Source of the DNA: Actinopolyspora mzabensis
GTDB taxonomy: Bacteria; Actinomycetota; Actinomycetes; Mycobacteriales; Pseudonocardiaceae
Length of the DNA stretch: 64,000 nucleotides
Reading direction: 5' to 3'
NCBI RefSeq assembly: GCF_900101095.1
Contig: NZ_FNFM01000012.1
Coordinates: 1 to 64,000 of the forward strand
Each line of letters opens with the position of its first letter. Position 1 is the first letter of the stretch. Positions 1 through 64,000 of this stretch are shown one piece after another. The position numbers and the translations under genes were made by a program. The notes under the pieces are model-generated. The model saw only the letters and a program-made list of their open reading frames with translations. It made no database searches and had not been told where the DNA came from.

Positions 1-1007
1 GCTGCCGCGGTGTCGGCTTCGGTGGCGGCTCCGTAGCCACCGCCGACGAGTTCCGGTGCGACCTCGGCCGCCTCGGAGGCTTCGTGTTCGGCCAGCCAAC
101 GCTCCGCGTCGATGGCCGCCGAGCAACCCGAACCGGCAGCCGTGACAGCCTGCCGGTACGTCTTGTCCACCAGGTCACCCGCGGCGAACACACCCGGGAT
201 GTTGGTGGCGGTGGAGGGATGCCGCACCTGCACGTAGCCCTCCTCGTCCACCTCGACCTGGTCGGTGACGAGCTTGCTCCGCGGATCGTGCCCGATCGCG
301 ACGAACATGCCCGTCACCGGCAGCTGCGACTCCTGCCCGGTCACGGTGTCACGCACGGTCAGCCCGGAGACGGTCCCGTCCCCGTTGACCTCGGTGACCA
401 CGGTGTTCGTGCGCCAGTGGATCTTGTCGTTGGCCCGTGCGCGTTCCAGCATGATCTTGGAGGCGCGGAAGTCCTCGCGACGGTGCAGGATGGTCACCGA
501 GTTCGCGAACCGGGTGAGGAAGGTGGCCTCCTCCATGGCGGAGTCACCACCGCCGACCACGGCGATGTCCTGGTCGCGGAAGAAGAACCCGTCGCAGGTG
601 GCGCACGCCGACACACCACGCCCCAACAACCGGTCCTCACCGGGTACGCCGACGTAGCGCGCCGCCGCCCCCATCGCCAGGATCACGGCCCTGGCCCGGT
701 ACTCCACACCGCCGGAGGTGACGGTCTTGATCTCCCCGCCGAGATCGATCTCCTCGACGTCGGCGGTCTTGAGCTCCGCCCCGAAACGCTCCGCCTGCGA
801 GCGGAACTGCTCCATGAGTTCGGGGCCCATGATCCCGTCGCGGAATCCGGGATAGTTCTCCACATCGGTCGTGGTCATGAGTTCACCGCCGTACTGGGTG
901 CCCTCGAAGACCAACGGTCGCAGCTCCGCCCTCGCCGCATACACCGCAGCCGTGTACCCGGCAGGACCCGAGCCCACGACGATCAAATTCCGCACGTCGC
1001 CAGTCAC
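1..1007 (-). CDS. trxB: Thioredoxin reductase (possible ArsT), 3' end beyond the window
   Basis: FAD/NADPH-dependent thioredoxin-disulfide reductase. The translation opens with a flavoprotein Rossmann motif ([10 protein letters not shown]), has the redox-active ACATCD site, a second dinucleotide motif ([11 protein letters not shown]) and a C-terminal FAD-binding stretch ([11 protein letters not shown]). The start is GTG at 1007, overlapping the arsC stop by 4 bp (GTGA), which indicates translational coupling. About 335 codons are present without a stop, so the alanine/glutamate-rich tail runs slightly beyond the family's usual 310-330 residues and off the left edge. Its place at the end of an arsR-acr3-arsC set suggests it regenerates the thioredoxin used by ArsC, as ArsT does in Streptomyces arsenic islands. 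That role is inferred. It could equally be the housekeeping TrxB. Confidence 0.9.
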
Positions 1008-1423
1008 CGGTTGGTCTCCTCTTCTCCCACGAGCTCGCCCAGCAGCTGCCGCACGCGGGTGTCGATGTCGTCCCTGATGGGGCGAATCCGTTCGGCGGTC
1101 TTGCCGGCCGGGTCGTCGAGCTGCCAGTCGAGGTAGCGCTTGCCCGGGAAGACCGGGCAGGCGTCTCCACACCCCATCGTGATGACCACGTCGGAAGCTG
1201 CCACGTCGTCGCTGGTCAGCTTGGTGGGGAACTCGCGGGAGACGTCGATGCCGAGTTCGTTCATGACCTCGACTACGGCGGGGTTGACCTCGTCGGCCGG
1301 GGTGGATCCGGCCGAGCGGACGGCCACGGCCCCCTGGGCGTGGTGATCGAGCAGGGCGGCGGCCATCTGGGACCGTCCGGCGTTGTGCACGCAGACGAAC
1401 AGCACTTCGGGTGTGGCGGACAC
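1004..1423 (-). CDS. arsC: Arsenate reductase, low-molecular-weight phosphatase type
   Basis: Reduces arsenate to arsenite, the form exported by Acr3. The 139-residue protein carries the phosphatase-like P-loop CVHNAGRS, with the nucleophilic cysteine at residue 11. Two further cysteines lie in [13 protein letters not shown], the arrangement of the Cys-Cys-Cys relay in thioredoxin-coupled ArsC enzymes. The GTG start has an AGAGGAG ribosome site. The gene lies 30 bp downstream of acr3 and overlaps the thioredoxin reductase start, consistent with one minus-strand operon and with thioredoxin as reductant. A mycothiol-coupled mechanism is less likely because that class usually lacks the extra cysteines. 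Confidence 0.93.
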
Positions 1424-1453
1424 GGATCGCTCCTCTGATCGCGTTCGAGTGGG

Positions 1454-2569
1454 TCAGTGCTGCCGGGAAGTCCCGGCGGCGACGGACGGGATTGGCGGAT
1501 CGTCGCGGAACCAGCGACGAGCGGCCAGGCTGACGTAGACCAACCCGACCAGCACGGGAACCTCGATCAGGGGGCCGACCACACCGGCCAGCGCCTGGCC
1601 GCTGGTCACACCGAAGGTGGCGATGGCCACGGCGATCGCGAGTTCGAAATTGTTGCCCGCGGCGGTGAACGCCAGCGTGGTCGAGCGTTCGTAGGACATC
1701 CGCAGTCCCTTGCCGATGGCGAAGGTTCCCGCCCACATGACCACGAAGTAGACCAGCAGCGGCAGCGCGATGCGGGCCACGTCGAGGGGTTGACTGGTGA
1801 TCGCCCCGCCCTGCAACGCGAACAGCACCACGATGGTGAACAGCAGGCCGTACGGGGCCAGCGGGCCGACCCTGTTCAGGAATGTCGCCTCGTACCAGGC
1901 GCGTCCCTTGGCGCGCTCGCCGAGACGCCGCGACAGATAGCCCGCGAGCAGCGGGATGCCGAGGAAGATCAGCACGGACTGCGCGATCTGCCAGGCCGAG
2001 ACGTCCAGTCCCACCTGCGCCAGGCCCAGCCAGCCGGGCAGCACACTCAGGTAGAACCAGCCGAGACCGGCGAAGGCGATGACCTGGAACACCGAGTTCA
2101 GCGCCACGAGCACGGCGGCGGCCTCCCGGTCACCACAGGCCAGGTCGTTCCAGATGATGACCATGGCGATGCAGCGCGCCAACCCGACGATGATCAGCCC
2201 GGTGCGGTACTCGGGCAGATCGGGCAGGAACGTCCAGGCCAACGCGAACATCACGGCCGGTCCCACCAGCCAGTTGATGACCAGCGAACTGACCAGCAGC
2301 CGCCGGTCGCCGGTGACGGTGTCCAGCCGGTCGTAGCGCACCTTGGCGAGCACCGGGTACATCATCACCAGAAGTCCGACGAAGATCGGCAGTGAGACTC
2401 CGGAGACCACGTGCAGTGAGTTCAACGCCGTGTTCAACCCCGGCACGAAGCGGCCTGCCAACAGTCCCAACAGCATGGCCGCACCGATCCAGAGGGGCAG
2501 GAACCGGTCCATAACCGACAACCGCCGGGCCACGGTGGTCTCGGACGATTGCTGAGCCGTGTCCGTCAC
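1454..2569 (-). CDS. acr3: Arsenite efflux permease, ACR3 family
   Basis: Integral membrane exporter of arsenite. The 371-residue protein has about ten hydrophobic segments and the ACR3 hallmark cysteine segment ([18 protein letters not shown]), plus the conserved [20 protein letters not shown] stretch near the C-terminus. The chosen start is GTG 2569, next to the gene's upstream purine-rich stretch. It lies between arsR and arsC on the same strand, with a 110 bp gap to arsR and 30 bp to arsC. Size and motifs match the family closely, and ArsB-type permeases are clearly different. Confidence 0.95.
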
Positions 2570-2679
2570 GGCGTCACCTCGCAGGTATCCCGATCGTGGT
2601 CGTACTGGGAATTCGACGGCACGGTTCGCCGGGAGGCCCCGGCGGAGCCGGCCGTTCGAGAGAGTCAGCTGTTCGAGAC

Positions 2680-3042
2680 TCAGGCCGATGTGGACACGGC
2701 AGGGGCAGGACCGAGAACCGCCGACAGCTGTTGCAGCGTCTCCGGGAGCACCCGGTAGTAGACCCAGGTGCCGCGCCGCTCACCGGTGATGGCGCCGACC
2801 TCGCGCAGCACCTTGAGGTGGTGCGAGATCGTCGGCCCGGACAGCTCGAACGCGCCGCTCAGATCGCACACGCACGCCTCCCCGCCCGTGTGGGCGGCGA
2901 TCAACGACAACAGTCGCAACCGGACCGGATCGCCCAGCGCCTTGAACACCGCCGAGAGATCCGTGGCCTGCTCAGCCGACAGTGGTTCCCCGGTCACCGG
3001 GGAACAGCACCAGCGTTCCGCACCCTGCCCCTGATTTGACAT
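2680..3042 (-). CDS. arsR: ArsR/SmtB-family arsenic-responsive repressor
   Basis: Winged-helix repressor of 120 residues. It has the family metal-site segment ACVCDL, with the vicinal CxC that binds As(III), followed by the recognition helix SGPTISHHLKVLREVG and a beta-wing GERRGTWVYY. A CC pair near the N-terminus (WCCSP) could add ligands. It is the first gene of the minus-strand arsenic set and is divergent from the arsI-like gene. Two inverted repeats in the shared 85 bp intergenic region are the likely operators, so it should repress itself and probably arsI. Confidence 0.94.
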   Translation of the reverse strand: MSNQGQGAERWCCSPVTGEPLSAEQATDLSAVFKALGDPVRLRLLSLIAAHTGGEACVCDLSGAFELSGPTISHHLKVLREVGAITGERRGTWVYYRVLPETLQQLSAVLGPAPAVSTSA

Positions 3043-3067
3043 GCTTCTATATTGACAGAAGTCAAAT
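3034..3067. promoter_or_regulatory. Nested inverted repeats at the arsR start (candidate operator)
   Basis: TTGAC-AGAA-GTCAA at 3052-3065 is a perfect 5+5 inverted repeat. The wider arms ATTTGAC (3034-3040) and GTCAAAT (3061-3067) also pair, so one right-hand arm is shared by two left arms. On the minus strand a TATAGA hexamer lies just upstream of the arsR ATG, which would give a very short leader. The position, covering the start of arsR transcription, fits ArsR autorepression. The assignment is inferred. Confidence 0.5.
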
Positions 3068-3097
3068 CAAGGCGCAAACTACGAGTCGTCCAACTGA

Positions 3098-3113
3098 TTA
3101 GATAAATATCTAA
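3098..3113. promoter_or_regulatory. Perfect 16-bp palindrome upstream of arsI (candidate ArsR operator)
   Basis: TTAGATAAATATCTAA reads as 7-bp arms around AA. It lies 14 bp upstream of the arsI ATG and is AT-rich in GC-rich surroundings. Its sequence differs from the TTGAC repeat in front of arsR, so either ArsR tolerates different sites or another regulator acts here. Confidence 0.55.
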
Positions 3114-3127
3114 CCAAGGGAGGGATC

Positions 3128-3568
3128 ATGTCCCGCCTTCAACTCGCTCTGCGTGTCGGGGACCTGCAGCGGTCGATCGACTTCTACACCAGGCTGCTCG
3201 GCACCGAGCCGGCCAAGCTGCGCCCCGGCTATGCCAACTTCGCCGTGACAGAGCCACCGCTGAAGCTCGTACTGCTGGAAGGTGAAGCGGAGCAGGACAC
3301 CGTGCTGGACCACCTCGGCGTCGAGGTCGCCGACAGCGACACCGTCCACGAGGCCACGCGACGGCTGTCCGAACTCGGCCTGTTCACCCGTGTCGAGGAC
3401 GACACGACCTGCTGCTACGCAACCCAGGACAAGGTGTGGGTGCACGGCCCCGGCCGGGAACCATGGGAGGTGTACACCGTCACCGACGAGTCCCCCGAGT
3501 CCGGGCACAGCGGTTCGAGCGAGGACGAAACCGTCTGCTGCGGCACCCCGGCGGAAGCAGCCGGGTGA
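3128..3568 (+). CDS. arsI: ArsI/CadI-type dioxygenase (C-As lyase family)
   Basis: Vicinal-oxygen-chelate (glyoxalase fold) protein of 146 residues. ArsI enzymes use Fe(II) and oxygen to cleave the carbon-arsenic bond of trivalent methyl or aromatic arsenicals. The key family feature, a vicinal cysteine pair in TTCCYATQDKVWV, is present, as are an N-terminal LRVGDLQRSIDFY and the WEVYTV metal-ligand segment. A C-terminal extension carries another CC pair (ETVCCG). The ATG at 3128 follows AAGGGAGG. It is transcribed divergently from arsR. Older annotation calls this family CadI (cadmium-induced), so substrate identity rests on the arsenic neighbours. Confidence 0.88.
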   Translation: MSRLQLALRVGDLQRSIDFYTRLLGTEPAKLRPGYANFAVTEPPLKLVLLEGEAEQDTVLDHLGVEVADSDTVHEATRRLSELGLFTRVEDDTTCCYATQDKVWVHGPGREPWEVYTVTDESPESGHSGSSEDETVCCGTPAEAAG

Positions 3569-3838
3569 TCGAGGTTTCCGTTCACTCCTGACGGGGTGCT
3601 CGGTCGGTGGAGACCCCGATCGACACCCCTCGGGCCGCCAATCTCTCGCGAAATCCCCGAAAGCCACGCCACGTCGCCAGGGGGCGACCACGACCAGCGC
3701 AGAAGAAGATCGCACCGATTTCCGGACTCGCCGGTGGAAGTGCTTGTTCGAGACCGCCGAACACATTTACCTGAAAGGGGAGACGAACGGCGGGATTGTC
3801 CCGAGTGACCGGTTGCTCGTACGGGCGGAGTCGGATGT

Positions 3839-5695
3839 ATGCCACGAAGTGTGGAGCCGAGCGTGACAGGGGAGATCGCCACCGGGGACATCGCTGCCCG
3901 CGGCGTTGCCAACGATGTGGCCCGTACCGGCGCCCCCGTCACGCGCCACGACGAAGCGTCGGACCAGGCCTGCACCGCCGGAGTTCTCGACAGACGTTCC
4001 CCCGCTAACCTCCCCGGCCGGCTCGACGTGGTGCCCGTCGTCGCCCATCAACTGCCGCCGCCCTCCGGACTCTTCGTGGGACGCACATCCGAACTCAACC
4101 GCATGGAGGCATGGCATCGGGAGAACTCCGAGCGCGCACTGCTCGTGGCGCTGACCGGCCCCGGCGGTATCGGGAAAACGACACTGGCCTGCCACTGGCT
4201 GCGGCAGCACGAGCGGAGGTTCCCGGACGGCCAGCTCTACGTCGACGCGGGAACCCGCTCCGCCGAGCACCCCATCGCGGCCGCGGAACTGCTCGGGCGA
4301 CTGCTGCGGGCGCTGGGTGTGCCGCCCGAACGAGTTCCACTGGAGATGGCCGAACGATTGAGCTGGTATCGCTCGATCACCGCGGGACGATCCCTCTCGG
4401 TGCTGGTGGACAACGTCGTCTCGACCGCACAGGTAAGGCCGCTGTTGCCGGAATCGGCGACGAGCACGTTGCTCGTCACCAGCAGGAGTCGCCTGGTCGG
4501 CCTGACGATGGAGGGCGCCAGGTTCATGGAGCCGGCGCCGCTGAACGCCGAGGACGTGGTGCACATCCTCTCCCGCAGGCTCGGCCGGTCGCGGGTGTTG
4601 CGGGAGATGGGCAACGCCCGGCTGCTGGCCAAACTGTGCGCGGGCTCCCCGCTGGCCGCCACGGAGATATCGGCGTGGCTGGCGGCCCGGCCCAACCGGT
4701 CACTGGCCCACGCGGCCAACATGGTGCGGGAGCAGCGAAAACGGCTGACGACGCTCCCCCAGAGCGAGGACTTCGCGGCGCACGCCGTGGTCGACATCTG
4801 CTACCAGGGGCTGTCACCGCAGGCCGCCACGCTCTACCGCAGGCTGGCGCAACACCCCAGGGGAGATCTTCCCGTCGCGCTGACCCATCACCTCGCCGGG
4901 ATCGAGGGCAACGATTCCGAACGGGTGCTGGCGGAGCTACGGGACGCCAAACTGCTGGGAGCCGGTGAGCAGCGGTACTGGTTCCACGACCTCGTCCTCG
5001 CGCACGCGAGGACGATGAGCCTCGGCGAGGACTCACCCGGAGTCAGGCGCCGTACACTGCACAGCGTCATCGACTGGTACATCGGCCGGGCCGTCGAAGC
5101 CGATCTGGTCATCACTCCCCGCCGCCCCAGATTCGGCCGGCACTACCCGAACCGGGCCAACGACTGGCCCGCGTGGGAAAGCCCCGAGTCGGCGCTGGAC
5201 TGGTTCGAACGCGAACGCGGCAATCTGCGGGCGGTCATCATCGAAGCCCACCACAACCAGTGGGACGAACCGGTCTGGCAACTGTGCGAGGCGATGTGGG
5301 GATTCTTCTTCCACCGCAAGCACTATCGGGACTGGATCGACTCGCACCGCCTCGGCATCGAGGCCGCGGCCCGCCTGGGGCATCCGCTGGCCGAGTCGCG
5401 ACTCCGGTGCCAGCTCGCCTTCGCCTACCTGGATTTGGAACACTTCGAGGAGGCCATGGACGTGTGTCTTCCGGCACCCCGGTTGCCCGAGGCCGGCTGG
5501 GACAGTGCGGAACTGGCCACGACACTGTCCGAACTCACCAGCGCGGCGCGACGGGGAAACGGTCACTACGGCGCGGATCCGAACACTTCGGACGAACGAG
5601 CCGGCAAACGGAAACTCGTTCGAATCCCTTCCGCTACGCTCTCCCGTGACCACGTGCCACGAGCCGAAACGACGGGCAGCCACCGTATCGGATGA
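3839..5695 (+). CDS. NB-ARC/STAND ATPase, AfsR-like but lacking the DNA-binding part; probably truncated
   Basis: The 618-residue protein has a signal-transduction ATPase core: GLFVGR entry motif, P-loop GPGGIGKTTLACHWL near residue 110, Walker B-like SLSVLVDN, and LLVTSRSR. A helical region and AfsR/SARP-type FERERGNL tetratricopeptide start (around residue 450) follow. The N-terminal 80 residues show no helix-turn-helix or BTAD domain. The TPR region stops after roughly two helical hairpins, and the last ~50 codons lose the gene's G/C third-position bias, which suggests the tail reads through degraded sequence. Neither neighbour indicates a target. The start is uncertain; ATG 3839 is the first in frame. 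It may be a remnant regulator. Confidence 0.65.
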   Translation: MPRSVEPSVTGEIATGDIAARGVANDVARTGAPVTRHDEASDQACTAGVLDRRSPANLPGRLDVVPVVAHQLPPPSGLFVGRTSELNRMEAWHRENSERALLVALTGPGGIGKTTLACHWLRQHERRFPDGQLYVDAGTRSAEHPIAAAELLGRLLRALGVPPERVPLEMAERLSWYRSITAGRSLSVLVDNVVSTAQVRPLLPESATSTLLVTSRSRLVGLTMEGARFMEPAPLNAEDVVHILSRRLGRSRVLREMGNARLLAKLCAGSPLAATEISAWLAARPNRSLAHAANMVREQRKRLTTLPQSEDFAAHAVVDICYQGLSPQAATLYRRLAQHPRGDLPVALTHHLAGIEGNDSERVLAELRDAKLLGAGEQRYWFHDLVLAHARTMSLGEDSPGVRRRTLHSVIDWYIGRAVEADLVITPRRPRFGRHYPNRANDWPAWESPESALDWFERERGNLRAVIIEAHHNQWDEPVWQLCEAMWGFFFHRKHYRDWIDSHRLGIEAAARLGHPLAESRLRCQLAFAYLDLEHFEEAMDVCLPAPRLPEAGWDSAELATTLSELTSAARRGNGHYGADPNTSDERAGKRKLVRIPSATLSRDHVPRAETTGSHRIG

Positions 5696-5777
5696 GCACA
5701 GTTCGATGAGCCGACCTCTGCCCCACCACCGCTCGAGCCACGAGCCGACTGCACGCCGAAAAACGCACGTCAAAAAG

Positions 5778-5867
5778 CAAGATTCGTTCAGATCTTGACT
5801 GTTCGCGTAATCCGCTGCACCGTTTCAGTGATCTGCCACAAGATCGATTACGCAACGAATCAAGATC
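5778..5867 (+). promoter_or_regulatory. Cluster of CAAGAT/ATCTTG and GATTACGC repeats upstream of the amylase
   Basis: CAAGAT (5778) and ATCTTG (5792-5797) form an inverted repeat, and CAAGATC recurs at 5839 and 5861. A separate 8-bp inverted repeat, GCGTAATC (5805-5812) and GATTACGC (5846-5853), is interleaved. A TTGACT hexamer is at 5795-5800. Amylase promoters in streptomycetes carry repeated operator motifs for a maltose regulator. A comparable role here is inferred, since no maltose regulator gene is in the window. Confidence 0.45.
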
Positions 5868-5921
5868 TTTTACGCAGCGTCGGAATCGGGGAAAACCGGT
5901 TTCCGCTGTGCCGGAGGAATC

Positions 5922-7316
5922 ATGCTTCGAAAATCCCTGGGAGCCGCGCTCGCGTTTCTGGCGGGTACCGCCCTGGCTGTGGCCGTACCTACCCAGGCAC
6001 GAGCCGAGCTACCCGGTGACAAGGACGTCACGGCCGTACTGTTCGAGTGGAAGTACGACTCGGTGGCCGAGGAATGCACGAACCGGCTCGGCCCGGCCGG
6101 ATACGGCGCCGTACAGGTTTCCCCACCGCAGGAGCACATCCAGGGGTCACAGTGGTGGACCTCCTACCAACCCGTGAGTTATCGGATAGCTTCCAGGCTC
6201 GGCGACCGCACCGCCTTCGCCGACATGATCGAGACCTGCCACGCGGCCGGGGTGAAGGTCATCGCCGACGCGGTGATCAACCACATGTCCGCGGGTTCGG
6301 GCACCGGAACCGGCGGCTCCTCCTACGAGAAGTACAACTACCCCGGAATCTATTCCTCCAATGATTTCGACAACTGCATGTCCTCGATAAATCAATCGGA
6401 CTACACCAGCGACAAGTGGCGGGTGCAGAACTGCGAATTGGTGAGTCTGGCCGATCTCGACACCGGCGAGGAATACGTACGTGGCCGCATAGCCGACTAT
6501 CTCAACGATCTGCTGTCGCTGGGAGTGGACGGTTTCCGCATCGATGCGGCCAAGCACATGCCGGCCACCGATCTCGCCGACATCAAGTCCCGACTGAGCG
6601 ATCCGGACGTCTACTGGAAGCAGGAGGTGATCTACGGTTCCGGTGAGGTCGTCTCCCCCACCGAGTATCTCGGAACCGGCGACGTCCAGGAGTTCCGCTA
6701 CGCCCGCGATCTCAAACGTGTGTTCGACGAGGAGAAGCTCGCGTACCTGCACAACTACGGTGCGGGCTGGAATTACATGGAATCCACCCAGGCGGCCGTC
6801 TTCGTCGACAACCACGACACCGAACGTGAGGGCGACACGCTCAACTACAAGGACGGAGCCAACTACACGCTGGCCAGCGTCTTCATGCTGGCCTGGCCCT
6901 ACGGATCTCCTGACGTGCACTCGGGTTACGAGTTCAGCGACACCGACGCCGGTCCGCCCAACGGCGGGACGGTCAACGCGTGCTGGCAGGACGGCTGGAA
7001 ATGTCAGCACGCCTGGCCGGAGATCGAGTCGATGGTCGCCTTCCGCAACGCCACCCACGGCACGGCGGTCACCGACTGGTGGGACAACGGCAACGACGCC
7101 ATCGCCTTCGGGCGGGGCAGCAGTGGGTTCGTGGCCATCAACCACGAGACCACCTCGCTGAGCCGGACCTTCCAGACCTCGCTGCCCGCGGGCGAGTACT
7201 GCGACGTGCAGCGCGACACCACCGTCACGGTCGACTCCTCCGGCCGGTTCACGGCCACCCTCGGGGCGAACACGGCACTCGCGTTGCACGTGAACGCACG
7301 GACCTGCGGGAGCTGA
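5922..7316 (+). CDS. Secreted alpha-amylase, glycoside hydrolase family 13
   Basis: Endo-acting alpha-1,4-glucan hydrolase exported through Sec. Residues 1-28 are a signal peptide ending TQARA. The catalytic TIM barrel shows the four GH13 regions: [16 protein letters not shown] (nucleophile Asp), the general acid Glu in the [10 protein letters not shown] segment, and FVDNHDTER (transition-state Asp). A beta-sandwich C-terminal domain completes a 464-residue protein of the Streptomyces-type length, without a starch-binding module. The start has a strong CCGGAGGAATC site. It stands alone between its repeat-rich promoter and a strong hairpin terminator. Confidence 0.95.
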
Positions 7317-7351
7317 CCGGGTTTTTCTCCGGTTGGCCATACCGCTTCAGT

Positions 7352-7402
7352 AGAGCCGGGGCTCACGCACCGTTCACGCGGACGGACGTGAGCCCCGGCT
7401 CT
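7352..7402. terminator. Terminator hairpin after the amylase
   Basis: A perfect 16-bp stem, AGAGCCGGGGCTCACG (7352-7367) with CGTGAGCCCCGGCTCT (7387-7402), and a 19-nt loop. It lies 36 bp after the amylase stop, with TTGCTTTC following. Confidence 0.85.
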
Positions 7403-7590
7403 TGCTTTCGTGGCGAGTCCCATCCGACCGCTACCGCGACATCGAACGCCTGCCACGCGGCGCGTATTCACGGAGACGACCGGTCGCGTCGAAGCCTGCG
7501 AAGCACTCCCCGAGAGGTTCTCCCCGCACCGCAGGCCAACTCCCAGCGTGACGACGGAGCCTGCCCCTTCCGCGAAATTCAACGCTCCCC

Positions 7591-7644
7591 TTGTGGTCGG
7601 CGTTACAGCCGGGTTAATGTCTCGCAACACAAGAAAGCGCTTTC
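7591..7644 (+). promoter_or_regulatory. Promoter with LacI-type operator for the 7661-16613 operon
   Basis: A -35 TTGTGG (7591-7596), 17-bp spacer and -10 TTAATG (7614-7619) precede the perfect palindrome GAAAGCGCTTTC (7633-7644), placed where a LacI repressor would block initiation or elongation. The same palindrome core occurs at 18174-18187. The rest of the gap 7403-7590 shows nothing recognisable. Confidence 0.7.
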
Positions 7645-7660
7645 CAACTTTCCGTTCGAG

Positions 7661-8821
7661 GTGACAGGGCCTCGACACACCAGAGAGGAGAAAGCCACGT
7701 CCCCCGCCGACCACCGCTTACGGGCCGCGATCATCGGAACCGGCGCCGTAGCCGCGCACCACTTGTCCGCAATGTCCGAACACGACGACATCGAAACCGT
7801 GGCAGCCGTCGACGTCGAACCCGAACGGCTGCACGCCTTCTGCCGTTCCGGCGAACACGAGCTGCGTGGCTACACCGATGTCGACGAGATGCTCTCGGCC
7901 GAACGCCCCGATCTCGTCTCGGTCTGTACCCCACCCGCCTCACACGTGGAGCTCGTCACCAGCGCCCTGCGCAGCGGTGCCTGGGTGTGGTGCGAGAAAC
8001 CACCCTGCCTGTCACTTGCGGGTTACGAGGAGATGACCGCGGCGCAGGGAACCGACGGCCCCTACGTCTCCTTCGTCTTCCAACAACGATTCGGTTCGGG
8101 AGCACGGCACGCCCGTGAACTGCTGGCAACGCGGGAGCTTGGCACTCCGCTGGTCGCGCACTGCCAAACCACCTGGTACCGCGATTCCGAATACTTCGCC
8201 GCCCCGTGGCGCGGGAAGTGGGAAACCGAGGGCGGCGGCCCGGCCATGGGTCACGGGATCCACCAGCTCGACCTGCTGCTGCATCTGCTCGGACCGTGGC
8301 TCGAAGTGCGTGCCATGACCGGACGGCTCTGGCACGAGGTGGACACCGAGGACGTCTCGACCGCGTTGGTGCGGTTCGAGTCCGGGGCGATGGCCACCGT
8401 GGTCAACAGCCTGCTCTCCCCCGACGAGATGAGCAGGATCCGCCTGGACTGCTCCGAGGCCACCGTCGAGCTCACCCACCTCTACGGCCACCGCAACGAG
8501 GACTGGCGCTACACCCCGGCCCCGCACGTCACCGACGAGGGGCGGATCGAACGCTGGCGCAACCCGGAACACGACGAACCCAGCTCCCACGGCGCCATGC
8601 TGCGGGAACTGGTCACCGCGATGCGCGAGGGCGCACGCCCGCCCTGCGACGAACGGGAGGGCCGCAGAATTCTGGAACTGGTCACCGCGCTGTACAAGTC
8701 CGCGGCCACCGGCCGGGAGGTGCGCTCGGGCGAGATCGGCCCGGACGACCCGTTCCACACCGTGATCCACGGCGGTTTCCCCGAGAGACTGACCGGCGAC
8801 GGAGAGACGAAACGAGCATGA
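7661..8821 (+). CDS. Gfo/Idh/MocA-family sugar dehydrogenase
   Basis: NAD(P)-dependent oxidoreductase of about 386 residues. The N-terminal Rossmann fold shows AAIIGTGAVAAHHL and the family lysine motif WCEKPPCLS. The C-terminal sheet domain has GGGPAMGHGIHQLDLL with the expected catalytic histidine. Such enzymes oxidise a sugar or sugar-acid hydroxyl. GTG 7661 is given as the start because it is the last standard start before the fold. It has almost no ribosome site, whereas a very good GAGAGGAG lies 6 nt before an in-frame ACG at 7697. A rare TTA leucine codon is at 7718. It opens a tightly spaced catabolic/transport operon and overlaps the next gene by ATGA. Confidence 0.85.
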   Translation: MTGPRHTREEKATSPADHRLRAAIIGTGAVAAHHLSAMSEHDDIETVAAVDVEPERLHAFCRSGEHELRGYTDVDEMLSAERPDLVSVCTPPASHVELVTSALRSGAWVWCEKPPCLSLAGYEEMTAAQGTDGPYVSFVFQQRFGSGARHARELLATRELGTPLVAHCQTTWYRDSEYFAAPWRGKWETEGGGPAMGHGIHQLDLLLHLLGPWLEVRAMTGRLWHEVDTEDVSTALVRFESGAMATVVNSLLSPDEMSRIRLDCSEATVELTHLYGHRNEDWRYTPAPHVTDEGRIERWRNPEHDEPSSHGAMLRELVTAMREGARPPCDEREGRRILELVTALYKSAATGREVRSGEIGPDDPFHTVIHGGFPERLTGDGETKRA

Positions 8822-9738
8822 GCCATCCGATCACCGTGACCCATCGGCACGGCGAGAACATCACGGTCGCCACTGCGGGGACCGAGATATTGAACTACGT
8901 GTACAAACCGGACCCGGTCGAGTACGAATCGCGGAAACCGTACGTACACCCGCTGCGCACCCTCGCCGGAAACACCGTCACCGGATACCGGCCGAACGAC
9001 CATCGCTGGCACAAGGGTCTGCAACTGACGGCCAGTCACGTTTCGGGCCAGAACTTCTGGGGCGGGCACAGCTACGTCACCGGTGAGGGCTACCGGGAAC
9101 TGCCGGAACGGATCGGCTCGATGCGCCACGACGAGTTCGAATCGTTCGAGGTCGAGCCCGACGAGCTGCGGTTCACCGAACGGTTGCACTGGCTGCACAA
9201 CGACGGAACACCCTGGGGACGAGAGCACCGCAGCATCAGGGTGCACTCCGTCGAGCCGGCACGGGGCAGCTGGGCGCTCGACTGGTCGATCCGCCTGGTC
9301 AACGTGCGCGAGCAGCCGCTGCGTTTCGGCAGCCCGACCACCGCCGGACGCGAGATGGCGGGCTACACCGGGCTGCACTGGCGTGGCCCGCGCGAGTTCA
9401 CCGGGGGCGACGTACTCGGCCCGGACGGGTTTTCCGGCGAGGACGGGATGATGGGCCGCCAGGCGCGTTGGCTGGGATTCGTCGGGGAGCACGACGAGGT
9501 CGACCGCTGTTCCACGGTGGTCTTCGAGCACGCTCCCGCGAACGAACACGCCATTCACGAGTCCCACTGGTTCGTGCGCTCGGAACCCACCCCCGCGGTG
9601 GCACTCTCCTGGGCCTTTTTCGAGGAGTTCGAACTTCGGCCGGGCGCGGACTTCTCCTACACCTATCGAATCCTGCTGGCAGACGGAGCCAGGGATCACG
9701 AACAGATCGAACGAGAACTCGACGAGCACTCCTGGTAG
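8818..9738 (+). CDS. PmoA-like protein (DUF6807 family)
   Basis: A 306-residue protein of the PmoA/DUF6807 family, recognised by GYRPNDHRWHKGLQL near the N-terminus, FWGGHSYV, and the large polar beta-rich body without signal peptide. The family has no settled reaction but often accompanies Gfo/Idh/MocA dehydrogenases and sugar isomerases in carbohydrate loci. The conserved His/Asp cluster suggests metal or sugar binding. It overlaps the upstream dehydrogenase by 4 bp and is followed 9 bp later by a cupin gene, so these three probably act on the same substrate. The methane-monooxygenase name is historical and should not be taken literally. Confidence 0.75.
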   Translation: MSHPITVTHRHGENITVATAGTEILNYVYKPDPVEYESRKPYVHPLRTLAGNTVTGYRPNDHRWHKGLQLTASHVSGQNFWGGHSYVTGEGYRELPERIGSMRHDEFESFEVEPDELRFTERLHWLHNDGTPWGREHRSIRVHSVEPARGSWALDWSIRLVNVREQPLRFGSPTTAGREMAGYTGLHWRGPREFTGGDVLGPDGFSGEDGMMGRQARWLGFVGEHDEVDRCSTVVFEHAPANEHAIHESHWFVRSEPTPAVALSWAFFEEFELRPGADFSYTYRILLADGARDHEQIERELDEHSW

Positions 9739-9747
9739 GAGGTCGGC

Positions 9748-10491
9748 ATGACCGAGGACCGGCCGATACCGCTTCCCGGAGCGATCGGCATTTCCCATGT
9801 GGACTGCTACGACTGGCCCGCGGCGGATGGGCTCGGCGGTGGCAGTCCGCACATGCACCTGGCCTGCACGGAGGCCTATGTGGTCATCGAAGGCAGTGGC
9901 GTGGTGCAGACCCTGAGTTCTGCCGGTTACCGCGAGGACGAGCTCACAGCCGGAGCGGTCGCGTGGTTCGAACCGGGAACGGTACACCGCATGGTGGGGC
10001 ACGAAAAGCTGCGCGTGACGGTTTTGATGCAGAACAGCGGGCTGCCGGAGGCAGGTGACGCGGTGTTCACCTTCCCCCCGGAAATCCTGGCCGATCGGGA
10101 GGCCTACGCCGCGGCCGCGACACTGCCTCGGGATTCGGACCCCGAGGACGCGGCCCGCCGTCGCAGGGATCTGGCGGTCTCCGGCTACCTGCCGCTGCGG
10201 GACGCGCTGCATGCCGGGGACCCCGAACCGTTGCGCGAGTTCCATCGCGCGGCCGCGGCACTGGTCGCGCCCAGGGTGGACCACTGGAAGAAGCTGTGGC
10301 GCGACGGCGCGCGGGCCGCCGCCGAGCTCACCGGCGCCCGGCTCCACGCGCTCGCCGAGGGCGACGCGGCAGAGCTGGCGAACTCGCGGGTGCGGCTGGC
10401 CCATCCGTCCAGGCAGGGCGGATACGGCATGTGCGGCAGACGCGACGAGTACGAGATTCCCGGCACGACCGTCGCGTACGGAGGCGAGTGA
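9748..10491 (+). CDS. Cupin-domain protein
   Basis: A 247-residue cytoplasmic protein with an N-terminal cupin barrel: SPHMHLACTEAYVVIEG matches the histidine/glutamate metal motif (H, H and E positions), and PGTVHRMVG supplies the last histidine. The C-terminal half is helical and acidic, with no recognised domain. Cupins in sugar operons act as isomerases, epimerases or sensors. The actual role is unknown. It is coupled to the next gene by a one-base TGATG overlap. Confidence 0.75.
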   Translation: MTEDRPIPLPGAIGISHVDCYDWPAADGLGGGSPHMHLACTEAYVVIEGSGVVQTLSSAGYREDELTAGAVAWFEPGTVHRMVGHEKLRVTVLMQNSGLPEAGDAVFTFPPEILADREAYAAAATLPRDSDPEDAARRRRDLAVSGYLPLRDALHAGDPEPLREFHRAAAALVAPRVDHWKKLWRDGARAAAELTGARLHALAEGDAAELANSRVRLAHPSRQGGYGMCGRRDEYEIPGTTVAYGGE

Positions 10492-11798
10492 TGCGGCAGC
10501 GAGCGAGGAGAGCCCCGAAGCCGACACCGGTCGGTAAGATCCCCGTGCTGACGACGGCGGTACTGCTGTTGTGCGGCCTGCTCGCCGGTTGTGGCGCGAG
10601 CGCCGACGGCGCGGCGGGCGGCAAGGTCGAACTGCAGTTCAGCTGGTGGGGAAACGCCGACCGGGCCGAGGTCACCAACGAGGCCGTCGAGCTGTTCGAG
10701 CAGCGCAACCCCGACATCGAGGTGCAGACCTCGTTCTCCAGCTACAACTCCTACATCCAGAAGCTGGCCACCCAGGCGGCCGGTGGCAACGCACCCGACG
10801 TGATGCAGCTGGACTACCGGCAGATCAGCCAGTACGCCTCGGCGGGACTGCTGCTCGACCTGGACGAGCAGTCCGCCATCAGCACCGAGAACGTCACCTC
10901 GGCGATGCTGCGCACCGGCCAGTCGAGCGGCGAGCAGTACGCCATTCCGATGGGTCGGACCTCGCAGGTGCTGGTCTACGACTCCGCCGCGTGGCAGCGG
11001 GCCGGGGTCGCGGAGCCGGAGTACGGCTGGACCTGGCAGGACTGGAGCCGCGCGATGCGCAAGCTGGGCGAGGCCACCGACGAGACGGGAGCCACCGATC
11101 CGGGGTGGAGCGAGGACTGGTTCGAGGTGTGGCTGCGTGGCCGCGGCAAGGGCCTCTACACCGACAGCGGGAAGCTGAACTACGACGCGGCGGATCTCGC
11201 CCGGTTCTGGCGCACCACGAACGAGCTCAGCCAGCAGGGCGCGGTCAGTCCGGCTCGGCAGACAACCCAGATCGACGGTTCCGCGGCGAACATGCCGTTC
11301 GGGCGGGGCAACGCGCTGTCCGGGTTCACCTGGGACTCGGCGGTGGGCGGTTTCCAGGCCCTGATCGGTGACAGCCTGCGGCTGGCTCCGCTGCCGGTCG
11401 GCCCGGACGGCACACCCGGGCAGTACTTCAAGCCTTCCATGCTGATCGGCGCCTCGGCCAACAGCCCGCACCCGGAGGCCGCCTCGAAACTCGTCGACTT
11501 TCTGATCAACGATCCCCGGGCGGGCGAGATCCTGGGAGTGAGCCGGGGGCTGCCCGTCAACCGGACGATCCGCGAGAACATCACCCCCACCCTGACCGGG
11601 TTGGACAAACGCATCGCCGAGTTCCAGGAAAGCCTGGACGGCAAACTGCTGGCACCGCCGAGCGCGCCCCCGCAGGGAGATCTGGCGCTGCAAACCGCAT
11701 TCCAGCGCGACTACGACCATGTCGGATTCGAACTGCAGTCACCGCGAAGAACGGCTGAGCAGTTCCTCACCAACGCGAGATCGGAGCTGCAGCGATGA
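10491..11798 (+). CDS. ABC transporter sugar-binding lipoprotein, CUT1 family
   Basis: A 435-residue extracellular solute-binding protein. The first 35 residues are a lipoprotein signal, with a positive start, hydrophobic core and lipobox LLAGC. The mature part begins with VELQFSWWGNADRAEVTNEA, typical of family 1 solute-binding proteins for oligosaccharides, and has APDVMQLDY. The start ATG 10491 overlaps the cupin stop. The gene precedes two permease genes with ATGA overlap. The ligand is not evident. Neighbouring catabolic genes suggest a glycoside or sugar acid. Confidence 0.93.
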   Translation: MRQRARRAPKPTPVGKIPVLTTAVLLLCGLLAGCGASADGAAGGKVELQFSWWGNADRAEVTNEAVELFEQRNPDIEVQTSFSSYNSYIQKLATQAAGGNAPDVMQLDYRQISQYASAGLLLDLDEQSAISTENVTSAMLRTGQSSGEQYAIPMGRTSQVLVYDSAAWQRAGVAEPEYGWTWQDWSRAMRKLGEATDETGATDPGWSEDWFEVWLRGRGKGLYTDSGKLNYDAADLARFWRTTNELSQQGAVSPARQTTQIDGSAANMPFGRGNALSGFTWDSAVGGFQALIGDSLRLAPLPVGPDGTPGQYFKPSMLIGASANSPHPEAASKLVDFLINDPRAGEILGVSRGLPVNRTIRENITPTLTGLDKRIAEFQESLDGKLLAPPSAPPQGDLALQTAFQRDYDHVGFELQSPRRTAEQFLTNARSELQR

Positions 11799-12772
11799 AC
11801 GTCGAAGCACCTGATCAACAGGTGAGTCCACCACGCGAGAGACCGGGTTCCGAGTCCGCCGCGGCGGACTCCGCCACCCAGCGGAACCGTCCACGACGGC
11901 GTGAGGGGCCCGCCTGGGTCTTCCTGTCACCGTGGCTGTTGGGAGCGGCGGTACTGACGCTGACCCCGATGCTGGTCTCGCTGTACCTGTCTTTCACCCA
12001 GTACGACCTGTTCACCGCACCGGAGTGGGTGGGGCTGGACAACTACGTCCACATGTTCACCTCCGATCCCCGCTACTGGAGATCGGCGCTGAACACCCTA
12101 ATCTACGTACTGGTGGCGGTACCGCTGCAGCTGGCGGTGGCGCTGGCCGTGGCCTTGGCACTGAACTCCATGGGACGCGGCAAGGGATTCTACCGCTCGG
12201 CGTTCTACGCCCCCTCGTTGCTGGGCGCGAGCATGAGTATCGCCCTGGTCTGGCGCGCGCTGTTCAACGACGGCGGCACGGTCGATGACATGCTGTCGAC
12301 GTTCGGCATCGACATGGGCGGGTGGGTGAACCAACCGGGCTGGGCACTGCTGGTGGTCGCGTTGCTGACGATCTGGCAGTTCGGTGCCCCGATGGTGATC
12401 TTCCTGGCAGGCCTGCAGCAGGTGCCGCACGAGCTGTACGAAGCGGCCGAGGTGGACGGAGCGGGACGGGTCAGGCGGTTCCTGTCGGTCACGCTGCCGA
12501 TGCTCTCGCCGGTGCTGTTCTTCAATCTGGTGCTGCAGACCATCCAGGCGTTCCAGGTGTTCACCCCGGCGTTCACGGTCAGCGGCGGTCGCGGTGGCCC
12601 CGCCGACTCGACGCTGTTCTACACGCTCTACCTGTACGACCGCGGATTCACCGCCTCGCACATGGGCTACGCCTCGGCGATGGCCTGGGTGCTGCTCGTG
12701 GTCATCGGAATCGTGACCGCGCTGCTGTTCCGCAGCTCGCGCTCCTGGGTCTTCTACAACGATAAGGGGTGA
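11795..12772 (+). CDS. ABC sugar transporter permease, MalF-like
   Basis: The 325-residue inner-membrane permease has six predicted membrane segments after a charged cytoplasmic N-terminus. The EAA loop ELYEAAEVDGAGRVRRFLSV contacts the ATPase. The start overlaps the binding-protein stop by 4 bp. It pairs with the next permease as the CUT1 heterodimer. Confidence 0.93.
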   Translation: MNVEAPDQQVSPPRERPGSESAAADSATQRNRPRRREGPAWVFLSPWLLGAAVLTLTPMLVSLYLSFTQYDLFTAPEWVGLDNYVHMFTSDPRYWRSALNTLIYVLVAVPLQLAVALAVALALNSMGRGKGFYRSAFYAPSLLGASMSIALVWRALFNDGGTVDDMLSTFGIDMGGWVNQPGWALLVVALLTIWQFGAPMVIFLAGLQQVPHELYEAAEVDGAGRVRRFLSVTLPMLSPVLFFNLVLQTIQAFQVFTPAFTVSGGRGGPADSTLFYTLYLYDRGFTASHMGYASAMAWVLLVVIGIVTALLFRSSRSWVFYNDKG

Positions 12773-12774
12773 CG

Positions 12775-13641
12775 ATGGTAGCCGTCCGAGAATCCGCGCC
12801 GAGACGCCACATCGACTGGGGGCGCGTCGGGCTGCACGTCGGGTGTCTGGCCGTGTTGCTGGTCATGCTCTACCCGCTGGCCTGGCTGATCGCGACCTCG
12901 TTCAAACCCGCCGACGAGGTGATATCGAGCCTGCGGCTGCTGCCGAGCAGGCTTGCGATGAGCAACTACACCACCGCGCTGGAAGGTGTGGGCGGGGTGA
13001 GTGTGCTGCGGCTGATCGGCAACTCGCTGGTCATCTCCACGGGGGCGGTGTTGGGCAACGTGATCAGTTGCTCCCTCGCCGCTTACGCCTTCGCCCGACT
13101 GCGCTTCACGCTGCGGGGACCACTGTTCGCGCTGATGTTGGCCACGATCATGCTGCCGCAGCACGCGGTGCTGATTCCGCAGTACATCGTGTTCAACCAG
13201 CTGGGGATGGTCAACACCTTCTGGCCGCTGGTGCTGCCGAAATTCCTGGCCACCGACGCGTTCTTCGTGTTCCTGACCGTGCAGTTCATGCGCGGCATCC
13301 CCAAGGAGCTCGACGAGGCGGCCACGCTCGACGGATGCGGGCCGTTCCGAACCTTCTTCCGGATCATCCTGCCGCTGAGCAGGCCGGCACTGATCACCAC
13401 CGCGATATTCACCTTCATCTGGACCTGGAACGACTTCTTCCTGCAGCTGATCTACCTGTTCGAGCCGGAGAAGTTCACGATCACACTGGCACTGCGCTCC
13501 TTCGTGGACACCTCCAGCCAGTCCGCCTACGGTCCGATGTTCGCCATGTCGGTGATCGCGCTGCTTCCCATCGTGCTGTTCTTCATGGCCTTCCAGCGAT
13601 TCCTGGTGGAGGGCATGGCCAGCTCCGGGGTGAAGGGGTGA
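12775..13641 (+). CDS. ABC sugar transporter permease, MalG-like
   Basis: A 288-residue second permease with six membrane segments and the EAA loop ELDEAATLDGCGPFRTFFRI. ATG 12775 is preferred because AAGGGG lies 5 nt upstream. The in-frame GTG at 12769 would overlap that site but is possible, since it overlaps the previous stop as GTGA. The C-terminus VEGMASSGVKG is typical of MalG-type proteins. Confidence 0.92.
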   Translation: MVAVRESAPRRHIDWGRVGLHVGCLAVLLVMLYPLAWLIATSFKPADEVISSLRLLPSRLAMSNYTTALEGVGGVSVLRLIGNSLVISTGAVLGNVISCSLAAYAFARLRFTLRGPLFALMLATIMLPQHAVLIPQYIVFNQLGMVNTFWPLVLPKFLATDAFFVFLTVQFMRGIPKELDEAATLDGCGPFRTFFRIILPLSRPALITTAIFTFIWTWNDFFLQLIYLFEPEKFTITLALRSFVDTSSQSAYGPMFAMSVIALLPIVLFFMAFQRFLVEGMASSGVKG

Positions 13642-13648
13642 GCACCGA

Positions 13649-14260
13649 ATGACAGCCACCGATGCGGGCGGACAGCGCGGGCCGTTCGGCGCGGGGTTCG
13701 AACTGTTCGCCGACATGCTGGCCATCGGCGTGGCCACCACGCTGGCCTCACTACCGGTGATCACCGCTCCCGCCGCGGTGTCCACCGGCTGCGGACAGTT
13801 GCGAGCACGTTCCGAGGGACGCCGCGCCCCCGACGAGGGCGGCTACTTCCGCACGTTGGCACGACGGCTGGGGAGCACACGGGGTCCCGCCGACCTGACA
13901 GCGGGTCTGGTGATGACGCTGCTCGGTGCGATGTTGGTCCTCGACCTACTACTGGTACGCGGCACGCAAGGGATTCCCGGCGCCGGAATCGTCACGGTGA
14001 TACTCATGCTGCTGCTGGCGATGCTCGCGGCCGTCTGCCTGCGAGCGGTCGCGCTGCCCGAATCCGAGCACGGCTGGCTGGCGGCACTGCGCACCTCCGT
14101 ACGGGCGAGTGTGCTGGATCCGCTGGGCAGCGTACTGCTGGTGGCAGCCGTGGCGGTGGCGGCACTGTGCGTGTGGATGATGCCCGTGCTCGCCGTGCTG
14201 ATGCTCGGGCCGCTGATCCTGGCGGCCACGGCGGTCCGGGCACGCGTTCCGGCCCACTGA
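13649..14260 (+). CDS. YesL-like membrane protein (DUF624)
   Basis: A 203-residue protein with about five hydrophobic segments, beginning FELFADMLAIGVATTLASLPVITAPAA, which is the DUF624 opening (FNPF/F-x-x-L and P-T-x-PA type). YesL of Bacillus subtilis belongs to this family and sits in the rhamnogalacturonan operon beside a CUT1 transporter. The function is not established, but an accessory role for sugar transport is usually assumed. It follows the permease by 7 bp. Confidence 0.75.
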   Translation: MTATDAGGQRGPFGAGFELFADMLAIGVATTLASLPVITAPAAVSTGCGQLRARSEGRRAPDEGGYFRTLARRLGSTRGPADLTAGLVMTLLGAMLVLDLLLVRGTQGIPGAGIVTVILMLLLAMLAAVCLRAVALPESEHGWLAALRTSVRASVLDPLGSVLLVAAVAVAALCVWMMPVLAVLMLGPLILAATAVRARVPAH

Positions 14261-14332
14261 CTTCGTCGCCCCGCGGGCCCCTCGGCCATACCCCCGAACA
14301 CTCTCCGTTCCAGACAAGCAGAGGAAGAATTC

Positions 14333-15484
14333 ATGTCGCGGAAAACACTGCGTATCGCGCTCAACGGCGTCACCGGGCGAATGGGGTACCGCCAACACCT
14401 GTTGCGTTCCATCCTGGAGCTGCGTGATCAGGGCGGCATCGAGATCGCCGACGGCGAACGGGTGATGCTGGAACCGGTGTTGGTGGGCCGCAACTCCGCC
14501 AAACTCGCCGAGATAGCCCAACAACACTCGATCGAGGAGTGGAGCACCGAACTCGACACCGTGCTCTCCGACGACTCGGTGGACGTCTACTTCGACTCCC
14601 AGATCACTTCGGCCAGGGAACAGGGGATCCGGGCAGCCGTCGCGGCGGGCAAACACGTCTACTCCGAGAAACCGGTCGCCGAGACCTCGGCCGGCGCCAT
14701 GGAACTGGCCAGGCTCGCCGAACGGGCCGGGATCCGGCACGGCGTGGTGCACGACAAGCTGTTCCTGCCCGGACTGTTGAAGCTGCGCAGGCTGCTCGAC
14801 GGCGGATTCTTCGGGCAGGTGCTGTCGGTACGCGGCGAATTCGGGTACTGGGTCTTCGAGGGCGACTGGCAGAGCTCGCAACGGCCGAGCTGGAACTACC
14901 GCAGCGAGGACGGGGGCGGGATCGTCTCGGACATGTTCTGTCACTGGCACTACGTGCTGGAGAACCTGTTCGGACGCGTGGAGTCGGTTACGGCAAGGGC
15001 CACCACCCACATCCCCCGTCGCTGGGACGAGCAGGGCAACGCCTACGAGGCCACCGCCGACGACTCCGCCTACGGGATCTTCGAACTCGCCGACGGGGTG
15101 ATAGCACAGATCAACTCGTCGTGGGCGGTTCGGGTCAACCGGGACGAACTGGTGGAGTTCCAGGTCGACGGTACCGAGGGAAGCGCCGTGGCCGGGTTGC
15201 GCGGCTGCCGGGTGCAGCACCGGTCGATGACGCCGAAACCGGTGTGGAACCCCGATCTGCCCACCGGAGAACGTTTCCGCGAGCAGTGGTCGCAGGTTCC
15301 GGACAACGAGGAGTTCGGCAACGGTTTCAAGGCCCAGTGGGAGCGGTTCCTACACGACGTCCTGCGGGACAGGCCCCACCCGTACGACTTCTTCGCGGGT
15401 GCACGCGGCATCCAGCTGGCCGAAGCGGGGCTGCGTTCCTCCAGCACCGGACAACGGATCCGACTGGACAACCTCGAGCAGTGA
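14333..15484 (+). CDS. Second Gfo/Idh/MocA-family oxidoreductase
   Basis: A 383-residue NAD(P)-dependent dehydrogenase. The nucleotide site reads IALNGVTGRMGYRQHL, more like a GxTGRMG loop than the usual GxGxxG. The lysine motif YSEKPVAETSAG is intact, and GGGIVSDMFCHWHYVLENL supplies the catalytic histidine. The ATG has a GAGGAAG site. It lies 72 bp after the DUF624 gene and before the transport ATPase. Two different Gfo/Idh/MocA enzymes in one operon suggest an oxidation plus a later reduction or a second oxidation of the same sugar. Confidence 0.85.
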   Translation: MSRKTLRIALNGVTGRMGYRQHLLRSILELRDQGGIEIADGERVMLEPVLVGRNSAKLAEIAQQHSIEEWSTELDTVLSDDSVDVYFDSQITSAREQGIRAAVAAGKHVYSEKPVAETSAGAMELARLAERAGIRHGVVHDKLFLPGLLKLRRLLDGGFFGQVLSVRGEFGYWVFEGDWQSSQRPSWNYRSEDGGGIVSDMFCHWHYVLENLFGRVESVTARATTHIPRRWDEQGNAYEATADDSAYGIFELADGVIAQINSSWAVRVNRDELVEFQVDGTEGSAVAGLRGCRVQHRSMTPKPVWNPDLPTGERFREQWSQVPDNEEFGNGFKAQWERFLHDVLRDRPHPYDFFAGARGIQLAEAGLRSSSTGQRIRLDNLEQ

Positions 15485-15524
15485 CGTCGAACAACCGCCA
15501 AACACACCCCGAAAAGGACGATCG

Positions 15525-16613
15525 ATGTCGCGAGTGACCTATCACGACGCCGCACGTGTGTTCACCGGTAACTCTCCTGTCCGCGCGGTCGACAACCTGC
15601 GGCTGACCGTCGACGACGGCGAGTTCCTGGTGCTGGTCGGACCGTCCGGCTCCGGCAAGTCCACCGCGCTGCGCATGCTGGCGGGTCTGGAGGAGATCGA
15701 CGAGGGCAGCGTGCACATCGGCGACACCGACGTGACCTCGATGCCACCCAAGTCCCGTGACATCGCGATGGTCTTTCAGTCCTACGCGCTGTACCCGCAC
15801 ATGACCGTGGCCGAGAACATGGGGTTCGCGCTGAAACTGCGCCGGATTCCCAAGCAGGACGTGCGGCAGCGCGTGGCGGAGGCGGCCGAGCTGCTGGACC
15901 TGACCGAGTATCTGGACCGCAAGCCCAGAGCGCTGTCCGGCGGGCAACGACAACGTGTCGCCATGGGCAGGGCCATCGTGCGGGAGCCCTCGGTGTTCCT
16001 GATGGACGAGCCACTGTCGAACCTGGACGCCAAGCTGCGGGTGGAGACCCGAGCCAACATCGCCGCGCTGCAGCGCAGGCTCGGCACGACCACCATCTAC
16101 GTCACCCACGACCAGACCGAGGCCATGACGATGGGACACCGCGTAGCGGTGCTGGCGGACGGAGTGCTGCAACAGTGTGACACTCCCAGGGAGCTCTACG
16201 AACGCCCTGCCAACGCCTTCGTGGCGGGCTTCATCGGCTCACCCGCGATGAACCTGGAGACCGTGCCGCTGACCGCCGAGGGGGCCCGACTGGACGAGGT
16301 GACCCTGCCGATCCCCCGCGGAGCGATGGACTCCCTGGGCGGTGGCTCGGAGGTCACCGTCGGAATCAGGCCCGAATCACTGCGGCTGGTCTCCGACGAA
16401 CAACCGGACAGCCTCGCACTGCACGTGGAGCTCGTCGAGGAGTTGGGAGCCGACTGCCTGATTCACGGCCGGACCGCTGTGGACGGCAAACGGCTGATCG
16501 TGCGTGCCGACGGGCGCAGGCCACCGGCACTGGGCGACACGGTGCACGTGGTGGTGCGCGACCCCGAGGAAATCCACCTGTTCGACGCCGGAAGCGGCAA
16601 CCGAACAGCGTAG
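15525..16613 (+). CDS. ABC transporter ATP-binding protein, MalK/UgpC-like
   Basis: A 362-residue ATPase for the CUT1 permease pair. Walker A GPSGSGKST, Q-loop FQSYALYPHM, signature LSGGQRQRVAMGR, Walker B VFLMDEP and the D-loop SNLDAKLR are complete, and a C-terminal TOBE regulatory domain follows from residue ~240. The ATG at 15525 is 40 bp after the dehydrogenase stop. The upstream in-frame extension lacks a ribosome site. Its presence in the operon is unusual, because many actinomycete CUT1 systems share a distant MsiK ATPase. Confidence 0.94.
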   Translation: MSRVTYHDAARVFTGNSPVRAVDNLRLTVDDGEFLVLVGPSGSGKSTALRMLAGLEEIDEGSVHIGDTDVTSMPPKSRDIAMVFQSYALYPHMTVAENMGFALKLRRIPKQDVRQRVAEAAELLDLTEYLDRKPRALSGGQRQRVAMGRAIVREPSVFLMDEPLSNLDAKLRVETRANIAALQRRLGTTTIYVTHDQTEAMTMGHRVAVLADGVLQQCDTPRELYERPANAFVAGFIGSPAMNLETVPLTAEGARLDEVTLPIPRGAMDSLGGGSEVTVGIRPESLRLVSDEQPDSLALHVELVEELGADCLIHGRTAVDGKRLIVRADGRRPPALGDTVHVVVRDPEEIHLFDAGSGNRTA

Positions 16614-16644
16614 AACCTCGCGCTCCGCGAGCGCGACAGCCCCG

Positions 16645-16678
16645 GGCCGGTGACCAACGTGCTCCGTGGTCACCGGCC
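16645..16678 (+). terminator. Terminator hairpin after the transport operon
   Basis: GGCCGGTGACCA (16645-16656) pairs perfectly with TGGTCACCGGCC (16667-16678) around a 10-nt loop, 31 bp after the ATPase stop. No uridine run follows. The rest of the gap up to 16894 contains imperfect TTTCC/GGAAA inverted repeats but no gene. Confidence 0.75.
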
Positions 16679-16894
16679 ACGACACCCGCACTTCACCGGT
16701 ACGGTTGTCCGGGCCCGTACCGCTGAGCGACCGTCTTGGAACTGCCACTCCGCACGCCCCCTTTCCTGGGCAGGGGCCCCGGGAAAGCCCCTCGTCGACG
16801 CCGAATGAGTTCACTGGTGCTTTCCTGTCGTGTCGTCGACCGGAAAGGGTTTTCTCCGGTTCCGACACGTCGAAAGCCACGTCACCAACACCCC

Positions 16895-16997
16895 CCGCGC
16901 GGGTCTCCAGTGCGCTCTCGCGAGGACTCCGGAGACGTGGCGCCGTACCTACTCGATGTCTCCGGACCCGCTCACGAGACGTGCGAGAGGTTCCGCC
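16895..16997 (+). repeat. Structured intergenic repeat, copy 1
   Basis: A 103-bp unit, also found at 20482-20585 in the same orientation. An outer 7-bp stem (CTCTCGC 16915-16921 with GCGAGAG 16983-16989) encloses an inner perfect 9-bp stem (TCCGGAGAC 16928-16936 with GTCTCCGGA 16958-16966). The 21-nt loop begins GTGGCG and ends ACTCGAT. The unit ends GTGCGAGAGGTTCCGCC, 38 bp before the stop of the convergent lacI gene. The inner-stem sequences differ between copies with compensating changes, implying that structure is conserved. The nature, RNA or mobile hairpin element, is unknown. Confidence 0.7.
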
Positions 16998-17034
16998 GAA
17001 CGAGCGACCCGACAACCCGGGTGGAAAACTTCGA

Positions 17035-18066
17035 TCAGCTCACCGGTGGTGTGCTGGCGCGAACTACCACCTCACCGCTGAACCGGCGGGTGCGGGAACG
17101 TTCGGCGGGCTCGTCGAGCAGGAAGCCCAGTGCCTGCTCACCGAGACGTTCCAGCGGGATCCGCACCGTCGTCAACGACGGCCACACGTCCCGCAGGCTG
17201 GCGATGTCGTCGAAACCCGCCACGGCCAGCTCGTCCGGCAACCGCACTCCCCGATCACGGAACGCCGACAGTGCCCCCACCGCCATGACGTCGTTGACCG
17301 CGAACACGCATTCGGGAGCACGCTCGCGTTCGAGCAGTTCCGAGGCCGCCTCGTAGCCACCGTCGCGGGTGAACTCCCCGTTGATCACGTCTCGCCCCGC
17401 CACCTCGATCCCGTGCCGACGCAGCCCTTCTCGGAAACCCGCCAGCCGGTCACGGGCGGTGAGCAGATCGGCGGGCCCGGCGAGAACGGCGAACCTGCGG
17501 TAGCCAAGGTTCACGAGTTCCTCGGCCAACGCGCGGGCCCCGCTCTGGTTCTCGACGATCACGGTGTCCGCGGGCAGGATGTGCTGCCCGATGGCAGCGG
17601 CCCGCCCGCCCGCGGCGGTGTACGCGTCCAGCTCGGCCCGCAACGCCTCCAGCTGCTCCTCATTGGTGGTACGACTACCCACCAGGACGACGCCGCGTGC
17701 CTGTTGACTGCGCAGTGAGGCGACGTACTCGGCCTCGCGCTCGAAGCGACGCTCCGTACTGGCCAGGGTAATGATCAGGCCGTGCGGCTCCGCGTGCCGA
17801 ACGACGCTGGCGGCGATGGTGGAAAAGTACGGATCGGAGATGTCCGGAACCACCAGACCGACGACATCGGTGCCACCCCGCGCCATGGCCTGCGCGGGAG
17901 CGCTGGGCGAATAGTCCAGGTTCGCGGCGGCCTGCCGGACTCGCTCCCGCAGGTCCGCGCCGACGCTGCGCGTACTGCCGTTGAGAACTCGTGACGCGGT
18001 GGCCAACGAAACCCCGGCCTGACGCGCGACATCGACCAGGTTCACCTTGCCGGAACCACGCGGCAT
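17035..18066 (-). CDS. LacI-family transcriptional regulator of the sugar region
   Basis: A 343-residue repressor with the LacI N-terminal helix-turn-helix and hinge (VNLVDVARQAGVSLATASRVLNGS) and a periplasmic-binding-protein-like effector domain (GLVVPDISDPYFSTIAASV). The ATG at 18066 follows GGGAGGACCG. It is divergent from the DUF993 operon and lies between the two catabolic operons. GGAAA-N4-TTTCC palindromes in front of itself (18104-18123), the DUF993 operon (18174-18187) and the transport operon (7633-7644) make a three-target regulon likely. The effector is probably a sugar intermediate and is unknown. Confidence 0.92.
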   Translation of the reverse strand: MPRGSGKVNLVDVARQAGVSLATASRVLNGSTRSVGADLRERVRQAAANLDYSPSAPAQAMARGGTDVVGLVVPDISDPYFSTIAASVVRHAEPHGLIITLASTERRFEREAEYVASLRSQQARGVVLVGSRTTNEEQLEALRAELDAYTAAGGRAAAIGQHILPADTVIVENQSGARALAEELVNLGYRRFAVLAGPADLLTARDRLAGFREGLRRHGIEVAGRDVINGEFTRDGGYEAASELLERERAPECVFAVNDVMAVGALSAFRDRGVRLPDELAVAGFDDIASLRDVWPSLTTVRIPLERLGEQALGFLLDEPAERSRTRRFSGEVVVRASTPPVS

Positions 18067-18103
18067 CGGTCCTCCCTCACCCTCGGGTGATCCGATGTTA
18101 CCC

Positions 18104-18123
18104 GCTGGAAAACTCTTTCCAGC
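18104..18123. promoter_or_regulatory. Candidate LacI operator in front of the regulator gene
   Basis: GCTGGAAA-ACTC-TTTCCAGC is a perfect 8+8 inverted repeat. Its centre, GGAAAACTCTTTCC, shares the outer half-sites of the GGAAAGCGCTTTCC operator 56 bp away. It lies 38 bp upstream of the lacI start, fitting autoregulation. Confidence 0.65.
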
Positions 18124-18141
18124 ATGCTCCCCGAAGATTTC

Positions 18142-18187
18142 TTGCGTTCCCGGAGGGTTACTCCTAAGCTTCCGGAAAGCGCTTTCC
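18142..18187 (+). promoter_or_regulatory. Promoter and LacI operator of the DUF993 operon
   Basis: TTGCGT (18142-18147), a 17-bp spacer and TAAGCT (18165-18170) are followed directly by the perfect 14-bp palindrome GGAAAGCGCTTTCC (18174-18187) at the expected transcription start. The layout is the same as at 7591-7644. Confidence 0.75.
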
Positions 18188-18321
18188 TAGCTTGGTTGCT
18201 TCTTCCGGTGCCGGCCGCGACCGAGGTGCCTCGGGCGCGGCCAGTGCCGAAGCCGCTCCCCCGGCCACTGCGAGCAGAGCGCATCCCGACAACCCGACCA
18301 GAAGACTTCGACGAGGTATCC

Positions 18322-19485
18322 GTGTCGCGCACTATTCACCTGCCCCGCTCGGACGGTTCGCTCCACAGTCACCACCTGCACGAGCCGGTCACTCGCTCCC
18401 TTCCGACGGAACCGCCCGCCAGCCGTATCGCCTACGCCGCCGCCCACGTCGTCGCCGATCCGTTCGGGGAGAACACCCCCGGTTCTGCGGCCGAGATCGA
18501 CTGGAACAGCACACTGGCCTTCCGCAGACACCTGTGGGAGTGCGGCCTCGGGGTCGCGGAGGCCATGGACACCGCCCAGCGCGGCATGGGCCTGGACTGG
18601 GATGCGACTCGTGAGCTGATCCGCCGCAGTGGTGAGGAAGCGGCCCGCGTCGGTGGACGCATCGCCGCCGGAGTGGGCACCGACCACCTCTCCCCCCAGG
18701 TCACCGATCTCGACGAGCTGATCGACGGATACCGCGAACAGCTCGACGTCACGCAGCGGGCCGGAGCACGTGTGATCCTGATGGCCAGCAGGCAACTGGC
18801 CGCGGCCGCGACAGGCCCCGCAGACTACCGAAAGGTCTACGACAAGCTGCTGGCCGAGGTGGAGCAACCCGCGATCCTGCACTGGCTGGGCCCGGCGTTC
18901 GACCCGGCGCTGGCGGGATACTGGGGCTCGAACGACATCGACGAAGCGGCGGACTCCCTGTTGGAGATCCTGCACGGTCATCCGGAACGCGTCGACGGCG
19001 TGAAGGTCTCACTGCTGGACGCCGAACACGAGATACGGCTGCGAGAACGACTCCCCGAAGGAGTTCGGCTCTACACCGGCGACGACTTCAACTACCCGAG
19101 GTTGATCAAGGGGGAGTCGGGCAGCCACAGCGACGCGTTGCTCGGGGTGTTCGCGGCCATCGCTCCCGCCGCCGCGGCGGCGCTGCACGCGCTGGACGAG
19201 GGGGACGAGGCGAGGTTCGACGAGATCCTCGACCCCACGGTGCCACTGGCACGGCAGTTGTTCGCCCGCCCTACCTACTACTACAAGACCGGCATCGCCT
19301 TCCTCGCGTGGTTGCGGGGCCAACAGCCCGGTTTCGGCATGGTCGGCGGGCTGCAGAGCGGACGGAGCATCGTGCACCTCGCGGAGGTATTCCGGCTCGC
19401 CGACCGGGCGGGCACGTTGCCGGATCCGGACCGGGCCGCCGACCGCATGCGCGGTCTGCTCGAGATCGCGGGGGTGACCCGATGA
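18322..19485 (+). CDS. DUF993 family protein, aldolase (dihydrodipicolinate synthase)-like
   Basis: A cytoplasmic protein of about 387 residues with TIM-barrel features of the DUF993 family, which is related to dihydrodipicolinate synthase-type aldolases. Recognisable segments are AGVGTDHLSP, ILHWLGPAFDPALAGYWGS and GVKVSLLD, where the lysine is a candidate Schiff-base residue. An aldol cleavage or condensation of a sugar-derived keto acid is likely by family, but no reaction is established. GTG 18322 is chosen because the operator and promoter lie just upstream at 18142-18187. The ribosome site is weak. It overlaps the next gene by ATGA. Confidence 0.8.
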   Translation: MSRTIHLPRSDGSLHSHHLHEPVTRSLPTEPPASRIAYAAAHVVADPFGENTPGSAAEIDWNSTLAFRRHLWECGLGVAEAMDTAQRGMGLDWDATRELIRRSGEEAARVGGRIAAGVGTDHLSPQVTDLDELIDGYREQLDVTQRAGARVILMASRQLAAAATGPADYRKVYDKLLAEVEQPAILHWLGPAFDPALAGYWGSNDIDEAADSLLEILHGHPERVDGVKVSLLDAEHEIRLRERLPEGVRLYTGDDFNYPRLIKGESGSHSDALLGVFAAIAPAAAAALHALDEGDEARFDEILDPTVPLARQLFARPTYYYKTGIAFLAWLRGQQPGFGMVGGLQSGRSIVHLAEVFRLADRAGTLPDPDRAADRMRGLLEIAGVTR

Positions 19486-20309
19486 CCGCGAACGGTATCG
19501 CACAGCTGTCGTTGAACCAGAAAACTCTGAACCGGTACTCGCTGCCAGCCGCCGTCGCGGAATGTGTCCGTGCCGGAATCCCGGCGATGGGGCTGTGGCG
19601 CGAACCGGTACAGCAGCACGGCGTAACCGAGGCGGCGGAGCTGGTGCGTTCGAACGGACTCCGAGTCTCCTCGCTTTGCCGAGGTGGTTTCCTCACCACC
19701 GATTCGCCCGAGGAACGAGCGGCGGCACTGCGGGACAACCGGCTCGCGATCGACGAGGCCGCCCAGCTCGGCGCCCCCTGCCTCGTCCTCGTGGTCGGCG
19801 GCCTGCCGAACGGATCCAAGGACCTCGCCGGGGCGAGGCGACGGGTGGTCGACACGCTGGCCGAACTCGCTCCCTATGCCGAACGGCGCGGGGTGCGGCT
19901 GGCGCTGGAGGCGCTGCACCCCATGTACTGCGCGGACCGAGCGGTGCTGTCCACACTCGAACAGGCACTTGACATCGCCGATCCCTTTCCCGAGAACCAG
20001 GTCGGTGTGGTGGTCGACACCTTCCACGTGTGGTGGGACCCGAAGTTGTTCGAGCAGATCGAACGAGCCGGTTCGCGCATCGCGTCCTTCCAGGTGTGCG
20101 ACTGGCTGACCCCACTACCGGCGGACGTGCTGCTCGGCAGGGGGATGATGGGCGACGGCCACATCGACTTTCCGCCGATCCGGGAAGCCGTCCGGAGAGC
20201 GGGCTACACCGGCGACACCGAGGTCGAGATCTTCAACGACGAAGTCTGGGCCACGCCCGCCGACAAGGTGGTGGACACCATGATCGAGCGCTACCTCCAC
20301 CTGGTCTGA
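19482..20309 (+). CDS. Sugar phosphate isomerase/epimerase-family TIM barrel protein
   Basis: A 275-residue xylose-isomerase-like barrel. Conserved metal-ligand segments are RLALEALHPMYC (Glu), VVVDTFHVWWD (Asp and His), and a C-terminal DTEVEIFNDEVW (Glu). These proteins isomerise or epimerise sugars, keto acids, or act on 3-keto-glycosides. Coupled translation with DUF993 by the ATGA overlap and shared regulation imply consecutive steps. The exact substrate is not deducible. Confidence 0.85.
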   Translation: MTANGIAQLSLNQKTLNRYSLPAAVAECVRAGIPAMGLWREPVQQHGVTEAAELVRSNGLRVSSLCRGGFLTTDSPEERAAALRDNRLAIDEAAQLGAPCLVLVVGGLPNGSKDLAGARRRVVDTLAELAPYAERRGVRLALEALHPMYCADRAVLSTLEQALDIADPFPENQVGVVVDTFHVWWDPKLFEQIERAGSRIASFQVCDWLTPLPADVLLGRGMMGDGHIDFPPIREAVRRAGYTGDTEVEIFNDEVWATPADKVVDTMIERYLHLV

Positions 20310-20321
20310 GACAACCAGTGT

Positions 20322-20403
20322 GGCGTCAATTTCGCTCACCACCTGACCCCACCCGGAAATTGACGCCCCAGTGCGGCGGTGTGGCCCCGGCTCCGTCAAT
20401 TTC
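20322..20403 (+). promoter_or_regulatory. Alternative-hairpin region after the isomerase gene
   Basis: GGCGTCAATTTC (20322-20333) pairs perfectly over 12 bp with GAAATTGACGCC (20356-20367), 13 bp after the isomerase stop, and can act as a terminator. A further CGTCAATTTCC (20394-20404) can instead pair with the middle element over 11 bp. The two pairings exclude each other, as in attenuators, and glycerate kinase lies downstream. This may be regulatory or just an extra copy of a repeat. Confidence 0.5.
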
Positions 20404-20481
20404 CCGCGACTTGGTGCTCCCAAAGCCGAGCCCCGAGCACTACCGCAGTCCGAACTCCGACCACCCTCGCAGTCGGCGCCG

Positions 20482-20585
20482 CCGCGGGTTCTCCCGTGCG
20501 GCTCTCGCGAGGAAGGCCCGACGTGGCGTAGGTGGCTACTCGATGTCGGGGCTCCCGCAGCGAGAGCCGTGCGAGAGGTTCCGCC
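20482..20585 (+). repeat. Structured intergenic repeat, copy 2
   Basis: Second copy of the unit at 16895-16997. The outer stem is CTCTCGC (20502-20508) with GCGAGAG (20571-20577), identical to copy 1. The inner stem is AGGCCCGAC (20514-20522) with GTCGGGGCT (20545-20553), with 8 of 9 pairs formed although most of its bases differ from copy 1. Loop ends GTGGCG and CTACTCGAT and the tail GTGCGAGAGGTTCCGCC are retained. It lies 53 bp upstream of the glycerate kinase start, on the same strand. Confidence 0.7.
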
Positions 20586-20638
20586 AAGCGAGTGCTAAGG
20601 CACGGGTGAGACCGATTTTCAACCTCCAGGAGGATTGG

Positions 20639-21649
20639 ATGCGGGTATTGGCCGCTCCGGACAAGTTCCGCGGCTCCTTGAACGCAGCCGAGGTGGCAGC
20701 CGCCATCGCGGAGGCCGCGAGATCCTGCGGTTCGGAGTGCGTCGAGCTGCCGCTGGCCGACGGCGGCGAGGGCACGCTCGACGCGTTCGGCGGAGCCAAT
20801 CGGTGGACCGAGGTGTCCGGCCCGTCGGGCGAGCGGGTCGAGGCGGGCTGGCGACTCGACGCCGACGGGCGGGCCGTGGTGGAGATGGCCCGGGCCTCGG
20901 GATTGGCTCTGGCCGGCGGCGCCGAGGGAAACGATGCCGAGAACGCGAGTACGCGGGGCACGGGAGAGCTGATCGCCGCTGCCCTGCGGGAGGGCGCACA
21001 GCGGGTACTGGTCGGCTTGGGGGGTTCGGCGACGACCGACGGCGGCTCGGGAGCGGTCACCGAGTTGGAACCGTTCGCACCGCTGAACGGCGCGGGTGGT
21101 AACCCCGAAGTGCTGGTCTGCTGCGACGTGGAGACCGTGTTCTCGGACGCGGCGCGGGTCTTCGGGCCGCAGAAGGGTGTCCGGCCGGAGCGGATCGAGC
21201 ACCTGACCGAGAGGCTGCGCCGGTTGGCGACCGATTACCGAGATCGATTCGGAGTGGACGTCTCGCGGATCCCGGGCGGCGGTGCGGCCGGCGGACTGGC
21301 GGGTGGCCTCACCGCGCTGGGAGCGCGTCCGGTGTCCGGTTTCGACAGGATCGCGGCGGAGCTGGGGCTACGCGACGCGCTGGGGAGGGTGGACCTGGTG
21401 ATAACCGGTGAGGGCAAGCTCGACCTCGGCTCGTTCGACGGCAAAGTGGTCGGCGGGGTGGCACACGAGGCACGGCGACACGATGTGGAGGTACTGGCGG
21501 TGGTCGGGACCGCGAGTACCGAGGCCGCGGCCCGGATCGCCACTCGCGACATCACCGCCGAGTTCGGAGGTCGACGAGCCTGGCGCGAGACCGCCGAGTG
21601 CGTGCGGCGGTGTGTGATCGACCGGCTGGGACCGGCCACCAAGAGCTGA
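20639..21649 (+). CDS. Glycerate kinase (GlxK/GarK type)
   Basis: A 336-residue glycerate 2-kinase of family 1. The N-terminus LAAPDKFRGSLNAAEVAAAI, the motif LPLADGGEGTLDAF, GLGGSATTDGGSGA and GGGAAGGLAGGL are all hallmark segments, and ITGEGKLD binds ATP. It phosphorylates D-glycerate to 2-phosphoglycerate, feeding glycolysis. The ATG follows CCAGGAGG. It lies 329 bp behind the isomerase gene, beyond a hairpin region and the structured repeat, so it may be separately controlled. Glycerate is a plausible end product of the neighbouring aldolase-type pathway. Confidence 0.92.
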   Translation: MRVLAAPDKFRGSLNAAEVAAAIAEAARSCGSECVELPLADGGEGTLDAFGGANRWTEVSGPSGERVEAGWRLDADGRAVVEMARASGLALAGGAEGNDAENASTRGTGELIAAALREGAQRVLVGLGGSATTDGGSGAVTELEPFAPLNGAGGNPEVLVCCDVETVFSDAARVFGPQKGVRPERIEHLTERLRRLATDYRDRFGVDVSRIPGGGAAGGLAGGLTALGARPVSGFDRIAAELGLRDALGRVDLVITGEGKLDLGSFDGKVVGGVAHEARRHDVEVLAVVGTASTEAAARIATRDITAEFGGRRAWRETAECVRRCVIDRLGPATKS

Positions 21650-21763
21650 CGGTCGGCAACCGCTCTCCTTTTTCCCATGGTGCTGCCCGAGCGGCGTGGG
21701 TCTTTCCGGGGCCGATACCGCGGAAAATCCCCTGCCAACCAGACCGGAAGCCTTCGATCAGTA

Positions 21764-21795
21764 CGGTGGGGACGGCAGTGGTGCCGTCCCCACCG
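21764..21795. terminator. Bidirectional terminator between convergent genes
   Basis: CGGTGGGGACGGCA (21764-21777) pairs perfectly over 14 bp with TGCCGTCCCCACCG (21782-21795) across a GTGG loop. It serves glycerate kinase on the plus strand and the lyase on the minus strand. Confidence 0.85.
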
Positions 21796-21812
21796 CTTCC
21801 TGCGGAGGCGGA

Positions 21813-24554
21813 TCAGGGCGCCTCGTCCGGGGCGATCGCCAGCAGTGAGATGATCGCCAGCCCGCGTTGGGCGGCGTCGTTGGTGGCGCAGGTGGCGAAG
21901 TCGCCGGACTGGTTGTGCGAGCGGTCGGTGGGGATCTCGTCCACCGGCGAGGCGACCGCGGCACCGTCCACCCTGACCGGTTCGGGCCAGGGCCGCCCGT
22001 TGGGATCGGAAGTGAAGCGCTGCCAGCCGCGACGGCGCAGCCACGGCTCCTCCAGCTGTTCACCGGCCCACGCGGTCACTCGGGAGTAGATCGTCTTGAA
22101 CACACCGGGGTCGAAGTCGAACCCGAACCTGTCGATCTTCTCCGCTGCGGGAGCCTGCACGTAGCGGGCGAAGTCGACCAGGGTCCGCCGGAACTCGGGC
22201 ACGTCGACGAGGTCGAGCGTCTCCCACAGGATCTGCTCCCCGCAGAAGGCCATCGACAGGTTGTAACTGCTCTGGTAATCCCCCTTGTCGAGGTTGGTCA
22301 GGTGGGCCGTCTCCGGATCGAATCCGACGGCCCCACCGGCCTCTCCGGTGAACAGTCCGGCGGGAAAGCCCGCGATGTCCCGCATACCGGTGACGATCCG
22401 GTCCCGCCAACGGGTCTCGCCGGTGCGTTCCCACTCGGTCAGCCAGTTGCTGACCAGCGCGTACCAGTCCGGGCCGATGCGTAACCGGGTCGGCACCCGG
22501 TCCTGCGAGGGCAGCACGTTGCGCAACGGCGGGACCCGAACCATGGTCTCGTCCGCCCGCAGCGAGGAACGCATCAGTTCCCCCAGCAGCTCGTCGGCGG
22601 TGAGGTAGTAGCAGAACCGCTTGGTGAACGACTCCGAGACCCGCGCCTCCTTGGCACCATCGCCCCAGTGCGAGACGTTGTGCCGCGAGCCCAGCCCGGC
22701 GAACCGGCCGGTGTGGTGCGTGTCGACCTCGCTGATGTGTTTGGTCATCGCGCGGGCCAGCCGGAAGGCGTTCGGATCACCGGAACGCAGGAAGGCGTAC
22801 CACAACATCGCGTCGGTGCCGAGTTCGCCGTTGTCCCAGGCGTAACCACCCACGTCGTAGCGCCATTCGTGCCGATCGGAGTCGTAGGTGTGCATCACGT
22901 CGCCGTGGTCCCAGAAGCCGTACCACTGGCGCTGATCGACCTGTCCCGCGTAGAAGGCGACGTCGCGTTCGAGGGACTCCTCCAGCGCGGCCTTCGCACT
23001 GCTGCCGCGGTCGGGCAGACTCCACCGGCCGAACACCCCGGCACGGTGGTACCGCTCCGGACGGGCGACCAGTTGCGGAGGTGAGTCCACCACCTCGGAC
23101 AACCGGACGATCCGCTCCCGCGAGGGGGTGGCATCCAGTGCCCACAACCGCATCTCGGTGGAGCGCGCGATTCCCTCCGGCGTGCTGAATCCCTCCTGCA
23201 CGTCCTCGTAGGCCAGGCCCAGCCCGTGTGCCTCGGTGTCGTAGTGCCGCAGGTCCATGGCCTCGCCGTGCGGCGAGTAGGACCACAGGGTCACGGTCGC
23301 CGTGTCCCCCGCCGCGCCGCGCACGTCGAGCGAACGGGGAAAGCGCCGCCAGAAGTCGTGCATCCCCACCCCGAGTCCGCCGGAGACGCCGCCGACGTAG
23401 CCGAATCCCGAGGCACGGCTCCCCCTGCCCGCGTTCTTGAGCCAGCTCCCCTCCGCGGAGGTGCGTTTTTTCACCTCGAACCGCTCGGAGGATCCCTGGA
23501 ACAGCGCGAAGTCGTTCCACAGCGCCAGGTCCCGATAGCCCTCCCGCACCTCCTGGGACCATTCGGCCGGGGGCGGGGTGGCCTTGCCCGCGTGCTGGGC
23601 GTGGCGCACCGCCTCACCGGGATCGCGCCGCAACCCGGTGAGCACCCGCACGGGCTCGCCCCACACCCCGCCCGAGGTGGTGCCGAACCGAATGTGCCGG
23701 TTGTGCGCGTCGTCGTTCATGGACACCCCGATCCGCAGCCCCATACCGCGGACGAAGACGTGCCGACTGTCGGCGTCCCAGTAGAAGTTGTGCACCAGGC
23801 TCATCGACTCGTCGCCTGCCGCGAGATACACCCGCATGGTCCAGGGCAGCATCTTCCGGCCCCCCGCGCCGCGGTTGCGACCGTGGTCGCGGCGGTAGCG
23901 CCCGGAAAGCCTGACCACCGCGCGCACCGGGCCGCGCTGCTCGATCTCGGCACTGTCGATCATTCCGGACCACTCGGTCCGCCGTGGTTCGGCGTGTTCC
24001 CCGTCGGGGCGGTCCTGCACCAGCAGCGCCAACCGCCCGTTCTCGGCGGTGACCCGGTCCCCGCGTCTGATCGACCGGATCGCGTGGGCTCCGTGTGTGC
24101 CCAGTCCGACCTCGACCGTGCCGTTGTTCAGCCGGATCTCGTCGCGGTGCTCGGACACGCTCACGGCGTTGTCCGGCGCGGCCGATTCTCCCGGCTTGAG
24201 CCGGTATTCCCCGGCGGCAGCGTTCGCGGCCGCGGTGTGCCCACTCCACTTGAGCGTGCCGTCGGGCCAGTAGGCCAACGGCCAGGACTGTACCGGGACG
24301 GGATCACCGTCGGCCGTGGTCAGGGCGAACGAGGTGTCCGCCGCCATCTCACCTCGGGACCACGGCACACCCCAGGTCGTGTTCACCGGGGTCTCGGGTG
24401 CCTTGCCGAGCCAGTGCAGCTCGGTGGGTTGGTCGGAGTCCGAACCACCTCGCGAGGCGGCGGCCTCGGAGCCACGGACGAACAACGGGGTCGCGGCGGT
24501 TACTCCCGCCCCGGCCAGAAATCCACGACGAGCGAACTCGGAACTCGCTGACAC
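21813..24554 (-). CDS. Tat-exported exo-rhamnogalacturonan lyase-like protein (PL26-type)
   Basis: A 913-residue exported protein. GTG 24554 is preferred because GGAGG lies 6 nt upstream, and it puts a twin-arginine signal (ARRGFLAGAGVTAATP) at the N-terminus. The mature body, LHWLGKAPETPVNTTWGVPW onwards, resembles the PcRGLX family of exo-acting rhamnogalacturonan lyases: an N-terminal domain, a beta-sandwich and a large alpha-barrel (WYGFWDHGDVMHTYD, YAWDNGELGTDAMLWYAFLRSG). It should cut rhamnose-galacturonate units outside the cell. It is preceded by a 437-bp leader with a LacI half-palindrome and a mutarotase relic, linking it to the rhamnose genes. Confidence 0.8.
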   Translation of the reverse strand: MSASSEFARRGFLAGAGVTAATPLFVRGSEAAASRGGSDSDQPTELHWLGKAPETPVNTTWGVPWSRGEMAADTSFALTTADGDPVPVQSWPLAYWPDGTLKWSGHTAAANAAAGEYRLKPGESAAPDNAVSVSEHRDEIRLNNGTVEVGLGTHGAHAIRSIRRGDRVTAENGRLALLVQDRPDGEHAEPRRTEWSGMIDSAEIEQRGPVRAVVRLSGRYRRDHGRNRGAGGRKMLPWTMRVYLAAGDESMSLVHNFYWDADSRHVFVRGMGLRIGVSMNDDAHNRHIRFGTTSGGVWGEPVRVLTGLRRDPGEAVRHAQHAGKATPPPAEWSQEVREGYRDLALWNDFALFQGSSERFEVKKRTSAEGSWLKNAGRGSRASGFGYVGGVSGGLGVGMHDFWRRFPRSLDVRGAAGDTATVTLWSYSPHGEAMDLRHYDTEAHGLGLAYEDVQEGFSTPEGIARSTEMRLWALDATPSRERIVRLSEVVDSPPQLVARPERYHRAGVFGRWSLPDRGSSAKAALEESLERDVAFYAGQVDQRQWYGFWDHGDVMHTYDSDRHEWRYDVGGYAWDNGELGTDAMLWYAFLRSGDPNAFRLARAMTKHISEVDTHHTGRFAGLGSRHNVSHWGDGAKEARVSESFTKRFCYYLTADELLGELMRSSLRADETMVRVPPLRNVLPSQDRVPTRLRIGPDWYALVSNWLTEWERTGETRWRDRIVTGMRDIAGFPAGLFTGEAGGAVGFDPETAHLTNLDKGDYQSSYNLSMAFCGEQILWETLDLVDVPEFRRTLVDFARYVQAPAAEKIDRFGFDFDPGVFKTIYSRVTAWAGEQLEEPWLRRRGWQRFTSDPNGRPWPEPVRVDGAAVASPVDEIPTDRSHNQSGDFATCATNDAAQRGLAIISLLAIAPDEAP

Positions 24555-24612
24555 GAACAACCTCCGAACGAGGATCTGGAACTGTCGCCGAATGCGAAAA
24601 ACGGGGGTGCGT

Positions 24613-24729
24613 TCACTGCTGAAATCCCGGCTGGGAAAGTCCGGATCGGTCGAGGTGGCAGATCTGCTCCAGCCGGACCATCGCCTGCTCCGGAGCGGCA
24701 CCGCCGGTGTCGACGAAGAACTCGGCCAT
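24613..24729 (-). pseudogene. C-terminal relic of L-rhamnose mutarotase
   Basis: A 38-codon frame reading MAEFFVDTGG...PEQAMVRLEQICHLD, with almost uniform G/C third positions. It matches the C-terminal end of actinobacterial RhaM proteins (MA-FF...P-E-M--L-EVFHLD). The N-terminal two thirds, with the catalytic His and Tyr, are absent. A trace such as GWET occurs just upstream in another frame, consistent with frameshift decay. An alternative reading is a small leader peptide gene, since GGAGAGGT precedes ATG 24729 and the lyase starts 59 bp later. The family match is from memory and unscored. Confidence 0.5.
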
Positions 24730-24806
24730 ACCTCTCCGACCCCGTTTCCCACCCGCGTCGAACGGCACCGCGCGACGAACTCCACGGTGGATTGCGAACC
24801 GATTCA

Positions 24807-24820
24807 ATGAAACGTTTTAT
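24807..24820. promoter_or_regulatory. Near-palindromic LacI-type site upstream of the lyase
   Basis: ATGAAACGTTTTAT differs at one symmetric position from a perfect palindrome and shares ATGAAACGTTT with the perfect site at 26084-26095. It lies about 250 bp upstream of the lyase start, which would place the lyase under the adjacent LacI regulator. Confidence 0.55.
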
Positions 24821-24991
24821 GAAGCGAGACCGTAGAACCGAAATGTGGCCCAGTCAACACCCGGAAACACTCCGGACACGCCGCGGAATCGCGGCGACCG
24901 AGTCACGACGAGTTGATCGTGCTGGTCACCCCGAGGAACGAGCCCCCGCAGCCGCAGGAATCGATCTTCACGATGGCCGGGAGGACAGCGG

Positions 24992-26038
24992 TCACTGCCG
25001 TCGCGGCAGCGTGGAACGCCGGACGATGAGCTCGGGGGAGTAGATGACGCTCTCGTGCTCGTGCCCGGGGTCGCCCTCGGTCTCCCGCAGCAACATCTCG
25101 GCAGCGGTGGAGCCCATCCGTTCGGCGGGCTGGCGCACCGAGGTCAGCGGAACGGCGGCCGCCGCGGCGAACTCGATGTCGTCGTAGCCGACCAGGGCGA
25201 TGTCCTCGGGCACCCGCACGCCCGCGTCGAACATCGCCTGCAAGAACCCGAGCGCCAGCAGATCGTTGGCGCAGAAGACCGCAGTGGGACGCGGCCGCAG
25301 CCCCAGCAGCCTCGCCCCGGCGTCCCGACCGGAGGCGACGTCGAGTTTGGCCGTTTCCAGCACCGTCAGGCTCTCCGGCCCCAGCCCGCCCGCTTCGATC
25401 GCACGACGGGCCCCCACGAGCCGGTCGGTGCACTGCGCCAGGTTCGACGGCCCGCTGATGTAGGCCACCCGTTCGTGGCCGGTCTCGAGGAGGTGGCGCA
25501 CGGCCAACTCTCCCCCGGCGACGTCGTCGACCGAGACCGAGCAGGCGTCGTCACTGTCGACCACCCGGTCGACGAACACGTAGGGAATCCCGTGGCGCCG
25601 GAAGGTCAGTAGGTTCGCCCCGGTGGTGTCGGCCGGGGTCACCAGCACACCCCGCACTCGCTGTTCGGCGAACATGGACAGGTAGAGCGACTCGGCCTCC
25701 GAGTCCTGGGCACTGTGGCACATCATGACGCCGAGCCCGTGCTCACGCGTGGCGCGCTCCGCGCCGCGGGACATCGCGACGAAGAACGGGTTGCCGATGT
25801 CGAGCACCAGCAGCGCGACCATGCGGCTGTCGCCGGAACGCAGTTGGCGAGCCGACTCACTGCGCACGTAACCGAGTTCGTCGATGACCGCGCGGACCCG
25901 TGAGCGGGTGTCCGACGAGACGCGGTCAGGGCGGTTGAGTGCGTTGGAGACGGTCCCGATGGAGACGCCCGCCCGGTGGGCGACGTCCTTGATGCTGACC
26001 TCTCCGGTCCTGCGGTTGCTCTCCCCGCTCGACACCAC
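24992..26038 (-). CDS. LacI-family regulator of rhamnose/rhamnogalacturonan genes
   Basis: A 348-residue repressor. The helix-turn-helix and hinge are VSIKDVAHRAGVSIGTVSNALNRP, and the effector domain begins ALLVLDIGNPFFVAMSRGAE. The start is one of two tandem GTG codons (26038 or 26035) after AGGGAGG; the second has better spacing. It is divergent from the rhamnose operon and upstream of the lyase. TGAAACGTTTCA lies 46 bp upstream and a one-mismatch copy lies near the lyase, so it probably represses itself, the lyase and rhaEW-rhaB-lutABC. The inducer is likely rhamnose or a derivative (inference). Confidence 0.9.
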   Translation of the reverse strand: MVSSGESNRRTGEVSIKDVAHRAGVSIGTVSNALNRPDRVSSDTRSRVRAVIDELGYVRSESARQLRSGDSRMVALLVLDIGNPFFVAMSRGAERATREHGLGVMMCHSAQDSEAESLYLSMFAEQRVRGVLVTPADTTGANLLTFRRHGIPYVFVDRVVDSDDACSVSVDDVAGGELAVRHLLETGHERVAYISGPSNLAQCTDRLVGARRAIEAGGLGPESLTVLETAKLDVASGRDAGARLLGLRPRPTAVFCANDLLALGFLQAMFDAGVRVPEDIALVGYDDIEFAAAAAVPLTSVRQPAERMGSTAAEMLLRETEGDPGHEHESVIYSPELIVRRSTLPRRQ

Positions 26039-26083
26039 GCCTCCCTTGACTCGGATGCACCCCCATCCTATCCTTCGCTCGAA

Positions 26084-26095
26084 TGAAACGTTTCA
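26084..26095. promoter_or_regulatory. Perfect LacI operator between the regulator and the rhamnose operon
   Basis: TGAAACGTTTCA, a perfect 12-bp palindrome with the central CG typical of LacI-family sites, lies in the divergent region. The rest of 26039-26525 holds a possible rhamnose isomerase relic (26172-26396) and GC-rich sequence with no other gene. Confidence 0.75.
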
Positions 26096-26171
26096 CCGCT
26101 GTCGTTCACGAACTCGGCACTGGCGGAACGCCCACCTCCTCACCACCGCTCAACCACCGGAGCAACCAGCG

Positions 26172-26396
26172 ATGCCGGACGAGAACGCCGTGAAGGCGGC
26201 CCTGCGGAGCCAGCGGCCCCCCGAGCCCCGAGGTGCTGACGGAGGGCCGCAACACCGACGTACGGCCGTTGTGGCGGGCCCCCCGGAGGGAGATGGGGTC
26301 ACACACCCGCCCCACCTCGGCCCACCGGGCCTCCGGAAACCGGGAGGAACCGGTCGCCGCACGCCGGGCGGACAACAGGCGGACTGGGGCGCATGA
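26172..26396 (+). pseudogene. Possible N-terminal relic of L-rhamnose isomerase
   Basis: ATG 26172, behind a GGAG site, opens MPDENAVKAALRSQR with all-G/C third positions. Actinobacterial rhamnose isomerases start with a closely similar VKAALK-Q segment. After about 15 codons the frame turns into a proline/glycine-rich, low-information stretch with lost codon bias and no isomerase motif up to a stop at 26396. The place, directly upstream of the aldolase and kinase genes, is where rhaI is expected. The match is short, so chance similarity is possible. Confidence 0.35.
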
Positions 26397-26525
26397 GCGG
26401 AATTCCTAACACCTCTCCGTCGAGACGCCGTATCGACGAAGGGCACCACCGACTCCCACCGTGGATCCCCGACACCGAGCAGGCACATCAGTGAGTCACT
26501 CACCAGGCACGAAAGGGCCGATTCG

Positions 26526-28574
26526 TTGAACGAGCAGCCATCCGAGAACGTGACCGACGAACTGCTGGACCGGTCCCACCGGCTCGGTGCGGATCCGCGC
26601 AACACCAACTACGCGGGTGGCAACACCTCGGCCAAGGGCACCGGTCGGGACCCGGTCACCGCCGAACCGGAGCGGTTGATGTGGGTCAAGGGCTCCGGCG
26701 GCGACCTGGGCACGCTGTCCGAGTCCGGCCTGGCCGTGCTGCGGTTGGAGCGGATGCGCGCGCTCACCGAGGTGTATCCGGGTGTGGAGCGCGAGGACGA
26801 GATGGTCGCGGCCCTGGACCACTGCCTGTACGGCAAGGGCGGTGCGGCACCCTCGATCGACACCGCCATGCACGGGCTCGTGGCGGCCGAACACGTGGAC
26901 CACCTGCATCCCGACGCGGGGATAGCACTCGCCACCGCGGCCGACGGTCCGAAACTGACCGAGGAGTGCTTCGGCGACAAGGTGGTGTGGGTCCCGTGGC
27001 GACGTCCGGGATTCCAGCTCGGACTGGACATCGCCGAGATCCGGAACCGGCATCCGCAGGCGGTCGGTGTGATCCTCGGTGGACACGGCATCACCGCTTG
27101 GGGCGAGACGAGTCAGGAGTGCGAACGGAACTCACTGTGGATCATCCGCACCGCGGAGGAGTTCCTCGCCGAGCGGGGAGATCCCGAACCGTTCGGAACG
27201 ACGATCCCGGGCAACGAGGCGCTGTCCGAGACCGAGCGGCACGCCCGGGCCGCGGCCCTCGCACCGGTGGTCCGCGGCCTGGTCTCCACCGACAACACCC
27301 AGGTCGGCCACTACGACGACCGGCGGGAAGTGCTGGACTTCCTGGCACGGGAGAAACACCCCCAGCTTGCCGACCTCGGCACCTCCTGCCCCGACCACTT
27401 CCTGCGCACCAAGGTGCGTCCACTGGTCGTGGACCTGCCGCCCACCGCTCCGCTGGAGGACGTGGTCGAACGGTTGCGGCAGCTGCACGCCTCCTACCGG
27501 CAGCGCTACAGCGAGTACTACCACCGGCACGCCGACACCGACTCGCCCGCCATGCGGGGAGCCGACCCGGCGATCGTGCTGGTGCCGGGTGTGGGGATGT
27601 TCTCCTTCGGCAAGGACAAACAGACCGCCCGGGTCGCCGGTGAGTTCTACGTCAACGCGATCAACGTGATGCACGGTGCGGAGGCGGTGTCGCGGTACCA
27701 GCCGATCGAGGAATCCGAGAAGTTCCGCATCGAGTACTGGGCGCTGGAGGAAGCCAAACTCGCCCGCATGCCCGCCCCGAAACCGCTGGCCGGTCGCGTG
27801 GCCCTCATCACGGGAGGCGGCTCGGGCATCGGCAGGGCCACCGCTCGCCGACTCAACGCCGAAGGGGCCTGCGTGGTGTTGGCCGACCGGGACACCGAAT
27901 CGGCCGAGGAGCTGGCCACCGAACTCGGTGGCCCGGACAAGGCCGTGGCGGTCGGCGCCGATGTCACCGACGAGTCCGAGGTCGGCGAGCTGTTCGCGGC
28001 AGCGGCTCGCGCTTTCGGCGGGGTGGATCTGGTGGTCAACAACGCCGGAATGTCCATCTCCAAACCACTGCTGGAAACCACCGCGGCGGACTGGGACCTC
28101 CAGCACGACGTGATGGCGCGGGGCTCGTTCCTGGTGTCCCGGGAAGCGGCCCGCAGCATGACAGCGGCGGGTCAGGGCGGTGACATCGTCTACATCGCCA
28201 GCAAGAACTCCGTGTTCGCCGGGCAGAACAACGTGGCCTACGGAGCCACCAAGGCCGACCAGGCGCACCAGGTACGGCTGCTGGCCGCCGAACTGGGCGA
28301 ACGCGGGATTCGGGTCAACGGCGTCAACCCGGACGGGGTGGTGCGTGGCTCGGGAATCTTCGCCGGTGGCTGGGGCGCGCAGCGAGCGGCCCACTACGGG
28401 GTGAAGGAAACCGAGCTCGGCGAGTTCTACGCCCAGCGCACGCTGCTCAAGCGGGAGGTGCTGCCCGAGCACGTTGCCGCGGCGGTGTTCGCGCTGGTCG
28501 GCGGCGACCTGAACCACACGACCGGAATGCACGTTCCGGTCGACAGTGGAGTGCCCGCCGCCTTTCTGCGGTGA
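26526..28574 (+). CDS. rhaEW: Bifunctional rhamnulose-1-phosphate aldolase / lactaldehyde dehydrogenase
   Basis: A 682-residue fusion. Residues 1 to ~415 are a class II aldolase (NYAGGNTSAKG, metal-binding HLHPDAG, GGHGITAWGE) that splits rhamnulose-1-phosphate into DHAP and L-lactaldehyde. Residues ~430 to 682 are a short-chain dehydrogenase (GGGSGIGRATARRL, NNAGMS, catalytic YGATKADQ) that oxidises lactaldehyde to lactate. The TTG start at 26526 is the only candidate consistent with the family N-terminus and has a GAAAGG site. It is divergent from the LacI regulator and heads rhaB and lutABC. Confidence 0.92.
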   Translation: MNEQPSENVTDELLDRSHRLGADPRNTNYAGGNTSAKGTGRDPVTAEPERLMWVKGSGGDLGTLSESGLAVLRLERMRALTEVYPGVEREDEMVAALDHCLYGKGGAAPSIDTAMHGLVAAEHVDHLHPDAGIALATAADGPKLTEECFGDKVVWVPWRRPGFQLGLDIAEIRNRHPQAVGVILGGHGITAWGETSQECERNSLWIIRTAEEFLAERGDPEPFGTTIPGNEALSETERHARAAALAPVVRGLVSTDNTQVGHYDDRREVLDFLAREKHPQLADLGTSCPDHFLRTKVRPLVVDLPPTAPLEDVVERLRQLHASYRQRYSEYYHRHADTDSPAMRGADPAIVLVPGVGMFSFGKDKQTARVAGEFYVNAINVMHGAEAVSRYQPIEESEKFRIEYWALEEAKLARMPAPKPLAGRVALITGGGSGIGRATARRLNAEGACVVLADRDTESAEELATELGGPDKAVAVGADVTDESEVGELFAAAARAFGGVDLVVNNAGMSISKPLLETTAADWDLQHDVMARGSFLVSREAARSMTAAGQGGDIVYIASKNSVFAGQNNVAYGATKADQAHQVRLLAAELGERGIRVNGVNPDGVVRGSGIFAGGWGAQRAAHYGVKETELGEFYAQRTLLKREVLPEHVAAAVFALVGGDLNHTTGMHVPVDSGVPAAFLR

Positions 28575-28588
28575 CGGCTTTCCTCGGG

Positions 28589-28604
28589 TGACACCACGGT
28601 GTCA
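28589..28604. promoter_or_regulatory. Perfect inverted repeat between rhaEW and rhaB
   Basis: TGACACC-AC-GGTGTCA, 7-bp arms, 15 bp after the rhaEW stop. It is not followed by a uridine run and is short for a terminator, so an operator for a second regulator is possible. No -10/-35 pair was recognised with it. Confidence 0.4.
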
Positions 28605-28676
28605 AGCCCCCGCCCTGCCCGACCACACGGACCGTCCCCTCGGTCACCCGTCGACACCTTTGGGAACGAGATCGCG

Positions 28677-30173
28677 ATGACGAGCAACGAGTTCAACTGC
28701 GCCGCTGTCGATCTGGGCGCCTCCAGCGGCCGTGTGGTGCTGGGCAGGGTGGGCAGCGACCTGCTGGAACTGACCGAACTGCACCGGTTCGGGAACAGTC
28801 CTTCCCGGGACGAGTCCGGGTGGCGCTGGGACATCGGCACGATCCACCACGAGGTACTGGCGGGGCTGCGCCGCGCCGCCGAGCACGGCCCCAGCTCGAT
28901 CGGCGTCGACAGCTGGGCAGTGGACTACGGACTGTTGGACCGGAACGGCGTCCTGCTGGCCGAGCCACGGCACCATCGCGATCCCCGCAACGCGGAAATG
29001 ATCGAACGGGTTCGGGAACGGGTCGACGACGCCGAGCTCTACCGCGTCACCGGGCTGCAGCAGCTTCCCATCAACACGCTGTACCAACTCGTGGTCTCCC
29101 TCGGGGAGGGCGAACTGGATTCGGCGGAGACCATGCTGCTCATCCCCGATCTGCTGACCTACTGGCTCACCGGGGAGATCGGTGCGGAGGTCACCAACGC
29201 CTCCACCACCCAGCTGTTCGACGTCCGCGGTGAGGACTGGGCGTACGATCTCGCGCGGCGGTTGGGACTTCCGACCCACGTCTTCCCACCGCTGCGCGCC
29301 CCGGGGGACTTCGCCGGAACGCCGCGGGCCGAGATCAGCACGCGCACCGGGCTCTCCCGTTCGGTACGGGTGACATCCGTGGCCTCGCACGACACGGCCT
29401 CGGCCGTGGTGGCCGTACCCGCGACCGATCGGCGATTCGCCTACATCTCGTGCGGCACGTGGTCCCTGGTGGGGCTGGAGTTGGACTCCCCCGTACTGAC
29501 CGAACGCTCCCGCGCGGCGAACGTGACCAACGAACGCGGCATCGACGGCACCACTCGCTATCTGCGCAACACGATGGGGCTGTGGCTGCTGCAGGAGTGC
29601 CTGCGCTGCTGGCGGGAACGCGGACTGCGCGCGGATCTCGACGAACTGCTCGAGGGCGCCGCCCGCCAACCGGCGTTCCGCAGCGTGCTCGACACCGACG
29701 ATCCGGCGTTCATCGCACCGCAGGACATGCCCACCACCATCGGCGCGGCCTGCGCCGAGGCCGGTGAGCCGGTCCCGGAAACCCCCGAGGCCACGGTGCG
29801 GTGTGTGCTGGAGAGCCTCGCGTTGGCCCACCGCCGGACGGTTCGCAGCGTGGCGGAGCTGGCCGACCGGGAGGTCGATGTCGTGCACCTGGTCGGTGGC
29901 GGCAGTCGCAACGAACTGCTGTGCTCGCTGACCGCCGACGCCTGCGACCTGCCGGTGATCGCCGGCCCCACCGAGGCGACCGCGCTGGGCAACGTGCTGA
30001 TCCAGGCACGCGCGCACGGCATGGCCGGTGACCGGTCCGAACTGCGCGCGCTCGTGGCTGCCACCCAGCCGTTGCGGCGTTTCGAACCCGGTGACTCCGC
30101 GGGCGCGTGGGATGCTGTGGATCGCCGCGTCCGTGATCGCGCGGGCACCGCGACACGTGCGACAGTCGAATGA
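28677..30173 (+). CDS. rhaB: Rhamnulokinase
   Basis: A 498-residue FGGY-family sugar kinase. The first phosphate motif AAVDLGASSGRVVLG, the substrate segment GVDSWAVDYGLLD, SHDTASAVVAVP and SCGTWSLVGLE are diagnostic of rhamnulokinases, and GGGSRNELLCSLTAD is the adenosine site. It makes rhamnulose-1-phosphate, the substrate of the upstream aldolase. ATG 28677 is used because it matches the family N-terminus. The separation from rhaEW is about 100 bp and includes an inverted repeat. Confidence 0.94.
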   Translation: MTSNEFNCAAVDLGASSGRVVLGRVGSDLLELTELHRFGNSPSRDESGWRWDIGTIHHEVLAGLRRAAEHGPSSIGVDSWAVDYGLLDRNGVLLAEPRHHRDPRNAEMIERVRERVDDAELYRVTGLQQLPINTLYQLVVSLGEGELDSAETMLLIPDLLTYWLTGEIGAEVTNASTTQLFDVRGEDWAYDLARRLGLPTHVFPPLRAPGDFAGTPRAEISTRTGLSRSVRVTSVASHDTASAVVAVPATDRRFAYISCGTWSLVGLELDSPVLTERSRAANVTNERGIDGTTRYLRNTMGLWLLQECLRCWRERGLRADLDELLEGAARQPAFRSVLDTDDPAFIAPQDMPTTIGAACAEAGEPVPETPEATVRCVLESLALAHRRTVRSVAELADREVDVVHLVGGGSRNELLCSLTADACDLPVIAGPTEATALGNVLIQARAHGMAGDRSELRALVAATQPLRRFEPGDSAGAWDAVDRRVRDRAGTATRATVE

Positions 30174-30327
30174 GGACAGCTTTTCGACGACGCCTTTCGG
30201 ATGCTCGGGTGGTCGCCGAGTTCCCGGAACCGGCGATGACCCCCTCCTTCGGGCCGGGTACGCGATCGGGTCCCGAGCACGCGCACCAGGACTTTCGCGG
30301 GGTCTTACCAGAAAGGAAACCGCTGTT

Positions 30328-31065
30328 ATGCGAGTAGCGCTGTTCGCGACCTGTCTCGGGGACACGCTCTTTCCCGGGGCGGTACGCGCCACGCTACGGG
30401 TGCTCGAACGGCTGGGGTGCACGGTGGAGTTCCCACCGGGACAGACCTGCTGCGGCCAGATGCACACCAACACGGGGTATCACGAGCAGGCCGTGCCGGC
30501 GGTGCGGAGCTTCGTCGCCGCCTTCGAGGGCTACGATCACGTGGTGGCGCCCTCCGGATCCTGCGTGGGCTCGATCCGGCACCAGCACGGCATCGTGGCC
30601 GAGCACAGCGGGGACCGGAAACTGTCCGAGGCCGTCGGCCGAGTATCGCCCCACGTCCACGAGCTCTCCGAGTTCCTGGTGGACGTGCTCGGAGTGACCG
30701 ACGTCGGTGCCTACTTCCCGCACCGGGTGACCTACCACCCGACCTGTCACTCGCTGCGGATGCTGCGGGTGGGTGACAAACCGCGGCGGCTGCTGAGCGA
30801 GGTCCGCGGCATCCGGTTGCTCGAACTGCCCGAGGCCGAGCAGTGCTGCGGCTTCGGCGGCACCTTCGCCTTGAAGAATCCTGACGTGTCCGTGGCGATG
30901 GGGGCCGACAAGACCAGGCACGTGCGTGAGACGGGCGCCGAGGTGCTGTGCGCGAGCGACAGCTCCTGCCTGATGCACCTGGGTGGGCTGCTCGACCGAC
31001 AGCGCGAGGGGATCCGCACGATGCACCTGGCCGAGATCCTGGCGGGAACCGAGGAGGACCGATGA
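30328..31065 (+). CDS. lutA: L-lactate utilization Fe-S protein LutA
   Basis: A 245-residue protein with two CCG-type cysteine domains (QTCCGQMHTNTGY and EQCCGFGGTFALKNPDVS), as in glycolate oxidase and heterodisulfide reductase subunits. In the LutABC complex it helps pass electrons from lactate oxidation. ATG 30328 follows AAAGGAAACC. The three lut genes overlap by ATGA/TTGA. Placement behind rhaEW is logical, because lactate is the product of the lactaldehyde dehydrogenase domain. Confidence 0.92.
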   Translation: MRVALFATCLGDTLFPGAVRATLRVLERLGCTVEFPPGQTCCGQMHTNTGYHEQAVPAVRSFVAAFEGYDHVVAPSGSCVGSIRHQHGIVAEHSGDRKLSEAVGRVSPHVHELSEFLVDVLGVTDVGAYFPHRVTYHPTCHSLRMLRVGDKPRRLLSEVRGIRLLELPEAEQCCGFGGTFALKNPDVSVAMGADKTRHVRETGAEVLCASDSSCLMHLGGLLDRQREGIRTMHLAEILAGTEEDR

Positions 31066-32516
31066 GCGGAGTCGACCTGGGAATGCCCGCGTTTCCGGAC
31101 GCGGCACGGCAGGCTGTGCGCGACGCCCAGCTGCGCCACAACCTCGGCAGGGCGACCAACACCATCCGGAACAAGCGTGCCGCGGTGGTCGACGAGCTCG
31201 ACGACTGGGAGCAGCTGCGCGCCTCGGGGGCGGCGATCAAGGCGCACACCCTGAGCAGGCTGGACACCTACCTCGAGCAGTTCGAGTCCGCCGTCACGGC
31301 CGTCGGCGGAACGGTGCACTGGGCACGCGACGCGGCCGAGGCGAACCGCATCGTCACCGATCTCGTCCGCGAGACCGGCGAGACCGAGGCGGTCAAGGTG
31401 AAGTCGATGGCCACGCAGGAGATCGGGCTCAACGAGGCGCTGGCTTCGGCGGGTATCTCGGCGTGGGAGACGGACCTGGCCGAGCTGATCGTCCAGTTGG
31501 ACGAGGACCGGCCCAGCCACATCCTGGTGCCCGCCATCCACCGCAACCGCTCCGAGATACGCGAGATCTTCCGTCGGGAGATGGCGGGTAGCGGCACTCC
31601 CGCGCCCACGGACCTCACCGCCGACCCGGTGCAGCTGGCGGAGGCGGCCCGCCACCATTTGCGGGACAAGTTCCTGCGGGCCAACGTGGCCATCTCGGGG
31701 GCGAACTTCGCGGTGGCCGAGACCGGCAGCCTCGTGGTAGTCGAGTCCGAGGGCAACGGGCGGATGTGCCTGACGATGCCGGAGCATCTGATCAGCGTGG
31801 TCGGTATCGAGAAGCTCGTGCCGAGTTGGCGGGACCTCGAGGTGTTCCTGCAGTTGCTTCCCCGGTCGAGCACCGGCGAACGGATGAACCCCTACACCTC
31901 CGTGTGGAACGGGGTGACCGAGGGTGACGGGCCGAGCAGTTTCCACGTGGTGCTGCTGGACAACGGGCGCAGCGAGGCGTTGGCAGACGAGATCGGCAGT
32001 CAGGCGCTGCGGTGCATCCGCTGTTCGGCCTGCCTCAACGTCTGTCCGGTCTACGAACGTGCCGGTGGCCACGCCTACGGCTCGGTGTATCCGGGACCGA
32101 TCGGAGCGGTGCTGACACCGCAACTGTACGGCGTGGAGTCCGAGGACACCGCCTCGCTGCCGTACGCGTCCACGCTGTGCGGGGCCTGCTACGACGTCTG
32201 CCCGGTGGCGATCGAGATACCCGAACTGCTGGTGCACCTGCGCAACAGGACGGTGCGGGAGCGGAAGGGCTGGTTCGACCGACTGAGCAGCACGGCGATG
32301 CGGGGCCTGGGATGGGTCTTCGGCGACAGCAAGCGACTGGGGCGAGCGCAGCGGATCGCCTCGCTGGGCGGGAGACTGTTCGGCAGGCGCGGGATCGGCA
32401 GACTGCCGTGGCCGCTGTCGCGTTGGACCGACGCGCGCGACGCTCCCGCGCCCGCCCCGGAATCCTTCCGGCAGTGGTGGGAACGAAACAGGACAGGGAA
32501 CGGTGACGAGCGTTGA
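31062..32516 (+). CDS. lutB: L-lactate utilization Fe-S protein LutB
   Basis: A 484-residue protein. The N-terminal LUD domain (VKVKSMATQEIGLNEAL, NFAVAETGSLVVVESEGNG) is followed by two 4Fe-4S clusters (CIRCSACLNVCPVY and CGACYDVCPV) and a C-terminal segment. It is the central electron-transfer component of the lactate-oxidising complex. ATG 31062 overlaps the lutA stop, and the stop overlaps lutC. Confidence 0.94.
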   Translation: MSGVDLGMPAFPDAARQAVRDAQLRHNLGRATNTIRNKRAAVVDELDDWEQLRASGAAIKAHTLSRLDTYLEQFESAVTAVGGTVHWARDAAEANRIVTDLVRETGETEAVKVKSMATQEIGLNEALASAGISAWETDLAELIVQLDEDRPSHILVPAIHRNRSEIREIFRREMAGSGTPAPTDLTADPVQLAEAARHHLRDKFLRANVAISGANFAVAETGSLVVVESEGNGRMCLTMPEHLISVVGIEKLVPSWRDLEVFLQLLPRSSTGERMNPYTSVWNGVTEGDGPSSFHVVLLDNGRSEALADEIGSQALRCIRCSACLNVCPVYERAGGHAYGSVYPGPIGAVLTPQLYGVESEDTASLPYASTLCGACYDVCPVAIEIPELLVHLRNRTVRERKGWFDRLSSTAMRGLGWVFGDSKRLGRAQRIASLGGRLFGRRGIGRLPWPLSRWTDARDAPAPAPESFRQWWERNRTGNGDER

Positions 32517-33160
32517 AACGACCCTCCCGTGACGCGCGCGAGGCGGTACTCGGTTCCGTGCGTTCCGCACTCGCCGGTGGTCAACGCGGCTCGACCGATT
32601 CGATTCCTCGTGAGTACAGCGGGAAGCGCCACGTCGAATCCCTGCCCGACCTGTTCCGGGAACGGGTTGCCGAATACCGCGCCGAGGTGCGCACCACCGA
32701 TTCCTCGGAAGCCCCGGAAGCGGTGTTGGGTGCCCTGGAAGCGGCCGCTGCGCGGCGGGTGGTCGTACCGGAGGGTTTCCCCGCGCGATGGTCGGAGCCG
32801 GTGGCCGAACGCCACGACGCGTTCGGGGACAGTCCCCGGTTGTCGACGGCGGCGCTGGAGAACGCGGACGCGGTGCTGACCACGTGCACGGTGGGAATCG
32901 CCACCACGGGCACGATGGTGCTGGACCACGGTCCGGGACAGGGCCGAAGGGCGCTGACTCTGCTTCCCGACACCCACGTGTGCCTCGTCGCCGCCTCCCG
33001 GATCGTCGACGACGTTCCAGCCGCGTTGGCGGAACTGGATCCGACCGGACCGATGACCTTCATCAGCGGCCCGTCCGCCACCAGCGACATCGAGCTGGAG
33101 CGGGTGGAGGGAGTGCACGGTCCCCGGAATCTTCACGTCGTCGTGGTCGGCGACGTGTGA
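32513..33160 (+). CDS. lutC: L-lactate utilization protein LutC
   Basis: A 215-residue LUD-domain protein. The conserved core is DAVLTTCTVGIATTGTMVLDHGPGQGRRALTLLPDTHVCLV, shown here as family-diagnostic positions 120-160. The start is TTG 32513, in a TTGA overlap with the lutB stop, matching the usual N-terminus (R-A-VLGSVRSAL). The gene closes the operon before a hairpin terminator. Confidence 0.9.
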   Translation: MKRPSRDAREAVLGSVRSALAGGQRGSTDSIPREYSGKRHVESLPDLFRERVAEYRAEVRTTDSSEAPEAVLGALEAAAARRVVVPEGFPARWSEPVAERHDAFGDSPRLSTAALENADAVLTTCTVGIATTGTMVLDHGPGQGRRALTLLPDTHVCLVAASRIVDDVPAALAELDPTGPMTFISGPSATSDIELERVEGVHGPRNLHVVVVGDV

Positions 33161-33172
33161 ACATCCTCCCGT

Positions 33173-33216
33173 CGAAACCGGCACGGTATCGCTCCGACGA
33201 TGCCGTGCCGGTTTCG
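33173..33216 (+). terminator. Terminator hairpin after lutC
   Basis: CGAAACCGGCACGG (33173-33186) pairs perfectly with CCGTGCCGGTTTCG (33203-33216), 12 bp after the lutC stop. Confidence 0.8.
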
Positions 33217-33329
33217 TGTGTCGCATCTCCGATGCGAACCGGGCCCACTACGCTTTTCGGATTCGTTGCGATGGGAAAAACGGTTCACAGCACACTAATC
33301 GTGTTATCCGGGGTTTCATCGAAGCACTC

Positions 33330-33387
33330 TTGACATTGTTACCCGTGGTGACTATACACTCACTGCCTACCTGGTAAGCGCTTACCA
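33330..33387 (+). promoter_or_regulatory. Strong promoter with LacI-type operator before the beta-helix gene
   Basis: Consensus TTGACA (33330-33335), 17-bp spacer and TATACA (33353-33358), followed by the perfect 16-bp palindrome TGGTAAGCGCTTACCA (33372-33387). It differs from the 18174 operator only in the symmetric third position of the half-site (GGTAA instead of GGAAA). About 130 bp of untranslated leader follow. The rest of 33217-33329 shows nothing recognisable. Confidence 0.8.
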
Positions 33388-33517
33388 AAAAGCGGGAAAA
33401 TCTTTTTCCCCGCCGACAACCACAAGAAGCCACTCAACGACGAACCCGACTGGAAGATCCGGGCGATTCCTGCCCGGCACAGTGCAGTGAGACTTCCGAC
33501 GACCACGGGAACGAAAA

Positions 33518-34753
33518 ATGAGAATCGGCACCTCACAAGCCGGTGCACGCGGCCGAACCCCGAAGATCCTGGGAATGGCCCTGCTGGCGACGCTGACCTT
33601 CGCGGCACCGGCATACGCCGACCGCGACGCTGGTACGGCGAACGAAACCACCGGCGACGTGTCCGCCTCGGTGGAGCCAACCGATACCGCCTCGATCCGG
33701 GCGACCTGCGGCAGCGGGTCCTACGACGCCGAGGTGTACTCGGACGGCGGCAACTGGGTCGCCCGCAACGGCTCAACGACGGTCTACAGCGGCGGGAACA
33801 TGCGCGCGGCGACCCAGGCGGCCGTGAACAGCCTAACCACGGGCAGGCGGAGCAAGGAACGAGTGGTGCTGTGGAACTCCGGCACCATGAGCGCGAGCAG
33901 TTCCATCGACCTGCCCAGCTACACCGTCCTCGACTCGTGCGGGACGATCGACGTGACCGGCGGTGTCTCCGCCAACAACGCCGTGGTCCGGGGCCGTGAC
34001 GCCGACCACGTCGAGGTACAGCACCTCAGCGTCACCGGGACGCCCTACTTCGGCGTCTTCTTCCGCAACGGCGACGACATCCACCTCGGCCAGCTCGACC
34101 TGCGACTGTCCGGCGGACTCGGCATCCGCATCGACAACCACGGTGACCGCGGTGAACTCACCACCAACGTGCGGATCGACGACGTCTACGTCTCCGGCAC
34201 CGACAACCACGGCGTGGAGACCTACGGCGTGGACGGGCTGACCGTGGGCACCGTGGTGGCTCGGGACGTCGCCTATTCGGGGCTGCTGCTCAACGACACC
34301 ACCAACGCCACAGTCGGAACGGTCGACGCCGAGAACGCGGGCACCGGTACGGGCTACGCCGCCTTCCGGATGGCCAACCGGAACGGACGCATCAACGGCA
34401 GCTACCCGACCAACATCCACGTCGGCGAGGTGATCGCCCGCGGCGGCGGCCGGGGAGTGTTCTGCGTGTCCGAGAGCGGCGGAGCCGTGATCGACAACGT
34501 CGACATCGCCAACACCGGCAACAACGCGATTCTCATCGAGAACTGCTACAACGTGGAAATCGCCGCGGAAAGCGGTCAGGTCACCGGACCCGGCACGATC
34601 CGACTGGCCGCGCGCTCGGAATTCCCGGTGACCAGAAACGTGACCCTGCACAATCTCACCGTCACCGATTCGGCAATCGTCGAGCACCCGTGCGGTGACA
34701 ACATCACCATCACCAACAACACGCTGGAGAACTCCTACCGCGACGTGTGCTGA
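33518..34753 (+). CDS. Secreted right-handed parallel beta-helix protein, possible pectin-active enzyme
   Basis: A 411-residue exported protein. Residues 1 to ~35 are a Sec signal ending AAPAYA. The rest is a run of short repeats rich in V-x-V, N and G (for example NVRIDDVYVSGTDNHGVETYGVDGLTVGTVVARDV), typical of pectate lyase, polygalacturonase or related beta-helices. Five cysteines are in the mature part. No convincing catalytic motif was identified, so it may be a lyase, hydrolase or a binding protein. The LacI-type operator and neighbouring pectin genes suggest a plant-polysaccharide role. The ATG has only a weak site (GAACGAAAA). Confidence 0.75.
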   Translation: MRIGTSQAGARGRTPKILGMALLATLTFAAPAYADRDAGTANETTGDVSASVEPTDTASIRATCGSGSYDAEVYSDGGNWVARNGSTTVYSGGNMRAATQAAVNSLTTGRRSKERVVLWNSGTMSASSSIDLPSYTVLDSCGTIDVTGGVSANNAVVRGRDADHVEVQHLSVTGTPYFGVFFRNGDDIHLGQLDLRLSGGLGIRIDNHGDRGELTTNVRIDDVYVSGTDNHGVETYGVDGLTVGTVVARDVAYSGLLLNDTTNATVGTVDAENAGTGTGYAAFRMANRNGRINGSYPTNIHVGEVIARGGGRGVFCVSESGGAVIDNVDIANTGNNAILIENCYNVEIAAESGQVTGPGTIRLAARSEFPVTRNVTLHNLTVTDSAIVEHPCGDNITITNNTLENSYRDVC

Positions 34754-34794
34754 CCCGCGCGGCACGTGACGACGTCCTGCCGAAACCGATCACC

Positions 34795-34826
34795 CGTGGG
34801 GCTGCCGCTCGGCAGCCCCACGTTTT
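34795..34826 (+). terminator. Intrinsic terminator after the beta-helix gene
   Basis: CGTGGGGCTGCC (34795-34806), loop GCTC, GGCAGCCCCACG (34811-34822), then TTTT. A perfect 12-bp stem with a uridine run, the clearest intrinsic terminator in the window. Confidence 0.92.
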
Positions 34827-34973
34827 CGAGTCACCCTCCGGTACCAACCGGGGGATGCCCTCCTCCGCCGCGAGTTCCCCCTTGCGGCGTTCCGATCCAC
34901 TCAGACATCTCTCGGGGTGCCGTGGGGGCGATGCCGGATATCGCTCATCTTCGCAACCGGTCATCATCGAGTC

Positions 34974-35450
34974 ATGGTCGATCATTCTCGACAATCGCGA
35001 CGTGCAGGTACGGGTGCGCGCGTCCGTGGCGGCTGGATCTATCCCGGAATGCTGTTGTCACTGCTGGTGAGCATAGTACTGATCGGCACGCTGCTCTTCG
35101 GGATAAGCGTGCACAGCGTGACAGGCTCGATATTCGTCGCCCTGGTGATGGTGCACCTGACCACGCAGCGAGCGTGGTTCACGGGACTAGCTCGGTCGAT
35201 GCGTACGCGGAAGCGGTTACCACCGGGAGCGCGCGGAAAACTCATCCGTGACTCATGTCTGCTCGGCTGTGTGCTGTTGCTGACGGTCACCGGGCTGCTG
35301 CGCTGGAACGGAGTTGTGGAAGCCAGACCATGGCACAGTTCGGCGATGTTTCTGTTCCTGGGAGCTATCGCTTTCCACCTGGTGGCGAACCGGCGACCGC
35401 TACGGGCTCACTTCGCGCGGCTCGGATGGTTGCGGAACCAGCGGTCTTAG
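34974..35450 (+). CDS. Small membrane protein, DUF4405/cytochrome b-like
   Basis: A 158-residue protein with four predicted membrane segments and histidines placed in or beside them (GISVHSVTG, VMVHLTTQRAWF, PWHSSAMF, IAFHLVANRRPLRAHF), as in DUF4405 and small b-type cytochrome-like proteins. Heme ligation is a possibility, not shown. ATG 34974 is preferred over an upstream in-frame ATG (34917) because the extra 19 residues are unlike the family. It contains a rare TTA codon. It is convergent with the MFS gene, with a 17-bp gap. Confidence 0.65.
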   Translation: MVDHSRQSRRAGTGARVRGGWIYPGMLLSLLVSIVLIGTLLFGISVHSVTGSIFVALVMVHLTTQRAWFTGLARSMRTRKRLPPGARGKLIRDSCLLGCVLLLTVTGLLRWNGVVEARPWHSSAMFLFLGAIAFHLVANRRPLRAHFARLGWLRNQRS

Positions 35451-35467
35451 CTCCACCGGGCGACGAC

Positions 35468-37003
35468 TCAAGCCGTGTGTTGCCGTTCGGTATCGGTCGA
35501 CGATTCACCGGAATCGGACCGCTGGCGAACGAACACAACCGCCGTGACAGCACCGAGGAAATAGGCGATCGCGCCCAGCAGCAGTCCTCGGTGCATCCCG
35601 GCCACGAACCCCTGATTCAGCGCGTCCGACAGCGTTTGCGGGTCAACTCCCACGGGGACCTCCCCGGAGGAAGAACCCATCCGGGCATCCGACAGCCGGT
35701 CCCGCACCTCCTCCGAGAGTCCCGGCACGGCACGGCGAGTTGCCTCGTCGAGCTTGACGGTGACGATCGCGCCGAGCACGGCGATTCCCAGCAGACTTCC
35801 CACCTGTTGACTGGTGCTGCCCATCGCGGAAGCCGTACTGGTTCGAGGCAGTTCGACGCTGCCCATGAGCGCGGCGTTGGTCGGAGCCATGGTCAGGCCG
35901 AGACCGAGGCCGATCGGCAGCAGGGCGGGCCACCAGGCCGCGTACGGGGTGGCGACACCCACCCCCGTCAACGCCAGCAGCCCGCAGCCCGTAAGGGTCA
36001 GCCCGACAACCATCGGCGGTCGGGCACCGAACCTGCCTGCGAGTCGTCCCGCGATCGGAGCGGTGATCACGATCGCCACCATCAACGGCAGCAGGCGTAG
36101 TCCTGCTTCGCCTGCCGGATAACCCTGAATCTGCTGCAAAAACAGCGACAGGAAGAAGAACGAACCGAACAGTCCGAAACCGACCAGGAGAATGACGACG
36201 TTGCAGGCGGCGAAGGTCGGGCGGCGAAACAGCGCGAGCGGCAGCATGGGGTGTTCGCGTCGTGTTTCGACAAGCACGAACGCCACGCAACCGATCGCGG
36301 CCAGCGCCAACAGCGTCAGGATGAGTGGTGCGCGCAACCCCAGTCGAGCACCTTCGATCAGTGCGAAGGTCAGCGCTCCCAACCACAGGACGGCCAGAGC
36401 CTGGCCGAAGGGATCGAGACGACTGTGCCGAGGGGCTTTCGACTCGGTGACCGTCATCAGGCCCGCCATCAGACCAGCGGCAGCGACCAGAAGGTTGAGC
36501 AGGAAGATGCTTTGCCAACCCAGCGTGTGCACCAGAGCACCGCCCGCGATCGGGCCGACCACGAGTGCGAGCCCGGATGTTCCCGACCAGATTCCGATGG
36601 CCTTGGCACGTTGTGGTCCGTGGGGGAACGCCTGGGTGAGGATGGACAGGGTCGCGGGACCGAAAGCAGCCGCGCCCGCCCCCTGAGCGATCCGGCCGAC
36701 GAGGAGCACATCGAGCTGTGGTGCCGCGGCGGAGACTGCCGAGCCGAGGGCGAACAGCGCCATGCCGGTGACGAAAGCGCGTTTGCGTCCGTATCGGTCG
36801 CCGATGGTGCCACCGGTGAGCAGCAGGCTCGCGTAGACGAGCACGTAGGCGTCGATGATCCATTGCAGATCGGACATGCCGGAACCGAGATCGCGGTGAA
36901 TGGCGGGCAGAGCCAGGTTGACGACGGTAACGTCGAGAATGGCCAGGAACTGCGCGACGCACATGGTCACCAGAACCAGGCGGCGACGCTCCTCGTTCGG
37001 CAC
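35468..37003 (-). CDS. MFS multidrug exporter, DHA2 (EmrB/QacA) family
   Basis: A 511-residue transporter with 14 predicted membrane segments. Motif A GGTIGDRYGRKRAF and the motif C region GPIAGGALVHTLGWQSIFLLN, and an N-terminal LDVTVVNLALPAI, place it in the DHA2 drug:proton antiporters. GTG 37003 has a CTGGAGATACC site. It is the last minus-strand gene behind the biosynthetic genes and is likely to export the product or give self-resistance. Confidence 0.93.
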   Translation of the reverse strand: MPNEERRRLVLVTMCVAQFLAILDVTVVNLALPAIHRDLGSGMSDLQWIIDAYVLVYASLLLTGGTIGDRYGRKRAFVTGMALFALGSAVSAAAPQLDVLLVGRIAQGAGAAAFGPATLSILTQAFPHGPQRAKAIGIWSGTSGLALVVGPIAGGALVHTLGWQSIFLLNLLVAAAGLMAGLMTVTESKAPRHSRLDPFGQALAVLWLGALTFALIEGARLGLRAPLILTLLALAAIGCVAFVLVETRREHPMLPLALFRRPTFAACNVVILLVGFGLFGSFFFLSLFLQQIQGYPAGEAGLRLLPLMVAIVITAPIAGRLAGRFGARPPMVVGLTLTGCGLLALTGVGVATPYAAWWPALLPIGLGLGLTMAPTNAALMGSVELPRTSTASAMGSTSQQVGSLLGIAVLGAIVTVKLDEATRRAVPGLSEEVRDRLSDARMGSSSGEVPVGVDPQTLSDALNQGFVAGMHRGLLLGAIAYFLGAVTAVVFVRQRSDSGESSTDTERQHTA

Positions 37004-37040
37004 GGTATCTCCAGGGAATCGCTCAACTGGGCTGGGGTCG

Positions 37041-37658
37041 TTACTGGCGGGTCAGCAAGAAGCAGGCCGTGTTCTCATCGGCCGAGTGGTCGGGCAGGCG
37101 TTCGATGGTGAACGCGTCGCCGAACAGGTCGTGTTCCTCACCGGGACGGATGGCGCTGTGAAAGCGGGACACACCGTTGAATCGAAAGCGGGGTAATTCC
37201 TTCCCCGCGGTGTAGAAACACCAGAACACGACCATGGAACCTTCGTGGGTATGACGTTTGATGTTGGCGGCCATGTCCAGCCGGTCCTGCCCGGTTAGGT
37301 CGTCGAGGGTGCCGAAGTCCAGCACCAGGTCGAATGTCCCGTCCACACCGGGCAGTGTCGACGACCGCAAATCGCCGTGTACGAAGCGGCAGCACCGCGC
37401 AACATTCGCGTCGAAGGCCGCCTGTCTGGCCTTTCGCAGCGCGAGGGAAGTGAAGTCCACTCCGACGACGTCGAAGCCGCGTTCGGCCAGGTACACCGAA
37501 CAGGTACCGCTGCCGCAGCCCATGTCCAGTACCGAGTGCTGTTCGACGGGGTTGATCCGTTGGGATTCGACGAGCTCGACCAGTTCCGGTCGCACCGGCC
37601 CCTCCCACGGGGCTCCGACTCGGTAGAGCAGGTTGTAGGTCCAGCGTTTGACGCTCAC
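37041..37658 (-). CDS. SAM-dependent methyltransferase (class I)
   Basis: A 205-residue methyltransferase. The SAM site is VLDMGCGSGTCSVYLAERGFDVVGVDF, with acidic LVLDFGTLDDL as motif III. The fold resembles small tellurite-resistance-like or thiopurine-type methyltransferases. GTG 37658 has a GAGGAG site at 6 nt. It lies between the thioesterase and the exporter in the assembly-line operon, so it probably methylates an O, N or S atom of the product. The target is unknown. Confidence 0.88.
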   Translation of the reverse strand: MSVKRWTYNLLYRVGAPWEGPVRPELVELVESQRINPVEQHSVLDMGCGSGTCSVYLAERGFDVVGVDFTSLALRKARQAAFDANVARCCRFVHGDLRSSTLPGVDGTFDLVLDFGTLDDLTGQDRLDMAANIKRHTHEGSMVVFWCFYTAGKELPRFRFNGVSRFHSAIRPGEEHDLFGDAFTIERLPDHSADENTACFLLTRQ

Positions 37659-37686
37659 CTGGGACTCCTCGTTCTGCTGTGTTGGC

Positions 37687-38436
37687 TCACCCGTGACGAA
37701 GGGAGGCTTGTGCCGATTCGTCGGGATCGTCGATAGCGGTCAGGCGCTGCGAGATCTCGTCGAGCAGCGAGTGCTGGTGGTGGTGGAGAAAGAAGTGGTC
37801 ACCGGGCATGATCTTCAGCTTGAATTCCTGGCTGGTATGGCCGGCCCACTCGGCCACTTCGGCTGTGGTGTACTCCCCGTCGTCGGTGCCTGCGAAAGCG
37901 GTCAGCGAGCAGTCCAACGGTGATTCCGAGACGTGGCTGTACGTGTCGGGAATGGCGAGGTCGGCTCGCAGGATCGGAATCAGCAGTTCCATCAGCCCCT
38001 CGTCGTCGAGGACTTCCTGTGGAGTTCCGTTGAACTCGCGCAGCCTGGCCCGGAACTGCTCGTCGGGCAGGCTGTGGTCCGGAGTCCCGTGAACGGGCAG
38101 GTGGGGTGCGCGGAAGGCCGAGACGAACAGGTGGCACGGCAGCAGCCGATGCTGGCGCAACCTTCGGGACAGTTCGAACGCGAGCAGGGCGCCGAGACTG
38201 TGACCGAAAAGCGCGAACGGGCGGTCACGTCGAGCGAGCACCGCGGGTAGCAGCTCGTCGAGCAGTGGGTCCAACCGCTCGTGCGGGGTTTCGTTGAAGC
38301 GGATTCCCCGTCCGGGAAGCTCCAGTGGAACGCATTCGACGTGCTCGGGAAGGCGCGATTGCCAGTCGGAAAAGATACGTGCCGATCCGCCCGCGTACGG
38401 CAGGCAGAACAGTCGCAGTGCGGGTGAGTCGCTCAT
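37687..38436 (-). CDS. Type II thioesterase
   Basis: A 249-residue alpha/beta hydrolase of the GrsT family. LRLFCLPYAGGSARIFSDWQ, the nucleophile motif LFGHSLGALLAFELSR and the C-terminal catalytic His in MPGDHFFLHHH are present. It clears mis-primed or stalled acyl groups from carrier proteins. It is translationally coupled to the dehydrogenase by ATGA. The assembly line ends in a reductase, so this is the only thioesterase in the cluster and probably an editing enzyme. Confidence 0.94.
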   Translation of the reverse strand: MSDSPALRLFCLPYAGGSARIFSDWQSRLPEHVECVPLELPGRGIRFNETPHERLDPLLDELLPAVLARRDRPFALFGHSLGALLAFELSRRLRQHRLLPCHLFVSAFRAPHLPVHGTPDHSLPDEQFRARLREFNGTPQEVLDDEGLMELLIPILRADLAIPDTYSHVSESPLDCSLTAFAGTDDGEYTTAEVAEWAGHTSQEFKLKIMPGDHFFLHHHQHSLLDEISQRLTAIDDPDESAQASLRHG

Positions 38437-39638
38437 GACGTCCCCACCGCACCGTTGGGGCCGGGGTCCGCGGCCTCGGCACTGGGCCAGGTCGAGAGGA
38501 TCGTTCGGAACTGCATGTTGGAAGTGCCCTCGTAGATTTTACCGATCTTGACGTCGCGGTGGAACTTCTCGACGGGCGAGGCTGTGGTGAATCCGGTACC
38601 GCCGAGTGTTTCGACAGCTTGCGAGGTAATCCGTTCGGCCACATGTGACGCGAGGTACTTGGTCATGGCGGCGCCGCGTGCTTTCGCGCTCGGATCGACG
38701 TTGTCGATGTGCCGAGCGGTGTCGTAGAGCATCACCCGGGCGGCTTCGAGTTCGGCGGCCAATCCTGCCAGGGGAAACGCCACACCTTGGAAGTCGATGA
38801 TCGGGTGTCCGAATTGGGTGCGCCTGCCCGCGTGGGCCAGTGCTTCGTCGAGTGCTCCGGCGGCAAGACCCACGAGTTGTGCGGCGATGCCGAGTTTGCC
38901 GATGTCGAGGGTGTCGAGCATCAGCATGTTGCCCTCGTCCAAGCGACCGAGCATGTTGTGCTTGCTCACCCGTACGTTGTCGAGAACGACCTCGCAGGTA
39001 GAGCTTGCGCGGATCCCCATCTTGTCGATGCGCTCACCGACCGACAGTCCGGCTGTATCGCGCTCGACGAGAAACGCGGACAGGCGTGGCGCCGGACCGT
39101 TGTCGCCGGTTCTGGCGAATACGAGGAACAGGCCGGCCTCGGCCGCGTTGGTGATCCATTGTTTGCGTCCGGACAGGACGTACTCGTCGCCGTCCGGATG
39201 AGCTGTTGTCGTCAGTGCGAAGGCGTCGCTTCCGGCGTGGTCCTCGGAGATGGCGTAGGCACCGACGGTGTCGGTCGCCAGCGAGGGCAGGAAGCGGCGC
39301 TGTTGGTCCCCGGTTCCGTGCCTGCGAAGCGCGTTGATCACCAGGGCGTTCTGCACGTCGACGAAAACGGCCACGGCTGGATCGACCCGGGCCAGCTCCT
39401 CGATGGTCACGAGCGCGTCGTACAGGTCACCTCCCGCGCCACCGTAGGCTTGCGGGGCTTCGATTCCCATCAGAGCGCCCGCGAACAGCTCGTCGATCAC
39501 GCACTGATCGAGACGTGCGTCGGTATCCATGGCGCGAGCCAGCGGCCGTACGACGCGTTCGGCGCGCTCGCGCACCTGATCGCGCCAGCTGGATTTTTCC
39601 ACGGTCGGTTCGTTCGTCGAGTTCGGCGCGACCGTCAT
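38433..39638 (-). CDS. Acyl-CoA (or acyl-carrier protein) dehydrogenase
   Basis: A 401-residue flavoprotein. GAYAISEDHAGSDAFAL and the adjacent RKQWITNAAEAGLF are the FAD/substrate segments, and the catalytic glutamate is in KIYEGTSNMQFRTIL. The ATG overlaps the monooxygenase stop. Members in NRPS clusters desaturate acyl chains or carrier-bound aminoacyl groups. Here the most obvious substrate is the starter acyl chain activated by the FAAL, or dehydrogenation of the beta-keto or thiazoline backbone. That assignment is inference. Confidence 0.9.
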   Translation of the reverse strand: MTVAPNSTNEPTVEKSSWRDQVRERAERVVRPLARAMDTDARLDQCVIDELFAGALMGIEAPQAYGGAGGDLYDALVTIEELARVDPAVAVFVDVQNALVINALRRHGTGDQQRRFLPSLATDTVGAYAISEDHAGSDAFALTTTAHPDGDEYVLSGRKQWITNAAEAGLFLVFARTGDNGPAPRLSAFLVERDTAGLSVGERIDKMGIRASSTCEVVLDNVRVSKHNMLGRLDEGNMLMLDTLDIGKLGIAAQLVGLAAGALDEALAHAGRRTQFGHPIIDFQGVAFPLAGLAAELEAARVMLYDTARHIDNVDPSAKARGAAMTKYLASHVAERITSQAVETLGGTGFTTASPVEKFHRDVKIGKIYEGTSNMQFRTILSTWPSAEAADPGPNGAVGTS

Positions 39639-40855
39639 CGCTCACCTCTCCCCACTCGCTCGTCCTCGCCGGGCGTGTTGGCCGACAGTTCCGGTGGCTG
39701 TTGCAGGCCGCTCCAGAGTTTCGGTTGACTGCGTGCCGCGAAGAACCGTCCGAGCGGTATGAACAGCCACCGCATCGGCCCGATGTTGTACTTCTGCAGC
39801 CCCCAGATCTTGAACACCTGGTCTTGTATCCAGCGCACACGAGGTTTGCGACGGTTTTCGTAGCTGCGCAGCCCCTCGACGGGATCGTCGGCGACAGCGA
39901 GCGCGTCGGCGAGCACGACCGCGTCCTCGATGGCCTGACAGGCGCCTTGTCCGAGAATGGTCGGCAGGGCGTGTGCGGCGTCACCGAGCAGGGTGACCGG
40001 CCCGTCGCCCCAGGTCTCGTTCCATTCGTGGTAGTGAATGTCGGTTCGGATGATGCGTTCCTCGGGCGTGTTGGCCACGAATTTGCGCGGCGGGCCTTCG
40101 AAGCCGTCGAGCATCCGCTGCACGCTGGCTTTCATCGTGCCGGGTGTGTCACGTCCGCCTTCCGGAGTCTGACAGCCGACGGTCCAGGCGAATCGTCCGT
40201 CGGCAACATGCCACCCCCCGCCGCTGACACCGTTGAGCCGCTGCATCAGGTACGCGGTGCCCTTCGGCACCCCACCGGAGCTGTCGCTGATTCCCCGATA
40301 CGTGGATACGCCGGTGTAGGTAAGCCCGGTCTCTCCGTTCAGCAGCTGCTCCCGAATCGTCGAGCGCAAACCGTTGCCACCGATGAGCACCCGACCGCGA
40401 GCGCTGCCACCGCCAGCGAGTCTCAGCGTGACGCCGCTGCCGTCCGTTTCGTAACCGAGGCAGCGTTGATCGAGGTGCACCCGGACGCCGTGCTGTTCAC
40501 AGGCCTCCATCAGCATCCGCACCAGGTCACCGCGGGCGATGCTGACGCCTGGCGTGCTGTTCGGCCAGGTGTGCTCCTGCACCTCGGTCAACAGCATGAG
40601 CCGGCGTTTCTCTCCGCGGTGTTCGGCCCGGATCACCGGGTCTCCCCTTTCGAGCAGGCGCTCGTGCAAGCCGAGCTCCGCCAACGCGGTCGTAGCGTTG
40701 CTCCAGATGGTCAGACCGGTTCCGGACAGCTCGATCTGCTTCTCGGCCCGACGCTCGTAGACCTCGACGGGAAAACCGTGCCTGCTCAGCGCCAACGCGG
40801 CGGTCAGGCCACCGATGCCGGCCCCCGCGATGAGGACCGGTTCGCGCTCCGGCAT
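39635..40855 (-). CDS. FAD-dependent monooxygenase, PHBH fold
   Basis: A 406-residue group A flavin monooxygenase. VLIAGAGIGGLTAALALSR binds FAD, GGNGLRSTIREQLL is the DG-type motif, and TLLGDAAHALPTILGQGACQAIEDAVVLADAL is the second FAD motif. ATG 40855 has GAGGAG 8 nt upstream. The start overlaps functionally with the upstream NRPS stop (5-bp gap). It should hydroxylate or epoxidise the product or a precursor. Such enzymes use NAD(P)H themselves, so the divergent flavin reductase need not be its partner. Confidence 0.9.
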   Translation of the reverse strand: MPEREPVLIAGAGIGGLTAALALSRHGFPVEVYERRAEKQIELSGTGLTIWSNATTALAELGLHERLLERGDPVIRAEHRGEKRRLMLLTEVQEHTWPNSTPGVSIARGDLVRMLMEACEQHGVRVHLDQRCLGYETDGSGVTLRLAGGGSARGRVLIGGNGLRSTIREQLLNGETGLTYTGVSTYRGISDSSGGVPKGTAYLMQRLNGVSGGGWHVADGRFAWTVGCQTPEGGRDTPGTMKASVQRMLDGFEGPPRKFVANTPEERIIRTDIHYHEWNETWGDGPVTLLGDAAHALPTILGQGACQAIEDAVVLADALAVADDPVEGLRSYENRRKPRVRWIQDQVFKIWGLQKYNIGPMRWLFIPLGRFFAARSQPKLWSGLQQPPELSANTPGEDERVGRGER

Positions 40856-40860
40856 TTTGT

Positions 40861-43800
40861 TCACTCCTCTTCGTGGAACGTGCGGGGTTTCGGCAGGAAA
40901 CCTGTCGATTGCAGGTAGCTCAGGTACCGCCGCATCAACGTGTGGTCCACGTGCGGGCGTTCGAACTGCTCGCCAAGCAGGGTGGCGGTGTTGGTGTCGT
41001 CCACTCCCGGATCGCGCAGACCTCGCTCGTGCTGGCGTATTCGGGTGGCGAACAACGAGGCCGTGGGGCCGAGATCGCTGTCGATGTCGCCGGCGGCTCG
41101 GTGTTGACATGCCCGCATCCACGCCTCAACCGAGTCCGACCGCACCGCGTAGCCCATCTCGGTGAGCACGTCGGTGAGCTCCCGTAGTGCGAACGGCCTC
41201 GATCCACGGAAGTGAAAGTTTTTTCCGGATGCTCGGGGCTCGCGGGCCAATCGGGCGATGACAGTCGCGACGTGGTCGACCGGCAGCAGGTCTGCGACGA
41301 GATCGACCTCGGGAACTGTGCCCACTTCGACGCAGGCGCGAAACACGCGAGCGGTGATGTCGTCGGTGTTCCACTGCCCGGTTCGGCTGTGGCCCGCCAC
41401 TCGCCCGGGGCGGTACACCGAAACGGGGATACCGCGTTGCCGCGCGATGTCGACGACTCCCTCGGCGACCCATTTGCTCTGGTTGTAGCCGTTCTCCGGT
41501 GGTGGCTGCTGCGGTAGTTCGTGCTCTCGATACGGCTCCTCCCGATCGTGCTGCATGGGCAGAACCGAGAACGTGGACACGTGGTGCAGTGGCACGCAGC
41601 GGGTCTGCGCGGCCAGGCGCAGGACCTCACGGGTACCGCCCACGTTGCTGTCGGCCAGCGATCGGTACGGGCGCAGGAAGTTGACATCCGCTCCGACGTG
41701 GTAGATCTCGTCGACCTCCGCGGCGAGAGTGTCGAAGGTGGTCGGACTCAACCCCAGCAAGGGTTGGGAGAGGGTGCCGGCCACGGCGTGGATGCGGGGC
41801 TCGGACTGCTCGTCGCGCAGGCCGAACTCCGCCAGTCGGGCGAGCAGGCGGGTTCGGGCGTGCTCGTCGCTGTCGGCTCGGACCAGGCAGTAGGCAGTCG
41901 CGTCCGTTTCCCGTAGCACCCGGTCCAGCAGGAATGCTCCCAGGAATCCGGTGGCTCCGGTGAGGAACACCCGCCCGGGATCGTCGGTTCGTTGAGGCTG
42001 GCTCGCCGGCGCGATGGCAGGGTCCAGTGTGACGTCGTCACGTGGATCGACGGTGTTCTCGTCGTCCACGGGTTCGCTGCCGTCCGCTTCGACCAGCCGT
42101 GCCAGTCCGGCGACCGTGGGATGTTGGAACACCAACCGCACCGGAAGCTCCACACCCCATGTTTCGGCCGTCTTGGACCGCACGCGGGTCGCCGACAACG
42201 AATGACCGCCGAGCTCGAAGAAGTCGTCGTGCACACCGACGTCGTCACGTTCGAGCACGGTTTCGAAGATGCGGGTCAGTTCTTGTTCGAGCGGGCCGCG
42301 GGGGGCGACGTACCCCTCCCCCGTCCGGGCACGATCCGGCTGGGGCAACGCGGCCCGGTCGATCTTGCCGTTGGGTGTCAGCGGCATCGTGCGCAACACC
42401 ACGAACCGGTTTGGAACCATGTACTCCGGCAGCGTGGTGCGCAGGTGTTCGCGCAGTCGACCGGTGAACTCATCCTCAGCGGTCTCGTGACCCCGCTCGC
42501 TGGCCACGTAGCCGATCAGACGTTGCTGTCCGGAGGCGTCGGCGTCGACGGAGACCACTGCCTCGACGAGGTCGGGATGCGCACGCAGCGCGGTTTCGAT
42601 CTCGCCGAGCTCTACGCGGAAGCCGCGAATTTTGATCTGGTTGTCGCCACGTCCCAGATATTCGAGAGCACCGTTGTTGCGGAATCGCACCAGATCACCG
42701 GTACGGTAAGCTCGTTGCCCGCTCCCGGAGGGGTCGGATGTGAATCGCTCGGCTGTGAGCTCGGGACGGTTCAGGTATCCCTCGGCGGTGCCCGCACCCG
42801 CGATGACGAGTTCTCCCGGCACCCCGATCGGCGTCGTGTTGCCGTGCTCGTCGAGTACGTGCAACCGCGTGTTCGCGATGGGCCCGCCCAGCGGTATCCG
42901 GTTCTCGGACCCGTCGACCCGGTGTGCGGTGGACCAGACGGTCGTTTCGGTGGGACCGTACAGGTTCCACAGCACAACACCTCTCCCGAGAAGTTCACGC
43001 GCGAGTTCGACGGGCAACGCTTCCCCGCCGCACAGGGCGGTGAACGCTCGCTCCGGCTGCCAACCGGTATCGGTCAGCAGTCGCCAGGTGGCTGGAGTGG
43101 CCTGCATGAGGGTGGCCCCCGATAGGGACAACGCTTGAACCAGCGCGGGACCGTCCGCGCTGTCCTCCGCGGCTACCAGCGCGACCCGAGCGCCGACCAG
43201 CAACGGCAGGTACAGCTCCAACGCGGCGATGTCGAATGACGGAGTGGTGACCGCGGCGAGCACGTCCGCTCCGCTCATCCCCGGGCTGGAGGACATGGCG
43301 GTGAGGAAGTTGCTCAGTGCCGCGTGTGAGACGCGCACACCTTTGGGGCGCCCGGTCGAGCCGGAGGTGTAGATGATGTAGGCGAGCTGCTGTGCCCGGG
43401 GCGCCGGTTCGGGATCGTGGTCGCGCTCGCCGGTGTCCTCGTCGACGCACAGGAGCCGAGGGGATGGTGCGGGCAGCTCGTCGCGCAGCCCGGTAGTGGT
43501 CACCACGACGGGCGCTGCCGAATCTGTGAGCATGTGCGATACGCGGTCGGCGGGCAGTGCCGGGTCGATCGGCACGTAGGGGTTTCCCGCCTTGAGCACA
43601 CCGAGCAGTGCGACGAGCAGGTTCGGGGTCCGATCGACGCACACGCCGATCGGCTCGAAGGGTTCGGTGGTAGCGCGCAGTCGGTGTGCGATCCGGTTGG
43701 CTCGTGCGTTCAGTTGCCGGTAAGTCAACTTTGCCGACCCGTCCGGCCGGGACACCGCCACCGCCTCGGGCTGCCTGCGTACTCGCTCCTCGAACAGTTC

Positions 43801-45228
43801 GGTCACACGTCGTTCGGGGATGGCCGTCTCCGGGCCCGCACCCCAGGCGCGCAGGGTGTCGCGTTCGGTCGGCGTGAGCAGCGGCAGCTCACCGATTCGC
43901 TGCTTCGGGTCGGTGGCCGCGGAGTTGAGCAGGGTGTGCAGGTGGGCCAACATGCGTTCGGCCGTGGCTTCGTCGAACAGGTCGGTGTTGTATTCGAGCT
44001 CGGCTCGAAGCCCGTCTTCGACCGGAGTGATGCTGAGGAACAGGTCGAACTTTGCCACCTGCGGGTCGAGGTCCAGTGGTTCGGCGCTCAGACCGCCGAA
44101 GCTCAGCTCGGTGGTCGGCACGTTGCCGAGCATGAACATGACCTGGAACAACGGTGAGCGGGACAGATCCCTGGCGGGTTGCAGCTCGTCGACGAGCTGC
44201 TCGAACGGCACGTCCGGGTTCGCGTAGGCCTGCAGACAGGTTTCACGTACCCGCGTCAGCAGCTCGGAGAACCGGGGATCGTCACTGAGATCCGCGCGCA
44301 GGATCAGATTGTTGACGAAGAAACCGATGAGGTTCTCGAGCTCGGGGCGGTCGCGTCCGGCGTAGGGCGATCCGACGGCTACGTCGGATTGCCCGCTGTA
44401 GCGCGACAACAGCGCGCTGAACCCGGCGAACAGGGTCATGAAGCGACTCGCACCGTGCTCGTCGCCGAGCTCGTCGAGCCGGTCCGTCAACTCGGTGGGT
44501 AGAGTCAACGAGGTGGTCGCGCCCCGGAAGGTTTGCACCGGCGGCCTGGGGTGATCGGTCGGCAGGTTCAGCACCGGCAGCTCGGCGAGCTGACCTCGCC
44601 AGTATGCGAGCTGATCGAGCACGGCGTCGCTGTGCTGCTGCTCCCCTTGCCAGGCCGCGTAGTCACCGTACTGCACGGGCAGCTCGGGAAGCCGCGGCGA
44701 GTCGCCGTCGAGCAGCGCGGCGTAGCAGTGGGCGAGCTCGCGGAAGAAGATCGTGCCCGACCACATGTCGGAGATCGCGTGATGGAAGGTGACCAGCAGG
44801 ACGCGGTCGTCCTCGCCGACCCGGACGAGTGTCACGCGCGCCAACGGCGACCGGGACAGTTCGAACGGTCGTCCCAGGATCGTTCTGATCGTGGGGGCCA
44901 ACCGCTCCTCGTCGAGATCGAGCGTCTCAACCGGCAGCGTCAGTTCCGGCCGCACGGCTTGCACCGGTTCACCGTCGAGTTCGACCAGCGCGGTACGCAG
45001 TGTTTCGTGGCGCGCCACAACGGTGTCCACCGCGCGTTGCAGGGTGGGCTCGTCGAGTCCGCCGCGCAGCCGAACCGCTCCGTGCCCGTTGTAGGCCGGC
45101 CCGCTGGCGGGATCGAGTTCGTGCAGAAACCACAGACGTCGCTGACCGAACGAACACGGCAGTACGTAACAACCGTCGAGCTGGTCGCGGTCGTCGCGAG
45201 ATGGGCTGTCGGCACCTGTGCGAGTCAC
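40861..45228 (-). CDS. NRPS module C-A(Gly)-T with terminal thioester reductase
   Basis: A 1455-residue termination module. The condensation domain (residues ~20-440) has HHAISDMWS at 149-157. The adenylation domain (~465-960) has YTSGSTGRPKG and LYGPTETT, and its specificity residues read D-I-L-Q-L-G-L-V-W-K, one change from the glycine code DILQLGLIWK. The carrier is DDFFELGGHSL (~1000-1070). The C-terminal ~330 residues are a reductase with GATGFLGAFLL for NADPH and the YNQSKWVAE Tyr-Lys pair. It therefore adds glycine and releases the chain as an aldehyde or alcohol. GTG 45228 overlaps the upstream stop. Confidence 0.95.
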   Translation of the reverse strand: MTRTGADSPSRDDRDQLDGCYVLPCSFGQRRLWFLHELDPASGPAYNGHGAVRLRGGLDEPTLQRAVDTVVARHETLRTALVELDGEPVQAVRPELTLPVETLDLDEERLAPTIRTILGRPFELSRSPLARVTLVRVGEDDRVLLVTFHHAISDMWSGTIFFRELAHCYAALLDGDSPRLPELPVQYGDYAAWQGEQQHSDAVLDQLAYWRGQLAELPVLNLPTDHPRPPVQTFRGATTSLTLPTELTDRLDELGDEHGASRFMTLFAGFSALLSRYSGQSDVAVGSPYAGRDRPELENLIGFFVNNLILRADLSDDPRFSELLTRVRETCLQAYANPDVPFEQLVDELQPARDLSRSPLFQVMFMLGNVPTTELSFGGLSAEPLDLDPQVAKFDLFLSITPVEDGLRAELEYNTDLFDEATAERMLAHLHTLLNSAATDPKQRIGELPLLTPTERDTLRAWGAGPETAIPERRVTELFEERVRRQPEAVAVSRPDGSAKLTYRQLNARANRIAHRLRATTEPFEPIGVCVDRTPNLLVALLGVLKAGNPYVPIDPALPADRVSHMLTDSAAPVVVTTTGLRDELPAPSPRLLCVDEDTGERDHDPEPAPRAQQLAYIIYTSGSTGRPKGVRVSHAALSNFLTAMSSSPGMSGADVLAAVTTPSFDIAALELYLPLLVGARVALVAAEDSADGPALVQALSLSGATLMQATPATWRLLTDTGWQPERAFTALCGGEALPVELARELLGRGVVLWNLYGPTETTVWSTAHRVDGSENRIPLGGPIANTRLHVLDEHGNTTPIGVPGELVIAGAGTAEGYLNRPELTAERFTSDPSGSGQRAYRTGDLVRFRNNGALEYLGRGDNQIKIRGFRVELGEIETALRAHPDLVEAVVSVDADASGQQRLIGYVASERGHETAEDEFTGRLREHLRTTLPEYMVPNRFVVLRTMPLTPNGKIDRAALPQPDRARTGEGYVAPRGPLEQELTRIFETVLERDDVGVHDDFFELGGHSLSATRVRSKTAETWGVELPVRLVFQHPTVAGLARLVEADGSEPVDDENTVDPRDDVTLDPAIAPASQPQRTDDPGRVFLTGATGFLGAFLLDRVLRETDATAYCLVRADSDEHARTRLLARLAEFGLRDEQSEPRIHAVAGTLSQPLLGLSPTTFDTLAAEVDEIYHVGADVNFLRPYRSLADSNVGGTREVLRLAAQTRCVPLHHVSTFSVLPMQHDREEPYREHELPQQPPPENGYNQSKWVAEGVVDIARQRGIPVSVYRPGRVAGHSRTGQWNTDDITARVFRACVEVGTVPEVDLVADLLPVDHVATVIARLAREPRASGKNFHFRGSRPFALRELTDVLTEMGYAVRSDSVEAWMRACQHRAAGDIDSDLGPTASLFATRIRQHERGLRDPGVDDTNTATLLGEQFERPHVDHTLMRRYLSYLQSTGFLPKPRTFHEEE

Positions 45229-48200
45229 TTGCTCGCCTCCTGAGCCCCTGTCCGGTGGGCCACACGAGGCCGTGCCGCTATCGGCCCGGGCGCGGAACCC
45301 GATCGCTGCTCGGATCCCTCGTAGTTCACCACGAGCGCCAGTTCGGCCACGGTGCGGTGGTCGAACAGGTCGCGCACGGTCAGCTCCTTTCCGAATGTGA
45401 GGCGCAGCCTGCTGACCACGCGCGTGCCCAGCAGCGAATGCCCGCCGAGTTCGAAGAAGTCGTCGTGGGCGCCGACCTGTTGCAGTTCCAGCAGTTCCGA
45501 CCAGATCCGCGCGATCTCGCGCTCGGTCTCGTCGCGTGGGGCGACGTATTCGTCCAGCGCATCCCGGCTTGTTCCGGGCGCGGGCAACGCCGCGCGGTCG
45601 ACTTTGCCGTTGAGGGTCAGCGGGAGCTCGTTCACCGGTATCACGTGCGGCGGAACCATGTAGTCCGGCACGCGGCTGTGCAGGTATTCCCGCAGCTGTC
45701 GCTGCATACCTTCGTGGTGTGCCGGATCGGCCACGACGTAGGCGGCCAGCCGGGCATCACCAGCGGTCCGGGAGCGGTCGAGCACGATCGCGTCCCGCAC
45801 GTGTTCGTGTTCGCGGAGGACCGATTCGATCTCGGCGGGCTCGACGCGGAAGCCGCGGATCTTGATTTGGAAATCGGCGCGGCCGAGCACTTCCATATCG
45901 CCGTTGTCCAGGTACCGGGCCATGTCACCGGAGCGGTACATGCGCTCGCCCGGTTCGAACGGGTTGGGCAGGAAACGTTGCCGTGTCTGTTCGGGGAGGT
46001 TGTGATACCCACGTGCCACCCCGGGCCCCGCGACGTGGAGTTCGCCCGCTACACCGATCGGCACGGGGCGCTGGTGGTGGTCGAGCAGATAGGTTCGCAG
46101 GTCCGGCAGCGGGCGACCGATGTTGCTGCGGACGGTGGATTCCAGTTCCTCGGCGGTGACGCGGTGGAAGGTGGTGTGCACGGTCGTTTCGGTGATGCCG
46201 TACATGTTGATCAGGTGCGGCCGCTGGTCGCCGTGTCGATCCGTCCAGGGGCGCAGGGAACGCACGTCCAGGTACTCCCCCGCGAAGATCACGTAGCGCA
46301 GACTCGAAGTCTCTGTCGTGTCTCGTTCTGAGTCGATGTCGACGAACGAGCGGAACGCCGAGGGCGTTTGGCTGAAAACCGTCACGGCCCGGTCGCGGAC
46401 CAGTTCGTGCAACGCTTCCGGGGAACGGCTGGTATCACGTGGGACGACCACCAGCCTTGCTCCGTTGAGCAGCGCGCCCCACATCTCGAACACGGACACG
46501 TCGAAGGCGTAGGAGTGGAACAGCGTCCATACGTCGTCGTCGCGGAAATCGAATCGCTGTCCCGCAGCGGAGACGAGTCGGACGACGTTGGCATGGGTGA
46601 CCGAAACGCCCTTGGGATTGCCGGTCGAACCCGAGGTGTAGATGATGTAGGCCAGCTCGTCGGAGGTGATCTCCGGAGCGGGGGCCGAGGTTTCCTGCGT
46701 GGCGATCGTCCCGGCGTCGGAGTCGAGCGAGACGACCAGGCCGTGGAATTCGGGAGTGCGATCCGCGGTCTGCCGGTGATTGATCAGGATCGTCGGATCG
46801 GCGTCGCGCAGGATCCGGCTCATGCGCTCCTCGGGCTGGTTCGGCTCCAGCGGTACGTAGCAGGCGCCGGTTTTGAGCACGCCGAGGATTCCGACGAGCG
46901 TGTGCGCCGAGCGTTCCACGCACAGCGCTACGCGATGTCCGGGGGCGGCTCCCCTGTCAACGAGGTGGCGGGCCAGTTGGTTGGCTCGCTGTTCGAGTTC
47001 GCCGTAGGTCAGGGTGTCGTCGCCGTCGACGACGGCCACCGCCTCCGGGGCGTCCCGGGATCGTGCGGTGAACAACTCGTGCAGGCAGGGTTCGGCCTGC
47101 TGCGTGACGGTGCGATTCCACTCGTGCAGCAGCAGCTCGCGTTCGTCCCCGGGCATCATCTCGACGTCGCGAACGGCGATGTCGGGGTTTTCCGCGATGT
47201 TGCGCAGCAACGTGCCGAAGTGGCGGAGAATCCGCGCCGCCGCCTCGTGATCGAAGCGGCGGCGGTCGTAGATCAGTCGCGGTGGCAGGTCCTCCTGGGG
47301 GAAGACCACCATGGTCAGTGGGTAGTGGGGACGTCCGTCGTAGCCGAAATCGAGCATCTCGGTGCCGTGCAACGCCATCTCGGGTGCGGGCGCGTTCTCG
47401 AAAGCCAGGTCGGTTTCGAACAGCGGGGTTCCCGAGGGAACGCCTGCCCATTGGTTGAACAGGTGCAGCGGCACTCCGTCGTGCTCGCGGGCTTCGGCCA
47501 TCGCCGATTGCAGCTTGTCGAACCAGGTGACGAGATGTTCGTCCGGTTCGACCCGAGCACGTACCGGGATGGTGGTCAGCATCGGGCCGACTATGGTCTG
47601 TGCCCCGGCCAGATCGGAGGGTCGGTGTGTGGAGGTGGCGCCGGATATGACGTCGTCACGGCCGTAGTAGCGGGACAGCAGCAGCAACCACGCACCTTGC
47701 ACGATGGTGTTGACGGTCAGCCGGTGCTGTTGGGCCACCGATTGCAGGTCGCGCACCACCCCACCCAGTGAGGAGTCCGGTACATAGCCGTGGGTGGATT
47801 CGTCGTCGGAGCCGGGTTCGGGTGGTGGACCGATTTCCAGGGCCGCGGGGGGCTCGAAACCGGCAAGCGCGTCTCGCCAGTACTTCTCCGCCGGAGTGTA
47901 GTCCTGCTGCTTCCACCAACCGACGTAGTCGCGGTACGGGCGTGCCTGGGGCAGCGTGATTTGGCTTCCCTGCGCGTAGGCGGCGTAGAGCGTGGCGAAT
48001 TCCTGCAGGGCGAGTCCGAAGGACCAGCCGTCCATGACGATGTGCGGAAAGCTCCAGAAGAACCGGTACAGCTCCTCGTCGAGCCGGACGAGCTCGATGC
48101 GCATCAGCGGTGGAGATTGCAGGTCGAACCCCTCGCGCCGTTGCTGTCGCACGAGTCGTAGGTGCCGTTCGTCCTGCTGCCGGGGGTCGCAGTCGCGCCA

Positions 48201-48473
48201 GTCCCGTTCGGGAATGTGCAGGGTCACATCGGGATGTACGGCTTGCAGGGATTTGCCGACTTCTGCCCAGTGGAAGCCGGTGCGGAAGATGGGATGTCGG
48301 TCGACGAGGCTTTGCCAGGCGCGACGGAACGCGGACACGTCGAGCCGCCCACGCAACGTGAAATACAGTTGCTCGACGTAGACCCCCGAGTTCGGGTCAA
48401 GCAGGCTGTGGAAAAGCATGCCCTCCTGAATCGGTGCCAGTTCGTAGACGTCCTCTAACTGTCCGGGCTTCAT
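45225..48473 (-). CDS. NRPS module C-A-T
   Basis: A 1082-residue extension module. The condensation domain (~1-440) opens LAPIQEGMLFHSLLD, a pattern common in DCL-type domains that follow epimerases. Its core motif is PHIVMDGWS, so the first histidine of HHxxxDG is Pro 143 but the catalytic second histidine (144) and Asp 148 remain. The adenylation domain (~460-960) has YTSGSTGNPKG and MYGITETTVH, with code D-V-F-S-I-A-M-V-H-K. That is not one I can assign; the MVHK end resembles threonine codes. The carrier is DDFFELGGHSLLGTRV. It is coupled by ATGA to the hybrid gene upstream and by GTGA to the terminal module. Confidence 0.94.
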   Translation of the reverse strand: MKPGQLEDVYELAPIQEGMLFHSLLDPNSGVYVEQLYFTLRGRLDVSAFRRAWQSLVDRHPIFRTGFHWAEVGKSLQAVHPDVTLHIPERDWRDCDPRQQDERHLRLVRQQRREGFDLQSPPLMRIELVRLDEELYRFFWSFPHIVMDGWSFGLALQEFATLYAAYAQGSQITLPQARPYRDYVGWWKQQDYTPAEKYWRDALAGFEPPAALEIGPPPEPGSDDESTHGYVPDSSLGGVVRDLQSVAQQHRLTVNTIVQGAWLLLLSRYYGRDDVISGATSTHRPSDLAGAQTIVGPMLTTIPVRARVEPDEHLVTWFDKLQSAMAEAREHDGVPLHLFNQWAGVPSGTPLFETDLAFENAPAPEMALHGTEMLDFGYDGRPHYPLTMVVFPQEDLPPRLIYDRRRFDHEAAARILRHFGTLLRNIAENPDIAVRDVEMMPGDERELLLHEWNRTVTQQAEPCLHELFTARSRDAPEAVAVVDGDDTLTYGELEQRANQLARHLVDRGAAPGHRVALCVERSAHTLVGILGVLKTGACYVPLEPNQPEERMSRILRDADPTILINHRQTADRTPEFHGLVVSLDSDAGTIATQETSAPAPEITSDELAYIIYTSGSTGNPKGVSVTHANVVRLVSAAGQRFDFRDDDVWTLFHSYAFDVSVFEMWGALLNGARLVVVPRDTSRSPEALHELVRDRAVTVFSQTPSAFRSFVDIDSERDTTETSSLRYVIFAGEYLDVRSLRPWTDRHGDQRPHLINMYGITETTVHTTFHRVTAEELESTVRSNIGRPLPDLRTYLLDHHQRPVPIGVAGELHVAGPGVARGYHNLPEQTRQRFLPNPFEPGERMYRSGDMARYLDNGDMEVLGRADFQIKIRGFRVEPAEIESVLREHEHVRDAIVLDRSRTAGDARLAAYVVADPAHHEGMQRQLREYLHSRVPDYMVPPHVIPVNELPLTLNGKVDRAALPAPGTSRDALDEYVAPRDETEREIARIWSELLELQQVGAHDDFFELGGHSLLGTRVVSRLRLTFGKELTVRDLFDHRTVAELALVVNYEGSEQRSGSAPGPIAARPRVAHRTGAQEASK

Positions 48474-51400
48474 TCGTCCTCCTCACCGCCCGTGGGCGAC
48501 GCTGGGTCGGTGTTCGTGTCGGTGGCGAATGTGGTCAGGAACGCGGCCAGCTCCGCGTCGTCCAGATCGGCCAACGGGAAATCGGCGGCGCTGACACCAC
48601 CGGCATGTGGGGAAGCGCAGTGTTCGGCGATGTCCACCAGCGCCTGTCGGAGCGCTCGCGAAACCCGGCAAGCCGTGTCCTCGTCGATGCGAGTGGTCAG
48701 TCTCAGCTGCAAGCGGTTCGCCATCAGACAGGGCGTGAGGATCAACGGATGCACTGCCAGGGACGAGTCGCACACCGGAATCGGAGGTTCGGCGTCCGGA
48801 TCGGCATACTGCGCGGACATGCGCAGCACCCCGCGCAGCAGTATCGAGGTTTCCGGGGTTTCGTCGCACCGAGCGGCCGGTCCCGCGCCTCCGCGATAGC
48901 CGTGTTTGCTCCGGTTCAGCACCGAGTCGACGTCGGTGACGTCGTCGAGATCGACCACTACCGCTGCGGTACCGGAATACGGCCCGACCTCCGGTCGCGC
49001 CCTGTCGGGGTCGCGCAGGTCGTACTCGACGTCGGCGACGAATGGCCCCCCACCCGTTTCGGCTCCGACGGCGCGCACGAGTGCCGCCAGGCAGACCTCC
49101 TCGGGCGACATGCGGTAGGCCTTCCAGGCGTTGTCCAGCAACGTCGCGGTTCGCTCTTCGTCGAGTCCGCCGTCGATGTGCTGAACCGGTTCGTCCGCGG
49201 CGCTCAGGGACATCGAGGGGTCGAAGTCGAGCGCGTGGGGACTCGCCGAGGTCACCTCGACCTGCCGCAGGTGTGGTCGCGGCCACCGCGGTGATACATC
49301 CGTCGACGACGATGGGTCCGACGCATCGTCGTGGTCGTCGTGGCGCAGGGCAGGAAACAGCTCGTTGGTCAACGTGCCCCAGGAGACGGTGTCGACTGCC
49401 AGCTCGTGGACCAACAGCACCAGGCGTTTCGAGTCGGCCCCGAGATCGAACAACGCCGCCTTGACCAGCGGTCCCTCGACGATGTCGAGCTCGTCGACCA
49501 TTTCCGCGACCATCTGTCGCATCGCCGGCTCGCGGCGCTGTTCGGGCAGCGCCGCCAAGTCGATCGGTGGTAGGTGGCAAGCTTGCGGATCGGTGTCGAC
49601 GATCGTCGACGACCAACCGGAATCGTCCCGCGTGAACCGCTGTCGCAGCGCTTCGTGATCTTGCACCAGGTCGGTCAGCGCCTGCTGCCCGTGTTGTGCT
49701 GTCAGCCCCCGATCGAGGTCGAGTTCTAGTCGATGCACGCCCTTGGGGATTTCGTTCGGGCAACGTTCGAAAATTCGGTGCTGATGGGCGGTCAGAGCCC
49801 GCGCCCGGTCGGTATCGACCGCGGTGACACCACGTTCGGACAAGACCGCGGCCAACGCGGCGATGGTGGGTTGTTGGAACAGATCGGCGGGCGTGATCTC
49901 CAGTCCCTGGGCGTTGGCCAGGGAGATGATCTGAATTCCCTTGATCGAGTCGCCGCCGATCTCGAAGAAGTTCTGGTTGGCGCCGACGTGGTCGAGTCCC
50001 AGTGACTCGGCGATGATCGACGAGAGACGTTCGGCCAACGGCCCGGTCGTGGTTTCCGCCTCCTGCTCGTTGTCCTCGGCGGCGGGGTCCGGCAGCGCGT
50101 TCCGATCGATCTTGCCGTTGGCCGTCAGCGGCAGTCGATCGAGCACGGTGATCGCGGCGGGAACCATGTAGTTCGGCAACGTGTCGGTTACCGTGCGCAG
50201 CGCGAGATCGGACAGCTCCTGGTCGGTGGTTTCGTCTCGCTGCTCGGCGGGCGCTTCGGGTACCAGATACGCGGCAAGCCTGCGATGGTGGCGGTCAGTG
50301 CCTACGGCAGCGGCGATGGCGGTGTGCACGCCGGGACACCGCAGCAGGGCGGACTCGATCTCGCCGAGTTCGATGCGGAAACCGCCGATCTTGACCTGGA
50401 AGTCCTCTCGCCCGAGGAACTCGATGTCACCGTCGGGCAACCGCCTGCCGAGATCGCCGGTGCGGTACAGCCGCCTGTCGCTGCGGGGATGAGTGAGGAA
50501 GCTTTCGGCGGTACGGCCGGGGTCACGCCAGTAGCCCTCGGCGACACCGGTCCCACCGATGTAGAGCTCACCCGTGGTCCATACCGGACACTCCTCGAGC
50601 CGTTCGTCGAGGACGTGCACGGTCTGGTTCCGCAGCGGGCGTCCGTACGGTATGGAATCCCAGGTGCGGTCCACCTGCCCGATGGGATAGTGAATGGACC
50701 ACACCGCCGCCTCGGTGGCACCACCGAGGCTGATCACCTCGATGCCCTCCCCCACTGCTCGCAGCCGATCCGGCAGGTCGATCGGTATCCAGTCACCGGA
50801 CAGCAGAGCCAGCCGCAACGGCAGGTGTGGCGGATCCTTCAAGCCCGCGAGGTGATCGGCGAACATCTGCATCAGCGCAGGCACCGAGTTCCACAGGGTG
50901 ACTCGATGCTCGATGACGAGTCGCAGCCACCGGTCGGGACTTCGCCCCGCTTCCTTTTCCGGCAGCACCACGGCTCCACCCGCGCCGAGCACCCCGAAGA
51001 CGTCCCAGACCGACAGGTCGAAGCTCAACGAGGACAACCCGAGCACCCGGTCGTCGGAACCGACCGCGTAGCGCTCGTTGATGTCGACCAGTGTGTTCAA
51101 CGCGGCGCGATGCGAGAGCATCACACCCTTCGGGTTTCCGGTGGATCCGGAAGTGTAGATCACGTACGCGAGGTCGTCGGGCTGTTGTACCGGCTCGGGG
51201 GCGTCCTCGTCGGGCGTTTCGACGGCCAGATCCACCGAGATGCCGCGCACGCCCTCGGGCCATTCGCGATCGGGCCCGTCGGCTCGGGTGAGCACGATGC
51301 GGGTTTGACCGTGTTCCAGCAGGTGGTCCTGTCGCTCGACGGGCAGATCCGGATCGACCGGCAGGTACGCCCCACCGGCCAGCAGCACGCCGAGCGCGGC

Positions 51401-54400
51401 CACGAGCTGTTCGCAGCTCTTGTCAGCGGCGACGGCAACGAGCTGGTTTGGACCGACACCGAGTTCGCGCAGCCTGCGGCCGATGCGGCATGCGTGCCGG
51501 TACAACTCGCCGAAGGTGAGTTCGCGGTCGGGTTCGATGACCGCGACCCGCTCGGGATGGCGTGTTGCCTGCTCCACGAGCGGGGTGAACAGCAGGCCCC
51601 GCGGTACCGGTCCCGCGGTGTCGTTGACCGTGTCGATGAGTTCGCGCTGGTGTGCGGGCAGCAGCGCGCCGGGATCCCGGTCGAACATGCTCTCGTCCTC
51701 GGAAAGGGCGAGGACGAGGTCGCGGAACTGCTCGAACATGTCGTCGAGCACACCCGCCGGGAAGAGCTGTTTGACGCCGTGCCAGCTGAGCTGCATCCCC
51801 TCGGCCACTTCGAGCACGCCGGCGTCCATCCACACCTGAGGTGTTTGCGCGATCTCGTGGGTCATCTCGCCGAGCCAGCCGAACATCGACTCATCGCCGG
51901 GTTCGGTCTGCTGTACCAGGGTGCTGGTGAATACCACCGGCATCGCGGCTCCGCTGGTGCCGCCGTCGCGGCGGGCCATCTCGCGCAGGATCTCCACCCC
52001 GTTGAGATAGCGATACTCCAGGTCCTGCCAGGCCTGTTCCTGGAGTCCGCGAGCCACCGCACCGATACCAGGACCGCCCGCGAGATCCACGGGTAACAGG
52101 TCGAAGGAGGCGAACTCGCCGACCAGTTCGGATACCTCGTCGTGCACTTCGAGGCGATTGGTGAGCGTGACGTTGAGCGTGAATCGGGGGTCGCGTGCCC
52201 AGGTGGCGAGCACGTGGGCGTAGACCGCCAGCAGCGCCGCCGAGGCGGTGGCGCCGTGTCGCGCGGCGTGGGCGACGAACGCGTCCCAGCGTGCGCGGTC
52301 GACGACGGCGCGACGTGCGGTGAACTCGGTGCGGGTCAATGAGGCCGGTGCGGTGGCCAACGGCAGATCAGGGCCGGCGGGAAGATCGCGTACTCGTTCG
52401 CGCCAGTAGGTCAGCGACCGTTGGTACAGCGGAGTTTCGCGTATTCGCGACGCGGCCAGCGCGTAGTCGCGGAAGGACAGCGACAGCGGAGCGAGCTCGT
52501 CCGGACCGTGCTGGTAGATCTTGCGCCAGTCGCGCATCAGGATGCGCAGACTTCCGATGTCGGCGATGAGCAGATCGAAACCGAGGTGCAGGCGGGCCCC
52601 GCCCTGGGGCAGCAGGCTCACGCGGATGTCGAACAGTGGCCAGGTGGAGCTGTCACGAACCTCGTGCGAGAGGCGTTCCCGCAGTTCGTCGAGTGCGCTT
52701 TCGCACTGTTCGTCGGTCTGCTGCCGCAGGTCGAGCTTTTCGAACCGGTAGGGTCCTACGTCGGGCAGGATGCGTTGGTTGCCGTCGGACTGGATGACCG
52801 CGCGCAGCATGGTGTGGCGGTCCAGGAGTTCGTTGAAAGCACCTTCGAGCTTGTCGAGATCGATGCCGTCGAGATCGACTTCCCAGTAGGCGTGGGCGGC
52901 CACGTCGCCGACGTTGAAGCTGCCCATCCTGCCGATCCACTGTGCCTGCTGGATCTCGGTCAGCGGGAACGGCTCGTACAGGTTGTCCGGATCGACCGTT
53001 GCGGCGGGCAGCCCCACTTCGTGCGTGCCGGTCGTTACCGAGCTTTCCGCGATGGTGGCCGCGAGCCCGGCAACGGTGGGTGTCTCGAAAAGTGCCCGCG
53101 GAGTGATCTCCGCACCCAGTTCGGTGTTGATTCGGGCGAGCACCCTGGCAGCCAGCAACGAGTGACCACCGAGCTCCACGAAGGGATCGTGTGCGCCGAT
53201 CGGGCCGACACCGAGCATGTCCTGCCAGATTCGAGCGATGTGTTGTTCGCGTTCGTCGCGCGGCGCCTCGTAGTCGGTGCTCACCGCGGGTCTGGGATCC
53301 ACGGTGTCCAGGACTAGCCCGTCGTTGTTGTCGGTGTCGTCGGCGACTTCGATGTCGGCGGCCGGATCGCCGGCCGGGCCGGTGCCGTGCGCCGGTTCGA
53401 TCCAGTAGCGACGCTTTTCGAAGGGATACGTGGGCAGAGCGACACGTCGACGTCTTTCCGGGTGCAGCGCAGTCCAGTCGAGCTGGTAACCGGCCAACCA
53501 GAGCCTGCCCAGGCTGTGCAGCAGGAACTCCTGCTCCGCCGGATTCTCGCCCGGACCGGGCAGGCTGGGAACGATGGTGTGGCCGCTGCCGAGGCCACAT
53601 GCGCGGGCCAGCGTGCCCAGGGTGTTGCCGGGGCCGACTTCGAGCATCACGGTCGGTCCGGACTCCGACGCTCGTGCGATGCCGTCGCCGAAACGAACGG
53701 TCTCGCGCACGTGGCGAACCCAGTAGTTCGGATCGGTGGCCTGGTCCGCGGTCACCCACTGCCCGGTGCTGTTGGAGGTGTAGGGCAGCTGCGGCGGGTG
53801 GAACCGCAGTTCCGCGAGTTCAGCGGCGAACGGTTCCAGGATAGGTTCCATCATCGCCGAGTGGAAAGCGTGCGAAGTGCGCAGCTCCCTGGTGGGAACC
53901 TCCTCGCTTTCCATGAGCCGCTTGAACTCGGCGACGTCTTCGTGCTCACCGGAGATCACGCACAGCTCGTCGGCGTTGACGGCCGCGAGCGCGAGTCCCT
54001 CGGGCAGTCTGCTTCGAAGCTGCCGTTCGGGCAGGCCGACCGACAGCATCGAGCCGGTGGGCAGATTCCCCATCAATGCGCCACGTGCCGCGACGAGCCG
54101 TAGTGCGTCGTTCAGGCCGAGCACACCCGCGCGGCAGGCGGCGGTGATTTCGCCGACGCTGTGGCCGACCATCGCGTCGGCTCGCACTCCCCAGCTCTGC
54201 AGCAGCTCGGCGAGAGCGTACTCGATGGTGAACAGGGCGGGCTGGGCGATCTCGGTGCTTTCCAACCGCGCGGCGACTTCATCGGTGTCCGTCGCCCCAC
54301 GTTCCAACGGAAACAGCACGTCGCGCAGGTCGAAACCCAGTTCTGCGGTCAGCAGCTCGGCACAGCGGTCGACGCAGGAGCGGAACACCGATTCGGTTCG

Positions 54401-56050
54401 GTACAGCTGCAGTCCCATGTTCGGGTACTGGGTGCCCTGACCGGGGAACAGCAGTACGACACGGGGCTCGGCGGTGGGGGTCTGGGTCGTGACACGACCG
54501 GGGTCGGCGTGGCGCAACGCGTCGGCGGCATCGGCCCTGTCACGCGCCACGAGGATGCGCCGGTGTTCGAAGTCGGCACGTCCCGTCTGCAGGGTGTGCG
54601 CGACGTCGGCGAGCTCGTGTCGGTCGCCTTGTTCCAGCGCCTCGGCCAGTGCCGTGGAGTACTCGTCGAGAGCTTGTCCGGTTCGCGCCGACAGGGTGAC
54701 GACCTGCACGTCTCGCTGCGGCTGAGGGGAGGCGCTCTCGGTGGGTGCTTCCTCGAGGACGAGGTGGGCGTTGGTACCGCCGATACCGAAGGAGCTGACG
54801 CCGATGCGACGCGGGCCCACATCGCTAGTCCACTTCCGCGAAGCGGTGTTGACGTGCAGCGGTGTCGCGTCGAAGTCGATTTCGGGGTTGGCCTCGGTGA
54901 AGTTGATGCTGGGTGCGAGTTCGCAGTGGCGTAGCTGCAGAATCGCCTTGATCAGGCCGGTGACACCGGCGGTGCTGTCCAGGTGGCCGATGTTTCCCTT
55001 GACCGAGCCGAGTGCGCAGTCCGCCGGGGCACTGCCCGCGGTTCGGAACACCTCGTCGAGCGCGCGCACCTCGATGGGGTCTCCGAGCAGCGTGCCGGTG
55101 CCGTGTGCCTCGATCGCGGTGATCGTGGCGGGGTCGATCTCGGCCACGCCGAGCGCGGCGGCGACGACTTGGGCCTGCCCCTGCACGCTGGGCGCGGTGT
55201 AGCCGATCTTCGCCGCACCATCGTTGTTGACCGCCGAGCCTTTGATGACGGCCTCGATGTGGTCGCCGTCGGCGAGAGCGTCATCGAGTCGTTTGAGGAC
55301 GACGGTGCCCACACCATTACCGGCGACGGTTCCGCTGGCACGGGAGTCGAACGGGCGGCAGTGGCCATCCGCGGCGAAGATCATGCCCTCGCGGTGGAAG
55401 TAGCCGGCGTGCTGTGGGCAGCGGAGCGTGACACCGCCTGCCAGTGCCATGTCGCATTCGAAGCCAAGCAGCGCCTGGGCAGCCGTGTGCACCGCGGTCA
55501 ACGACGAGGAGCAGGCGGTCTGCACGCACACCGCCGGACCGTCCACATCGAGCTTGTAGGCCGTGCGGCTGGCTACGTAGTCCTTGTCGTTGGCGATGAC
55601 CAGTTCCAACGAGTCGCCGCCCGGTGGAAGGCCGCGACCGGCGGTCAGGTTGGCCATCAGGTATGTCGACAGGTTGGCGGCGGCGTACACACCGATCGAA
55701 CCGTCGAATCCGGCGGCGGTGTGTCCGGCGTCTTCCAACGCTGCCCACGCGTTTTCCAGGAACAGGCGTTGCTGGGGGTCGAGGATGGCCGCTTCTCGCG
55801 CGTTGTAGCCGAAGAACGGGGCATCGAACCGGTCGAAGTCCTCGAGGACCGAAGCGGCCCTGATGTAGTTCGGCGCGTCGAGGTGCTCCTGCGGCACACC
55901 GTGCGCCAGCAGCTGCTCGTCCTCGAAGAACGTGATCGATTCGACACCGTCGCGCAGATTGCGCCAGAACTGGTTCAGATCGCGCGCTCCGGGGAACCGC
56001 CCGGCCATCCCGATGACTGCGATGTCGTTGCTGAGGTCGGTGGATGTCAT
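48470..56050 (-). CDS. Hybrid PKS-NRPS: KS-AT-T-Cy-A(Cys)-T-degenerate E
   Basis: A 2526-residue enzyme. Ketosynthase (~10-435): Cys 180 in TACSSS, His 316 and His 356. Acyltransferase (~530-870): Ser 631 in GHSVG and HAFH (727-730), which predicts malonyl-CoA. No ketoreductase is present, so the beta-ketone should persist. Carrier Ser 964. Heterocyclisation domain (~1025-1450): DLLIADIGS (1159-1167). Adenylation (~1490-1985): code D-L-W-N-L-S-L-V-W-K, cysteine-like. Carrier Ser 2035. The last ~430 residues resemble an epimerase, but its HH reads His 2215-Glu 2216 and the VEGHGR segment is VEYDLR. ATG 56050 has an AGGAGG site inside the upstream gene's end region. It adds malonate, then a cysteine-derived thiazoline. 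Confidence 0.95.
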   Translation of the reverse strand: MTSTDLSNDIAVIGMAGRFPGARDLNQFWRNLRDGVESITFFEDEQLLAHGVPQEHLDAPNYIRAASVLEDFDRFDAPFFGYNAREAAILDPQQRLFLENAWAALEDAGHTAAGFDGSIGVYAAANLSTYLMANLTAGRGLPPGGDSLELVIANDKDYVASRTAYKLDVDGPAVCVQTACSSSLTAVHTAAQALLGFECDMALAGGVTLRCPQHAGYFHREGMIFAADGHCRPFDSRASGTVAGNGVGTVVLKRLDDALADGDHIEAVIKGSAVNNDGAAKIGYTAPSVQGQAQVVAAALGVAEIDPATITAIEAHGTGTLLGDPIEVRALDEVFRTAGSAPADCALGSVKGNIGHLDSTAGVTGLIKAILQLRHCELAPSINFTEANPEIDFDATPLHVNTASRKWTSDVGPRRIGVSSFGIGGTNAHLVLEEAPTESASPQPQRDVQVVTLSARTGQALDEYSTALAEALEQGDRHELADVAHTLQTGRADFEHRRILVARDRADAADALRHADPGRVTTQTPTAEPRVVLLFPGQGTQYPNMGLQLYRTESVFRSCVDRCAELLTAELGFDLRDVLFPLERGATDTDEVAARLESTEIAQPALFTIEYALAELLQSWGVRADAMVGHSVGEITAACRAGVLGLNDALRLVAARGALMGNLPTGSMLSVGLPERQLRSRLPEGLALAAVNADELCVISGEHEDVAEFKRLMESEEVPTRELRTSHAFHSAMMEPILEPFAAELAELRFHPPQLPYTSNSTGQWVTADQATDPNYWVRHVRETVRFGDGIARASESGPTVMLEVGPGNTLGTLARACGLGSGHTIVPSLPGPGENPAEQEFLLHSLGRLWLAGYQLDWTALHPERRRRVALPTYPFEKRRYWIEPAHGTGPAGDPAADIEVADDTDNNDGLVLDTVDPRPAVSTDYEAPRDEREQHIARIWQDMLGVGPIGAHDPFVELGGHSLLAARVLARINTELGAEITPRALFETPTVAGLAATIAESSVTTGTHEVGLPAATVDPDNLYEPFPLTEIQQAQWIGRMGSFNVGDVAAHAYWEVDLDGIDLDKLEGAFNELLDRHTMLRAVIQSDGNQRILPDVGPYRFEKLDLRQQTDEQCESALDELRERLSHEVRDSSTWPLFDIRVSLLPQGGARLHLGFDLLIADIGSLRILMRDWRKIYQHGPDELAPLSLSFRDYALAASRIRETPLYQRSLTYWRERVRDLPAGPDLPLATAPASLTRTEFTARRAVVDRARWDAFVAHAARHGATASAALLAVYAHVLATWARDPRFTLNVTLTNRLEVHDEVSELVGEFASFDLLPVDLAGGPGIGAVARGLQEQAWQDLEYRYLNGVEILREMARRDGGTSGAAMPVVFTSTLVQQTEPGDESMFGWLGEMTHEIAQTPQVWMDAGVLEVAEGMQLSWHGVKQLFPAGVLDDMFEQFRDLVLALSEDESMFDRDPGALLPAHQRELIDTVNDTAGPVPRGLLFTPLVEQATRHPERVAVIEPDRELTFGELYRHACRIGRRLRELGVGPNQLVAVAADKSCEQLVAALGVLLAGGAYLPVDPDLPVERQDHLLEHGQTRIVLTRADGPDREWPEGVRGISVDLAVETPDEDAPEPVQQPDDLAYVIYTSGSTGNPKGVMLSHRAALNTLVDINERYAVGSDDRVLGLSSLSFDLSVWDVFGVLGAGGAVVLPEKEAGRSPDRWLRLVIEHRVTLWNSVPALMQMFADHLAGLKDPPHLPLRLALLSGDWIPIDLPDRLRAVGEGIEVISLGGATEAAVWSIHYPIGQVDRTWDSIPYGRPLRNQTVHVLDERLEECPVWTTGELYIGGTGVAEGYWRDPGRTAESFLTHPRSDRRLYRTGDLGRRLPDGDIEFLGREDFQVKIGGFRIELGEIESALLRCPGVHTAIAAAVGTDRHHRRLAAYLVPEAPAEQRDETTDQELSDLALRTVTDTLPNYMVPAAITVLDRLPLTANGKIDRNALPDPAAEDNEQEAETTTGPLAERLSSIIAESLGLDHVGANQNFFEIGGDSIKGIQIISLANAQGLEITPADLFQQPTIAALAAVLSERGVTAVDTDRARALTAHQHRIFERCPNEIPKGVHRLELDLDRGLTAQHGQQALTDLVQDHEALRQRFTRDDSGWSSTIVDTDPQACHLPPIDLAALPEQRREPAMRQMVAEMVDELDIVEGPLVKAALFDLGADSKRLVLLVHELAVDTVSWGTLTNELFPALRHDDHDDASDPSSSTDVSPRWPRPHLRQVEVTSASPHALDFDPSMSLSAADEPVQHIDGGLDEERTATLLDNAWKAYRMSPEEVCLAALVRAVGAETGGGPFVADVEYDLRDPDRARPEVGPYSGTAAVVVDLDDVTDVDSVLNRSKHGYRGGAGPAARCDETPETSILLRGVLRMSAQYADPDAEPPIPVCDSSLAVHPLILTPCLMANRLQLRLTTRIDEDTACRVSRALRQALVDIAEHCASPHAGGVSAADFPLADLDDAELAAFLTTFATDTNTDPASPTGGEEDE

Positions 56051-56063
56051 GCGTGAAGGCCTC

Positions 56064-59000
56064 CTACGCCCGGCCTTGCCGGCTGCCGCGCCTGCGACGC
56101 GTGGATCTGCGATTGGCACGTTCGAAACCGGTGCTCGCCGATGCGCCGGCCGCGCCCGAAGAGTCGTCGTGTTCGGCGAGATGTTGAGCCAGCCTGCGAA
56201 TGTTGGGGTGCTCGAACATGGTCATCAGCGGGTAGTCCCGGCCGAGCTCTTCGCGCAGGTGCCGGTGGGCTCGGACCACGATCACGGAGTCGGCCCCGAG
56301 ATCGAAGAAGTTGTCCAACACCCCGATCCGGTCGGTGTCGAGCACGCGCTGCAGGACACTTGTGATGGTTCGCTCCAGCTCGTTGGCGGGTGGTGTGTGC
56401 TCGGCTCGCGCGGTGTCCCCGTCCCCGGCGTGGTCGTCGGCGAGCCGGCGCAGCGCCGTTCGATCGAGTTTGCCGCGCGGGGTGAGCGGTAGACGATCCA
56501 ACAGCGACACCGTCGCCGGCACCATGTAACGCGGGAGGCGCTCACCGAGATAGCTGCGCAGTTGCTCGGCCGTGTCGGTGTTCCGCTCGTTACCGGCAGC
56601 GTCGGTGGAATCCGATACTCCGGTTGCCTGTACGCGCGCGCCTCCGATGAGGCCGTGCAGCACGGTGTGGCCGTCGTCGAGGTCGAACGCCTGCCTGAGC
56701 TCGTGCGTTTCTCGAATCAGGCCGACCTGGCACAGCCCGATGTCGCAGTCGGCCGCGGCCTCTTCGAGAAGCTGCGAGATCAGTCCCGCTTCGATCAGGC
56801 AGAAGTCCCGACTGCGGCTGCCGTAGAGCGGTTCGATGGCGCGGTTTTGTGCCACCAGCACCACGGTGAACGCCGACTTCCGGAACAACGCTCGGTTGTC
56901 CGGCACGTGAATGTCGGGGTTCAATCGGGTGTCGGACACCGTGACGAGCCGGTGCGCGACCGGATCGTGGTAGTAGGTGCCACCGCCCAGGCCCTCGACC
57001 CCGCCCGGTGCTGTGTAGACGTAGGTTTGCACCGGGTACAACGATCCGGCCGAACCATAGCGGTACTTCGGAAGTGGCCCTTCGCCCAGTCCTCTGAGCC
57101 TTTCCAGCAGTCGGGCGAGGTCTTCCAGCGGAACCGCGCGATCGCCGAATTCGCGATGGCTGGACCTGGTCGCCGTTTCACCGTCCGCGGCTCCGTAGAA
57201 ATCGGTGAGTTCGGTGACCGATCCGTCCAGGTCGGTACGGCGTCCGGGCAGGGCCAGCTTGTGCTCCAGGCGTGCGGCGGGATCGGTGATTTCCGCCCCC
57301 AACACGTCTTCACCATCGTCGCCGGTGACCTCGTCGCGCTCGTCTTCCGGCACCACGAACGCCACCAGTCGCCGGTGCTCGTTGCCCGCGGCGGTGACGG
57401 CGGCCGCCCGCACGGCTTCGTGGCGTACCAAGGTGGACTCGATCTCGCCTGGTTCGATTCGGAAACCACCGACTTTGAGTTGATCGTCGCTTCTGCCGAG
57501 GATCTCCAGCTCACCGGTGTCGAGCCAGCGCCCCGTATCGCCCGAGCGATAGAGTCGTTCTCCGGTGCGGGGATGGGTGATGAACGCGGATCGGGTGCGT
57601 TCCGGATCTCGCCAGTATCCCTCAGCCAGTCCGATTCCCCCGATGTACATCTCACCGGGACACCACAGCGGACACTCTTCGAGGCGGTCGTCGAGCACGT
57701 GGATCGTGTGGTTGCGCATCGGCCGCCCGTACGGGATCGAGTCCAGCTGCGGGTCGATCTCACCCAGCTGGTTGACCACACACCAGATCGCGGTTTCGGT
57801 AGGTCCGCCCGAAGCGATGATTCGCGCCTTCGGTGCGATCTCGCGCACCCGATCGGGCAAATCGATCGGTATCCAGTCCCCGGAAAACCACACAGCACGC
57901 AATTCGTCGGTGCCTGGATGCTGCCGCGTGTCGGCGAGGTGCTCGACGAGCATGCCCATCAACGCGGGTACGGAGTTCCACACGGTTACTCCGTGCTGGG
58001 CCATCAGCTCCAGCCAGCGAGCCGGATCCCGTTGGGCTTCCGGCTCCGGCAGCACCAGAGCCGCGCCCGCCCCCAGGGCGCCGAAAACGTCCCACACCGA
58101 CAGATCGAAGCTCAGCTCCGACAACCCGAGAACCCGATCGTCGGGTCCGACTCGCATTCGTTCGTTCGCGTCGACGAGGGTGTTCAACGTCGCCCGATGG
58201 GTTTGCATCACGCCTTTCGGCTCACCGGTCGAGCCGGAGGTGTAGAGAACGTAGGCCAGATCGGTCGGTTGCTGGGCCGGCTGCGGCGCGGGTTGTTGCT
58301 CGACCGGCTCGTCGAGATCCACAACGAACCTGGTGACGCCCTCCGGCCAATCGCGGTCCGGCCCCTGCGCCCGAGTCAGTACCAGTGACACTTCGCCGTG
58401 AGACAGCAGGTGATCCTGCCGTGCGGTCGGCAGATCCGGATCCAGTGGCAGGTACGCCGCGCCCGCGAGCTGCACGGCCAGCGCCGCGACGATCTGTTCG
58501 GCGCTTTTGTCAGTGGCAACAGCGACCAATCGGTTGGGCACGGCGCCCGCCTCCCGCAACAACCAGGCCAGGCGGCAGGCGTGTCCGTGGAGTTCCGCGA
58601 ACGTCAACTTCCGCATCGAGGTGATCACCGCGGGACGCTGCGGATGCGTGGCTGCCTGCTCGACGATCCCGGAGAACAAATACCCGGCGGGCGCCGGCCC
58701 GGCGGTGTCGTTGGCCGAGTCGATCAGTTCCCGGTGTGCTCGCGGCAACGGATCGAAACCGCCTGGTTCCCAGGTGTGTTCGTGGTCGGCGAGTTCGTGC
58801 AGCAGGCGCAGATAGGTCGCGAACATGTCGTCGAGAACACCCGGTGCGAACAGTCGCTCCACCGCGTCCCAGTTGAACGTCAGAGCACCGTCACGTTCGT
58901 AGACCTGGTGATCGAGCAGTACCTGCGGTGTCTGGGTAATGCCGTAGACCAGCTCACCCAGCCACTTCGACCCCCACTCCCCCTGCTCGAAGGCTTGGTC

Positions 59001-62000
59001 GCGCCCGTGCTCACGTGTGCTAGCGAAGACCACGGACGCGAACGCGCTGGGGGGAACGCCGCGTGCTCGGGCCGCCTCGCGCATCACCTCCACGCCGCTG
59101 AAGTAGCGGTGTTCCAGGTCGCGCCACATCTGGTGCTGCAGCCGCTGGGCCAGCACCCCGATGCCCTCGTCGCTGCGCAGATCCACCTCGAGCAGGCTCA
59201 CCGAGGTGAAATCGCCGAGGATGTTGTCGATGTGCGGGTGCAGCGGGAACCGGCTGAACAGCGGGACGTCGATGGTGAAGTGGCTGGAGCGGCTCCAGGC
59301 TCCCAACGCGGTGGCGTAGGCGGCCAACAGCACGGAGGTGGGGGTCACGCCGAGCTCGGCGGCGTGTTCCTTCAACCGCTGCCAGCGTTGCGCATCGAGC
59401 CGGTCGTGCCTGCGTTGACGGATCGGGCGATCGAGCTGCTCCGCTGAGTTCGCCGATGGCAGTTCCGGCGAGGGCGGCAGCGTCGCGATCCGATCCATCC
59501 AGTAATCGCGGGAGCGTTGGTACTCGTCGGTATCGGCGATGTGCTCCGCAGCGAGCACGAAGTCGCGGAACGACACGTCCACCGGCGGCAGCTGCGTGTT
59601 CGGATCTCGGTAGAGATCTCCCCACTCCAGGAAGAACAGCCGGACGCTGGCCACGTCGAATATGAGCAGGTCGAGGCTGACGTGCACCCGAGCGTGGTTG
59701 CCTTCCATCCAGGTCACCCGGATGTCGAACATGGGCCAGGTATCCAGCGGGATCACCTGGTGGCCCATCTCCTCCCGCATCGCGTCCAGGTGATGTTGCA
59801 CAGCCCGCTCGTCGGCGTCGCGCAGGTCGTATTCGGCGATCGGGACCGAGGGGACCTCGGCGAGGATACGTTGGTAACCGTCGGCGGAGACCACGGCACG
59901 CAGCATCTCCTGGCGCTGCACGAGCGTGTCCAACGCTCGTTGCAGCCGTGGAAGATCCAACTCAGGACTGTCGTGTTCGGCGTAAAGGTGGATCGAGGTG
60001 CCGCTGAGCTCGTAAGTCGCGGCTCTGCCCACCAGATAGGCGTGTTGCAGGCCGGTGAGCGGGAACGGTTCGAAGCGGTTGTCCGGATCGCTGGTCAGCG
60101 TGGGCCAGGATGCGGCCGAGGAACCGCCCCCGTCGAGGCCACGATCGATCAGCTCCCCGAGCTCGGTCACCGTCGAACGGAAGAACTCGGCCGTCGGAAG
60201 GGTGACACCGAAGTCACGCTGCAACGAGTGGCGCAACTCGATCGTGCGCAGCGACTCGATCCCCAGCCCGGCCAGCTGCTGATCGCCGGGCAGCTCCTCC
60301 GGGGAAGTGCCGCACGCGTGGGCGACTCGACGCCGCACTTCGGTGCTGATAACGGAGGAGCGCAGTTCCGGCGCGAGTCCGAGCACCATGTTGCGCATCT
60401 CGGAGTGCTCGGAATGCGTCTCGGTGGCCGTCCGGTCCACGTCTTCGGGTGCGGCGCTGCGTGCGACGGTGCGGAGTTCACCGCGTTGGTAGCTTTCGCG
60501 ACAGTTGCCACGTCGAACTTTCCCACTGTGCGTGGTGGGTATCTGGCCGGGTTCGACGAGTAAGATCTCATGCACGGCGACCTGGTGGTCGCTGGTCACC
60601 GCCTGCCGGAGACGTTCGGCCACGGCGGCGAGGTCGTGCCGCGCGCTGTCGGGAGTGCCGGGCACGGTTTGAACGACGACGAGTTGCTCTTGCTCGTCGA
60701 CCTCGGTCGCGAAGGCCGCTGCCGGCAGCGCCGGGTCGGGGCTTACACGCTGGGCCGATTGCTCGATGTCCTGCGGATGCATGTTTCGGCCGTTGACGAT
60801 GACCAGTTCCTTCAGCCGGCCGCAGATGACCAGTTCGCCTCCGCGCAGAAATCCGAGATCACCGGTGCGCAGAAATGGTCCTCGACCGTCGTCGAGCATC
60901 GCGCCGAAGGTGTTCTCGGTGGCCTCGGGTTTGCGCCAGTACTCTCGGCACACCACGGGGCCCTCGATCCACACCTCGCCGATCGCGTTGTCGGCGCGCT
61001 CGGCCCCGGTCTCGGGATCGACGATGTGCACATTCGCTCGCGGACCAGGGGCCCCGCAAGGCACGAAAGCCTGCGATCGCTGTTCACCGGTGGCCTCGGC
61101 AGCATGTCCTTGTTCCAAGCGGACCGCGTCGAGTTCCACCCCCTCCGGGGCTGTCCCCGGCCCGGCGGTGACGATCTGCATCGTCTCGGTCAACCCGTAG
61201 GCGGGAAACAACGCCCTCGTGCGAAAACCGCACGGGACGAACAAGTCGGCGAACCGGCGCAGCGTGTGCGGCCGGAGCCGTTCGCCACCGATCAGCGCGG
61301 CGTGCCAACCGCTCAGGTCGAGCTGTTCGCGCTGCTGTGGCGTGATCAGGTCCACACACCGCTGGTAAGCGAAATTGGGTCCACCACCGAAAATCGGTCC
61401 TTCGGTGGCGGTGATGGCTTCGAGCCACCGGTGCGGTTGTGCGACGAAGTCATCGGGATTCATGAACACGCCTTCGCCACCGACGAACTGGGCCAGCAAC
61501 ACGTGACCCAGGCCGAGCGCATGATGCAGTGGCATCCAGCTGACCACGTTTCCGCCGGCGGGCAACCCCGCGAGGTCGCGGAAGTTCACCAGTTGCGCGG
61601 CGAGATTGTCGGCGGTGACGGCCACGCCCTTGGGGTCACCGGTGGACCCGGAGGTGTACTGCAGCATCGCCAGATCCGTGCCGTGGAGGAGCGGCGGCTT
61701 CCACAGCGATGCCGCGTCCGGGGCGACGCGATCGACCTCGATTCGGGCGACATCATCCGAAAGCGGGTCCCCTCGCCCACGCGGATACGCGGGGTCGGTC
61801 ATCGTCGAGTGCATCAGCACGGCGCCGACATCGGCGTCTTCGGCGACGCGAGCGATCCGGCCGCTTTCGGAGGAGTCGGCATTGCTCGGCGGTGCGCAGG
61901 GAACAGCTGCCACACCGGCGTACAAGCACCCGAAAAAGGCGACCAGGAAATCCATTCCCCCAGGCAGCAGTAGCAGTGCCCGATCACCGCCGAGCCGACG

Positions 62001-62192
62001 ATCTTGGAGCTCCGACGCGATGGCACGAGCACGGGTGTCGAGCTCGATACTGGTCAGAGTCCGTCCCGGATACTCGCCCGAGGACAAAAACCGCAACGCC
62101 ACCGCGTGTGGATCGCGCTCGGCGCGCTCGCGGACGACGTCGAGCAGCGATTCGGACCGGCTGTGCGGGGCACGCTCGGCGAGGTCGGTCAT
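56064..62192 (-). CDS. Loading protein: FAAL-T-Cy-A(Ox insertion)-T
   Basis: A 2042-residue starter enzyme. Fatty-acyl-AMP ligase (~10-580): YTSGSTGDPKG, SWMPLHHALGLG, GGGPNFAYQRC. Carrier Ser 647 (GIESL). Heterocyclisation (~705-1150): DLLIFDVAS (841-849). Adenylation (~1170-1620): code D-L-W-N-W-S-S-I-W-K, closest to cysteine codes. An FMN nitroreductase-like (SagB-type) oxidase is inserted at ~1640-1855, before the A10 lysine (K1908). Carrier Ser 1969 (GADSV). The tail is arginine-rich. It should activate a carboxylic acid, condense it with cysteine and oxidise the thiazoline to thiazole. ATG 62192 has GGAG at 6 nt; ATG 62279 is an alternative. It is the first gene of the minus-strand operon. 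Confidence 0.93.
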   Translation of the reverse strand: MTDLAERAPHSRSESLLDVVRERAERDPHAVALRFLSSGEYPGRTLTSIELDTRARAIASELQDRRLGGDRALLLLPGGMDFLVAFFGCLYAGVAAVPCAPPSNADSSESGRIARVAEDADVGAVLMHSTMTDPAYPRGRGDPLSDDVARIEVDRVAPDAASLWKPPLLHGTDLAMLQYTSGSTGDPKGVAVTADNLAAQLVNFRDLAGLPAGGNVVSWMPLHHALGLGHVLLAQFVGGEGVFMNPDDFVAQPHRWLEAITATEGPIFGGGPNFAYQRCVDLITPQQREQLDLSGWHAALIGGERLRPHTLRRFADLFVPCGFRTRALFPAYGLTETMQIVTAGPGTAPEGVELDAVRLEQGHAAEATGEQRSQAFVPCGAPGPRANVHIVDPETGAERADNAIGEVWIEGPVVCREYWRKPEATENTFGAMLDDGRGPFLRTGDLGFLRGGELVICGRLKELVIVNGRNMHPQDIEQSAQRVSPDPALPAAAFATEVDEQEQLVVVQTVPGTPDSARHDLAAVAERLRQAVTSDHQVAVHEILLVEPGQIPTTHSGKVRRGNCRESYQRGELRTVARSAAPEDVDRTATETHSEHSEMRNMVLGLAPELRSSVISTEVRRRVAHACGTSPEELPGDQQLAGLGIESLRTIELRHSLQRDFGVTLPTAEFFRSTVTELGELIDRGLDGGGSSAASWPTLTSDPDNRFEPFPLTGLQHAYLVGRAATYELSGTSIHLYAEHDSPELDLPRLQRALDTLVQRQEMLRAVVSADGYQRILAEVPSVPIAEYDLRDADERAVQHHLDAMREEMGHQVIPLDTWPMFDIRVTWMEGNHARVHVSLDLLIFDVASVRLFFLEWGDLYRDPNTQLPPVDVSFRDFVLAAEHIADTDEYQRSRDYWMDRIATLPPSPELPSANSAEQLDRPIRQRRHDRLDAQRWQRLKEHAAELGVTPTSVLLAAYATALGAWSRSSHFTIDVPLFSRFPLHPHIDNILGDFTSVSLLEVDLRSDEGIGVLAQRLQHQMWRDLEHRYFSGVEVMREAARARGVPPSAFASVVFASTREHGRDQAFEQGEWGSKWLGELVYGITQTPQVLLDHQVYERDGALTFNWDAVERLFAPGVLDDMFATYLRLLHELADHEHTWEPGGFDPLPRAHRELIDSANDTAGPAPAGYLFSGIVEQAATHPQRPAVITSMRKLTFAELHGHACRLAWLLREAGAVPNRLVAVATDKSAEQIVAALAVQLAGAAYLPLDPDLPTARQDHLLSHGEVSLVLTRAQGPDRDWPEGVTRFVVDLDEPVEQQPAPQPAQQPTDLAYVLYTSGSTGEPKGVMQTHRATLNTLVDANERMRVGPDDRVLGLSELSFDLSVWDVFGALGAGAALVLPEPEAQRDPARWLELMAQHGVTVWNSVPALMGMLVEHLADTRQHPGTDELRAVWFSGDWIPIDLPDRVREIAPKARIIASGGPTETAIWCVVNQLGEIDPQLDSIPYGRPMRNHTIHVLDDRLEECPLWCPGEMYIGGIGLAEGYWRDPERTRSAFITHPRTGERLYRSGDTGRWLDTGELEILGRSDDQLKVGGFRIEPGEIESTLVRHEAVRAAAVTAAGNEHRRLVAFVVPEDERDEVTGDDGEDVLGAEITDPAARLEHKLALPGRRTDLDGSVTELTDFYGAADGETATRSSHREFGDRAVPLEDLARLLERLRGLGEGPLPKYRYGSAGSLYPVQTYVYTAPGGVEGLGGGTYYHDPVAHRLVTVSDTRLNPDIHVPDNRALFRKSAFTVVLVAQNRAIEPLYGSRSRDFCLIEAGLISQLLEEAAADCDIGLCQVGLIRETHELRQAFDLDDGHTVLHGLIGGARVQATGVSDSTDAAGNERNTDTAEQLRSYLGERLPRYMVPATVSLLDRLPLTPRGKLDRTALRRLADDHAGDGDTARAEHTPPANELERTITSVLQRVLDTDRIGVLDNFFDLGADSVIVVRAHRHLREELGRDYPLMTMFEHPNIRRLAQHLAEHDDSSGAAGASASTGFERANRRSTRRRRGSRQGRA

Positions 62193-62458
62193 GCTCGGCT
62201 CCCGTATGGCGGTCTCGACGATGGAACGGAGGGGCGCTTCGGCAGGCAATGCTCGCGGCGACTCCACGAGCCGCGACATCCCCGAAAAGACCGCCCGAAC
62301 GATCACACGTGGCACTACCCGTCCAGTCACCTCAATTCGGCGGTAGCCGACCGGGCACCTCACTCGGAGGAACCAGAAGATGACTCTGATTCGTGGCAAC
62401 GATCGGCACCATGAGGCCTCGCGGCCGAATCACCGTGAGCCTGCGAGAGAGGGACCCG
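62193..62458. promoter_or_regulatory. Divergent promoter region of the biosynthetic cluster
   Basis: The 266 bp between the loading-module gene and the divergent methyltransferase must hold the promoters of both arms. No clear -10/-35 pair or long palindrome was recognised. If the alternative start at 62279 is used, the region shortens to about 180 bp. Confidence 0.5.
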
Positions 62459-63472
62459 ATGGTCGAGCAAACACCGCAGACGGAAGCGTCCGCGCAATGG
62501 ATCGTGGAGGACCTGTGGGCGGCTCGCGAAGCACAAGTCCTGATCGCAGGCACGGAACTGGACGTGTTCACCCACATCTTCCGAGGGGCACGGAGCGCCG
62601 AGGAGGTGGCGACGGCGATCGGCGCCCCCATACGCGGTGTAGAACGCCTGCTGGATGCGCTTGTCGGGATCGAGTACCTGGACAAGCAAGACGGTCACTA
62701 CACACTTTCGTCCTTGGCGGACAAGCTGCTGGTGCGCGACAAGGACACCTACGTCGGCGAGATGGTGCAGGAGATGAAGCTGTTGTGGAACAGCTGGTCC
62801 AACCTGACCGAGGTGATCCGCACCGGGGAGCCGGTGCAACCGTGGGACGACGAGGAGACCGGACGACGGTTGTTCCCCAGCCTGGTGCGGGCGCTGTTTC
62901 CGATGAGCTGGGGATCGGCTCGTGCCGCTGCCGCGGTCGCGCTGGAAGCCGACGATCGCGTCGAACGGATCCTCGACGTGGCCGCGGGATCGGGTGTGTG
63001 GTCAATCGCGTTCGCCCAGCAGGCACCGAGAGCGCGCGTGACCACGGTGGACTACTCCGAAGTGACCCCGCTGACCCGTGAATTCGCCGAACGTTACGGA
63101 GTTGTCGACAGGTTCGATCACATCGAGGGCAACCTGCGTGACATCGACTTCGGAGCGGAAAGCTACGACCTGGCGATACTGGGCTACATCCTGCAGACCG
63201 AAGGTGAGGACCGCAGCAGGGATCTGCTGGAGAAGTGCCACCGCGCGCTGCGTCCCGGTGGTCGGTTGTTGATCGCCGAGATGATCCCCGATGACGATCG
63301 AACGGGGCCCGCGGCGCCACTGGTGTACGCCATGGACATGGTGCTCTACACCGAGCACGGAGACGTTTTCACCATGACGCAATACCGGGACTGGCTGCAC
63401 ACCGCGGGTTTCCGGCGAGTCGAGACGATCGACATACCCGCCCCTTGGCCACTGGTCCTCGCCACCAAATAG
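62459..63472 (+). CDS. SAM-dependent O-methyltransferase-like protein
   Basis: A 337-residue methyltransferase of the plant/actinomycete O-methyltransferase type. The N-terminal winged-helix dimerisation domain (AREAQVLIAGTELDVFTHI, ATAIGAPIRGVERLLDALV) is followed by the SAM fold (ILDVAAGSGVWSIAFAQQ, VTTVDYSEVTPL) and a late LRPGGRLLIAEMIPDDD. ATG 62459 follows GAGAGGGA. The upstream in-frame extension is not family-like. It is divergent from the loading module and probably part of the same cluster. The methylation target is unknown. Confidence 0.88.
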   Translation: MVEQTPQTEASAQWIVEDLWAAREAQVLIAGTELDVFTHIFRGARSAEEVATAIGAPIRGVERLLDALVGIEYLDKQDGHYTLSSLADKLLVRDKDTYVGEMVQEMKLLWNSWSNLTEVIRTGEPVQPWDDEETGRRLFPSLVRALFPMSWGSARAAAAVALEADDRVERILDVAAGSGVWSIAFAQQAPRARVTTVDYSEVTPLTREFAERYGVVDRFDHIEGNLRDIDFGAESYDLAILGYILQTEGEDRSRDLLEKCHRALRPGGRLLIAEMIPDDDRTGPAAPLVYAMDMVLYTEHGDVFTMTQYRDWLHTAGFRRVETIDIPAPWPLVLATK

Positions 63473-63524
63473 CTCCGCGTTCGCCGGTGTCCACGGCGGA
63501 GCGCAGGATCGAGGTGTTCCACCG

Positions 63525-64000
63525 ATGACGAACGCGCCGAGCGGTCACGAGGACATGCCGGTGACCATCGATGTGTTCAAAGCTCTCATGAGCACTTTCC
63601 CGAGCGGTGTCGCCGTGGTAACGACCACCGACGTCGACGGCACTCCGCACGGTCTGACCTGTACGTCGCTCTGCGGAATCACCGACGAACCGTCCACCTT
63701 GGGCGTCTGTCTGCACAACCGTGGCGCGACGGTGCGGGCGGTGCGACGGCGCGAGAGGTTCGCGGTCAACTTTCTGCACACCGGTGGTCGTGCGGCTGCC
63801 GAACACTTCGCTTCGGGAGCGCCCGACCGCTTCGAACGCGTCGATTGGAGGACCGGCGAGTACGGTTTACCGCTTCTTCCGACGGCCTCGCACGGAATCG
63901 CCGAGTGCCGGGTTCGCGATCTGATCGTTTTCGGCAACCACACGATCGCGTTGGGCGAGATCGCGTCGGCCACCACCGGGACGGAAACGCCGCTCTTGTA
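63525..64000 (+). CDS. Flavin reductase-like domain protein, 3' end beyond the window
   Basis: The first 158 codons of a short-chain flavin reductase (RutF/HpaC type): FKALMSTFPSGVAVVTTTDVDGTPHGLTCTS, LCGITDEPSTLGVCLH, FAVNFLHTGG and the FG-NHTIALGEI segment at the edge. These enzymes supply FMNH2 or FADH2 to two-component monooxygenases, or act as flavin-binding oxidoreductases themselves. The gene follows the methyltransferase by 52 bp and has a rare TTA codon at 63867. A partner oxygenase may lie outside the window. The stop is not visible. Confidence 0.88.
   Translation, partial: MTNAPSGHEDMPVTIDVFKALMSTFPSGVAVVTTTDVDGTPHGLTCTSLCGITDEPSTLGVCLHNRGATVRAVRRRERFAVNFLHTGGRAAAEHFASGAPDRFERVDWRTGEYGLPLLPTASHGIAECRVRDLIVFGNHTIALGEIASATTGTETPLL

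Follow-up and report, generated by a model that had tools for sequence, protein, structure and literature searches.

A six-module levesquamide-type NRPS-PKS line in Actinopolyspora mzabensis with a probable chlorinated anthranilate-type starter

Results and Discussion

The 64,000-nucleotide stretch of Actinopolyspora mzabensis analysed here (GCF_900101095.1, contig NZ_FNFM01000012.1, positions 1-64,000, hereafter the window) carries four synthetase genes on the minus strand (62192-40861), which are likely to encode a pyridine-forming NRPS-PKS line of the levesquamide type, in a variant with six modules and a starter that is probably a chlorinated anthranilate-type acid. Gene content, domain order and ancestry were read directly, and every chemical step proposed below is modelled on relatives. 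Levesquamide is antitubercular and contains a rare isothiazolinone fused with a pyridine (PMC9695545; PMC10892018). Its line, LvqA-D of Streptomyces sp. RKND-216, is described in the order anthranilate, Ser-oxazole, malonyl, Cys-pyridine/isothiazolinone, Ser, beta-Ala and Leu-reductase (PMC9695545). It is the closest described pathway: the predicted starter, azole, malonyl, Cys-pyridine, Ser and beta-Ala-like modules and the reductase follow in the same sequence, but the window has one module fewer, the Leu module being absent, and its last code is Gly-like. The statement of the initial annotation that no described pathway has this exact order therefore holds in the literature searched, with the qualification that the levesquamide line shows this order with a single additional module. 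No mention of a halogenase, a reductase-dioxygenase fusion or a second O-methyltransferase, all present here, was found in the available part of the levesquamide account (PMC9695545).

Organization of the synthetase line

The domain order was FAAL-T-Cy-A-Ox-T / KS-AT-T-Cy-A-T-Ct / C-A-T / C-A-T-R (Pfam/NCBIfam), all four reading frames being open (Table 1); this is the order first annotated, except that the domain then written "E*" is a Ct domain. The Ox (nitroreductase) domain is embedded in the module 2 A domain, ahead of motif A10. The T-domain serines, the KS Cys-His-His, the AT GHSVG and HAFH, the Cy DxxxxDxxS and the R YNQSK motifs were all present; the malonyl AT without reduction and the reductive release proposed earlier are both supported. 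Two of the three gene junctions are 4-bp overlaps (ATGA 48470-48473 and GTGA 45225-45228), as expected from the translational coupling initially claimed; with gene 2 starting at ATG 56050, synthetases 1 and 2 would be separated by 13 bp, and coupling at this junction would be by close spacing, not by overlap.

Table 1. Genes of the cluster and their positions in the window (contig coordinates past its edge)
Product	Position	Strand	Basis
Synthetase 1, FAAL-like starter ligase-T-Cy-A(embedded Ox)-T, modules 1-2	56064..62192	-	Pfam; start ATG 62192
Synthetase 2, KS-AT-T-Cy-A-T-Ct, modules 3-4	48470..56050	-	Pfam; start ATG 56050
Synthetase 3, C-A-T, module 5	45225..48473	-	Pfam
Synthetase 4, C-A-T-R, module 6-type C-A and module 7-type reductase	40861..45228	-	Pfam; trees; HHAISDMW motif
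FAD-dependent monooxygenase, aromatic hydroxylase type	39635..40855	-	Pfam; start ATG 40855
Acyl-CoA-dehydrogenase-like trans flavoprotein, CaeB1/KnmD role	38433..39638	-	Pfam; YEGTS Glu
Type II thioesterase, CaeA4/KnmA4 role	37687..38436	-	Pfam; GHSLG; 50-61%
Methyltransferase	37041..37658	-	Pfam
DHA2-family MFS exporter	35468..37003	-	NCBIfam
O-methyltransferase	62459..63472	+	Pfam
Flavin reductase-tryptophan 2,3-dioxygenase fusion, starts in window	63525..64000, continues to 64892 outside	+	profile matches
Tryptophan halogenase, past window edge	65187-66866 (contig)	-	
LuxR-type regulator, past window edge	67078-67791 (contig)	-	

Related lines

Comparison was made with 36 of 70 loci, and 13 of the 15 other genomes of the family with the flavoprotein were examined (all except G072 and G126). 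Four Streptomycetaceae genomes carry the same modules and one more, which equals the published levesquamide module order; we call these clusters levesquamide-type by module order alone, the lvq sequences having no part in the comparison. Synthetases 1-3 are 53-59% identical to their counterparts in the four clusters (53-55% for synthetase 1, 53-55% for synthetase 2 and 57-59% for synthetase 3). The cluster is far beyond chance, since four Streptomycetaceae genomes hold clusters in which these synthetases recur with a further module and a partly rearranged gene order. Of the 22 sources compared, only the window has the exact six-module order (1 of 22); several others are partial.

Among these clusters, that of S. 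chumphonensis (G062, locus L002) shares with the window the module 2 and module 5 codes and an adjoining halogenase, flavin reductase and dioxygenase, its proteins being 55-59% identical to synthetases 1-3. It differs by its seven modules, including an extra Leu-type one, and by encoding the reductase and the dioxygenase separately; in the 52 kb fetched, the 37041-37658 methyltransferase had no homologue. The S. toyocaensis locus (G063/L010), whose synthetase 3 homologue is 54% identical, was dropped as a seven-module line: its starter protein is FAAL-Cy-A-Ct with a Cys-type module 2 code, and no KS, AT or Ox match was found in the fetched stretches.

Starter unit and halogenation

The starter domain is 48-51% identical to those of the four levesquamide-type clusters. 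Its clade also includes lines from Amycolatopsis whose fetched flanks contain no dioxygenase, so that the clade alone does not give the starter. A tryptophan dioxygenase adjoins 7 of the 22 sources, among them the window and each of the four levesquamide-type clusters, and a halogenase adjoins 4 of the 22, window included. It is these two genes beside the line that point to an anthranilate-type starter, rather than the acyl starter first annotated, and one that is probably chlorinated; the chlorokynurenine of taromycin is reportedly a parallel. Both halves of the flavin reductase-dioxygenase fusion align over nearly their entire length, and the halogenase scores alike as a Trp-5 (687 bits) and a Trp-6 (677 bits) enzyme.

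It could also be that the line is levesquamide-type and that halogenase and dioxygenase serve another product, the starter being unmodified anthranilate or some other acid. In the fetched stretches, a halogenase is lacking from three of the four levesquamide-type clusters, no formamidase over the cut-off was found in the genome, and the dioxygenase half, which passes the Pfam cut-off, scores 234 bits with the NCBIfam equivalog, under its cut-off of 390.7, all of which would favour this unlikely, though not negligible, alternative. Against it, the halogenase and flavin reductase adjoin such lines in 4 of the 22 sources (window included), in Streptomyces and in another genus of the window's family, and these clusters also contain homologues (38-48%) of the LuxR-type gene past the halogenase. 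A chlorinated starter would remain the preferred reading.

Azole and pyridine modules

The A codes were assigned manually from the positions of the motifs, in GrsA numbering. In the Cy-A tree, module 2 falls beside modules of the four levesquamide-type clusters with 100/100 support and not beside Cys modules. Of 31 Cy-A rows, 5 carry its pocket signature, each of them within the levesquamide-type clade, whereas 23 have SLGGATEA instead and 3 are not readable by the pattern. The code equals that of S. chumphonensis and departs from that of the other three clusters only at 239, with W for G. Module 2 is predicted to be of the oxazole type, with Ser as substrate, and the Cys-thiazole initially assigned to it is not supported.

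The module 4 A code (D-L-W-N-L-S-L-V-W) is of the Cys type, as first annotated, and KS-AT-ACP-Cy-A(Cys)-PCP-Ct lies within one protein, synthetase 2, as in lines of the CaeA2/CaeB1 kind. We assign the former "E*" to a Ct domain of caerulomycin/karnamicin type; it lacks the catalytic His, HELAVDT standing in place of the HHxxxDG of active domains (aligned by eye). The motif pattern matched the window only, and not the other 16 Ct pieces, so that this feature refers to the window alone. The flavoprotein, encoded two genes downstream of the synthetases, has its catalytic-type Glu at residue 370, in YEGTS.

Yersiniabactin-like siderophore lines have methyltransferase and ketoreductase domains in their PKS part, and neither was found in the synthetase line scanned with Pfam/NCBIfam, so that the parallel drawn in the initial annotation does not hold. 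In caerulomycin, an acyl-CoA-dehydrogenase-like partner processes carrier-bound Cys for the pyridine ring, and in the reconstituted system pyridine formation is marked by a Ct domain and a trans flavoprotein (PMC8149447). Because the window has both, module 4 most likely yields a pyridine and not the thiazoline first proposed, and the flavoprotein and the thioesterase fit the scheme published for pyridine-forming lines. The Cy and Cys-like A of module 4, the Ox of module 2 and the R domain would also suit a yersiniabactin-like acyl-thiazole-malonyl-thiazoline peptide aldehyde; this reading, rejected in view of Ct domain and flavoprotein and further opposed by the methyltransferase and ketoreductase domains not found in the scan, is the least credible of all considered. 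The earlier interpretation is thus partly supported, the chemistry being mostly wrong.

Caerulomycin/collismycin (CaeA2-CaeB1) shares with the window the Ct-recruited trans flavoprotein and the pyridine-forming Cys module; it differs by its picolinate starter, the lack of an azole module and a Leu that is not kept, and no reductase domain is described in its line (PMC8149447). Karnamicin (knm) is nearer, with FAAL-ACP-Cy-A-Ox-PCP, KS-AT-ACP-Cy-A-PCP-Ct, C-A-PCP, a type II TE and an acyl-CoA dehydrogenase, but has a fatty starter, a thiazole, an amidohydrolase that removes Leu and an asparagine synthase for the amide (PMC9838390). A karnamicin-like line (fatty-acyl starter, Cys-thiazole, pyridine, Leu added then removed) would agree with the identical domain order of the first three proteins, with the FAAL-type starter domain and with the 43-47% identity of a karnamicin-like cluster (G016) across the first three synthetases. 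This cluster nevertheless falls outside the starter clade, module 2 has the oxazole-type code, neither amidohydrolase nor asparagine synthase and only one monooxygenase, in place of the two pyridine monooxygenases of karnamicin, were found among the cluster genes scanned, and the window has an extra C-A-T-R gene, no reductase release being described for karnamicin (PMC9838390). In view of the reductase-ended Streptomycetaceae loci, levesquamide displaces karnamicin as the nearest group, and membership in the latter is improbable.

Terminal modules and release

The module 5 A code (D-V-F-S-I-A-M-V-H) is that of S. chumphonensis module 5, and Ser is the predicted substrate; the C domain groups with the levesquamide-type clusters (95/99), and the A domain with these and S. 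toyocaensis (100/100). In synthetase 4, the A code D-I-L-Q-L-G-L-V-W is Gly-like, in agreement with the terminal glycine first annotated, codes of the form D-I-L-Q-L-G-L-x-W being assigned to Gly. The last C (98/94) and A (100/99) domains group with module 6 of the levesquamide-type clusters, whereas the R domain is placed with the reductases of module 7 and of S. toyocaensis (99/97; 47-49% identity to the four clusters). By these trees, the last gene combines a C-A of module 6 type with a reductase of module 7 type. Neither a C nor an A domain of module 7 type was found in the window, the separate Leu module before the reductase being missing, and the line is therefore a variant and not levesquamide itself. 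The difference may stem from a loss on the way to the window or from a gain in Streptomyces; since the module 6 and module 7 C domains form one group (97/96), a duplication is also permitted. If the assignment is right, a module was naturally lost or gained at the line end, among relatives that have five, six or seven modules but share one kind of reductase; these lines would represent a natural experiment in which a terminal module changes and the release domain is kept.

Proposed pathway and product

By analogy with these systems, the halogenase would chlorinate Trp, the dioxygenase would open the indole, and a kynureninase, encoded in the genome elsewhere than in the cluster, would release the anthranilate. 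The FAAL-like domain would load this acid, probably chlorinated, module 2 would add Ser and make the oxazole, and module 3 would add malonyl without reduction. The Ct domain of module 4 may recruit the trans flavoprotein for the dehydrogenation of carrier-bound Cys, after which the Cy domain would form the C-C bond and close the pyridine with the thiol retained. Module 5 would add Ser, whose nitrogen could react with the thiol to give the isothiazolinone. The last residue is predicted to be Gly (or beta-Ala), freed by the reductase as amino alcohol or aldehyde, and the monooxygenase and methyltransferases may decorate the pyridine. The product would be a chlorinated, shortened levesquamide, with roughly even chances for the precise structure chloroanthraniloyl-oxazolyl-pyridine-fused isothiazolinone-Ser-glycinol or -glycinal. 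If the pyridine is decorated as in levesquamide, the computed [M+H]+ would be 522.0845 for the glycinol, 520.0688 for the aldehyde, 536.1001 for a 3-aminopropanol form or an additional methyl, 488.1234 for a product lacking Cl and 538.0616 for one with a thiazole. No description of such a scaffold was found in the literature searched, and a halogenated shorter relative would enlarge a very small compound class. The flavin reductase fused to tryptophan dioxygenase would, in this case, couple chlorination with ring opening.

Cluster limits and flanking genes

The whole cluster extends from about 35468 to about 3.8 kb beyond the window edge, as judged from neighbours common to related clusters, 40861-62192 holding the synthetases only. 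The 62459..63472 O-methyltransferase lacked a close counterpart next to the related lines examined, its only matches, in G033, G016 and G146, being at 24-27% identity. The exporter is 40-49% identical to Streptomycetaceae cluster exporters. Five Streptomycetaceae homologues, S. toyocaensis among them, are 49-53% identical to the monooxygenase and 58-66% to the flavoprotein. The 37041..37658 methyltransferase is 65-68% identical to its counterpart in three levesquamide-type clusters and 49% in S. toyocaensis.

Organisation of the gene cluster

The four minus-strand genes of the window had been read in the initial annotation as an assembly line for an acyl-thiazole-malonyl-thiazoline peptide aldehyde. 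ORF and domain searches confirmed that the four ORFs are real and that all the claimed domains are present, with catalytic motifs in the domains checked for them, but the proposed chemistry had to be reassigned, the pieces of module 4 being of the pyridine type and the signature of module 2 of the oxazole type. The start of synthetase 2 is most likely the ATG listed in the table, since an earlier GTG would run into gene 1, and 4-bp overlaps are found at the junctions of synthetases 2/3 and 3/4. Beyond synthetase 4 the minus strand encodes, according to profile searches, a monooxygenase, an acyl-CoA-dehydrogenase-like flavoprotein, a type II thioesterase, a methyltransferase and an MFS exporter; an O-methyltransferase gene lies upstream and is divergent. 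The window edge falls within the next gene. The remainder was read on the same contig (C19, 229522 bases), where a reductase-dioxygenase fusion, a tryptophan halogenase that belongs with the Trp-5 and Trp-6 enzymes, and a LuxR-type regulator were found.

Coordinates of the features discussed (window positions unless a contig or fetched locus is named)
Feature	Location	Remark
Synthetase 1, start	ATG 62192	
Synthetase 2, start	ATG 56050	most likely start
Flavin reductase-tryptophan 2,3-dioxygenase fusion	C19 63525-64892 (L091:3525-4892)	single ORF
Sugar utilisation genes	10296-32516	outside the cluster
NB-ARC/AAA ATPase-type protein	3839-5695	possibly regulatory
S. toyocaensis line	L132:10102-17064	with L010, genome G063; starter protein FAAL-Cy-A-Ct
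Desulfoluna butyratoxydans locus	L018:10001-21111	

Outside the cluster, towards its left end, the window is largely taken up by genes for sugar uptake and catabolism (an ABC sugar transporter, a PcRGLX-type protein, LacI regulators, an aldolase-dehydrogenase, an FGGY kinase and a LUD-domain protein). Judged from this gene content, the locus probably serves the use of rhamnose or rhamnogalacturonan.

Relatives of the levesquamide type

A flavoprotein scan of the GTDB genome collection gave 70 loci, of which 36 were compared. Among these, four clusters (Streptomycetaceae MP113-05, S. chumphonensis, Streptomyces JJ36 and WMMB 322) share the order FAAL-Cy-A-Ox, KS-AT-Cy-A-Ct, C-A-T, C-A-T-C-A-T-R, together with the monooxygenase, flavoprotein and thioesterase; C-A-T-C-A-T-R is split over two ORFs in MP113-05, and the starter gene is separated from the remaining genes in three of the four. 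They match the published levesquamide module order (anthranilate, Ser-oxazole, malonyl, Cys, Ser, beta-Ala, Leu-reductase; PMC9695545), and are called levesquamide-type by module order only. No chlorinated or six-module levesquamide appeared among the open-access papers listed in searches on karnamicin, levesquamide, isothiazolinone and related pyridine compounds.

Of 390 Pseudonocardiaceae genomes, 16 carried the flavoprotein at E 1e-90, as did 2 of 394 genomes sampled across the class, the window's own being counted in both; none of the remaining 9 genomes from the genus had it. The second genome of the class sample appears, by its contig number and position, to be that of JJ36 again, and a near R domain (E 1e-75) was recovered in the same two genomes. 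Flavoproteins sharing 46-58% identity with the pyridine-forming one occur in MAGs of Acidobacteria, Pyrinomonadaceae, Myxococcota, Deltaproteobacteria and others (L005-L009, L011-L013, L015-L017, L034); the flanks fetched there, of which some are short, gave no hit to the synthetases of the window.

Predicted azole and pyridine formation

In a 49-row tree, the window's module 2 falls into a single clade (100/100) with its counterparts from the four levesquamide-type lines, and all have VW[FL]SGDW and ASGGPTETAIW in common; among 31 Cy-A rows this signature is found in 5, SLGGATEA in 23, and 3 are unreadable by pattern. Both the clade and this split lead us to favour an oxazole over a thiazole as the predicted ring.

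The model for module 4 is caerulomycin (PMC8149447), in which an acyl-CoA-dehydrogenase-like flavoprotein, CaeB1, recruited by the His-less Ct domain, dehydrogenates the carrier-bound Cys; the Cy domain then makes the C-C bond and the pyridine, and the following C domain sets retention or loss of the thiol. In the karnamicin proposal, a FAAL-Cy-A-Ox protein is followed by proteins of these types (PMC9838390). All these pieces were found in the window, where Ct has HELAVDT in place of HHxxxDG, a pattern read in the window only and matched by 0 of 16 other Ct pieces. The module 5 code, D-V-F-S-I-A-M-V-H, is identical in the window and S. chumphonensis, and the module 5 C domain clusters with the four levesquamide-type lines (95/99); from these two results we infer that the thiol would be retained in the product.

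A shorter terminus

The C domain of the last gene joins those of module 6 (98/94), with which it has HHxxxDMW, as against HHxxxDRW in the module 7 C domains; its A domain joins those of module 6 and S. toyocaensis (100/99), and its R domain those of module 7 and S. toyocaensis (99/97). Judged from these groupings, the last gene is of a joined type, a module of the module 6 type fused to a module-7-type reductase. Of the 22 sources compared, of which several are partial and two come from a single genome, the window alone has just one module separating module 5 from R; a line from another genus of the family (G033) has one module fewer than the window, its Ct protein being followed by C-A-T-R as the sole synthetase. 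We take the code of the last A domain, D-I-L-Q-L-G-L-V-W, to be a Gly code. Gly is only favoured over beta-Ala as the predicted substrate, because this domain sits in a clade with the levesquamide member assigned beta-Ala.

Starter unit

Each half of the fusion aligns nearly full-length with solved proteins, the dioxygenase half scoring below the NCBIfam cut-off (234 bits against 390.7) and above that of Pfam (193 against 34.9). In S. chumphonensis, S. toyocaensis and G033, flavin reductase and tryptophan dioxygenase are encoded by two distinct genes close to a halogenase of this kind, whereas a single ORF joins them here. Counting the window, tryptophan dioxygenase adjoins the line in 7 of the 22 sources and a halogenase in 4. 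A kynureninase above cut-off is in the genome but away from the cluster, a second dioxygenase-like gene sits on a different contig, and the genome has no formamidase match above cut-off. The starter ligase pairs with that of S. chumphonensis (92/89, under the tool's star), both nested in a clade (100/99) which leaves the ligase of the karnamicin-like G016 outside and includes two Amycolatopsis lines, with dioxygenase absent from their fetched flanks. The most economical reading is that the starter would be chloroanthranilate.

Other lines

The related S. toyocaensis line, which is halogenase-linked, spans two contigs and has the same end genes and reductase as the levesquamide type. Its reading as a seven-module line was dropped, the starter protein being FAAL-Cy-A-Ct in one piece, with no match to KS, AT or Ox in the fetched stretches; it does have the reductase and the flavoprotein of the pyridine type, and any ring would form there without the malonyl module. 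In Desulfoluna butyratoxydans, presumably an anaerobic sulfate reducer, the flavoprotein occurs with a KS-AT-Cy line and a FAAL-T-Cy-A-Ox-T protein (38% identical), so that a probable anaerobe would have an Ox domain in its predicted azole-pyridine pathway. In pyridine-forming lines of Micromonospora endolithica (L003) and Amycolatopsis (G197/G217), C is followed by R with no A domain match between them, which suggests an A domain working in trans.
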